Source: Membranipora membranacea (Eukaryota; Bryozoa; Gymnolaemata; Cheilostomatida; Membraniporidae). Taken from it: 64,000 nucleotides of DNA. The position numbers and the translations under genes are program-made. The notes under the pieces were generated by a model, which was not told where the DNA came from, did no database searches, and worked only from the letters and a program-made list of their open reading frames with translations. Of the stretch, positions 1-64,000 are shown piece after piece (position 1 is the first letter of the stretch; each line of letters opens with the position of its first letter). The stretch lies in assembly GCA_914767715.1 (NCBI GenBank), contig OU612069.1:7936001-8000000 (forward strand). The letters run 5' to 3'.

Positions 1-45
1 TGTTCCCTCAGGTGTAACTCTGATGATGATTGTGCCAATTTTCAG
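1..45 (+). CDS. Copy 0 exon 38, 3' end only
   Basis: The last 45 nt of an exon matching 29729-29773 and 60553-60597. It reads in frame as a CSLRC step, then NSDDDC and ANFQ, and ends at a cag|gtgac donor in phase 0. The other copies have Ala where this one has Ser. It shows that a further block lies upstream of the window. The following 1030-nt intron (46-1075) has no recognisable gene or repeat. Confidence 0.82.
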
Positions 46-3000
46 GTGACTACACAATGATTTGATTCTACCGTAGTTCCCTCACTTAACCCTTGTGATG
101 AATCATTTTCTGTCTTAAGCGACCTGCTAATCTAAAACAATCAGCTGTCATATGATATTTCAAAATAATCATCTTTCTTGTCATATGGACTCAATGTGGC
201 CTTGAAGCTTCAATGAAATTAAGACTGGGATTGTCAAAGCTGTTTTCCTAGCTAGTGAGCTTCTAAACAAGCACAAAAACGACCCTCTGGGACAACCAGA
301 AGCTGTGTTATGAGTCAATGAAATCAACCTTTTCAATATTCGCTCGTAAGTTCGGAAAACCTGGGTGTGAGGTCACATCAGGGTTTTCGACCAATATTCG
401 ATATTTTTTGTATATGGAACTATTAAAGTGAAACCTACTTTTTTCCGCCGGATAATCTGCGTTATTCTCTTTCAATATTTTGTTTTGACTTAATTTCTAT
501 GATGACACTACATAAGTCTGAAGTTTCTTATGTTCGACGTATACGCAAAATGTGAGTTCATGACCCCGTAGCCCCCTACGTGAAGCTCGCAAGGCCTTAC
601 TTTGATAAGTCTTAACTTCCGTCCTAGTAGGCCAATGGAGCTGTTCTTGTGCTCATTTTGAAGCTTATAGGCTGGAGTAGTTCTTCTTTAAAGGTAAACT
701 TAACTATATCATGATTCTTATTTGATTAAGTATAAGGATTTTGTTAGGGTATATCTTGGAATCAATTAAACCTTATTTGATGCTAATATTGATTTCTCAT
801 AATGAGCTAGAGTCATTCTGATTCAAACTTCTTCCTGTGTGTATTTTCTGCAACAATGTAGAATTCAATGTCAAAAATGATTGCTATTCATACTGCATAT
901 TCACTCATTCTTTTAGTCACAGTAAATGAATGACTATGTATTTAAGATCTGATATGTTGAACTGTAGTACCTTTTGTTATTTGAAAAACACTTCCTGTGA
1001 ATGCATGGGTTCTGGGTATAAATATATAGAGGTTCCAGCTAAGTGATTTATTTTTCTTTTCACTATATCGCATAGAAATGCTTTGCTGGATTGTGTTCGG
1101 AGATTTGCAGAACTGACAACAATGATATGCTGCATTGCTCAAATATGAATGACAGGTGCCTAGAAGGCCTTTGTAGAGATATCTGCAGCCAAGGTAATGA
1201 TCATCATTCCTTATCTTAATAATCATCATTGCCTTAGAATAATCTCACCAAATACTGAACACTATAGTGACAGAACATACATCTGTGGCGTAGACTACCT
1301 AGCAACAATATTGGAGATTTTCTGCCTCACATAGTTGCTAGTATAAAACAAAATCCACATCATATGCTCTACCAATTAATACCACCAGCCACTAGAGACT
1401 CACATGGACAACTCCTTAATAATAATTCTCGAACATCACTTTTCTCAAGGAGCCTTTTTATGCGTTTTTGTTCATTCTTTATTTTTGTTGACATTGTCTG
1501 ATTTGTCTGATATGGACATTGATCAGTCAAAATAAAATAAAATGCAAAAAAAAAATCTGTGAAACAGTTCTGTTGGTCATTATAAAACGGTCATTGGTCA
1601 TTATAAAATGATTGGCCGAGAAATCAGAATACTGCAAGCACAACAGTACCTACATGATTTATTGTAGGAGTTGAATATATTAGATTAGTCAGTAGGTTGG
1701 CTCATACTTTCTCTGTTCTTTTGCTTACTAAATGCGCCTCAGCTTGCCTTCAAACATACATATTAATTCTAGCAGCAAGTACTTTTGTATTGATTTAGGA
1801 TTTCTACAGAGAAAATATTCATAGCTTCCCTAGGTTATTGTAAATGACTATAGTACCATACCTCAAATTTGTGGTTCCATTCGATTTTGAATTATGAATG
1901 CTAATGATTTCAATGATGGGAAAACATGAAAAACATTACCCTTTGAAGGCTTTGTGTGCAAGCACGCTATCAATACTTTCAATTTGTTTGATTAAACACG
2001 GTATGTGTATTCGCCTTAAAAAAAGTCATTCGTCACAATCGGAATTTGACTTTAATGCCATTTCCATGGGGCGATTACTCCCGAAATCCTTATTAAATCG
2101 CAACATGAGACCATAGTGATTGAATAGGAAGCACAGGTTCTGGAGATAAAAGATTGTTTCTGTTATTGAAAACTATGGTTAAGCCTTGGCATCAATTAAA
2201 TCGGTTGGAGTGGTAACTTTTGGCCTGTACAGTACCTTGAAACCATATATACCCAACTTAGGAACAGTTTAGAGACCTCACTCTTGCCAAGAAACTCTTT
2301 GAGTTTTCTCAATGTGAAATATTGCATGATGCTTCATTTTGTGTGGCAGAGGATAATCTGGAATACGGAGTGTGCCATGCTGGTATTGTGACAATATTCT
2401 GCAGCTCTGAGTCCGACTGCATGAGTAATACCGATATCTGTGAGTGGGGTCGCTGTCAGTCGCTATGTGAGCTAAATTCTGATTGTACCGATGACCAATA
2501 TTGTATCCTCTCGGTTTGCACTGTTGAATGTAATGTAAGTTGTGTCTACTGTTCCTGCTAAAAACTAATATAATTGTTTTAATCTGCTTGTCAGAACCAA
2601 TATGTTCAACTACAGATGAATCTGTATAATTTTCAAGTTAAAGGTCATAGTCTAACCTAGTTGCATGATGACAGTTTGATTCCGGTATCACCTTCGCTAG
2701 GATTTGTTGAATCAATCTGATTTCATGATTTTTGCTGTGTTGATAAAATCACTAAATTAACTAACATTGCATTGTATTGTTGAAATGAGTGGTAACGGAT
2801 GAGGCAGTAATATCATAATTGAATTATTTATAATAACTGCCTCAATAAAAATTGTTGAGACATTGTATTGTGTCCAAGCACTGAAAGGGTTAAAAGATAA
2901 TTTTTATCTGCATCATAAATGAGGCTACTACAAACATATCTTATATATTATGGTTCGACAAATGAACCTGATTTTCAATTCTTGATCATGTCGCCTTTGT

Positions 3001-6000
3001 GAGTATATACTCTAGGTACTGCAAAAAATCACGGAATGAGCTTTCCATATTCCGCCATGTTATTGTTTGCGATGTTGATGTCTTCTATTGTCAACAGGAT
3101 AACGATTTAGACTGCATAGGAGGGTATAAAGCTAATTTATGTTATTCTGACCTTGATTGTGGATGGGAGAGGCTGTGTGTAGAGGGAGTGTGCTCACCAA
3201 AATGTGATTGCGACCCGGACTCTACATGTGAGGGTATGTGAAGGCAATCCTCCACTGTTTAAAATAAGAACATAATTAAACTCAAACGTCAAAAACATGA
3301 AATGTTGTTAAATTTTAACAGAGGTCCATTCAATCATGTTCTAATATTTACTTTACAAAAAGGAACAGTTGTAACCTGCATTTTGACAAGTGGTATTATC
3401 AAGTTTTTGTAGATTAGGATAAAATTGTTCAAAATTTTTATTTTTGATATAATACATCTAATTTAATACTATAATTTCACAAGACTCTTATATTAAGGCT
3501 GAGTCATGACATGTTGGATGACCTCAAGAACAAGCAACGAACATGTCATGACAAACAGCATGAAATCCATAATTTAAAAACTCACCTGCTATGTTTCTAT
3601 AGTCCAACAATGCACAGTGGAAGCTGGCTGGATGTGTAGTGGTAATTTCAGAGGTTGTTCTAATGGCGATAATACTAATGTAGAGGTTGGAACAGGCGGA
3701 GGTCGCGGTGGTGTGCTTGGAAGGAGCTGTGAGGTGAGAGGTGGTCCAATTATGATATGATAATATTATACACTTTATTTGTTATTCAGTGCTCCTTGCG
3801 GGCCAATGACAATAATGATTACATTGAGATCAATGATATGACTCATCTATTTCGCCCATCCTTGTACATGGTTAGGGTGCGGAAACTAGGGTCATGTAAA
3901 TAAAGAGCTCACCTCCCTTAGCAGCATTGGTTGTTATTGGGATTCGAACCAGCAACCACTAAGCTGTAATGCCATCCGAATGGTCTGAATACTTGTAAAA
4001 AACATACATATGTGGCACACAATCAGTGAAGGAGGAACATTCTTGCTCTGACTTTTGGCACATGAAAGCTGCAATTCTTGGTTTGAATAGCATTAGTCCA
4101 GTGGCAGACTACCAAAAATTGAAACGACGCTACTTTTTCAATTTTACAGATGACTCAGAACAGGCTTTGAATGTTAGTATTTATTTGTTTTTTATGGTGA
4201 CTGAGTATTGACTGTGCATTGACCCTCCTATCGTAAAACACCAATTTTTAATGCTCTGAGTGTGTCCTTTTCAAATTGTGTGTATTTTTAGGTTTCCTTG
4301 ATAGTATGATAAAAATAGTCTTAATAATGATATTTAGTGTGTAAAGCAAAAGTTAACTCCTTCAAGTATCATCAAAAAGGTACGTAGTGCTGAAAAAATA
4401 TTTTTGGTGGTTGATGGATTCAATACAAAACAACCATAAATAAATCCCAACGATACAAACATTCAAAGTCAGTTTCGAGGCATCTGTAAACTTAAAATGT
4501 AGTGTCGTTTCATGAAAGAACTGTCAAAACTTATAATCCAAAAGCGTAAATGGAGAAGTGTTAAAATAGGAGGGGGCTGTCACCGGACTACTACACTCAG
4601 ATGTTTTCAGTGTATTTATCCTCCTATTAATTTTATTACATCAGGTAAAACATCTGCAGATGATAGTTAATGCAAATATAACTGTGAATATAAAAATATA
4701 CATATATACACCTTTCATAATCATTCAGTCTCCATGTATATATATATTGAATATATATGCAGGAATAAATGGCCTATGAAGATCCAAAAAGTTTTTCGCG
4801 CTTTGCGCAGAACTGGGTTTCAGTAATAAACTCGATACACCCCTGACTGATAGCCTGCTTGATTGACACAAAAAAATCTAGCCCACTTCAATATGCTAAT
4901 TTTTAAACGTGGGCCACTGGCAAAAAAGTTTGAGCACCCCTGTCTTAGAAGCTCATATCAACTTAGCAGCGCGAAAGGCTTTATTGTTTTGATTACCCAA
5001 GGACCATATATTATTGTTTTCCAGACAATTGAAGATTGTGAACATTCCAATTACTATTGTGATAGTGACTCCGAAGAATGTTTTCCTATTGTACGAGTGA
5101 TAGATAATGTGACATGTGATCAAGATTCTCATCCCTCATACTGTGGTGAGTGACAATCAGAGTACGAATTATTTCTTCTTGACTTCTTATCATGCCTGCT
5201 TATGCAACATATCACTGGCCTACATTCCAAAATGGCAGTTTTGTTCAAAAATTGAGAGTATGAAATTTAAATCGTTTCACTTTGTTAGATGACGTGAGCA
5301 TGGTGATGAGTTTCATTTTGTGTTATTTCGCCTATGCTTGTGTATTTATCATAAATGAGACATTTTTCATTAACAAAGTGTGGTATTTGAAGAGATAAGT
5401 GCAACTTCATTGATTTGAAGGTTATTGCGATGTGGCTTGCCGTAGTTGGATTTTACTATCCTGAACAGCCAGGGGGTGTGGGCCACAACAGCCAAATCAA
5501 GTAGTACAAACCAGTGCAAACGTGGGGCTTGAACCCAGGAACTTGCGATCAAGAATCCGACACCTCTAATACTAAGTTATCCCTGATCTTACACATTAAT
5601 GAGTGTTCGACGAATAACCATCTGTTTACAACTGGTTACAGGATTGAACAGCCTGTGTGTAGATGGATTTTGTGACTGTATAAGAGATGGTATAGGCGTC
5701 TGCATAGCTTATCCTCCAGAAAGTTGCACCCCAGGAGAGCAAGGAGATTGTGAGGGAGCTTTGGTGTGCGATCCATCTTCACAATCCTGTACCATACCAG
5801 ACATAGATGAAGACATTTCCACTGGTATTTTTCTTTATCGTTTGCTGAGGTTGATAGGATGTCTTAATAAACATTTTCCTTGATAGGATGTCTTATTAGA
5901 CACTTTTCTGAGCCTGAATTTGAACATATGTATGGCGTTGTCCTCTCTTCAGTTTGGTACTCCTTAACCTACACAGTGAGCTGAAATGATACAAACTGCT

Positions 6001-9000
6001 CATAATATGATAAAATATCTTTTATTTTATTGCCTGTTTGGTTGACAAAATTCCTTAAATGTTTTTATGTTTTTTGTAACTTAAACTGAGATTATTCAGC
6101 TTTCAAACCCGGAAAATATTTCATCCTATTATGGACAGTTTCCAAGATACGCACATCTTAGCTTCTTTTTCCTATGCTGTGTGGTAACCAAACTGGAGGG
6201 AGGAAAACTCTGAACATAGAATAACATTAAGAGCTTGCGGTTCAAATTTTGTCTGCTGTTTTTCTTTTAGTCTTGTGTCTAAGCCATTGCCTTAATATTG
6301 AGAAAACAAAATATGGACAGAAGATTATGTATGGGAATATTGATTTTTGCAGGTTGTATGTTTGACTCTCAATGTCCGATATATGCTGTCTGCCGCTCTG
6401 GATACTGCCTTCCCTATTGTTCAGTTAATTGTGAGAATTACCCAGGATTCAGCTGTTCATCTAGTGGTGTTTGCAGCCAACAATGTGAAACAAGTGAGTT
6501 ATTATCAGATGTGGATCTTTGACTATTACGATAGTTTACTACACGTGGTTGGGGAGGGGGGGGGGGGGTGAGTGGAAGAGAGCAAATGGCAGACCATATG
6601 CTACTTTCCTGAAAGTAAATTTTATTCACTTTTGATATATCTCATTTACCTGGCATTGGCTCTGTTTCCTACCCTACATATTATCAGTTCAAAGCCTAAC
6701 CATCGGCTCTCGACATTTGCGAAGTGGCCATAACAAATTTATTGTGACCGGAGCTTTGTTTAAGTTCAAGCATCAGCCAGCACTGAATATCTTGTTAAGG
6801 AAGCGCATGAATACAGTACAGTTTTGACTCTGTGAATGGAAAATGTGCCAGTCTCCATCCTTCTCCATACAATCTTCACGGGAACATTTAAACTACTACA
6901 GGTTGATATTTGTTACACATGTCAGCAAAAAAATAGAAACTGTTTTAAAGCTATATTCCTTTCGCTTTGCTAGTTGAAACCTGTATTTGACTGATTTTAG
7001 ATAGTGATTGTGGAAGGCAGCAAGTTTGCTCTCTCGATGCTATTTGTGACACTCCATGTCAATCGAATAATGACTGCTCGTTTGGACAAACATGCGACAA
7101 TGGGTTATGTAAGACTGCTCCCAATATTGATACGCTGTATGAAACATGTAATTTAGACGCTGACTGCGGTAGGTTCAAAACATTCATTACAATTCTCTGA
7201 TTTATTTCATTTCTGTAGCAAAACCGATTTGAAGTGCCTGAATCGGTAAAAATTTGAGTATGTAATTGGAAGGGTCCATGTTCCTAATACTTTTCCACGC
7301 AAGTGACACCTGGATCACCTACACATTTTGTCAGTATTTTTTGCAATTTGTCATTCATGGCTAATATTGAATTTGTCATTTTCATATGCAGGCACAGCAT
7401 CACGAAAACGCAGGTTCAGTTTCATTCAGAGCATCTTTCACCTACCAACATATGATGTAGCATCTGAGTGTAGAAAAGGAGTATGTGTGTACTCTCAGCA
7501 AGATGACTGTTCAGATGTTACGAACAACGGCAACGGTCCAGGTTTGATTCGAAGGAATAAGTACATCTTTTTATATCATCATCACCTTCATTATCATCAC
7601 CATCATTGTCATCATCACCATCGTCATCATCATCGTCATCCACCTCATGGCCCAATCACTACAACCAAAACTACCTCTACAACCACTTCCGCGGTCGTAG
7701 ATTTCTTGCTTTGTCTTTCTCAGCGTTGGTATACTCTTGCCGGCATTGGTATAGGGTGTCCCTCATGTTATGCGATTGAAGAGGAATTGACTTCTCTCAC
7801 ATCTGTTACCCTTTCGCTAGGTTTCACTAGCTCTAGGAAGCACTGTCAAATAAGCTAAAATTGTGTTCAAATGGTAATTGATAAGCCGAAATACTCGCTC
7901 TGAATGGCAGTTGAATGTAGGCTGCTTGGCTGTCTCCATACGCATAGCCACTCAGAGTAAGCACATTACCTAATAAATGAATGGCCCCCAGCACCCTTGA
8001 GTGTAAACCTCTCTTAACGATATTCATAGTATTAACAACTTGCCACTTTTGTTCATCAGTGTGGTACATTTTTTATTGATGTCTTTGCAGATGCGAATCA
8101 TGAATGCGTATCAGATATAGAGTGTGCAGGTCTGGGGACTGTGGCAGTATGTGAAGGCACTCCTAAATCCTGTCGATCATTCTGTCAAAACAGCATGTAC
8201 TGCCCAGGTGGAATATGCACTTCAGTAACAAGGGTTACAGGGGAGACAATAAATGTCTGCATGGCACAGTGTACTAATTCATCTGCAGATTGTGATTGTA
8301 CAGACTCACAATTTTGTCTCAGTAAGTTTTTACATATTCCGCTCAAGTTTGGGCGGTGATGCAGTTTCAAACTAAAGAAGACGTTCCAATATTTAGAGTA
8401 GAAGAAATACACATATTCAAGATAAAGCCCCTTGATAATAGCTCAGGGCTCAGCAGCATTCAGTTTTTGGTGACATTCCAATATGGAATGATAGCGTAGT
8501 TGTGGTGATATCCTTGAATGGAAGTCAACAACCCAGTCTTTTTGTTCATAGCTCTTATTTCAATCGGATTTCTGGCTTGAAAATGCCACTCTGTAATGTG
8601 GCAATATATCAATAAAGGAATCTTGAACAAATAAAAACATGTTGTGATCTTGATTCGCCATTAATGTAGTTTATTCATGAACATTCTGATAGGAAGAATC
8701 TTTCAATGCCAATCTAAATTTTTTTTCATGTTGATTCATGTCATGGTAGAAAATTCTTTTATTTCCAGCTGGAAGATGCTTCACACTTTGCGATCAATTA
8801 AATAATCAAAGCAATGCATGCTGGGAAGCCGGGACAATATGTAATCCATATGCAAACTACTGCTCAGTGCCATGCTTGGTAAACCTACTCATATATATTA
8901 TGCAATATGCTTTCATTTAGACATGTTATCGCTAAATTACCGATGACCACTTCAGTGATTCCGCCCATATGTTATAAACATGTGAACAAGTACCTGAGAA

Positions 9001-12000
9001 TCAAAACAGCCGATGACCTCAAGGTTGAAAGAGGCTTAGGGAACTGGCTCTGTCTGCTTGCATTTTGTCTTCCTAGTTATACAAAGAAGAGCAAAGTTCT
9101 GAGATGAGTAAGGTTTGCGTAAAAATATTTATTTGCAGGTAGATTCTGATTGCCGCTCTGATTTGGGAGTTATGTCAGCCTGTTTTGAGGGATTATGTGT
9201 TGTCGGATGTTTCAGTGATTCTGACTGTGGAGGTTCTGATTTCGAATGCTATCAGGGTAAGTGAAGTTAACAATTGTAATCATAATGTATGCCATATCTG
9301 AAATTCCTGCTGTACTACCTAATGTAATTAATTTTCAGTCACATAAGTTGTAGTAGTGGCTATGGCGTAATGACCATGAATAAAACAACTCCAAAAACTT
9401 TAACTTTATATGACCTGCTGAGGTTGATTAAGAAGACTTGAATAATTCACTATACTCAAGTGTCTGGTGACGGTGATTTATGAGAAAATTTGCCCATTGT
9501 TGCCTTCTCTTTTCAATGTTTGCACAGAACAGGCCTGTTAGAACATCACGACACCCTGGCTTGCTTTTAACTTTTCTTGGTTCATGCGGTTTTTATTGTA
9601 TTTTCATGATGTACCATCTCCAACTTAATAGGGAAAACTTTATATTTTATTTTTATAAGTTAATGTTTAAAACATTATTTCATTTCTTGGTGTAATAATT
9701 TTTCCTAGATAAGGCTTTACATAAGCACTAAATAATCATTTTATACCAAAGTTGTCTAGTGCATATTTCAACTGGCCTACTCTGATGGAACATTGTGAAG
9801 AGAGAGCAAGAAAGGAAGCACTTTTCTAATCAGGCCACATAAAAAAATGATTTAGAAGAGGTGCCGCTGAGATGAGGCTAATAAATTGATTTTAATATAT
9901 GCTGCTCAAATTCTTTCTTCACAGAAAATTTCCCTTTTATTTTTCCAGGTATGTGTTTACTGTACAATCCTGGGGAGATACCGTGTGCAGCTGATAGCGA
10001 ATGTCCCGCAACTGTATTTTGCGAAGAGGCACAAGGAGTTTGTGTGTCACCATCTGACCCAAATACAAGCTGTCACAATGTGGGGGACTGTGGATCACTT
10101 GCCTGGTGTAACACAGAGGGTACTTGTGAGAGGGCTGTCAACATTGGTGAATCTTGTGACGGAAGCGAAGACTGCGGTATGCTTTGATAAACGATATTTC
10201 TATGCCTTCTCATTGCTTTTTTTGTTTTTTGTTTTCACATGGTCTTATTTGCTTCACGCATTGATCGGTGGTTAATAAAGTTCATAATATATAGCTAACA
10301 ACAATATTCAGTAACATGCTCACAGTTATACATTGTTACAAGTATACTAGGTCTCATTGGATCTAGACCATAACACACAGGAGGTATACTGTTTGCTTGC
10401 ATGCAGTTTAACGATTCCCCTCTGAGTCATAAAAAAAAACCAGTTATGAATGGCGAGGTTATAGAGTCTCAACCCCACACTATCCTAATAGAGTGATTAA
10501 ATTAGACCATTGACATATCTTCACTAGGAATATGGTTCTTAACTACACCCCCTATCCCCACCTATCTCCGCTCTGTCCTATATGAGTAGCGGGTGTCTGC
10601 CAGAGGCCTAGCACTATTCTTTATCTTCTGAGCTGTATTCTTCACTGAGAGAACAGTAGAGAGGACACTCATTACTGTAGCCACTGATATCTATCCATGC
10701 ATTCATATCAATGACTGTAGCTAATTGTGAACCTTGCGTGTTACAGGGCCATATGAAGATTGCAGGGGCGGTGAGTGTTTCTCACAGCAAACTAACACAG
10801 GATTGGTGGCAACTGTATGTAAGACTGAGGAGTGTGACTGCCGCTCAGAGAATAAGCAGTTGTATGGAGGCACAAGGTGTGAATCGACGCCAACAGATAC
10901 AGACGGTAAGCAGACCCGTAGTACTAGGGGAGGCAAGGAGGCACTGTCTCTCCTAGTAAGCTGAATATAGTGGCCTAATAAACACCACAATTGAATAATT
11001 CATGTTTGAATCAGCTTCTCTGGGATTTCCATTTGCTTGTCATAATATGTCTCAAATTGCTCGGCAAGGAGCTTACTGGTGATGCTTCTGACTCGCCTCG
11101 GACTTTTGCCTCATCTGCTTCAAATAAGCCAGAGGTTGTAGTACATGCGTGTTTTACAGTCCATTCTGCGTTTTCCACCCTTAAAATAGAGAGATTTATT
11201 ATGAATAGTAGGCATCAACCAATCATTTTTGAGGATGGTGAGATGACACAATCGGTTAGTGCGCTTGCTTTTCACTGGCAGGCGATTGGTGCCGCAGGAT
11301 TTGTGGGTATATACCTCATGGTGTAAAGAATTAAGATGTAAATTTAAAGCTGACATTTTAGATTGCTATGACAGCGAGGAATGCCCTGGTTTTGCATGTC
11401 TGTCAGGTAATTGCTTTCTGGTATGTAACGGTGATGGCCAATGTCCGTGGAATCATCACTGTGTGGAAGGTTTATGTGAGCAAAGTTGTCTCAACTTGGA
11501 CATACCAGGTATGTTTATAGTCAAGCTTTTGAGTATCTCCCTCCCCACCCTCTATCTTTCTTTTTTTCATCGATAAGAAGTCTGCTCAGTGAAATTTCCT
11601 GAGATTAATAATCAATATAGAATTAAATTTTAACCTCGTACTATCATGAACATTAGGCATGTCTTAACCAGACCTGATAGAGTGGTATTAAACTAATCCA
11701 ATCAAGAAGATTTTCTTTGTAGAGTTCAGCTGCCCTCAAAGCCTGGTTTGTGAAGAGAATAGGTGCAGGATGACATGTACTGCAGGTTCGGGCTGCTTTT
11801 CACACCAGGATTGTGTTGAAGGTCATTGCATCAACACTTGTGTGACAGGTAATGAAATATTTTTGATCTTTTATAAAAGAGTTTTTGCAAGTGTATAATT
11901 CATTCAGGCGGTGGTGTATATTCAAATTGAATTCTCCAATGACTTAATCACACATATGAGTGAGTTAGTTAACTAAATTAAAAAAGATATCAGCAGAAAA

Positions 12001-15000
12001 CACTAATATCAAGGATTTGACTGATGACCCACACAAACACAGTCAGATAGTGAAGCCAATCGGGCATGATAGCACACATAGCCTGAGACAGCACAGTCCA
12101 CACAATGACAATGCAATTAGCAAACTCTTCAGGTGAATGTTAGGGGCCACAATGTGGTTCACCACAGCTACAGAAGGAGTGATCAGCAATATCCACTGAT
12201 GTCGATGATTTGACTCTGTGTAGCAGGTTTTTTTTGTGCAGAAGGAGTGATCAACGTTTCTTGTGCTTTTAGATATGGACTGCCAAGAGGGCCAGCTCTG
12301 CTCAGGGGGAGAATGTCACTCACAATGCTCTCTGAATGATCATTGCAGTGGTGGCTTGATATGTAATGGAGGTGTGTGTTCTAGGGCATGCACAGTATCT
12401 ACTCAGCTAAGTGTATGTGGAGAGCGATTCAAATGCGTTCTTGGTGTTTGCAGCCGACCCTGTGTGGTGAGTACCAAATCTCTTCAATTGATTTGAAAAA
12501 ATGTTGGTGAAAATCAGATCTGCCTCTGTCTTAAGTAATGAAAGTATCTTAAGGGCGCAGCCGTTAGTTCGCCCACTAGTTGCTCTCAGTTTGCAAGGTG
12601 TTAATTGAGTCCAGCAGTCAGTATGCTGCAGCAGGGTTTGAACCCTATACCTCCAAAATTTGCATATTAGAGGACAGGCGCCCTAACCAACTGAGCTACC
12701 TCCTAATCCCTATGAAACATAATAATATGTCTCTTTTTTTCTCGAGAAACAATTTTGCATTCCCATTCTTGTAAATCTTGAATGCTTTTGTAGCACAATC
12801 TTTACCAATTATGATAGGAAGAAGTTCAGCGTATTACTACATATTGGACATGAGGTTACCTTTAATGAGTCAAACCAGGCCAAAAGTGGGCCTTGGTACC
12901 ATAAATATTATGATTGCCTTTACCAAGACCACTCATATTATCGATTCTTGTACTCACCAAGTGTAACAGATGAATCCTGTTTTTCCTTTTAAGCTAGATC
13001 AGGATTGCTTGAGAGGTGACCTCTGTTTGGGTGGCGTGTGCACTCAAGGTTGTGACCAGGATTCTAATTGTCTCATGCCCGGTGGAGAGTGTGGATCTGA
13101 AGAGCACTGCTCTGTAGTATGTGTTGGAGCAGATACAGACACTTGTGGTGACAATAACTGGGCATGTGAAAGCGACATGTGTGTAAGGAAATGCGCCTTA
13201 GGAGCAACAGATTGTCATCCATCACAGGTATCCTTAACATTGCGAGTTCATCTCTATCATCACTTTCCTTACAATTATCTATCACTTACATTTGCGCCAC
13301 CATTGTAATTGTTACCGAATCTTTTTACCGTTTTGTTGTGTTTATGCAAGTATGACAGATAAAGAGAAATATCTAGTGTAAAAGAAATGATTATTTCAAC
13401 TGCTGTTGGCCTTATCTATTGATTACCATTGAATATATTTTCTAAAATCTGTACCGCGTTGCTTGTAGTCAATGTCAAACTGGGTGGCAGGGTGGTGTAG
13501 TGGTTAGGGTTCAAATCCTGGTCACTTCTCAAGCCGCTCATAGAGGTGAACTCTTCGTACATAACCCTGACTTGTCCTTCCCTACTTTGTACAAGGGTGC
13601 GCTATATAGAGGACTTGTATCATGTGTGTCATGATGAAAGCTTATTCTCATTGACCCAGAAATGGGCACTGAATAGCAAATAAAGTTGATTATCATAAAT
13701 TCAATTCGTTTTCTAGATTTGCTCCGACTCGCAGAGTTGCATAAAGAATGTAGGTGAAGATTGCGAGATGGATCTTGACTGCAATTCCGATCCCTTGTAC
13801 AGCTATAAGATATGCTTAGCAGGAGCTTGTGAAGAGATCTTCAAATATCAGCATGACTGTGACACACCAGCTGATTGTGGTAAAAATTATTTTATTCGGT
13901 TTTATGCGCCAGAAGTCATTCTTGATTTGGTACTGGCACACTACAATTTAGCTAGGTCCGCAAACCCCTCTTTCACTTTGATATAAAGATAATCTGGGTT
14001 TCCATCGTAGAATAGCCTGGGATTCAGGCCAACAATCAATGGGGCCTTTTCTGCATTATTTGTTGTGTTGGATATTGCTTCTGTGGTGTTATCTACCCAT
14101 GTATCACAGTTGTGCATTTCTGAATAGACCCATGTGCTTGTGTTTCGGTTTTGTTTTGATCGGTTTTGGCTTGTTGTTGAGTAGATAGCTCCAAATTTTT
14201 GGACTGAATCCCAGTCTAGAAAATTGTCTTTCATTTTGATGTAAGAGTAGCTTGGTTTTCATTGGACATGGGTTTACGATGATTAGTGATTACTATGGTT
14301 CCCTAGTACCTATTCCCATGAGAGGGTAACTCCCTCCACTTTAATGTTGATGATGAACCCGATTAACATTTTCATTCAGTCAGTTCTACATTGAGGAAAA
14401 ACTCCCAATCTTCATCCTATTTTGAGTGTAAGCATTTTTGTCTTTCAACAAGCCATAAAAGATACTTTTGGCAATTACTAAAACCCAATGAAATCGACAG
14501 ATTGAAATATCATGTATGTTGAACAGTCAGATGGTTGTCATATTATTTATATTAATAAAATTGTTGTACATATTTCCAGGACCATATGCTTTGTGCATAT
14601 ATGGCAGATGCCAATGGCCACCTGGGTTAGTAGATGCTAGTTGTGAAGAGGGACAGTGCATTACAGATGGGGATAAATATTATAATCTGCCAAAATCACC
14701 GTCACCAAAAACATATCCATGTGATGCTAACGATACTTTCTACCTTTCTTTTTGTGAGTATACATACATACATTTGAGTATGTGAGTATACATACGGCCT
14801 CCTGTATGCTAACTTTAATTGTGTTTGTATTGTGTTTGTATTATTGTATTATTGTTCTATTGTATTTGTATTAAGTTTGTATTATTTTTGTATTGTAGTA
14901 CTATTGTATTTGTATTGTAATTGTATTATATTTGTAATGTAGTTCTTTTGAACTTGTATTTTATTTGTATTGTATGTGTGTTTTCAAAATTGATTTTTTT

Positions 15001-18000
15001 TGAGGATGTAATTTCAAACCGCTTCATTCAGGGTGAAAATTCGCGTTGCTGAACATTCAGACATTCCATTGTATTGAACCTTACGTTGATGATAGATTAG
15101 GCAGCATCATTCCATCACCATTTCCGATATTTGCTACTTTCATTTATTAGTCAAGCCATTAATCTTTCCCATGTGGCTTGACTTCCAACTTACAAAGGGC
15201 CTAGGTATAATTGCTCAAAGTGATTATGACGGAATCAGGTTTTTGGTATCATTCTGGAGTTCTCAGTACATTTTAGAAAACTGCTTTAATGTTCATGAAC
15301 AACATATCCCAGTTGTAACTCAGTTTTACTCAAAGTTGAGATGCAAAGGTAATATATAGGTACCATGTTTTTAAAAAGTAAGTACTAAATAATACCGTTT
15401 TAGTACCTTTCAATCTCAACTTTGAAGTGAACATCAGTTGTAACTGGGCCACTTGCTGTTAATGTGATATATCGCTTTTTAAAACTTTTTGATATTGTAT
15501 TGGTGATATATTGGTCTAATAGTTATTTTCACAGTTGAAACTCCCAAATGTTTGACGTTGAGTCGCAATGACCTCTTGAAGTTCATTTTTGGGCAAAAAT
15601 TGCCCTTTTTAAATTGTGCCCTCTGTATGCCTGTGTTTTAAGGTACATGATTAGTTTATGCTTTCACCATATAGAGGAGGCATGGCACTAACTGGAGGAG
15701 TGGCATTTTGGTGAAACTTTATGATTTTAGGCCTCTTGCTTTGAGACTTGAAACTGATTTTTGCAATGGTAATAGGGCCATTTCTGACCCCTCATTACAT
15801 GCGACCCCAATAATGCAGAAACTAAAATTTCCAATTCATTATACCATTTGGGTCTTGTACTGTCACTTCAATCAATAATCTTACCATCTTACAGATCCTT
15901 GTTGTCACAACTGTAAAAGATAATAACCCAAATTTTAACTAATTTAGGTCGCAATTTTCAAGCCAAAAATCAGAAATTCAGAAAGATGTCAGTCAAATTT
16001 GTTGTCAGCATGATGAACGATAGGAGATTGTCTAGGTTTTGATCGAAGCGATTGTTGATTATGGCTTTACATCTTAAGATATTTGGATTATTGTGGCTAA
16101 ACCAGCTTTATTTGGTTCAAAACATGCATTTCTTTCCAGCCAAAGAACTGAAATTAGGTTAAACAACATGTTATACACACTAGCTTCCATTAAACTAGAG
16201 AGTATTTCCGAGGTTTTGATCGTGGCGTTTGAGGATAAATTTATTAGTAGAGAAGTTATGAGCATAAACATTTCTCTTTCCATGCCAAACAATCACCCTA
16301 AAAAGGTGATCCATTGTTGTACACAATGTGCTTTGCATGTAATACTGCCTAGGTTTCCATCATGCTTTTGCACAACGTACTTTACTGTATCATTTTGCCC
16401 ATTGCTGCCTATAGGTTTTCAATGCATTTGAGTTAATGCAACATTACTCAAATTAGGAACATGCGATTTGAAAAAGATTGTGATATTAAACATAAGTATG
16501 ACTACTTGCGGGCGATGTGTCAGTGAAGGACTTTTTGAGATGGGACAAGTAGTGCCTTAGAAACTGAAAAGGCGATATATCACGTTAATAAATAGTTATC
16601 TAAATTAGATTGAGAACTTAAGAATGATATCAAAAAACCTGATTTCTTCACGATCAGTCTAATGCTGATTGAAGGTGGGCGAGTGATAAGTGCTGGAGTA
16701 TGTACTCAGGATCCTATCACATCAGAACATGTATGTGGATGTGAGGATGGAGATCAGCTGTTGTATGATACATGTGTTCCGGAAACTTCTAGTAGGTCCA
16801 TTTTTCTGCATCCAGCAATTGTCCACCTTGTTTACTTTCTTGATTTACTTTGCCTTTCAGAACATTATGTTTGTTTGTTGGTGATGTTTATGGGTTATTT
16901 ATTGGAAGCAATTACAGAGGCATCGAGCATGTAGCATGGTTGACATGAATAAGAAATAGCCACTGCATTGTGGTCATCATAATAGACAAAGCAATACGAC
17001 ATCCTGTAATGTATGTTAGCAGACTGGCTAATTAGTGATAGCCATCCATTTTTATTATAGCCATGGCATATATAACAAGAATATTTTACCTAAAGACACA
17101 TTTCCAAACTGTTGCTAAATTAACATTCCAATCTCATGAATGCTAAAGAAGCATATATTCCATTTTTTAATAATGATCAATGTTCATGCAATTGACAGCT
17201 AACTATGGTTGAGATAAATTATTGAACCGTGTCTTTTAAAACTTATTGTCTGTGTCTATTTCATTCCAGTAGCGGATCTTTGTCTGAATAGTGCCAAGGG
17301 GAAACAGGACAAAGAAAGCTTGATGATAAATTATGTTACTCAATCCTAGACAAATTTACTTTTGACAGCGTGCCACGAAAATCTCCACTGTTCTGGTACT
17401 CTGATCTGTATGGGAGGGTTATGTCATTTCCCATGTACTGGAGATCGGAATGATCAGTGTAGTTATGGTCAGTTGTGTACATCAGGTTTGGTGTGTAGTT
17501 TCATGTGCCAGGGTGCTGACGAGTTGTGTCCACATGGAACTGTGTGCCACAGAGGGCGCTGCGAGCAAGCAGTGAGTGACACTATTAGCCAGTACAATAA
17601 AAGTTAGGCCTTACTGATTACAAAAAGTTGTTTGTCTCTTATATGGCAAAGCCATTTGCTTTTGTGTTGTAACAATTTGAAAATCAATTTAGGATGCTCT
17701 GCCAGCATGAGTGTATCCTCTGTCTGTTTAAATTTTGCAAAGAGGACAAAACCACTTCCACGTTATTCTAAAAAAAAAGAAGTCAACACTGCTAAAGTTG
17801 TATTGCCTGTTGATGAAACAAGATATAGCCCTGGCAGTAGTTGCATTGATCAATATTATTATAATATTTATATTATTACATGACACACACAAATTTTATG
17901 TTTGAATGTTCATCGTAGATGAAATCGTCTGAAGCTTTTATATTTTATTGCCTCATAATTTAACATAGTATCTTTGTTTAGTGTGATCCGCAGACAGAAT

Positions 18001-21000
18001 GGAAGGACAAATACTGCGACCTAGCAACGCAGATATGCCTTGATGGTATATGTCACCACACAAGTGCAGATCTCGACTCGCAATGCTCGGACAATTCATT
18101 TCCTAGGAACTCTGTCTGTGTGTCCCGATGCAACTCAGGCAAGATATCTAATGGTTTCAAATCTTTGCCCCTTGTATGTAGATTGTTACATTATTATTCC
18201 TCTAAAGCCAGCTTAGTGGAAAGTTAAAAGTGACATATACAGTATGTTTTAGACAGTGAATGCCCTGATATATGTGCTTTTGGAGGATGTTCATTGAGCT
18301 GTAGCATTATAAAGCATTGTCCTAATGGTTATGTATGTATGAGTGGGCGATGTTATGTAACCTGTGCTCTTGTCTCAGGTGAGTCTTCTTTAAAAAACTA
18401 TGATAATATCTGTTGCTTATCAGACCATTTTGAATTCACTGTTGGTTAACAGCTTCACATCAATAATAGACTTTGTTAATGACGCTCCCAATAGTCCAAG
18501 AGGAATGAACTATGTATTATGAAGCCCCATAAAACTTCAAGTTTTCATATAAACAAAAATGTAGCGAGTATTTTGTGTTTGGTGGAAACTTTCATGTTTA
18601 CAAGCCAATAAAATTTCACTCCTAGATAACGAAGAAGATAAATGTGGCTTACAGGGAGACGGGTTCATGTGTATAAGAGGCCTGACCAATGATGAGCAAG
18701 GGCCTGGTATCTGCTCCTATACTGTAGACAAACAACATCCCTCGCTGAAGGTAATACTGAGGTCCTTCTATTTGATGTTAGATTGTACTTTAAGCAAATT
18801 TACTATAGATTTATAACAACTGTCATCATGTGAACTTCAACCTGAAACTACGGTGTTTAGGCACGATTTTTTTCTAATGATATTGTAATTGCAGGATATA
18901 TCAGATGTGACTGGTTGGTTTGGAGCAGATTTCCATCGAGGTGTTGACCTTAGTGGTACAAACGTTACATCAGACACCGGATCAGGAAATCCGAAGAGGG
19001 GTGGGGGAGCTGCGTTTATTGCTGGCAATACTCTGGTGTTCTCCTGTACTGTTCAGTCAGACTGTGGTTAGTTACAATTACAGCCTCAATATTATGATTC
19101 ATTCAATACATTTACACTACCAGAGACTTGTCAAAAGGTCATTTCTTTTTTCCTTTTGTTTGTTGTCTGTCTTGCGTATTTCAGGGACCAATCGTATAGG
19201 TATACTGATATTTTCATATAGAAATTGAAATTGAGCTGAACAAATACAATGCACAGTGGTTCACGAATCACTGGCACTAGCTCACTTTTTCGGCTAGGAG
19301 CTAGTTTAATTGTGTGAACTGTGCCGTGATAGCTGGTAGTAGCCTTTCATTGATTGTTAGCGAAATGCTTCTACCAGCTATCCCAGCATAGTTCAAGCGC
19401 TTAAGCTAGCAAACAGTCTATAATTACATAAGTGCTGATTTGGCGCCAAGATGCTTACAGTTAGCAGGCACATTTAAGCATACCTAGGGCACAGAGGCCC
19501 AATAGTTGAGATTTGTACCCAGGAACTCCAACGATTACTTGAAACAGGTCAGATGCTCTAACTTAAATGAGCTACCTCTACTTATGTTTAGAAGTAAGAG
19601 TTGGTGTTTGTTCCATCAGCATGCAAATTTTAAAGGTCAAGGGTTCGAAACCCACTGCTGTCCACCATCTTCTGAGACTGGTTGGTTCCCCAGGTGTGCT
19701 CAAACCTGCCTACAAACTGTAATCAAAATGGCACAGACACTGCAGTCTTGCCTCTAAGCCACCCACTATTTGCCTGCCATTCTTCGGAATGTGGGGAGTG
19801 ACTATAACTTGCAATTTTTTGACAAACACCTTAACCACAATACTCACTGACTAGGTGCAGGCTCCTCACTGATATGCTCTGGAGGGTTTTGCACAACTCA
19901 ATGTGATCCTGATATCCTGAGACAGTGTGATGGTAATGTGACCACCTGCTTGACTGATCCTAGTCAACAAACAGCAGCATGCCTAATCATGTGAGAGCCC
20001 CTTACTCAGATTATCTAGGCATGAACGGTATGATGCTGGTAGATTATTGGCATAATAATTATTGTTAGAATATGAGTAGAATACTGGTATAATATTACTA
20101 GAATATTGGTGGAATATTGGTATAGTGTATGTAAAATATTAGTATGATATTGGTAGAACATTAGTAGAATATTGGTAGAATATTGGTAGAATATTTGTGT
20201 AATATTGGTAGAATATTGGTAGAATTTTGGTGTTATATTGGTGTAATGGAATATTGGTGTTATATTGGTGTAATATTGGTGCAATATTGGTGTTATATTG
20301 GTCCAATAATGGTAGAATATTGGTGTAATATTGGTAGAATATTGGTGGAATATTGGTGTAATATTGGTGTAATATTGGTGTAATATTGGTGTAATATTGG
20401 TGTAATATTGGTGTTATATTGGTGTTATAATGGAAGAATATTGGTGTAATATTTGTGTAATATTGGTAGAATATTGATGTAATATCAGTAGAATATTGGT
20501 AGAAAATTGGAAGGATACTTGTAGATTATTGGTAGAATAATAGTACATTATTGGTAGAATATTAAAGGAATATTGGTGTAATATTAGTGTGATATTCACA
20601 GAATATTGATAGAATAGTGGTAGAATAATGGTGAAATATTGGTAGAATATCGGTGTACTGTTTGTGGAATATTGGTGGAATATCATTATCTATTATAGAT
20701 GTGGCATATACTCTACAAAGAATTGTCCACCAAACACCTATTGTGGAGTGGTAGAAGATACGGATGTGTGCCTGCCAAAAGTGGGCAAGTCATGTTCAAG
20801 AAATGTTACAAACACCTGTGCTGAACTCCATATACCAAGCTTCCTGACATGTTCACCAAAGGGTGTGGACGGAGATGGAATGTGTGAGATTGCTGATGAC
20901 CTCGGAAGGACTTGCTCTGAGACGGTTTTCTGCTGTAAGGTTGATTAAACATGAATAAAATCTGATGGCCATATCACACGCCACATCCCAAAGCACGGGC

Positions 21001-24000
21001 GGCGAAATAATGATTGCCTTGAGGGCTAGGTGGCAATTTCTGTGCCAGGTTGCTCTCTGTTTGCAGGCAGGTCGGAGCACAACTGGGGTCCAACCAATCC
21101 CCAGTAGGCAACTACTGCAGTGGGATAGGAACCCACAACCTCCAAAACTCGCATGCTTAAGGACCAGCACTCTAACCAACTGAGCCATTGTCCACTGCTA
21201 GTAATAAGGGTTTATCACAATTTGAAAAAGGGCCAAGTCTTGACTGGCCAAGTTAGCATGAATTAAACTGCATCACATGTTTACTGAGGCACAATTTCTT
21301 GTCAGCTTGTCATGTTCGGTGTTTCATCATCTTCAGGCAAATCTAAACAGAAAGAGTATGTATGTGTTATATTAGGAACAAATTGGATTGAATATGTGTG
21401 ACAAATATAAGCTTGACAAGCTTTGTTTGGTTGGGTGAGGGAGGACTAAAGCTTGTCAACTCTTGCAATCAGGTAAAGGATTGTCCCCTCTTGAAATCAT
21501 GAAAAACGTTAGTAAATTCTGGGATAATTTGTTTTAGTAATACAACTTCTCATTGCAGCTGTTACATCATACTGCCGTGATGGAGTGTGTTCCCGAGTTC
21601 CAGATTTGAGAATCAATGAGACTGGAATTCTACCTCCAGGTTCTGTGGTGGTATCGAAGTGGTTTTCAGTTTGATAACAGTTGTAATAATCCACTGTCAC
21701 CACATATGAAAATGTGTGCTTAGTGTATTCTGTATAGCTCGAAACTTACATTATGAGGCTGCAATCTCAGCATTGTCACCTAATTGGCAAATGTACGATG
21801 TAATTATCTACTAGATACCGCCTTACTAGTGGACTGTTATGACGTCATCCCCTAATTTCATACCCTGATTTTGAAGATCAGCTTGTGCAAATTATCTGCT
21901 CATTAGGTGATTATTCTAAGATTGCAGCCTCAACTAGTGTACTTGGAGCTCTACTGAAATTAATGAGCACGGATTCGCAGTGGCAGCAGAAGCTTGTTAA
22001 TTTTCATGAACCTCAGTTGATAGAGCACATTAGAAGAAACATTATCAAGCATACCCAGTGATGATATTTTCTCAGTTGTGATATTTGACCTACTGCGGTG
22101 ATTTAAAATTAGTTGTGTGTAAAAGTATTTTAGGATATGATGTCTGCGTTTATTTAAGTATTGAAGCAAGTCACTAATCTATCACATGTCTTCTATTACA
22201 TGTCTATCACGTGTATATTAAGTATCTATATTACATATCAATTACGTGTTTGTTATTACATATTTAAAACGTGGTATGTGTTTAAAAAATTACACCTTCT
22301 TTTACATGTCTCCTTTAAACAGTCACAAGAGAGGAAGATCTGGAAAGTCTCAATGGTGGTACTTCACCATGTGGGGGGTATGGTGTAATAGGGCTTCTTT
22401 ATGACCACTCAAGGGGACAATGTGTTTGCCCATATGATACTGTCCTCTATGGAATGAGGTGCATTGGCACTGCAATCGGAGATGGAGAGAGTCCTGCATT
22501 CATTGGTGAGAATGTTAGATATAAAATGAAAAGATAATAATATTACTTTATTGGTAAATCCATCAAAGACAGTTTGCATTTGTTTAAAAAGGTCCCGTGA
22601 TTATAAAGGCATATCATTTTAAACTTTGATACTGATAGGTATAACACTATGTAAAACCCTTTCAGTCTTAATTTTTGACATCCTGTATGATGTTCTGCTA
22701 AAAGATAGCAATATTTTACTATTCAGACTATAAAGCTTGTTAAACAATTTAGGCTTTTTCACTGTGAATCATTCTGCAAACTTTCTGAAACTAGCAACTA
22801 CAATTAAGTTTTTTCCTTTGTCAACAAACAAGAAAGTGAATAGCCATTTTTGCTGGATGCTGATGGGATTTAGAAAATATTCCTTCAGTATCCAGTATAC
22901 AGCACACAGCACACAGCACACAGCACACAGCACACAGCACACAGCACACAGCACACAGCACACAGCACACAGCACCCAGCACCCAGCACCCAGCACCCAG
23001 CACCCAGCACCCAGCACCCAGCACCCAGCACCCAGCACCCAGCACCCAGCACCCAGCACCCAGCACCCAGCACCCAGCACCCAGCACCCAGCACCCAGCA
23101 CCCAGCACCCAGCACCCAGCACCCAGCACCCAGCACCCAGCACCCAGCACCCAGCACCCAGCACCCAGCACCCAGCACCCAGCACCCAGCACCCAGCACC
23201 CAGCACCCAGCACCCAGCACCCAGCACCCAGCACCCAGCACCCAGCACCCAGCACCCAGCACCCAGCACCCAGCACCCAGCACCCAGCACCCAGCACCCA
23301 GCACCCAGCACCCAGCACCCAGCACCCAGCACCCAGCACCCAGCACCCAGCACCCAGCACCCAGCACCCAGCACCAAGCACCCAGCACCCAGCACCCAGC
23401 ACCCAGCACCCAGCACCCAGCACCCAGCACCCAGCACCCAGCACCCAGCACCCAGCACCCAGCACCCAGCACCCAGCACCCAGCACCCACCACCCAGCAC
23501 CCAGCACCCAGCACCCAGCACCCAGCACCCAGCACCCAGCACCCAGCACCCAGCACCCAGCACCCAGCACCCAGCACCCAGCACCCAGCACCCAGCACCC
23601 AGCACACAGCACCCAGCACCCAGCACCCAGCACCCAGCACCCAGCACCCAGCACCCAGCACCCAGCACCCAGCACACAGCACACAGCACACAGCATACAG
23701 TATCCAGCAAAACAAATGATCATTCACCTTTTTTGACTTTGGCAAAACATATTGAATAGATGTACGAAGCATGATTGCATGTGTTGAAAGTTCAATGAGA
23801 TATATTAAATATAATATAATATAATAATAATAATGTAATATATAATATAATCTAATATAACATAATATAATACATAATAAAAATTGTAAAATTTGAAATT
23901 TAATTGTATGTTTTTATGTATGTATGTGTATTTTGTATCAATTTTCATGATAAATGATGGTTGTTTTTCTGAGTGCTCTGTTGTAAAACAAGACATAAAA

Positions 24001-27000
24001 AATTCTCAATAAAAAATGACTAAGAATAAATGTATAAAATGTGTTAAAAAATAGAGTTTAACAGTCTTGCAAAATTTGATCTAAACAGAATTTTCTGGTA
24101 TTTACTCTGTATTTTGGGACGCGGTATCTATTCATTAAGGCTTTGTATATTTTGTGCAGTGTGTGACACTGAGAACGATTGTGGTAGAGGCTTCACATGT
24201 ATGGCCAATCGTTGCTTGATGAGTTGTACCGAGTATTTTGGCAGCGGGAAGTATATATGCGTACAAGGCGTCTATCAACCAACCTGTACCGTGAGTACAT
24301 TTTCCATATAATATAGTGTTATATATGATAATATAATATATAGTTACGATAATATAACATAATATGACATAATGATTTAATAATAATTCAATAAAATCTG
24401 ATAATAATATCATATAACATAGTTTAGTTCCTGCAAATACAAAAAACCTACTGTGTGCACTCAACCTATTTGAAACGGAGAAGCCGGTTACAGCAGGAAA
24501 AGGTGTTGGGTCATCACCTGCACAAGCCTCTGGTTTGAGTGGGGCCAGTGTAAAGGGTCCTCAAGTGATCTCATTAATATAAAAAAGTAGAAATCACTAT
24601 AACATTTATTTCAAAATTTTTGCTGAATGTCCATGGATTAAAAAACTCTAAACACCTAATATTATTTCCATTTCAATTTAATTGCAAAATTCATTTCGAT
24701 ATGTCTGCTAGCCTAATTTCTATCGAAGTGATTGTGGAGGAACAAGGTTTTTGGAACCATTCTTTAGTTCTCAGTCTAATTCAGAAAGCTGCTATAAGTT
24801 TCTTTAACAACATATGACCCATTTTCACTTCATTTCAAGGGGGCAGCTAAGCCAACGTGCATAACAGTATCAGATTTGCTCCGATTAAATTAAATTAGAT
24901 CCAACTTTGTTTTATGGAAGACTTGAGTTCTTTGGGTCTATGAAACCTTAACCAAGGTGGATTTCAGTTACCTCACCCAGCCCCTTCTCAAAGACAAGAC
25001 ACTTCAATTTTACTCAAAGTTGAGATGTGAAGGTACTAAAAAGGCACTATTTTAATGATAGTATATACAAAAAAGTACCCTTTTGGTACCTTCCAATCTG
25101 AACTTTGAGTGAAAATCAGTTGAAACTGAGCCATTTGCTGTTAACTGACCTTATAACAGTTTTCTAAATTTGACTGAGGACTCTAGAATGATACACACTG
25201 TTACACTTTAGAGGGACAATGATTGCCCTGCAGGTGCAACTTGCATCTCAGGCTCCTGCAGAGTGACATGTACAGATAACAGGATACAGGCTGGACGATG
25301 TGGGACACTGCATACATGTGTCGATGGTTTCTGCATGTTATACCCAGTAATAAGTGCAGATACGTGTCAGACTATGGAGCTCATCCACCTTCCAATTGAA
25401 GAGATATGTCAACAAGAATGTCTGACAGGTTGGTATGGTGTCACTGCATTGTATTCAATGTAACTCTCCTTTCTCTCTAGAATACAACACTAGATCCAAC
25501 AAATTTAAAATTGTTGAAACCAACAACAAGCATGGAGAGAGGTCCTTGTTGAGCAATGGCAGAGCCTTGTTCAACAAAATCCTTTAGTCACAGTCTATCT
25601 GGCTGACCCATGCTTTTATTTTCTTTCTCTTGGACATTTGTTACTCTCGCTTTACAATGTTTGTTTATAGCAGAATTCCAAAAACAAATACATGCTTTAT
25701 TGTCAATTGAAAATCCAGCCAATAAAAAAAAGGTTATTCACTGCCTAGTTTATTATAGGCTTTTATTTGAACTTCTAGGCAGTTACTTTATCAGGACATT
25801 GTCCACTGAGGATCCATGTTTTAATAGCGTTACCAACTGTCACTGCCAATTTTGTTGCATTACCACCTAACCGAAATAACATGCAGTTATAGCTGCATGC
25901 ACACTAACCATAAAACTTAATTACAGTATTTATATTTAACCTACATTTAGAGTCTGAGTGCCCAGGGGACCAGATATGTGTGGCTGGACTTTGCTCAGTA
26001 CACTGTGCACTAAGCCCTGTTTGCACTGGCGGTCGATTGTGCCTTGGTGGTGTATGTATGATACCTTGTGATTCCGATTCTCAGCCTTGTCCACTTCCAG
26101 ATAGTCAATCATGCATCAATAATGTGTGCTTGAGGCATTGTTCGGTAAGTTTATCAGATATACAATCACCAATCATTGAGCAAAGTCATAACATGCCCGT
26201 ACTTTATTTGCGCCAATTGAATTATGGTCATACGGCTATCAACCATCCAACCTCGGGTGTTCCCACTTCACTTGGCTATTTGAATTAGCTCAGACTTTTT
26301 TGGTCCGGTATAGGTTAACAACAAAATATTACTCAATCAGCATATCATTCACAATTCTTTCTAACAGCTCTGTGCTACAAAATTCCAAACTACAACATGC
26401 AAATCACCTTCCTCATTCTTTTACCAAAGTTATTGCTTGTGTATGTGATAAAATATTTTCCGTGAAAATTATCCTGACAGTGACACTGATATTTTCAAAC
26501 TTGCACATTATCTATTTCTGCATACATTCAGATAACAACTGCAAACGATCAGGTCAGTACTTGCTATAAGTTTTAAAATATTGACTCTGCAGTTATGCTA
26601 TTATCATTGGTTGTTTTGATTTTGTTAAATGTTGAAACTTCTTCAGTCGAATGTGGAAGTAGTGACTAAAATCCTGTTTAAGCCACACTATGGTCAACAG
26701 GAATGGCAGTCAACCATCTAATGATTCCCTAGCATGAACACAACACATGTGCGAGGTACTCGTATCACCAGCTACCTCAACATGACGACATTGAGATCAC
26801 ACACTGACTCTGTCCGGCTCACAGGGAGAGCCTGTTGAATTAAGTTATGCCAGCACTTGACAATAACCTCTCCCTATGCTTATTGTGTATTTACATAATT
26901 TATCATTTTTTAAGCTTAAGGTCAACTATATGTGGTATGATCCAATAAAACATTCAGTGTAAAAATGTCATTTTGTCCGTTTGACTGTTTTCGGGTTAGC

Positions 27001-30000
27001 ATTTATTCCTCCATTGATTGTTTATTACAGATAGTGACTGAATGCCCTAGCTTCACAAGCTGTACAGCTGGGTTATTCTGTGTTCCTATGTGCTCTGAGT
27101 CCAGCGATTGTGGTGGAGGTCAAGTCTGTTCTGAAGGGAAATGTGCAGCCAGGTGTTCAACTCAACATGGTTGTGACACAGGGTATATATTCTATATTAT
27201 CTTTAAATTACTGGCAAATTCGTGCTCATTGAATTCACTATAACTTATTGAGGCTGATTGAGGGTAGAATGATCAACCCATTGACAAATAATTTGCACAA
27301 ACTGATCTACAAAATCATGGTTTGAATTAGCCACGGAGTGTTGAACTCTTAGGTGTCCATAATAATAGATAATTACGAAGATGATTAATTTCATACCTTA
27401 ATATTGAAGATCAGCTTGTGCAAATTATTTGCCAATTAGGTGACAGTGCTGAAATTGCAGAATCATAATCGTAGTTTGGAGCTATACAGAATTTAATAAG
27501 CGCACATATATCTGTGTGGCAGCAGTGGTTAAAGCAAGACACACCTCAACAGTTTTTGAACTGTTGTAGCTTTGAACCTATACGTACTCTGTTTTCCTAG
27601 TTTTTTTCACGGACAAACTAGATACTCACAAGATGCTATTCAAATTTATTGTACTGCCTCGATACTCAAATTTAAAGCTAATGAAGAAAACTTGTGATCT
27701 AATGAATGTTGCGAATATTAATGCTCTTACTAGGTTTGATGCAAACAAACAAGGAACATCTCTAGACTTGGTTGTGGTTTGCTAAAACATGGAAGAGAGA
27801 AGACAACTTACAAAGGGATTTATTAAACTGCTTTCGATTGGCTTGTGACTTGCAGATTCGAATGTAAAACTGGAAATAAACCAGTTTGTACTCATACATG
27901 CTCAGATAATCACCCATGTACTGATAAAGAGACATGTGACATCTACTGTCTCTCACCTATTGGGAAAGTATGTGATACAAACCAGGATTGTGAACTTCTG
28001 GACACATTGTACTGTGACAAGGACACTGGATTTTGCCGTTACATCAACAAATTGTTCAGTCCTTGTGGCTGGTGGCCACACTGTGGTAAGCATAATATTC
28101 TCAAAGTGGTTCTTCAAATCCCGCAGTCATCGACCACTGGGCTCAATTGATGCCCCAGGTATACTTTGACCTGCCTTCAAACTAAGAGCATCTTGATACC
28201 AAATATGGCAGCTGCGCCCTTAAGGCACCTTTATTCCTCAGCCTTCGAACAGAGACATAACTTGCAATTTCATCCCACATATTCGACCCACAATGATAAG
28301 GCAAACTCAATTGCATATGTTTTTAGAACACTATTTAAAAATACAGTTATAATCATGAAAGTGTTTTTTGTATGTGACATCATTTGCACACGGTCAAAAT
28401 TTCAGATGAAGAGCCGTTTATGAGTTCCTCTCTTTAGGGGTTTGATAATATTGAAACTAAAGTCTCATACACTAGTAGCAAGCGCTTTTAGCATGCCGAT
28501 TGCAATAAATTTCGAAAAAAACTTGAACAGTGTTCTTATATTTGTTGACCATTTGTACCTGTTTATTACGACAATCCCATTTTCTCTGTATTTAACTTCG
28601 TTCAGTGTTTGACAGTTTCATATTTTTGCACAATGAAAAGAAACTGAAACATCCCGCCCCCCTCCCTGATGAGAGATTGTTCACAGATTTATAAATTCAT
28701 TGTTATTTACAAACAATTACTAAATGAAACAAACTAACTAACAAACTAAACGAATTGTGTTTCAGGCCTAAATGAAGTATGTCATGTAAATGGTACATGC
28801 TCACTACGAGAAGATTGGGAGGGAAACCCCGTTGTCCATCCCTCATCAGTTATAAATACAACAAGCTATACTTATGAAGTGGGGTTAGTGAATGAACGTA
28901 AGTATACAAAAGATTAAAAGCAAATTTTACTTATATGATGGGAGAAGGAATGTTCCAATAAACAGATGTTTGAAATTCGCTTAAAACATCAATGCATCAT
29001 CATTGAATAGAATGTTGGATAAAATTTTCATAAAAACCAAGACTGGTACTTAATACTATCAGAAGACTGGAGTAGAGAAAGAAAACGCTACAGAACAAAA
29101 CTTGATTTGATAATTTTTCAGCTTGCACACTCAATATTCACTGCCGGCTTTACGAGTCAAAGCTACAAGAGTGTGTCTCCTATCACTGCTACTTCACCAT
29201 GTATGCTGTGTCAGTGAACTCTTCCTTAGGCATATTGGGTAAGTTACACTGGGTAAGTTACACTTTTGTGTCTAATAAAATAGGAAGACAGTTTGAATAA
29301 GTTTTCGAGATGATTGATATCATCCAGCAATCACATGCATAGAGTAGCTTCTTACCATTTGAGACTTTGTCTGTTGTTCTGTTGCTGTACAATATTAGGC
29401 TTTTTTGAAACAAATGTGTATAAAGTTTCTAAATTTCCGAGCTTGATAAATGACAGACCATTATCTTATGATAGATATGGTGTTTAGATATATTTAACAG
29501 CCAGGTAAATTTGTGTTCAAGCAGGCTGTAAGGTTTGAAAATATATAAGATATCCAAATCAGATATTTGCACATTATAATTTTCATATCAGACGACTATG
29601 ACGGTGATTATGATGGGCGTGCAGATAGCCCCCTTCCCGCAAGACTAGCGCTATCAGACGGAGTTTTGATGCTAACTTGCGCAGAGTCATCAGCATGTGA
29701 TTCTAATCAGATCTGTATGAACGGAGTGTGTGCCCTCAGGTGTAACTCTGATGATGATTGTGCCAATTTTCAGGTGACTACACAATGAGTTCCCTCACTT
29801 AACCCTTGTGATGAATCATTTTCTATCTTAAGTGACCTGCTAATCTAAAACAATCAGCTGTCATATGATATTTCAAAATAATCATCTTTCTTGTCATATG
29901 GACTCAATGTGGCCTTGAAGATTCAATGAAATTAAGACTGGGATTGTCAAAGCTGTTTTCCTAGCTAGTGAGCTTCAAAACAAGCACAAAATTGACCCTC

Positions 30001-33000
30001 TGGGACAACCAGAAGCTGTGTTATAAATCAATGAAACCGACTTTTTCAATATTCGCTCGTATGTTCGGAAAGCCTGGGTGTGAGGTCACATCAGGGTTTT
30101 CGACCAATATTTGACACTCTCCGTATATGGAACTAATAAAGTGAAACCTACTTTATTCCGCCGGATAATCTTCGTTACTCTCCTTCAATATTTTGTTTTG
30201 GCTTAAATTCTATGATGACACTGCATAAGTCTGAAGTTTCTAATGGTCGACGTGTGCGCAAAATGTGTGTTAATGACCCCATAGCCCCCTTAGGCCTTAC
30301 TTTGATAAGTCTTAACTATGTCGTCCTAGTTGGTCAATGGAGCTGTTCTTGTGCTCATTTTGAAGCTTATAGGCTGGAGTAGTTCTTCGTTAAAGGTAAA
30401 CTTTACTCTATCATGATTCTTATTTGATTAAGTATAAGGATTTTGTGGGGGAGCTCTCTTGGAATCAATTAAACTTTATTTGATGCTAATACGGATTTCT
30501 CATAATGAGCTAGAGTCATTATTATTCAAACTTCTTCCTGTGTGTATTTTTTGCAGCAATATAGAATTCAATGTCAAAAATGATTGCTATTCATACTGCA
30601 TATTCACTCACTCCTTTAGTCACAGTAAATGAATCACTATGTATTCGAGATCTGATATAATGATTGATTGATTGATTGATTTATTAGCTATCACCAACAT
30701 TAAATGTTGCGAAAAATGGATGCATATACTTTGTCATAATAAGAGCTTGCTACCAGTGTTTGGAACTATGAACTGTAGTACCTTTTGTTATTTGAAAAAC
30801 ACTTCCTGTGAATGCACAGGTTCTGGGTGTAAATATATAGAGGTTCCAGCTAAGTGATTTATTATTCTTTTCACTATATCACATAGAAATGCATTGGTGG
30901 ATTGTGTTTGGAGATTTGCAGACCTGACGATAATGATGTTCTGCATTGCTCAAATATAAATGACAGGTGCCTAGAAGGCCTTTGTAGAGATATCTGCAGC
31001 CAAGGTAATAACAATCATTCCTTATCTTAATAATCAGCATTGCCTTAGAATAATCTCACCAATTACTGAAAATTATTATAGGGACAGAACATACATCTGA
31101 GGCGTAGACTACCTAGCAACGATATTGGAGATTTCCCGCCTCACATATGTGGCTAGTATAAAACAAAATCCACTTCATATTCTCTACCAATTAATACCAC
31201 CAGTCACTAAAGATTCACATGGACAACTCCTTAATAATCGTTCTCGTACATCACTTTTCTCAAGGAGCCTTTTTATGCGTTTTTGTTAATCCTTCATTTT
31301 TGTTGACATGGTCTGATTTGTCTGATATGGACATTGATCGGTCAACATAAAGTAAAATGCAAAAAAACATCTGTAAAACAGTTCTGTTGGTCATCATAAT
31401 ACGGTCATTGGTCATTATGAAACAATTGACCGAGAAATCAGAATACTGCAAGCACAACTGTACCTACATAATTTATTGTAGGACTTGATTATATTAGATA
31501 AGTCAGTAGGTTGGCTAATACTTTCTTTGTTCTTTTGCTTACTAAATTTGCCTCAGCATGCCTTCCAACATACTTATTGATTCTGGCAGCAAGTATTTAT
31601 GTATTAATTTAGGTTTTCTATAGAGAAAATATTCATAGCTTCTCTAGGTTATTGTAAATGACTACCATGGTCCCATGCGTCGAATTTGTGGTTCCATTCG
31701 ATTTTGAATTATGAATGCTAACAATTTCAATGATGGAAAAACATGAAAAACATTACTCTTTGAAGGCTTTGTGTGCAAGCGCGCTATCCATTCAGCCACA
31801 CCGACTATTCGGAATTTGTTTGATTCAACACGGTATGTGTATTGGCGTCAAAAAAGTCATTCGTCGCAATCGGAATTTGACTTAAATGCCATTTCCATGG
31901 GGCGATTATTCCCGAACTCCTTAGGAAATCGCAACATGGGACCATAGTGATTGAATAGGAAGCACAGGTACTATAGATAAAAAATTGTTTCTGTTATTGA
32001 AAACTATTGTTAAGCCTTGGAATCGATTAAATTAGTTGGAGTGGTAACTTTTGGCCTGTACAGTACCTTGAAACCATACATACCCAACTTAGGAACAGTA
32101 GCCCTCACTCTTGCCTAGAAACTCTTTGAGTTTTCTCAATGTGAAATATTGCATGATGCTTCATTTTGTGTGGCAGAGGATAATCTGGAATACGGAGTGT
32201 GCCATGCTGGTATTGTGACAATATTCTGCAGCTCTGAGTCTGACTGCGTGAGTAATAACGACATCTGTGAGTGGGGTCGCTGTCAGTCGCCATGTGAGCT
32301 AAATTCTGATTGTACCGATGACCAATATTGTATCCTCTCTGTTTGCACTGTTGAATGCAATGTAAGTTGTGTCTTCTGTTCCTGTTCAAAACTAATATAA
32401 TTAATTTACTCTGCTTGTCAGAACCAATATGTTCAACTACAGATGGATCTGTATAATTTTCAAGTTAAAGGTCATAGTCTAGCCTAATTGCATGATGGCA
32501 GTTTGATTCCGGTATCACCTTCGCTAGGATTTGTTGAATCAATCTGATTACAGAATTTTTGCTGTGTTGATCAAATCACTAAATTAACTAACATTGCATT
32601 GTATTGTTGAAATGAGTGGTAACGGATGAGGCAGTAGTATCATAATTGATCTATTCATAAGAACTGCCTAAATGAAAATTGTTGAGACATTGTATTGTGT
32701 CCAAGCACTTAAAGGGTTAAAAGATAATTTTTATCTGCATCATAACGAGGCTACTACTACAAACATATCTTATATATGGTTCGGCAAACGAACCTGATTT
32801 TCAATTCTTGATCATGTCGCCTTTGTGAGTATATACTCTAGGTACTGCAAAAAATCACGGAATGAGCTTCCCATATTCCGCCATGTTATTGTTTGCGATG
32901 TTGATGTCTTCTATTGTCAGCAGGATAATGATTTAGACTGCATAGGAGGGTATAGAGCTAATTTATGTTATTCTGACCTTGATTGTGGATGGGAGAGGCT

Positions 33001-36000
33001 GTGTGTAGAAGGAGTGTGCTCACCAAAATGTGATTGTGACCCGGACTCTACATGTGAGGGTATGTGAAGGCAATCCTCCACTGTTTAAAAGAAGAACATA
33101 ATTAAACTCAAACGTCAAAAACATGAAATGTTGTTAAATTTTAACAGAGGTCAGTTCAATTAGGTTCTAATATTTACTTTAAAAGTAGGAACAGTTGTAA
33201 CCTGCATTTTGAAAAGTGGTGTTATCAAGTTTTTGTAGATTAGGCCAAAATTGTTTCAAAAACTTTTTTTTGATATGATACATCTAAGTTAATACTATAA
33301 TTTCACAAGACTCTTATATTAATGCTGAGTCATGACACGTTTGGTGACCTCTAATACCAAGCAACGAACATGTCATGACAAACAGCATGAAATCCATAAT
33401 TTAATAACTCACCTGCTATGTTACTATAGTCCAACAATGCACAGTGGAAGCTGGCTGGATATGTAGTGGTGATTTCAGAGGTTGTTCTAATGGCAATAAC
33501 ACTAATGTAGAGGTTGGAACAGGCGGAGGTGGCGGTGGTGTGCTTGGAAGGAGCTGTGAGGTGAGAGGTGGTCCAAATATCATATGATAATATTATACAC
33601 TTTATTTGTTATTCAGTGCTCCTTGCGGGCCAATGACAATATGCTTACATTGAGATCAATGATATGACTCGTCTATTTAGCGCATCCTTGTACATGGTTA
33701 GGGTGCGGAAACTAGGGTCATGTAAATAAAGAGCTCACCTCCATTAGCAGCATTGGTTGTTATTGGGATTCGAACCAGCAACCACTTGTAAAAAACATAC
33801 ATATGTGGCACACAATCAGTGAAGGAGGAACATTCTTGCTCAGACTTTTGGCACATGAAAGCTGCATTCCTTGGTTTAAATAGCATTAGTCCAGTGGCAG
33901 ACTACCAAAAATTGAAACGACACTACTTTTTCAATTTTACAGATGACTCAGAACAGGCTTCGAATGCTAGTATTTATTTGATTTTTATGGTGACTGAGTA
34001 TTGACTGTGCATTGACCCTCCTATCGTAAAACACCAATTTTTAATGCTCTGAGTGTGTCTTTTTAAAATTGTGTGTATTTTTAGGTTTCCTTTATAGTAT
34101 GATAAAAATAGTCTTTATAATGATATTTAGTGTGTAAAACAAAAGTTAACTCCTTCAAGTATCATCAAAAAGGTACGTAGTGTTGAAAAAATATTTTTGG
34201 TCATTGATGGATTCAATACAAAACCACCATAAATAAATCCGATCGATACAAACATTCAAAGTCAGTTTCGAGGCATCTGTAAACTTAAAAACGTAGTGCC
34301 GTTTCATGAAAGAACTGACAAAAACTTATAGTCCAAAAGCGTGAATGGAGAAGTTTTAAAATAGGAGGGGGCTGTCACCGGACTACTACACTCAGATGTT
34401 TTCAGTGTATTTATTTTATTACATCAGGTAGAACATCTGCAGATGATAGTTAATGCAAATATAACTGTGAATATAAAAAAATACATATATACACTTTTCA
34501 TAATCATTCAGTCTCCATGTATATATATATATATATATATATTTATTTATGGATATATATGTATGTATATATATTTATATATAGAGGTCACAGTATATAT
34601 ACATTTATTGATATAAATGTGATAAACTGCAAACGGGATACTACAACCTATAACTATAACCTAAACATTATGTCAGACTTGTATACCACTTCTGTATATA
34701 TTGAACCCCTTAGAACAGGGGTGCTCAAACTATGGTTTGTTGGCCAAATTTGGCCCACTTGCCATTTTTAGGTGGACCACTCGCCCATATTAAAACTCAT
34801 CCGCTGCGACTAGTTTATTTAGGCTGAAAGTTTACTCATCGCCTAAACACGCTTCAAGTCTTGTTGCATACACTCATTGGTGACAAAAGTGCCAAGTATG
34901 CATATGAGGAAATATGAAGCTGTTACAGCTACACTATAAAATACAACTAACAGAATCGAGCTAATCCCTGCAGGAATAAATGGCCTATGAAGATCAAAAT
35001 TTTTTTCGCGCTTTGCGCAGAACTAGGTTTCAACAATAAACTCGATACGCCCCTGACTGATAGCCTGCTTGCTTAGCACAAAAAAATCTAGCCCACTTCA
35101 ATATGCTAATTTTTAAACGTGGCCCACTGGCAAAAAAGTTAGAGCACCCCTGTCTTAGAAGCTCATATCAACTTAGCAGCGCGAAAGGCTTTATTGTTTT
35201 GATTACCCAAGGACCATGATATTTTATTGTTTTCCAGACAATTGAAGATTGTGAACATTCCAATTATTATTGTGATGAGGAATCCGAAGAATGTTTTCCT
35301 ATTGTACGGGTGATAGATAATGTGACATGTGATCAAGATTCTCATCCCTCATACTGCGGTGAGTGACAATCAGAGTACAAATTATATTCCAATATGACTT
35401 CTTATTATGCCTTCTTATGCAACATATCGCTGGCCTACATTCCAAAATGGCAGTTTGGTTCAAAAATTGAGAGTATGAAATTTATATCATTTCACTTTGT
35501 TGGATGACGTGAACATGGTGATGAGTTTCATTTTATCTAATTTTGCCTATGCTTGTGTATTTATCATACATGAGACAATTTTCATTAACAAAGTGTGGTA
35601 TTTGAAGAGATAAGTGCAACTTTATTGATTTGAAGGTTATTACAATTTGGCTTGCCGTTGTTGGTTTCTACTATCCTGAACAGCCAGGGGGTGTGGCCCA
35701 CAACAGCCAAATCAAGTAGTACAAACCAGTGCAAACGTGGGGCTTGAACCCAGGAACTTGCGATCGAGAATCTGACACCTCTATATACTCCCTAATCTTA
35801 CACATTAATGAGTGTTCGACGAACAACCATCTGTTTACAACTGGTTACAGGATTGAACAGCCTGTGTGTAGATGGATTTTGTGACTGTATAAGAAATGGT
35901 ATAGGTGTCTGCATAGCTTATCCTCCAGAAAGTTGCACCCCAGGAGAGCAAGGAGATTGTGAGGGAGCTTTGGTGTGCGATCCATCTTCACAATCCTGTA

Positions 36001-39000
36001 CCATACCAGACATAGATGAAGGCATTTCCACTGGTATTTTTCTTTATCGTTTGCTGAGGTTGATAGGATGTCTTAATAAACATTTTCCTTGATAGGATGT
36101 CTTAGTAGACACTTTTCTGAGCCTGAATTTGAACATATGTATGGCGTTGTCCTCTCTTCAGTTTGGTACTCCTTAACCTACACAGTGAGCTGAAATGATA
36201 CAAACTGCTCATAATATGATAAAATATCTTTTATTTTATTGCCTGTTCGGTTGACAAAATTCCTTAAATGTTTTGATGGTTTTTGTAGCTTAAACTGAGA
36301 TTATTCAGCTTTCAAACCCAGAAAATATTTCATCCTATTATGGACAGTTTCCAAGATACGCACATCTTAGCTTCTTTTTCTTATGCTGTGTGGTAACCAA
36401 ACTGGAGGGAGGAAAACTCTGAACATAGAATAACATTAAGAGCTTACGGTTCAAATTTTGTCTGCTATTCTTTTTTTTAGTCTGGTGTCTAAGCCATTGT
36501 CTTAATATTGAGAATACAAAATATGGACAGAAGATTATGTATAGAAACATTGATTTTTGCAGGTTGTATGTTTGACTCTCAATGTCCGATATATGCTGTC
36601 TGCCGCTCTGGATACTGCCTTCCCTATTGTTCAGTTAATTGTGAGAATTACCCTGGATTCAGCTGTTCACCTAGTGGTGTTTGCAGCCAACAATGTGAAA
36701 CAAGTGAGTTATTATCAGATGTGGATCTTTGACTATTACGATAGTTTACTACACATGGTTGGGGAGGGGGGGGGGAGAGTGGAAGAGAGCCAATGGCAGG
36801 CCATATGCTACTTTCCTGAAAGTAAATTTTACTCACTTTTGATATCTCTCATTTACCTGGCATTGGCTGTCTTTCCTACCCTACATCTTATCAGTTCAAA
36901 GCCTAACCATCGGCTCTCGACATTTGCTAAGTGGCTATAACAAATTTATTGTGACCGGAGCTTTGTTTAAGTTCAAGCATCAGCCAGCACTGAATATCTT
37001 GTTAAGGAAGCGCATGAATACAGTACAGTTTTGACTTTGTGAATGGAAAATGTGCCAGTCTCCATCCTTCTCCATACAATGTTCACGGGAACATTTAAAC
37101 TACTACAGGTTGATATTTGTTACACATGTCAGCAAAATAATAGAAACTGTTTTATAGCTACATTCCTTTCGCTTTGCTAGTTAAAACCTGTTTTGACTGA
37201 TTTTAGATAGTGATTGTGGAAGGCAGCAAGTTTGCTCTCTCGATGCTATTTGTGACACTCCATGTCAATCAAATAATGACTGCTCGTTTGGACAAGCGTG
37301 CGACAATGGGTTATGTAAGACTGCTCCCAATATTGATACGCTGTATGAAACATGTAACTTGGACGCTGACTGCGGTAGGTTCAAAACATTCATTACAATT
37401 CTCTGATTTATTTCATTTCTGTAACAAAACCGATTTGAAGTGCATGAATCGGTAAAAATTTGAGTATGTAATTGGAAGGGTCCTTGTTCCTAATACTTTT
37501 CCACGCAAGTGACAACTGGATCACCTACACATTTTGTCAGTATTTTTGGCAATTTGTCATTCATGGCTAATATTGAATTTGTCATTTTCATATGCAGGCA
37601 CAGCATCACGAAAACGCAGGTTCAGTTTCATTCAGAGCATCTTTCACCTACCAACATATGATGTAGCATCTGAGTGTAGAAAAGGAGTATGTGTGTACTC
37701 TCAGCAAGATGATTGTTCAGATGTTACGAACAACGGCAACGGTCCAGGTTTGATTCGAAGGAATAAGTATATCTTTTTATATCATCATCATCTTCATTAT
37801 CATCACCATCATTGTCATCATCACCATCGTCATCATCATCGTCATCCACCTCATGGCCCAATCACAACAACCAAAACTACCTCTACAATCACTTCCGCGG
37901 TCGTAGATTTCTTACTTTGTCTTTCTCAGCGTTGATATACTCTTGCCGGCATTGGTATAGGGTGTCCCTCATGTTATGCGATTGAAGAGGAATCGACTTC
38001 TCTCAAATCTGTTACCCTTTCGCTAGGTTTCACTAGCTCTAGGAAGCACTGTCAAATAAGCTAAAATTGTGTTCAAATGGTAATTGATAAGCCGAAATAC
38101 TCGCTCTGAATGGCAGTTGAATGTAGGCTGCTTGGCTGTCTCCATACGCATAGCCACTCAGAGTAAGCACATTACCTAATAAATAAATGGCCCCCAGCAC
38201 CCTTGAGTGTAAACCTCTCTTAACGATATTCATAGTATAAACAACTTGCCACTTTTGTTCATCAGTGTGGTACATTTTTTATCGATGTCTTTGCAGATGC
38301 GAATCATGAATGCGTATCAGATATAGAGTGTGCAGGTCTGGGGACTGCGGCAGTATGTGAAGGCACTCCTAAATCCTGTCGATCATTCTGTCAAAACAGC
38401 ATGTACTGCCCAGGTGGAATATGCACTTCAGTAACAAGGGTTACAGGGGAGACAATAAATGTCTGCATGGCACAGTGTACTAATTCATCTGCAGATTGTG
38501 ATTGTACAGACTCACAATTTTGTCTCAGTAAGTTTTTACACATTCCGCTCAAGTTTGGGCGGTGATGCAGTTTCAAACTAAAGAAGACTTTCCAATATTT
38601 AGAGTAGAAGATATACACATATTCAAGATAAGGCCACTTGATAATAGCTGAGGGCTCAAGAGCATTCAGTTTTTGGTGACATTCCAATATGGAATGATAG
38701 CGTAGTTGTGGGGATATCCTTGAATGGAAGTCAAAACCCAGTCCTTATTATCATAGCTCTTATTTCAATCAGATTTCTGGCTTGAAAATGCCACTCTGTA
38801 ATGTGGCAATATATCAATATAGGAATCTTGAACAAATAAAAACATGTTGTGATCTTGATTCGCCATTAATGTAGTTTATTCATGAACATTCTGATAGGAA
38901 GAATCTTTCGATGACAATCTAAATTTTTTTCATGTTGATTCTTGTCATGGTAGAAAATTCTTTTATTTCCAGCTGGAAGATGCTTCACACTTTGCGATCA

Positions 39001-42000
39001 ATTAAATAATCAAAGCAATGCATGCTCGGAAGCCGGGACAATATGTAATCCATATGCAAACTACTGCTCAGTGCCATGCTTGGTAAACCTACTCATATAT
39101 ATTATACAATATTATGCTTTCATTTAGACATGTAATCGCTAAATTACCGATGACCACTTCAGTGATTCCGCCCATATAATATAAACATGTGAACAAGTAC
39201 CTGAGAATCAAAACGGCCGATGACCTCAAGGTTGAAAGAGGCTTAGGGAACTAGCTCTGTCTGCTTGCCTTTTGTCTTCCTAGTTATACACAGAAGAGCA
39301 AAGTTCTGAGATGAGTAAGGTTTGCGTAAAAATATTTATTTGCAGGTAGATTCTGATTGCCGCTCTGATTTGGGAGTTATGTCAGCCTGTTTTGAGGGAT
39401 TATGTGTTGTCGGATGTTTCAGTGATTCTGACTGTGGAGGTTCTGATTTCGAATGCTATCAGGGTAAGTGAAGTTAACTATTGTAATCATAATGTATGCC
39501 ATATCTGAAATTCCTGCTGTACTACCTATTGTAATTAATTTTCAGTCACATAAGTTGTAGTAGTGTCTATGGCGTAATGACCACGAATAAAACAACTCCA
39601 AAAACTTTAACTTTATATGACCTGCTGAGGTTGATTAAGAAGACTCAAGTGTCTGGTGACGGTGTGAAATATTAACGTATTATCTCAGCAGCCCCAATTT
39701 GTTCAAATTGTGGTAATTTACGAGAAAATTTGCCCATTGTTGCCTTCTCTTTTCAATGTTTGCACAGAACAGGCCTGTTAGAACATCACGACACCCTGGC
39801 TTGCTTTTAACTTTTCCTGGTTCATGCGGTTTTTATTGTATTTTCATGGTGTACCATCTCACACTTAATAGGGAAAATTTTATATTTTATTTTCATAAGT
39901 TAATGTTTAAAACATTATTTCATTTCTTGGTGTAATAATTTTTCCTAGATGAGGCTTCACATAAGCACTAAATAATCATTTTATACCAAAGTTGTCTAGT
40001 GCATGATGGAACATTGTGAAGAGAGAGCAAGAAAGGAAACACTTTTCTAATCAGGCCCCATAAAAAAATGATTTAGAAGAGGTGCCGCTGAGATGAGGCT
40101 AATAAATTGTTTTTAATCTATGCTGCTCAAATTCTTTCTTCACAGAAAATTTCCCTTTTATTTTTACAGGTATGTGTTTACTGTACAATCCTGGGGAGAT
40201 ACCGTGTGCAGCTGATAGCGAATGTCCCGCAACTGTATTTTGCGAAGAGGCACAAGGAGTTTGTGTGTCACCATCTGACCCAAATACAAGCTGTCACAAT
40301 GTGGGGGACTGTGGATCACTTGCCTGGTGTAACACAGAGGGTACTTGTGAGAGGGCTGTCAACATCGGTGAATCTTGTGACGGAAGCGAAGACTGCGGTA
40401 TGCTTTGATAAACGATATTTCTATGCCTTCTCATTGCTTCTTTTGTTTCTTGTTTTCACATGGTCTTATTTGCTTCACGAATTGATCGGTGGTTAATAAA
40501 GTTCATAATATATAGCTAACAACAATATTCAGTAACATGCTCACAGTTATACATTGTTACAAGTATACTAGGTCTCATTGGATCTAGACCATAACACACA
40601 GGAGGTATACTGTTTGCTTGCAGGCAGTTTAACGATTCCCCTCTGAGTCATAAAAAAAACCAGTTATGAATGGCGAGGTTATAGTGTCTCAACCCCACAC
40701 TATCCTTAGGTTTAAGGGGGCCCGCTAAATAGAGTGATTAAATTAGACCATTGACATATCTTCACTAGGAATATGGTTCTTAACTACACGCCTTATCCCC
40801 ACCTATCTCCGCTCTGTCCTATATGAGTAGCGGGTGTCTGCCAGAGGCCTAGCACTATTCTTTATCTTCTGAGCTCTATTCTTCACTGAGAGAACAGTAG
40901 AGAGGACACTCATTACTGTAGCCACTGATAAATATCCATTCATATATATAATGCATTCATATCAATGACTGTAGCTAATAATGAACCTTGCGTGTTATAG
41001 GGCCATATGAAGATTGCAGGGGAGGTGAGTGTACCCCACAGCAAACTAACACAGGATTGGTGGCGACTGTATGTAAGAGTGAGGAGTGTGACTGCCGCTC
41101 AGAGAATATGCAGTTGTATGGAGGTACAAGGTGTGAATCGACGCCAACAGATACAGACGGTAAGCAGACCCGTAGTACTAGGGGAGGCAAGGAGGCACTG
41201 TCTCTCCTAGTAAGCTGAATATAGTGGCCTAATAAACACCACAATTGAATAATTCATGTTTGAATCAGCTTCTCTAGGATTTCCATTTGCTTGTCATAAT
41301 ATGTCTCAAATTGCTCGGCAAGAAGCTTACTGGTGATGCTTCTGACTCGCCTCGGACATTTGCCTCCCCTTCCATTTCCCCTAAACTACGGCTCTTGTAA
41401 AAGAACTTGAAGTATTGCAGGGTTTAAATTATTTCCTATTGAAGTTTTTTTGTGAGGACGGCTCTTTTAATATCGCTGAATCATAATCGAGGATAGTCTC
41501 TATAAATGAATGACGGGTAAATTGCCGATATTGACAACGAAACATCTGCTTCAAATAAGCCAGAGGTTGTAGTTCATGTGTGTTTTACAGTCCATTCTGC
41601 GTTTTCCACCCTTAAAATAGAGAGATTTATTATGAATAGTAGGCATCAACCAATCATTTTTGAGGATGGTGAGATGACACAATCGGTTAGTGCGCTTGCT
41701 TTTCACTGGCAGGCGATTGGTGCCGCAGGATTTGTGGGTATATACCTCTTAGGTGTAAAGAATTAAGATGTAAATTTAAAGCTGACATTGTAGATTGCTA
41801 TGACAGCGAGGAATGCCCTGGTTTTGCATGTCTGTCAGGTAATTGCTTTCTGGTATGTAACGGTGATGGCCAATGTCCGTGGAATCATCACTGTGTGGAA
41901 GGTTTATGTGAGCAAAGTTGTCTCAACTTGGACATACCAGGTATGTTTATAGTCAAGCTTTTGAGTATCTCCCTCCCCACCCTCTATCTCTCTTTTTTTC

Positions 42001-45000
42001 ATTGATAAGAGGTCTGCTCAGTGAAATTTCCTGAGATTAATAATCAATATAGAATTAAATTTTGACCTCGTACTATCATAAGCAATAGGCATGACTTAAC
42101 CAGACCTGATGGAGTGGTAATAAACTAATCCAATCAAGAAAATTTTCTTTGTAGAGTTCAGCTGCCCTCAAAGCCTGGTTTGTGAAGAGAATAGGTGCAG
42201 GATGACATGTACTGCAGGTTTGGGCTGCTTTTCACACCAGGATTGTGTTGAAGGTCACTGCATCAACACTTGTGTGACAGGTAATGAAATATTTGTGAAC
42301 TTATATATAAGAGTTTCTGCAAGTGTATAATTCATTCAGGCGGTGGTGTATATTCAAATTGAATTCTCCAATGACTTAATCACACATATGAGTGAGTTAG
42401 TTAACTAAATAAAAAAAGATATCAGCAGAAAACACAAATATCAAGGATTTGACTGATGACCCACACAAACACTGTCAGATAGTGAAGCCAATCGGGCACG
42501 ATAGCACACATAGCCTGGGACAGCACAGTACACACAATGACAATGCAATTAGCAAACTCTTCAGGTGAATGTTAGGGGCCACAATGTGGTTCACCACAGC
42601 TACAGAAGGAGTGATCAGCAATATCCACTGATGTCGATGATTTGACTCTGTGTAGCACGTTTTTTTTGTGCAGAAGGAGTGATCAGCGTTTCTTGTGCTT
42701 TTAGATATGGACTGCCAAGGGGGCCAGCTCTGCTCAGGGGGAGAATGTCACTCACAATGCTCTCTGAATGATCATTGCAGTGTTGGCTTGATATGTAATG
42801 GAGGTGTGTGTTCTAGGACATGCACAGTATCTACTCAGCTAAGTGTATGTGGAGAGCGATTCAAATGCGTTCTTGGTATTTGCAGCCGTCCCTGTGTGGT
42901 GAGTACCAAATCTCTTCAATTGATTTGAAAAAATGTGGGTGAAAATCAGATCTGCCTCTGTCTTAAGACTAAGTAATGAAAGTATCTTAAGGGCGCAGCC
43001 GTTAGTTCGCCCACTAGTTGCTCTGAGTTTGCAGGGCGTTAATTGAGTCCAGCAGTCAGTATGCTGCAGCAGGGTTTGAACCCTATACCTCCAAAATTTG
43101 CATATTAGAGGACAGGCGCCCTAACCAACTGAGCTACCTCCTAATCCCTATGAAACATATGTCTCTTTTTTTCTCGAGAAACAATTTTGCATTCCCATTC
43201 TTGTAAATCTTGAATGCTTTTGTAGCACAATCTTTACCAATTATGATAGGAAGAAGTTCAGCGTATTACTACATATTGGACATGAGGTTACCTTTAATGA
43301 GTCAAACCAGGCCAAAAGTGGGCCTTGGTACCATAAATATTATGATTGCCTTTACCAAGACCACTCATATTATCGATTCTTGTACTCACCAAGTGTAACA
43401 GATGAATCCTGTTTTTCCTTTTAAGCTAGATCAGGATTGCTTGAGAGGTGACCTCTGTTTGGGTGGCGGATGCACTCAAGGTTGTGACCAGGATTCTAAT
43501 TGTCTCATGCCCGGTGGAGAGTGTGGATCTGAAGAGCACTGCTCTGTAGTATGTGTTGGAGCAGATACAGACACTTGTGGTGACAATAACTGGGCATGTG
43601 AAAGCGACATGTGTGTAAGGAAATGCGCCTTAGGAGCAACAGATTGTCATCCATCACAGGTATCCTTAACATTGCGAGTTCATCTCTATCATCACTTTCC
43701 TTACAATTATCTATCACTTACATTTGCGCCACCATTGTAATTGTTACCGAATTTTTTTTACCGTTTTGTTGTGTTAATGCAAGTAAGACAGATAAAGAGA
43801 AATATCTAGTGTAAAAGAAATGATTATTTCAACTGCTGTTGGCCTCATCTGTCGATTACCATTGAATATATTTTCTAAAATCTGTACCGCATTGCTTGTA
43901 GTCAATGTCAAACTGGGTGGCAGGGTGGTGTAGTGGTTAGGGTTCAAATCCCGGTCACTTCTCAAGCTGCTCATAGGGGTGAACTCTTCGTACATAACCC
44001 TGACTTGTCCTTCCCTACTTTGTTCAAGGGTGCGCTATATAGAGGACTTGTATCATGTGTGTCATGATGAAAGCTTATTCTCATTGGCCCAGAAATGAAT
44101 AGCACTGAATAGCCAATGAAGTGAATATTATTGATTATCATAAATTCAATCCGTTTTCCAGATTTGCTCCGACTCGCAGAGTTGCATAAAGAATGTAGGT
44201 GAAGATTGCGAGATGGATCTTGACTGCAATTCCGATCCCTTGTACAGCTATAAGATATGCTTAGCAGGGGCTTGTGAAGAGATCTTCAAATATCAGCATG
44301 ACTGTGACACACCAGCTGATTGTGGTAAAAATTATTATATTCGGTTTTATGCGCCAGAAGTCATTCTTGATTTGGTACTGGCACACTACAATTTAGCTAG
44401 GTCCGCAAACCCCTCTTTCACTTTGATATAAAGATAATCAAAGAATAGCCTGGGATTCAGGCCAAAAATCAATGGGACCTTTTCTGTATTATTTGTTGTG
44501 TTGGATATTGCTTCTGTGGTGTTATCAACCCATGTATCACTGTTGTGCATTTCTGAATAGACCCATGTGCTTGTGTTTCGGTTTCGTTTTGATCGGTTTT
44601 GGCTTGTTGTTGAGTAGATCCAAATTGTTGGACTGAATCCCAGTCTAGAAAACTGTCTTTCATTTTGATGTGAGAGTAGCTTGGTTTTCATTGGACATGG
44701 GTTTACGATGCTTAGTGATTACTATGGTTCCCTAGTACCTATTCCCATGAGAGGTTTAACTCCCTCCACTTTAATGTTGATGATGAACCTGATTAACATT
44801 TGCATTCAGTCAGTTCTACATTAAGGAAAAACTCCCAATCTTCATCCTATTTTGAGTGGAAGCATTTTGTCTTTCAGCGAGCCATAAAAGATACTTTTGG
44901 CAATTACTAAAACCCAATGAAATCGACAGATTGAAATATCATGTATGTTGAACAGTCAGATGGTTGTCATATTATTTATATTAATAAAATTGTTGTACAT

Positions 45001-48000
45001 ATTTCCAGGACCATATGCTTTGTGCATATATGGCAGATGCGAATGGCCACCTGGGTTAGTAGACGCTAGTTGTGAAGAGGGACAGTGCATTACAGATGGG
45101 GATAAATATTATAATACGCCAAAATCACCGTCACCAAAAACATATCCATGTGATGCTAACGATACTTTCTACCTTTCTTTTTGTGAGTATACATACATAC
45201 ATGTGAGTATGCGAGTATACATACGGCCTCCTGTTTGCTAACTTTAATTGTGTTTGTATTGTGTTTGTATTATTGTATTATTGTTCTATTGTATTTGTAT
45301 TAAGTTTGTATTATTTTTGTATTGTAGTTCTATTGTATTTGTATTGTAATTGTATTATATTTGTAATGTAGTTCTTTTGAACTTGTATTTTATTTGTATT
45401 GTATGTATGTTTTCAAAATTGATTTTTTTTGAGGATGTAATTTCGAACCGTTTCATTCAGGGTGAAAATTTGCGATGCTGAACATTCAGACATTCCATTG
45501 TATTGAACCTTACGTTGATGATAGATTAGGCAGCATCATTCCATCACCATTTCCGGTATTTGCCACTTTCATTCATTAGTAAAGCAATTAATCTTTCCCA
45601 TGTGGCTTGACTTCCAACTTACAAAGGGCCTAGGTATAATTGCTCAAAGTGATTATGAAGGAATCAGGTTTTTGGTACCATTCTGGAGTTCTCAGTACAT
45701 TTTAGAAAACTGCTTTAAAGTTCATGAACAACATATTCCAGTTGTAACTCAGTTTTACTCAAAGTTGAGATGCAAAGGTAATAGATAGGTACCATGTTTT
45801 TAAAAAGTAAGTACTAAATAATACCGTTTTAGTACCTTTCAATCTCAACTTTGAAGTGAACATCAGTTGTAACTGGGCCACTTGCTGTTAATGTGATATA
45901 TCGCTTTTTAAAACTTTTTGATATTGTATTGGTGATATATTGGTCTAATAGTTATTTTCACAGTTGAAACTCCCAAATGTTTGACGTTGAGTCGCAATGA
46001 CCTCTTGAAGTTCATTTTTGGGGCAAAAAGTGTGCTTTTTAAATTGCCTGTGTTTTGAGGTATATGATAAGTTTATGCTGTCACCATATAGAGGAGGCAT
46101 GGCACTAACTGGAGGAGTGACATTTTGGTGAAACTTTATGATTTTAGGCCTCTTGCTTTGAGACTTGAAACTGATTTTTGCAATGGTAATAGGGCCATTT
46201 CTGACCCCTCATTACACGCGACCCCAATAATGCAGAAACTAAAATTTCCAATTCATTATACCATTTGGGTCTTGTACTGTCACTTCAATCGATAATCTTA
46301 CCATCTTACAGATCCTTGTTGTCACAACTGTAAAAGATAATAACCCAAATTTTAACTAATTTAGGTCGACATTTTCAAGCCGAAAATCAGAAATACAGAA
46401 AGATGTCAGTCAAATTTGTTGTCAGCATGATGAACAATAAGAGATTGTCTAGGTTTTGATCGAAGCGATTGTTGATTATGGCTTTACATCTTAAGATATT
46501 TGGATTATTGTGGCTAAACCAGCTTTATTTGGTTCAAAACATGCATTCCCTTCCAGCCAAAAAACTGAAATTAGGTTAAACAACATGTTATACACACTAG
46601 CTTCCATTAAACTAGAGAGTATTTCCGAGGTTTTGATCGTGGCGTTTGAGGATAAATTTATTAGTAGAGAAGTTATGAGCATAAAAATTTCTCTTTCCAT
46701 GCCAAACAATCACCCTAAAAAGGTGATCTATTGTTGTAAACAATGTGCTTTGCATGTAATACTGCTTAGGTTTTCATCATGCTTTTGCACAACGTAATTT
46801 TCTGTATCATTTTGCCCATTGCTGCCTATAGGTTTTCAATGCATTTGAGTTAATGCAAAATTACTCAAGTTAGGAACATGCTATTTGAAAAAGATTGTGA
46901 TATTAAACATAAGTATGACTAGTTGCGGGCGGTGTGTCAGTGAAGGACGTTTGAGATTGGACAAGTAGTGCCTGAGAAACTGAAAGGCGATATATCACGT
47001 TAATAAATAGTTATCTAAATTAGACTGAGAACTTAAAGACTTTGTTTTAGGCTGCTCTTTTGTATCACATCTTATTCTCCATATTTTATTCTATCATGTG
47101 AGCGATTTTCAGCTTTAGAATCCAAATATTGAGGAAGTTATGGCCTCTCAAACTTCCAAGGTGACGGCAATTTATCAGCAGTAAAAATCAGTCGGCAATC
47201 CCTAGGGTACGTCACAACCAGTTAATCTAGTTGGTCCAAGTGGCGTGATGGTAGCGTCGTTGCCTATAGATATGGGGACCCGGGTTCGATTCCCACCCAG
47301 GTCTGAATTTTGATCATCAATTATTATGTGATTATTAGTGTATTAACTAATAACCATTGAATTCCATATCTGGAATAGCATCATTAGCTTTCTTTTGCAA
47401 AACAAAGGGCTTGCAAAAATAGCCAGTCCCTAGTAGCAATCTAGAAATGCCCTAATCATCGACACTGTAGGGGTATAATTACTGTTTGCAATTTTGTAAA
47501 CAAGACAATTTCTCAGGCTAATTATTCATGCTACTAGGGACAGCCAATCAGATAACAGTCAGATGGGTCCCTGTGTTTAGTGTCCTAACCGTATAACGCT
47601 ATGATACTATTTCCATTCTAAGAGAAGAATCTAATTCAGTGCTAATAACTCATAATGTCTATGTCACATGTCTATGGTTGTGACATACCCCAGGGGAAAC
47701 ATCCGCTTATTCCCAATGCCGATTGAAGGCAATCACACTGGAACATTGAATTCCATATCTGGAATAGCATCATTAGCTTTCTTTTGCAAAACAAAGGGCT
47801 TGCAAAAATAGCCAGTCCCTAGTAGCAATCTAGAAATGCCCTAATCATCGACACTGTAGGGGTATAATTACTGTTTGCAACATTGTAAACAAGACAATTT
47901 CTCAGGCTAATTATTCATGCTACTAGGGATAGCCAATCAGATAACAGTCAGATGGGTCCCTGTGTTTAGTGTCCTAACCGTATAACGCTATGATACTATT

Positions 48001-51000
48001 TCCATTCTAAGAGAAGAATCTAATTCAGTGCCCTGGAAGTTTGAGAGGCCATAACTTCCTCAATATTTGGATTCTAAAGCTGATAATCGCTCACATGATC
48101 GAATAAAATATGGAGAATAAGATGTGATACAAAGAGCAGCCTCAAACAAAGCCTTTAAGAATGATATAAAAAAACCTGATTTCTTCACGATCAGTCTAAT
48201 GCTAATTGAAGGTGGGCGAGTGATAAGTGCTGGAGTATGTACTCAGGATCCTATCACATCAGAACATGTATGTGGATGTGAGGATGGAGATCAGCTGTTG
48301 TATGATACATGTGTTCCGGAAACTTCTAGTAGGTCCATATTTCTGCATCCAGCCATTGTCCACCTTGTTTACTTTCTTGATTTACTTTGCCTTTCAGCAC
48401 ATTATGTTTGTTTGTTGGTGATGTTTATGGGTTATTTATTGGAAGCAATTACAGAGGCATCGAGCATGTAGCATGGTTGACATGAAAAAGAAATAGCCAC
48501 TGCATTGTGGTCATCATAATAGACAAAGCAATACGACATCCTGTAATGTATGTTAGCAGACTGGCTAATTAGTGATAGCCATCCATATTTATTATAGCCA
48601 TTGCATATATAACAAGAGTATTTTACCTAAAGACCCATTTCCAAACTGTTGCTAAAACAACATTCCAATCTCATGAATGCTAAAGAAGCATATATTCCAT
48701 TTTTTTAATAACGATTAATGTTCATGCAATTGACAGCTAACTATGGTTGAGATAAATTATTGAACCGTGTCTTTGAAAACTTATTGTCTGTGTCATTCCA
48801 GTAGCGGATTTTTGTCTGAATAGTGCCAAGGGGAAACAGGACAAAGAAAGGTTGATAATAAATTATGTTACTCAATCCTAGACAAATTTACTTTTGACAG
48901 CGTGCCACGAAGATCTCCACTGTTCTGGTACTCTGATCTGTATGGGAGGGTTATGTCATTTCCCATGTACTGGAGATCGGAATGATCAGTGTAGTTATGG
49001 TCAGTTGTGTACATCAGGTTTGGTGTGTAGTTTCATGTGCCAGGGTGCTGACGAGTTGTGTCCACATGGAACTGTGTGCCACAGAGGGCGCTGCGAGCAA
49101 GCAGTGAGTGACACTATTAGCCAGTACAATAAAAGTTAGGCCTTACTGATTACAAAAAGCTGTTTGTCTCTTATATGGCAAAGCCATTTGCTTTTGTGTT
49201 GTAACAATTTGAAAGTCAATTTAGGATGCTCTGCCAACATGAGTGTATCCTCTGTCTGTTAAAATTTTGCAAAGAGGACAAAACCACTTCCGCGTTATTT
49301 AAAAAAAAAGAAGTCAACACTGCTAAAGTTGTATTGCCTGTTGATGAAACAAGATATAGCTCTGGCAGTAGTTGCATTGATCAATATTATTCTAATATTT
49401 GAAAGATTTCATGACACACACAACCTTTATGTTTGAATTTTCATCGTAGATGAAATCAACTGAAGCTTTTATAATTTATTGCCACATAATTTGACATAGT
49501 ATCTTTGTTTAGTGTGATCCGCAGACAGAATGGAAGGACAATTACTGCGACCTAGCAACGCAGATATGCCTTGATGGTATATGTCGCCACACAAGTGCAG
49601 ATCTCGACTCGCAATGCTCGGACAATTCATTTCCTAGGAACTCTGTCTGTGTGTCCCGATGCAACTCAGGCAAGATATCTAATGGTTTCAAAACTTTGCC
49701 CCTTGTATGTAGATTGTTACATTATTATTCCTCTAAAGCCAGCTTAGTGGAAAGTTGAAAGTGACATATACAGTATGTTTTAGACAGTGAATGCCCTGAT
49801 ATATGTGCTTTTGGAGGATGTTCATTGAGCTGTAGCATTATAAAGCATTGTCCTAATGGTTATGTATGTATGAGTGGGCGATGTTATGTAACCTGTGCTC
49901 TTGTCTCAGGTGAGTCTTCTTTACAAAACTATGATAATATCTGTTGCTTATCAGACCATTTTGAATTCACTGTTGGTTAACAGCTTCACATCAATAATAG
50001 ACTTTGTTAATGACGCTCCCAATAGTCCAAGAGGAATGAACTATGTATTATGAAGCCCCATAAAACTTCAAATTTTCATATAAACAAAAATGTAGCGACT
50101 ATTTTGTGTTTGGTGGAAACTTTCATGTTTACAAGCCAATAAAATTTCACTCCTAGATAGCGAAGAAGATAAATGTGGCTTACAGGGAGACGGGTTCACG
50201 TGTATAAGAGGCCTGACCAATGAAGAGCAAGGGCCTGGTATCTGCTCCTATACTGTAGACAAACAACATCCCTCGCTGAAGGTAATACTGAAGTCCTTCT
50301 ATTTGATGTTAGATTGTACTTTAAGCAAATTTACTATAGATTTATAACAACTGTCATCATGTGAACTTCAACCTGAAACTACCGTGTTTGGGCATGCTTT
50401 TTTCTAATGATATTGTAATTTCAGGATATATCAGATGTGACTGGATGGTTTGGAGCAGATTTCCATCGAGGTGTTGACCTTAGTGGTACAAACGTTACAT
50501 CAGACACCGGAACAGGAAATCCGAAGAGGGGTGGGGGAGCTGCGTTTATTGCTGGCAATACTCTGGTGTTCTCCTGTACTGTTCAGTCAGACTGTGGTTA
50601 GTTACAATTACAGCCTCAATATTAGGATTCATTCAAGACATTTACACTACCAGAGACTTGTCACAAGGTCATTTCTTTTTTCCTTTTGTTTGTTGACCGT
50701 CTATGATACAACCAGAAAACTCTTGATACTGTTTTGCGTATTTCAGGGACCAATCGTATAGGTATATTGACGTTTTTCATATAGAAATTTAAATTGAACT
50801 GAACAGATACGATGCTCATTGGTTCACGAATCACTGGCACTAGCTCATACCTAGGCACAGAGGCCCAATAGTTGAGAGTTGTACCCATGAACTCCAACAA
50901 TTACATGAAACAGGTCAGATGCTCTAACTTAAATGAGCTACCTCTACTTATGTTTAGAAGTAAGAGTTGGTGTCGTTCCTTCAGCATGCAAATTTTAAAG

Positions 51001-54000
51001 GTCAAGGGTTCAAAACCCACTGCTGTCCACCATCTGCTGAGACTGGTTGGTTCCCCAGGTGTGCTCAAACCTGCCTACAAACTGAAATCAAAATGGCACA
51101 GACACTGCAGTCTTGCCTCTAAGCCACCCAATATTTGCCTGCCATTCTTCGGAATGTGGGGAGTGACTATAACTTGCAATTTTTTGACAAACACCTTAAC
51201 CACAATACTCACTGACTAGGTGCAGGCTCCTCACTGATATGCTCTGGAGGGTTTTGCACAACTCAATGTGATCCTGATATCCTGACGCAGTGTGATGGTA
51301 ATGTGACCACCTGCTTGACTGATCCTAGTCAACAAACAGCAGCATGCCTAATCACGTGAGAGCCCCTTACTCAGATTATCTAGGCATGAACGGTATGATG
51401 CTGGTAGATTATTGGCATAATATTGTTAGAATATGAGTAGAATATTATAATAGTATAATATTACTAGAATATTGGTGGAATATTGGTATAGTGTATGTAA
51501 AATATTAGTATGATATTGGTAGAACATTAGTAGAATATTGGTAGAATATTGGTAGAATATTGGTAGAATATTTGTGTAATATTGGTAGAATATTGGTAGA
51601 ATTTTGGTGTTATATTGGTGTCATATTGGTAGAATATTAGTGGAATATTGGTATTATATTGGTGTAATATTGGTGTAATATTGGTGTTATATTGGTCCAA
51701 TAATGGTAGAATATTGGTGTAATATTTGTGTAATATTGGTAGAATATTGGTGTAATATTGGTGTAATATTGGTGTTATATTGGTGTAATATTGGAAGAAT
51801 ATTGGTGTAATATTTGTGTAATATTGGTAGAATATTGATGTAATTTCAGTAGAATATTGGTAGAAAATTGGAAGGATACTCGTAGATTATTGATAGAATA
51901 ATAGTAGATTATTGGTAGAATATTAGTAGAATATTGGTAGAATATTAAAAGAATATTGGTGAAATATTAGTGTGATATTCGCAGAATATTGATAGAATAG
52001 TGGTAGAATGTTGGTGAAATATTGGTAGAATATCGTTAAAACATTGGTGTAATATTGTTAGAATATTAGTGTAACTTTGGTTAAATATTGGTGTAATATT
52101 GGGGGATATTGGTAGAAAATTGGTGTAATATTTGTAGAATGTTGGTGGAATATTGGTGGAATATTGGTAGAATATTGGTGTAATATTGGTAGAATGTGGG
52201 TGAAATATTGGTAGAATATTAGTGTGATATTGGTAAAATATTGGTGTAATGTTGGTAGAATATTGGTGTACTATCTGTGGAATATTGGTGGAATATCATT
52301 ATCTATTATAGATGTGGCACATACTCTACAAAGAATTGTCCACCAAACACCTATTGTGGAGTGGTAGAAGATACGGATGTGTGCCTGCCAAAAGTGGGCA
52401 AGACATGTTCAAGAAATGTTACAAACACCTGTGCTGAACTCCATATACCAAGCTTCCTGACATGTTCACCAAAGGGTGTGGACGGAGATGGAATGTGTGA
52501 GATTGCTGATGACCTCGGAAGGACTTGCTCTGAGACTGTGTTCTGCTGTAAGGTTGATTAAACATGAACAAAATCTGATGGCCATATCACACGCCACATC
52601 CCAAAGCATGGGCGGCGAAATAATGATTGCCTTGAGGGCTAGGTAGCAATTTCTGTGCCAGGTTGCTCTCTGTTTGCAGGCAGGTCGGAGCACACCTGGG
52701 GTCCAACCGATTCCCAGTAGGCAACTACTGCAGTGGGATAAGAACCCACAACCTCCAAAACTCGCATGCTTTAGGACCATCACTCTAACCAACTGAGCCA
52801 TTGTCCACTGCTAATAATAAGGGTTTATCACAATTTGAAAAGAGCCAAGTCTTGACTGGCCAAGTTAGCATGAATTAAACTGCATCATATGTTTACTAAG
52901 GCACAATTTCTTGTCAGCTTGTCATGTTCGATGTTTCATCATCTTCAGGCATATCTAAACAGAAAGAGTATGTATGTGTTATATTAGGAACAAATTTGAT
53001 TGAATATGTGAGACAAATATAAGCTTGACAAGCTTTGTTTGGTTGGGTGAGGGAGGACTAGAGCTTGTCAACTCTTGCAATAATGTAAAGGATTGTCCCC
53101 TCTTGAAATCATGGAAAGCTCTAGTAAATTCTGGGATAATTTGTTTTAGTAATACAACTTCTCATTGCAGCTGTTACATCATACTGCCGTGATGGAGTGT
53201 GTTCCCGAGTTCCAGATTTGAGAATCAAAGAGACTGGCATTCTACCTCCAGGTTCTGTGGTGGTATCGAAGTGGTTTTCAGTTTGATAACAGTTGTAATA
53301 CACCACTGCCACCACATATGCAAATGTGTGCTTAGTGTATTCTGTATAGCTCAAAACTTACATTATGAGGCTGCAATCTCAGCATTGTCACCTAATGGGC
53401 AAATGTATGATGTAATTATCTACTAGTTACCGCCTTACTAGTGGACTGTTATGACGTCATCCCCTAATTTCATACCCTGATTTTGAAGATCAACTTGTGC
53501 AAATTATCTGCTCATTAGGTGATTATTCTGAGATTGCAGCCTCAACTAGTGTTCATGGAGCTCTACTGAATTTAATGAGCACAGATTTGCAGTGGCAGCA
53601 GAAGCTTGTTAATTTTTATGAACCTCAGTTGATAGAGCTCGTTAGAAGAAACATTATCAAGCATACCCAGTGATTATATTTTCTCAGTTGTGATATTTGA
53701 CCTACTGCGGTGATTTAAAATTAGTTGTGTGTATTTTAGGATATGATGTCTGTGTTTATTTAAGTATTGAAGCAAGTCACTAATCTATCACATGTCTTCT
53801 ATTACATGTCTATTAAGTGTATATTAAGTATCTATATTACATATCAATTACGTGTTTGTTATTACGTATTTAAAATGTGGTACGTGTTTAAAAATTACAT
53901 CTTCTTTTACATTTCTCCTTTAAACAGTCACTAGAGAGGAAGATCTGGAAAGTCTCAATGGTGGTACTTCACCATGTGGTGGGTACGGTGTAATAGGGCT

Positions 54001-57000
54001 TCTTTATGACCACTCAAGGGGACAATGTGTTTGCCCATATGATACTGTCCTCTATGGAATGAGGTGCATTGGCACTGCAATCGGAGATGGAGAGAGTCCT
54101 GCATTTATTGGTGAGAATGTTAGATATAAAATTAAAAGATAATAATATTAGTTTATTGGTAAATCCATCAAAGACAGTTTGCATTTGTTTAAAAAGGTCC
54201 CATGATTATAAAGGCATATCATTTTAAACTTTGATACTGATAGGTATAACACTATGTAAAACCCTTTCAGTCTTAATTTTTGACATCCTGTATGATGTTC
54301 TGCTAAAAGATAGCCATATTTTACTATTCAGACTATAAAGCTTGTTAAAAAATTTAGGCTTTTTCACTGTGAATCATTCTGCAAACTTTCTGAAACTAGC
54401 AACTACAATTAAGCTTTTTCCTTTGTCAACAAACAAGAAAGTGAATTGTCATTTTTGCTGGATGCTGATGGGATTTAGAAAATATTCCTTCAGTATCCAG
54501 TATACAGTATACAGTATACAGTATACAGTATACAGTATACAGTATACAGTATACAGTATCCAGCAAAACAAATGATCATTCACCTTTTTTGACTTTGGCA
54601 AAACATATTGAATAGATGTAAGAAGCATGATTGCATGTGTTGAAAGTTCAATGAGATATATTAAAAATAATATAACATAATAATAATAATGAAATATATA
54701 ATATAATTTAATATAACATAATATAATACATAATAAAAATTGTAAAATTTGAAATTTAATTGTATGTTTTTATGTATGTATGTGTATTTTGTATCAATTT
54801 TCATGATAAATGATGGTTGTTTTTCTGAGTGCTCTGTTGTAAAACAAGACATTAATAATTCTCAATAAAAAATGACTAAGAATAAATGTATAAAATGTGT
54901 TAAAAAATAGAGTTTAACAGTCTTGCAAAAGTTGATCTAAACAGAATTTTCTGGTATTTACTCTGTATTTTGGGACGCGGTATCTATTAATTAAGGCTTT
55001 GTATATTTTGTGCAGTGTGTGACACTGAGAACGATTGTGGTAGAGGTTTCACATGTATGGCCAATCGTTGCTTGATGAGTTGTACCGAGTATTTTGGCAG
55101 CGGGAAGTATATATGCGTTCAAGGCGTCTATCAACCAACCTGTACCGTGAGTACATTTTCCATATAATATAGTGTTATATATGATAATATAATATATACG
55201 ATAATATAACATAATATGACATAATGATTTAATAATAATTCAATAAAATCTGATAATAATATCATATAACATAGTTTAGTTCCTGCAAATACAAAAAACC
55301 TACTGTGTGCACTCAACCTATTTGAAACGGAGAAGCCGGTTACAGCAGGAAAAGGTGTTGGGTCATCACCTGCACAAGCCTCTGGTTTGAGTGGGGCCAG
55401 TGTAAAGGGTCCTCAAGTGATCTCATTAAAATAAAAAAGTAGAAATCACTATAACATTTATTTCAAAATTTTTGCTGAATGTCCATGGATTAAAAAACTC
55501 TAAACACCTAATATTATTTCCATTTCAATTTAGTTGCAAAATTCATTTCGATATGTCTGCTAGCGTAATTTCTATCGAAGTGATTGTGGAGGAACAAGGT
55601 TTTTGGAACCATTCTTTAGTTCTCAGTCTAATTCAGAAAGCTGCTATAAGTTTCTTTAACAATATATGACCCATTTTCACTTCATTTCAAGGGGCAGCTA
55701 AGCCAACGTGCATAACAGTATCAGATTTGCTCCGATTAAATTAAATTAGATCCAACTTTGTTTTATGGAAGACTTGAGTTCTTTGGGTCTATGAAACCTT
55801 AACCAAGGTGGATTTCAGTTACCTCACCCAGCCCCTTCTCAAAGACAAGACACTTCAATTTTACTCAAAGTTGAGATGTGAAGGTACTAAAAAGGCACTA
55901 TTTTAATGATAGTATATACAAAAAAGTACCCTTTTGGTACCTTCCAATCTGAACTTTGAGTGAAAATCAGTTGAAACTGAGCCATTTGCTGTTAACTGAC
56001 CTTATAACAGTTTTCTAAATTTGACTGAGGACTCTAGAATGATACACACTGTTACACTTTAGAGGGACAATGATTGCCCTGCAGGTGCAACTTGCATCTC
56101 AGGCTCCTGCAGAGTGACATGTACAGATAACAGGATACAGACTGGACGATGTGGGACACTGCATACATGTGTCGATGGTTTCTGCATGTTATACCCAGTA
56201 ATAAGTGCAGATACGTGTCAGACTATGGAGCTCATCCACCTTCCAATTGAAGAGATATGTCAACAAGAATGTCTGACAGGTTGGTATGGTGTCACTGCAT
56301 TGTATTCAATGTAACTCTCCTTTCTCTCTAGAATACAACACTAGATCCAACAAATTTAAAATTATTGAAACCAACAACAAGCATGGAGAGAGGTCCGTGT
56401 TGAGCAATGGCAGAGCCTTGTTCAACAAAATCCTTTAGTCACAGTCTATCTGGCTGACCCATGCTTTTATTTTCTTTCTCTTGGACATTTGTTACTCTCG
56501 CTTTACAATGTTTGTTTATAGCAGAATTCCAAAAACAAATACATGCTTTATTGTCAATTGAAAATCCAGCTAATAAAAAAAAGGTTATTCACTGCCTAGT
56601 TTATTATAGGCTTTTATTTTAACTTCTAGGCAGTTACTTTATCAGGACATTGTCCACTGAGGATCCATGTTTCAATAGCGTTACCAACTGTCACTGCCAA
56701 TTTTGTTGCATTACCACCTAACCGAAATAACATGCAGTTATAGCTGCATGCACACTAACCACAAAACTTAAATACAGTATTTATATTTAACCTACATTTA
56801 GAGTCTGAGTGCCCAGGGGACCAGATATGTGTGGCTGGACTTTGCTCAGTACACTGTGCACTAAGCCCTGTTTGCCCTGGCGGTCGATTGTGCCTTGGTG
56901 GTGTATGTATGATACCTTGTGATTCCGATTCTCAGCCTTGTCCACTTCCAGATAGTCAATCATGCGTCAATAATGTGTGCTTGAGGCATTGTTCCGTAAG

Positions 57001-60000
57001 TTTTTCAGATATACAATCACCAATCATTGACCAAAGTCATAACATGCCCGTACTTTATTTGCGCCAATTGAATTATGGTCATACGGCTATCAACCATCCA
57101 ACCTCGGGTGTTCCCACTTCACTTGGCTATTTGAATTAGCTCAGACTTATTTGGTCCGGTATAGGTTAACAACAAAATATTACTCAATCAGCATATCATT
57201 CACAATTCTTTCTAACAGCTCTGTGCTACAAAATTCCAAACTACAACATGAAAATCACCTTCCTCATTCTTTTACCAAAGTTATTGCTTGTGTATGTGAT
57301 AAAATATTTTCCGTGAAAATTATCCTGACAGTGACACTGATATTTTCAAACTTGCACATTATCTATTTCTGCATACATTCAGATAACAACTGCAAACGAT
57401 CAGGTCAGTACTTGCTATAAGTTTTAAAATATTGTCTCTGCAGTTATGCTATTATCATTGGTTGTTTTGATTATGTTAAATGTTGAAACTTCTTCAGTCG
57501 AATGTGGAAGTAGTGACTAAAATCCTGTTTAAGCCACACTATGGTCAACAGGAATGGCAGTCAACCATCTAATGATTCCCCAGCATGAACACAACACATG
57601 TGCGAGGTACTCGTATCACCAGCTACCTCAACATGACGACATTGAGATCACACACTGACTCTGTCCGGCTCACAGGGAGAGACTGTTGAATTAAGTTATG
57701 CCAGCACTCGACAATAACCTCTCCCTATGCTTATTGTGTATTTACATAATTTATCATTTTTTAAGCTTAAGGTCAACTATATGTGGTATGATCCAATAAA
57801 ACATTCATTGTAAAAATGTCATTTTGTCCATTTGACTGTTTTCGGGTTAGCATTTATTCCTCCATTGATTGTTTATTACAGATAGTGACTGAATGCCCTA
57901 GCTTCACAAGCTGTACAGCTGGGTTATTCTGTGTTCCTATGTGCTCTGAGTCCAGCGATTGTGGTGGAGGTCAAGTCTGTTCTGAAGGGAAATGTGCAGC
58001 CAGGTGTTCAACTCAACATGGTTGTGACACAGGGTATATATTCTATATTATCTTTAAATTACTGGCAAATTCGTGCTCATTGAATTCACTATAACTTATT
58101 GAGGCTGATTGAGGGTAGAATGATCAACCCATTGACAAATAATTTGCACAAACTGATCTACAAAATCACGGTTTGAATTAGCCACGGAGTGTTGAACTCT
58201 TAGGTGTCCATAATAATAGATAATTATGAAGATGATTAATTTCATACCTTAATATTGAAGATCAGCTTGTGCAAATTATTTGCCAATTAGGTGACAGTGC
58301 TGAAATTGCAGAATCATAATCGTAGTTTTGAGCTATACAGAATTTAATAAGCGCACATATATCTGTGTGGCAGCAGTGGTTAAAGCAAGACACACCTCTA
58401 CAGTTTTTGAACTGTTGTAGCTTTGAACCTATACGTACTCTGTTTTCCTAGTTTTTTTCACGGACAAACTAGATACTCACAAGATGCTATTCAAATTTAT
58501 TGTACTGCCTCGATACTCAAATTTAAAGCTACTGAATCTAATGAATGTTGCGAATATTAATGCTCTTACTAGGTTTGATGCAAACAAACAAAGAACATCT
58601 CTAGACTTGGTTGTGGTTTGCTAAAACATGGAAGAGAGAAGACAACTTACACAGGGATTTATTAAACTGCTTTCGATTGGCTTGTGACTTGCAGATTCGA
58701 ATGTAAAACTGGAAATAAACCAGTTTGTACTCATACATGCTCAGATAATCACCCATGTACTGATAAAGAGACATGTGACACCTACTGTCTCTCACCTATT
58801 GGGAAAGTATGTGATACAAACCAGGATTGTGAATTTCTGGACACATTTTACTGTGACAAGGACACTGGATTTTGCCGTTACATCAACAAATTGTTCAGTC
58901 CTTGTGGCTGGTGGCCACACTGTGGTAAGCATAATATTCTCAAAGTGGTTCTTCAAATCCCGCAGTCATCGACCACTGGGCTCAATTGATGCCCCAGGTA
59001 TACTTTGACCTGCCTTCAAACTAAGAGCATCTTGATACCAAATATGGCAGCTGCGCCCTTAAGGCACCTTTATTCCTCAGCCTTCGCACAGAGACATAAC
59101 TTGCAATTTCATCCCACATATTCGACCCACAATGATAAGGCAAACTCAATTGCATATGTTTTTAGAACACTATTTAAAAATACAATTATAATCATGAAAG
59201 TGTTTTTTGTATGTGACATCATTTGCACACGGTCAAAATTTCAGATGAAGAGCCGTTTATGAGTTCTTCTCTTTAGGGGTTTGATAATATTGAAACTAAA
59301 GTCTCATACACTAGTAGCAAGCGCTTTTAGCATGCCGATTGCAATAAATTTCGAAAAAAACTTGAACAGTGTTCTTATACTTGTTGACCATTTGTACCTG
59401 TTAATTACGACAATCCCATTTTCTCTGTATTTAACTTCGTTCAGTGTTTGACAGTTTCATATTTTTGCACAATGAAAAGAAACTGAAACATCCCGCCCCC
59501 CTCCCTGATGAGAGATTGTTCACAGATTTATAAATTCATTATTATTTACAAACAATTACTAAATGAAACAAACTAAGTAACAAACTAAACGAATTGTGTT
59601 TCAGGCCTAAATGAAGTATGTCATGTAAATGGTACATGCTCACTACGAGAAGATTGGGAGGGAAACCCCGTTGTCCATCCCTCATCAGTTATAAATACAA
59701 CAAGCTATACTTATGAAGTGGGGTTAGTGAATGAACGTAAGTATACAAAAGATTAAAAGCAAATTTTACTTATATGATGGGAGAAGGAATGTTCCAATAA
59801 ACAGATGTTTGAAATTCGCTTAAAACATCAATGCATCATCATTGAATAGAATGTTGGATAAAATTTTCATAAAAACCAAGACTGGTACTTAATACTATCA
59901 GAAGACTGGAGTAGAGAAAGAAAACGCTACAGAACAAAACTTGATTTGATAATTTTTAGCTTGCAAACTCAATATTCACTGCCGGCTTTACGAGTCAAAG

Positions 60001-63000
60001 CTACAAGAGTGTGTCTCCTATCACTGCTACTTCACCATGTATGCTGTGTCAGTGAACTCTTCCTTAGGCATATTGGGTAAGTTACACTTTTGTGTCTAAT
60101 AAAATAGGAAGACAGTTTGAATAAGTTTTCGAGATGATTGATATCATCCAGCAATCACATGCATAGAGTAGCTTCTTACCATTTGAGACTTTGTCTGTTG
60201 TTCTGTTGCTGTACAATATTAGGCTTTTTTGAAACAAATGTGTATAAAGTTTCTAAATTTCCGAGCTTGATAAATGACAGACCATTATCTTATGATAGAT
60301 ATGGTGTTTAGATATATTTAACAGCCAGGTAAATTTGTGTTCAAGCAGGCTGTAAGGTTTGAAAATATATAAGATATCCAAATCAGATATTTGCACATTA
60401 TAATTTTCATATCAGACGACTATGACGGTGATTATGATGGGCGTGCAGATAGCCCCCTTCCCGCAAGACTAGCGCTATCAGACGGAGTTTTGATGCTAAC
60501 TTGCGCAGAGTCATCAGCATGTGATTCTAATCAGATCTGTATGAACGGAGTGTGTGCCCTCAGGTGTAACTCTGATGATGATTGTGCCAATTTTCAGGTG
60601 ACTACACAATGAGTTCCCTCACTTAACCCTTGTGATGAATCATTTTCTATCTTAAGTGACCTGCTAATCTAAAACAATCAGCTGTCATATGATATTTCAA
60701 AATAATCATCTTTCTTGTCATATGGACTCAATGTGGCCTTGAAGCTTCAATGAAATTAAGACTGGGATTGTCAAAGCTGTTTTCCTAGCTAGTGAGCTTC
60801 AAAACAAGCACAAAATTGACCCTCTGGGACAACCAGAAGCTGTGTTATGAATCAATGAAACCGACTTTTTCAATATTCGCTCGTATGTTCGGAAAGCCTG
60901 GGTGTGAGGTCACATCAGGGTTTTCGACCAATATTCGACACTCTCCGTATATGGAACTAATAAAGTGAAACCTACTTTATTCCGCCAGATAATCTTCGTT
61001 ACTCTCCTTCAATATTTTGTTTTGGCTTAAATTCTATGATGACACTACATAAGTCTGAAGTTTCTAATGGTCGACGTGTGCGCAAAATGTGTGTTAATGA
61101 CCCCATAGCCCCCTTAGGCCTTACTTTGATAAGTCTTAACTATGTCGTCCTAGTTGGTCAATGGAGCTGTTCTTGTGCTCATTTTGAAGCTTATAGGCTG
61201 GAGTAGTGCTTCGTTAAAGGTAAACTTTACTCTATCATGATTCTTATTTGATTAAGTATAAGGATTTTGTGGGGGAGCTCTCTTGGAATCAATTAAACTT
61301 TATTTGATGCTAATATGGATTTCTCATAATGAGCTAGAGTCATTATTATTCAAACTTCTTCCTGTGTGTATTTTTTGCAGCAATATAGAATTCAATGTCA
61401 AAAATGATTGCTATTCATACTGCATATTCACTCACTCCTTTAGTCACAGTAAATGAATCACTATGTCTTCGAGATCTGATATAATGATTGATTGATTGAT
61501 TTATTAGCTATCACCAACATCAAATGTTGCGAAAAATGGATGCATATACTTTGTCATAATAAGAGCTTGCTACCAGTGATTGGAACTATGAACTGTAGTA
61601 CCTTTTGTTATTTGAAAAACACTTCCTGTGAATGCACAGGTTCTGGGTGTAAATATATAGAGGTTCCAGCTAAGTGATTTATTATTCTTTTCACTATATC
61701 ACATAGGAATGCTTCGCTGGATTGTGTTTGGAGATTTGCAGACCTGACGACAATGATGTTCTGCATTGCTCAAATATAAATGACAGGTGCCTAGAAGGCC
61801 TTTGTAGAGATATCTGCAGCCAAGGTAATAACAATCATTCCTTATCTTAATAATCAGCATTGCATTAGAATAATCTCACCAGTTACTGAAAATTATTATA
61901 GGGACAGAACATACATCTGAGGCGTAGACTACCTAGCAACGATATTGGAGATTTCCTGCCTCACATATGTGGCTAGTATAAAACGAAATCCACTTCATAT
62001 TCTCTACCAAATAAAACCACCAGTCACTAAAGACTCACATGGACAACTCCTTAATAATCGTTCTCGTACATCACTTTTCTCAAGGAGCCTTTTTATGCGT
62101 TTTTGTTAATCCTTCATTTTTGTTGACATGGTCTGATTTGTCTGATATGGACATTGATCGGTCAACATAAAGTAAAATGCAAAAAAACATCTGTAAAACA
62201 GTTCTGTTGGTCATCATAATACGGTCATTGGTCATTATGAAACAATTGACCGAGAAATCAGAATACTGCAAGCACAACTGTACCTACATAATTTATTGTA
62301 GGACTTGATTATATTAGATAAGTCAGTAGGTTGGCTAATACTTTCTTTGTTCTTTTGCTTACTAAATTTGCCTCAGCATGCCTTCCAACATACTTATTGA
62401 TTCTGGCAGCAAGTACTTATGTATTAATTTAGGTTTTCTATAGAGAAAATATTCATAGCTTCTCTAGGTTATTGTAAATGACTACCATGGTCCCATGCGT
62501 CGAATTTGTGGTTCCATTCGATTTTGAATTATGAATGCTAACAATTTCAATGATGGAAAAACATGAAAAACATTACTCTTTGAAGGCTTTGTGTGCAAGC
62601 GCGCTATCCATTCAGCCACACCGACTATTCGGAATTTGTTTGATTCAACACGGTATGTGTATTGGCGTCAAAAAAGTCATTCGTCGCAATCGGAATTTGA
62701 CTTAAATGCCATTTCCATGGGGCGATTATTCCCGAACTCCTTAGGAAATCGCAACATGGGACCATAGTGATTGAATAGGAAGCACAGGTACTATAGATAA
62801 AAAATTGTTTCTGTTATTGAAAACTATTGTTAAGCCTTGGAATCGATTAAATTAGTTTAATCAGTAGTGGTAACTTTTGAGTTACCACTTTAATGAGTGG
62901 TAACTTTTGGCCTGTACAGTACCTTGAAACCATACATACCCAACTTAGGAACAGTAGCCCTCACTCTTGCCTAGAAACTCTTTGAGTTTTCTCAATGTGA

Positions 63001-63915: not shown

Positions 63916-64000
63916 GTATGTGAAGGCAATCCTCCACTGTTTAAAAGAAGAACATAATTAAACTCAAACGTCAAAAACATGAAATGTTGTTAAATTTTAA

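Follow-up and report, generated by a model that had tools for sequence, protein, structure and literature searches.

The window is a stretch of 64,000 bp from contig OU612069.1 (C5) of Membranipora membranacea, C5:7,936,001-8,000,000, and positions within it carry the prefix w. Self-comparison revealed direct repeats of about 30 kb, with 90-99.5% identity in the main pieces. The window was extended by a 100-kb flank on each side (264 kb in all) to find the limits of the array, which consists of three units (A, B, and C), occupies about 97 kb (C5:7,908,426-8,005,407), and, with the flanks included, starts and ends at the identical unit position. Pairwise divergence among the units is 2.5-6%. 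Their natural borders fall between what the original prediction had numbered exons 10 and 11 (Table 1). That prediction described two complete and two partial blocks; in the natural register there are three whole units, and only unit B lies whole inside the window. Its proposal that the duplicated unit is a whole 38-exon set is borne out, with each unit running from exon n1 to exon n38. Mapping of the flanks for block count and terminal exons yielded the count of three and a 3' tail but no start exon.

Table 1. Coordinates of array features in the window (w) and on contig OU612069.1 (C5).
Feature	Position	Strand	Remarks
Unit A, 3' part (end of exon n29, n30-n38)	w1..7982	+	whole unit C5:7,908,426-7,943,982; 35,557 bp
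Unit B, whole (n1-n38)	w7983..38188	+	30,206 bp; 2,034 codons
Unit C, 5' part	w38189..64000	+	whole unit to C5:8,005,407 (w69407); 31,219 bp; 2,036 codons
Joint A/B	w7983	+	...AATGAATGG joined to CCCCCAGCACCC; GGCC common to both parent edges
Joint B/C	w38189	+	junction as in A/B, one substitution nearby
Unit A last exon, n38 (exon 10 of the original prediction)	w7392..7541	+	ends in phase 1; predicted splice to w8091
Unit B first exon, n1 (exon 11 of the original prediction)	w8091..8321	+	starts in phase 1
Unit B last exon, n38	w37598..37747	+	ends in phase 1; basic motif SRKRR
Unit C first exon, n1	w38297..38527	+	starts in phase 1
Unit B n1-n5	w8091-8321, 8769-8878, 9139-9256, 9949-10176, 10747-10905	+	
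Unit B n6-n10	w11350-11508, 11723-11848, 12273-12466, 12994-13227, 13717-13879	+	
Unit B n11-n15	w14580-14753, 16675-16791, 17369-17571, 17982-18153, 18253-18378	+	
Unit B n16-n20	w18626-18723, 18895-19066, 19861-19990, 20699-20934, 21559-21639	+	
Unit B n21-n25	w22323-22505, 24160-24290, 25212-25428, 25951-26144, 27031-27182	+	
Unit B n26-n30	w27856-28085, 28766-28897, 29122-29238, 29592-29773, 30887-31004	+	
Unit B n31-n35	w32177-32361, 32924-33059, 33430-33560, 35238-35358, 35851-36033	+	
Unit B n36-n38	w36563-36703, 37207-37374, 37598-37747	+	
n29-n30 intron of unit B (junction intron of the original prediction)	w29774..30886	+	phase 0
Best-supported switch point within unit B	w33931	+	agreement of B with C: 85% (1,326 informative sites) on the left, 32% (205) on the right

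Exon modeling started from a splice and codon model that was self-trained and went on to a comparative model of the three units; the final set of 38 exons was curated by hand against two paralogs and mapped to every unit. The first self-trained model was overfitted (388 exons) and was replaced by a stricter one, then by the comparative model. In the curated set the phase chain is unbroken across all 38 exons, as originally predicted, and both outer ends of the unit (the start of n1 and the end of n38) are in phase 1. Exons of unit C start in phase 1 in 26 cases, in phase 0 in 10, and in phase 2 in two. The predicted figure of 2036 codons per block holds for unit C (6,108 bp coding length), but the blocks for which it was given have 2,034 (6,102 bp in unit B) because n37 is 6 bp shorter. 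AG/GT dinucleotides are present at 227 of 228 splice positions in units A, B, and C together, a count that is not unbiased because exons were picked for sites in at least two of the three units and because the n28 donor in B was set by hand. A 14-bp duplication (w29236-29264), present in unit B only, doubles this donor and places two GTAAGT motifs 14 bp apart. The coding score of n38 is weak in the comparative model (-0.1). One intron of unit B contains a minisatellite (w22900-23695, 796 bp) in which the 7-bp motif CAGCACC occurs about 114 times, and the counterpart of this array in unit C has about 10 copies of CAGTATA (w54491-54563, 73 bp). Unit A likewise has a long 7-bp array, and the exon model read C5:7,929,638-7,930,007 there as an exon.

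The original prediction placed the block borders at three phase-perfect junctions (45/1076, 29773/30887, 60597/61707). Our own exon model and the curated set reproduced these junctions with phase 0 on both sides, but the true duplication joints lie elsewhere (Table 1). The same composite, ...AATGG/CCCCCAGCACCC, is found at both joints, and the array flanks hold one half of it each: the left flank edge reads ...TTTCGG/CCCCCAGCACCC and the right flank edge ...AATGAATGG/CCTTTCAAA. The 5 kb around the two joints are 97.1% and 95.9% identical in two pieces. To judge from this likeness, joints A/B and B/C look like one event that was copied. The single-unit paralog D (see below) keeps both the left and the right edge unrearranged. 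The first event probably joined the intron after n38 to the intron before n1 at the GGCC microhomology, after which n38 of one unit could be spliced, with the frame kept, to n1 of the following unit. Such splicing is possible because both introns are in phase 1, and the predicted spliced n38-n1 joints have an open reading frame throughout. As in intragenic segmental duplication, whole multi-exon blocks stand in direct tandem with intronic breakpoints, and the frame is retained across the joint.

Units A and C differ at 1,554 positions; unit B agrees with C at 1,189 of these, with A at 342, and with neither at 23. The best change point gave a log-likelihood gain of 116.8, compared with at most 7.7 in 300 permutations; the permutation overstates its significance because correlation along the sequence is ignored, but the gap is still large. 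Unit B is a mosaic of A and C, the pattern expected from a crossover between misaligned first and second units. Gene conversion could yield a similar pattern. In the step from two units to three, misaligned recombination between two units would have given the third copy and a hybrid middle unit. Near-identical tandem blocks are also a known failure of genome assembly, and the array could be read as an artefact such as stacked haplotypes. This is highly improbable, since the units differ at the level given above, A is 4-5 kb longer, and the minisatellite is 796 bp long in B versus 73 bp in C; moreover, the joint is a recombinant of a kind that haplotype stacking would not produce, and B combines parts of A and C.

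The genome (339 Mb in 18 contigs) contains related loci with one unit. Locus D (C5:8,637-8,599 kb) is inverted, lies 0.6 Mb from the array, and has 88-95% DNA identity to it in long pieces outside repeats. All 38 unit exons are open in D. In its gene model two TSP1-like exons precede n1 (phase 1 to 1), the tail is as in the array, and the transmembrane exon was read from the D sequence. Locus P2 (C5:7,745-7,804 kb by matches; 7,746,001-7,786,000 read) has one unit with 53.3% identity over 1,888 aligned residues. Counterparts of 36 of the 38 exons occur in P2 in the same order, 35 of them in the same phases (from a model, counted by hand); n5 and n38 have no clear counterpart, and in P2 n37 is separated from the tail by four other exons. 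At two further loci (C5:3.91-3.95 Mb and 9.57-9.62 Mb) each part found was matched once among the best-scoring candidates, with the exception of one weak cross-match at 3,914,768 in the former. Because D, P2, and these two loci are single-unit, one unit is likely the original state of the family. In principle, D could also be a contracted copy. The ancestral gene would have had a head, one unit, a tail, and a transmembrane helix, as in D and P2. Rooting with P2 gave derived-set counts of 20 (ABC), 16 (BCD), 16 (AD), and 19 (BC), which do not order the split of D relative to the first duplication. The exon pair on either side of the predicted phase-0 junction is present in P2 as well (CAIKCDSDEDCAIFQ / KCFAGTCMEPC, phase 0). 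These junctions had been offered as evidence that blocks are joined, and they are uninformative on tandem units because the same intron lies inside single-unit D and P2. A third copy of the tail exons is present on the minus strand at C5:8,565,371-8,570,203, about 35 kb downstream of the tail of D, and beside it there was no match to the unit exons searched.

The 3' tail consists of eight exons (C5:8,005,683-8,011,346) that follow unit C in phase and encode 451 residues with 56 cysteines. The last of them contains a hydrophobic stretch, LAIPLAVFLLLGVLTLIMWKR, judged by eye. Tail and transmembrane exons occur once in the 264 kb, downstream of unit C. A stop with AATAAA right after the transmembrane exon was considered as the gene end and rejected: D lacks the stop, and the array and D share a GTTGGT donor. 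For the same reasons further cytoplasmic exons are possible. Lysine-rich open frames, partly duplicated, lie 3' of the transmembrane exon (C5:8,012,000-8,016,900) and are possible cytoplasmic exons.

Tandem gene arrays are common, and the units could be three genes transcribed separately. In agreement with this reading, n38 continued beyond its donor runs into a stop codon whose last base is w7858 or w37935. However, A and B differ in where the read-through stops, and n1 opens at an acceptor in phase 1. Neither joint provides an own start and an own tail for each unit: head exons are missing there, the 922 bp lying between n37 and the following n1 contain three (A/B) and two (B/C) hydrophobic ATG frames, none with a phase-1 donor, and the exon model has no tail or transmembrane exon between units, with a single tail set after C. 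Three separate genes are therefore very unlikely. ATG frames that do have phase-1 donors lie in the second and third junction introns of the original prediction; there are three, all weak (score 2.7-3.0).

The 5' end of the gene differs from the 3' end in that unique flanking exons were found on the 3' side (the eight tail exons) and none on the 5' side. Homology between the array and D stops at C5:7,908,053, which is 19 bp past the donor of the second head exon of D. Searched against the 264 kb, the two TSP1-like head exons of D gave nothing better than E 0.46, and near-identical copies genome-wide were found in D only, among the best 68 of 185 candidates. Upstream, scanning for start exons with a signal peptide yielded eight candidates on the sense strand and eight on the reverse control. 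An LTR element with two 1,073-bp LTRs that are 99.8% identical (C5:7,899,450-7,907,714; L007-L008) ends 339 bp from the start of the array/D homology. Either a new start was gained, or the original start was lost.

Two lesions occur in unit A and in neither B nor C: n4 has a 1-bp deletion, and the donor of n14 has changed from GT to AT. Skipping of n4 would preserve the frame because the exon is 228 bp long and runs from phase 1 to phase 1. Skipping of n14 (172 bp) would break the frame, and the exon model found an alternative in-frame path there. Private changes polarised by P2 number 47 in A, 15 in B, 12 in C, and 37 in D. The lesions point to relaxed constraint acting on A or to an error in sequencing. 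They lower our confidence in a full-length product. Because the head exons are absent, the start scan equals its control, and unit A carries lesions and private changes, the locus could be a copy in decay that has no head, that is, a 5'-truncated duplicate related to D that was triplicated and is not, or is no longer, expressed as a full protein. The young LTR element close to the start of the D homology also favors this reading.

Selection on the coding frame argues against it. Each of A, B, C, and D is free of stops over 2,035 column-aligned codons, in an alignment that masks the n4 frameshift of unit A in codon counts; neutrality would predict 6.9 stops (B-C) and 16.2 (A-C). The dN/dS ratio was estimated by NG86 with bootstrap ranges for the six unit pairs (dS/dN/omega: A-B.067/.0275/.41; A-C.062/.029/.47; A-D.067/.0286/.43; B-C.0265/.0116/.44; B-D.058/.0244/.42; C-D.0535/.0271/.51). 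Omega thus lies between 0.41 and 0.51, and the 95% bootstrap excludes 1 in all six pairs, including B-C (0.30-0.67) and C-D, which has the highest upper bound (0.72). Exons hold two of the 82 indels between B and C compared with 16.0 expected, one of the two being the 14-bp duplication that doubles the donor of n28, and two of the 142 between A and C compared with 27.8 expected. Cysteine columns are invariant across the four units in 279 of 281 cases, other columns in 1,555 of 1,754. Units B and C parted after the first tandem duplication, and their omega is well below 1, with no stop in the aligned codons; the tail and transmembrane exon are also still in frame. If the head was lost very recently, the B-C omega and stop test would miss it. 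On balance, we regard a headless relic as unlikely.

We consider it likely that a 38-exon, 30-kb block was duplicated in tandem at phase-1 introns and tripled, most probably by unequal crossing-over, and that splicing unites its three in-frame units in a single giant type-I membrane protein. The original prediction of one gene with several repeats of about 2036 residues agrees with the coding capacity for three, the frame open across both true joints, the lack of a phase-1-donor start candidate or a tail at the joints, and the one transmembrane tail after unit C; its argument from phase-0 junctions is not upheld, and the head exons of the sister gene are missing 5'. From these models we infer a single transcript, secretion, and a lengthened ectodomain, which triplication would have made about threefold longer.

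The predicted product has three cysteine-rich units of about 2,035 residues with about 281 cysteines each, followed by a 451-residue tail with a transmembrane helix; a single-unit relative would have about 2,500 residues. Weak matches to DUF7107 (PF23416), Dickkopf_N (PF04706), and EB (PF01683) occur along the unit, all below Pfam cut-offs; these and the TSP1-like matches point to an animal genome, as its many introns do to a eukaryotic one. DUF7107 scored 22.9 bits in the best of the pieces scanned and 16.6 bits in the whole block (gathering score 24.6), and the best scores for Dickkopf_N and EB were 20.5 and 19.7 bits (gathering scores 25 and 24.3). In the head of D, one exon matched TSP1 (PF22195) with 22.7 bits (gathering score 27), and the other had no match. 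The DUF7107 match across n29/n30 rose from 16.0 to 21.8 bits once spliced, and it fills the whole profile only with the intron between these exons (w29774..30886) spliced out. A literature search on DUF7107 found no paper. A protein search with one block found a single distant metagenome protein (P0001), with 28% identity over 17% of the query. P0001 has 2,616 aa, a longest contig of 32 kb, a long series of CPxGxxCxxGxC-like repeats, and DUF7107 as its precomputed label. Search of solved structures with one 252-residue piece gave two matches that were not significant (best E 0.07), and structure prediction for n4 from four sequences had a mean pLDDT of 51.8. An Rfam search found no families, and a tRNA search found no tRNAs.

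Exon n38, which ends the unit, encodes SRKRR in all four units including that of D, and the tail starts with KRQKR in the array and KRRKR in D. We take these motifs to resemble furin sites. The matching tail exon of P2 is without the basic motif in the model, and P2 is also without a counterpart of n38. Furin-like cleavage at SRKRR/KRQKR is a speculation from these motifs; it would nick the protein and not release a part of it, because the site lies in a loop between cysteines apparently of one module. By analogy with other disulfide-rich ectodomains, the product would form an extended extracellular stalk anchored by a single membrane helix, at about three times the length. A more far-reaching proposal, which we put forward tentatively and consider doubtful, is that the locus encodes one membrane protein of about 6,500 residues and 900 cysteines, with furin-like nicking at SRKRR in each unit and an ectodomain whose length is set by the number of 38-exon units. 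Under this proposal, individuals would differ in steps of about 2,035 residues because the units still recombine.

CR1 is a disulfide-rich type-I membrane protein, and its domains are of the SCR type. Internal repeats of proteins are often visible only as worn-down end products. The closest known systems to the array are the repeats of CR1 and the triplicate region of nebulin. CR1 has between three and six LHRs across four size alleles, whose number changes by unequal crossing-over (PMC4842007), and its LCR1 is described as an 18-kb intragenic segmental duplication (PMC9235356). The product predicted here would share with CR1 the disulfide-rich type-I membrane architecture with a repeat block, but its domain type is another one and its block is larger than the CR1 block. 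In the triplicate region of human NEB (exons 82-105), blocks of eight exons and 10 kb occur three times (30 kb in total; PMC9109913). The array is alike in having a multi-exon block three times inside what would likewise be one giant gene, and different in having 38 exons and 30-36 kb per block, about 97 kb in total, and 2.5-6% divergence. NEB is also sarcomeric, in contrast to the predicted cysteine-rich, membrane-anchored product. The segmental duplication of titin PEVK comprises nine exons in three copies; the region is about one third the size of that of NEB, and the protein is unrelated (PMC9142044). By its DNA anatomy, the array would fit the kind represented by NEB, TTN, and CR1. To these it adds the larger unit, the joint at base level, and the single-unit sisters. 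The duplication steps are readable at base resolution from the microhomology joint, the mosaic middle unit, and the single-unit sister genes. If the gene is expressed, a 30-kb, 38-exon block can triple with its reading frame under selection, and the locus would be a natural test of whether such length changes in a giant ectodomain are of consequence and differ within a population.

Downstream of the tail, tandem repeats of about 335 bp with open frames of about 80 codons (NLQKYTKGGYHAFFSLGSKNRF...) occupy C5:8,021,600-8,029,800 (L013).
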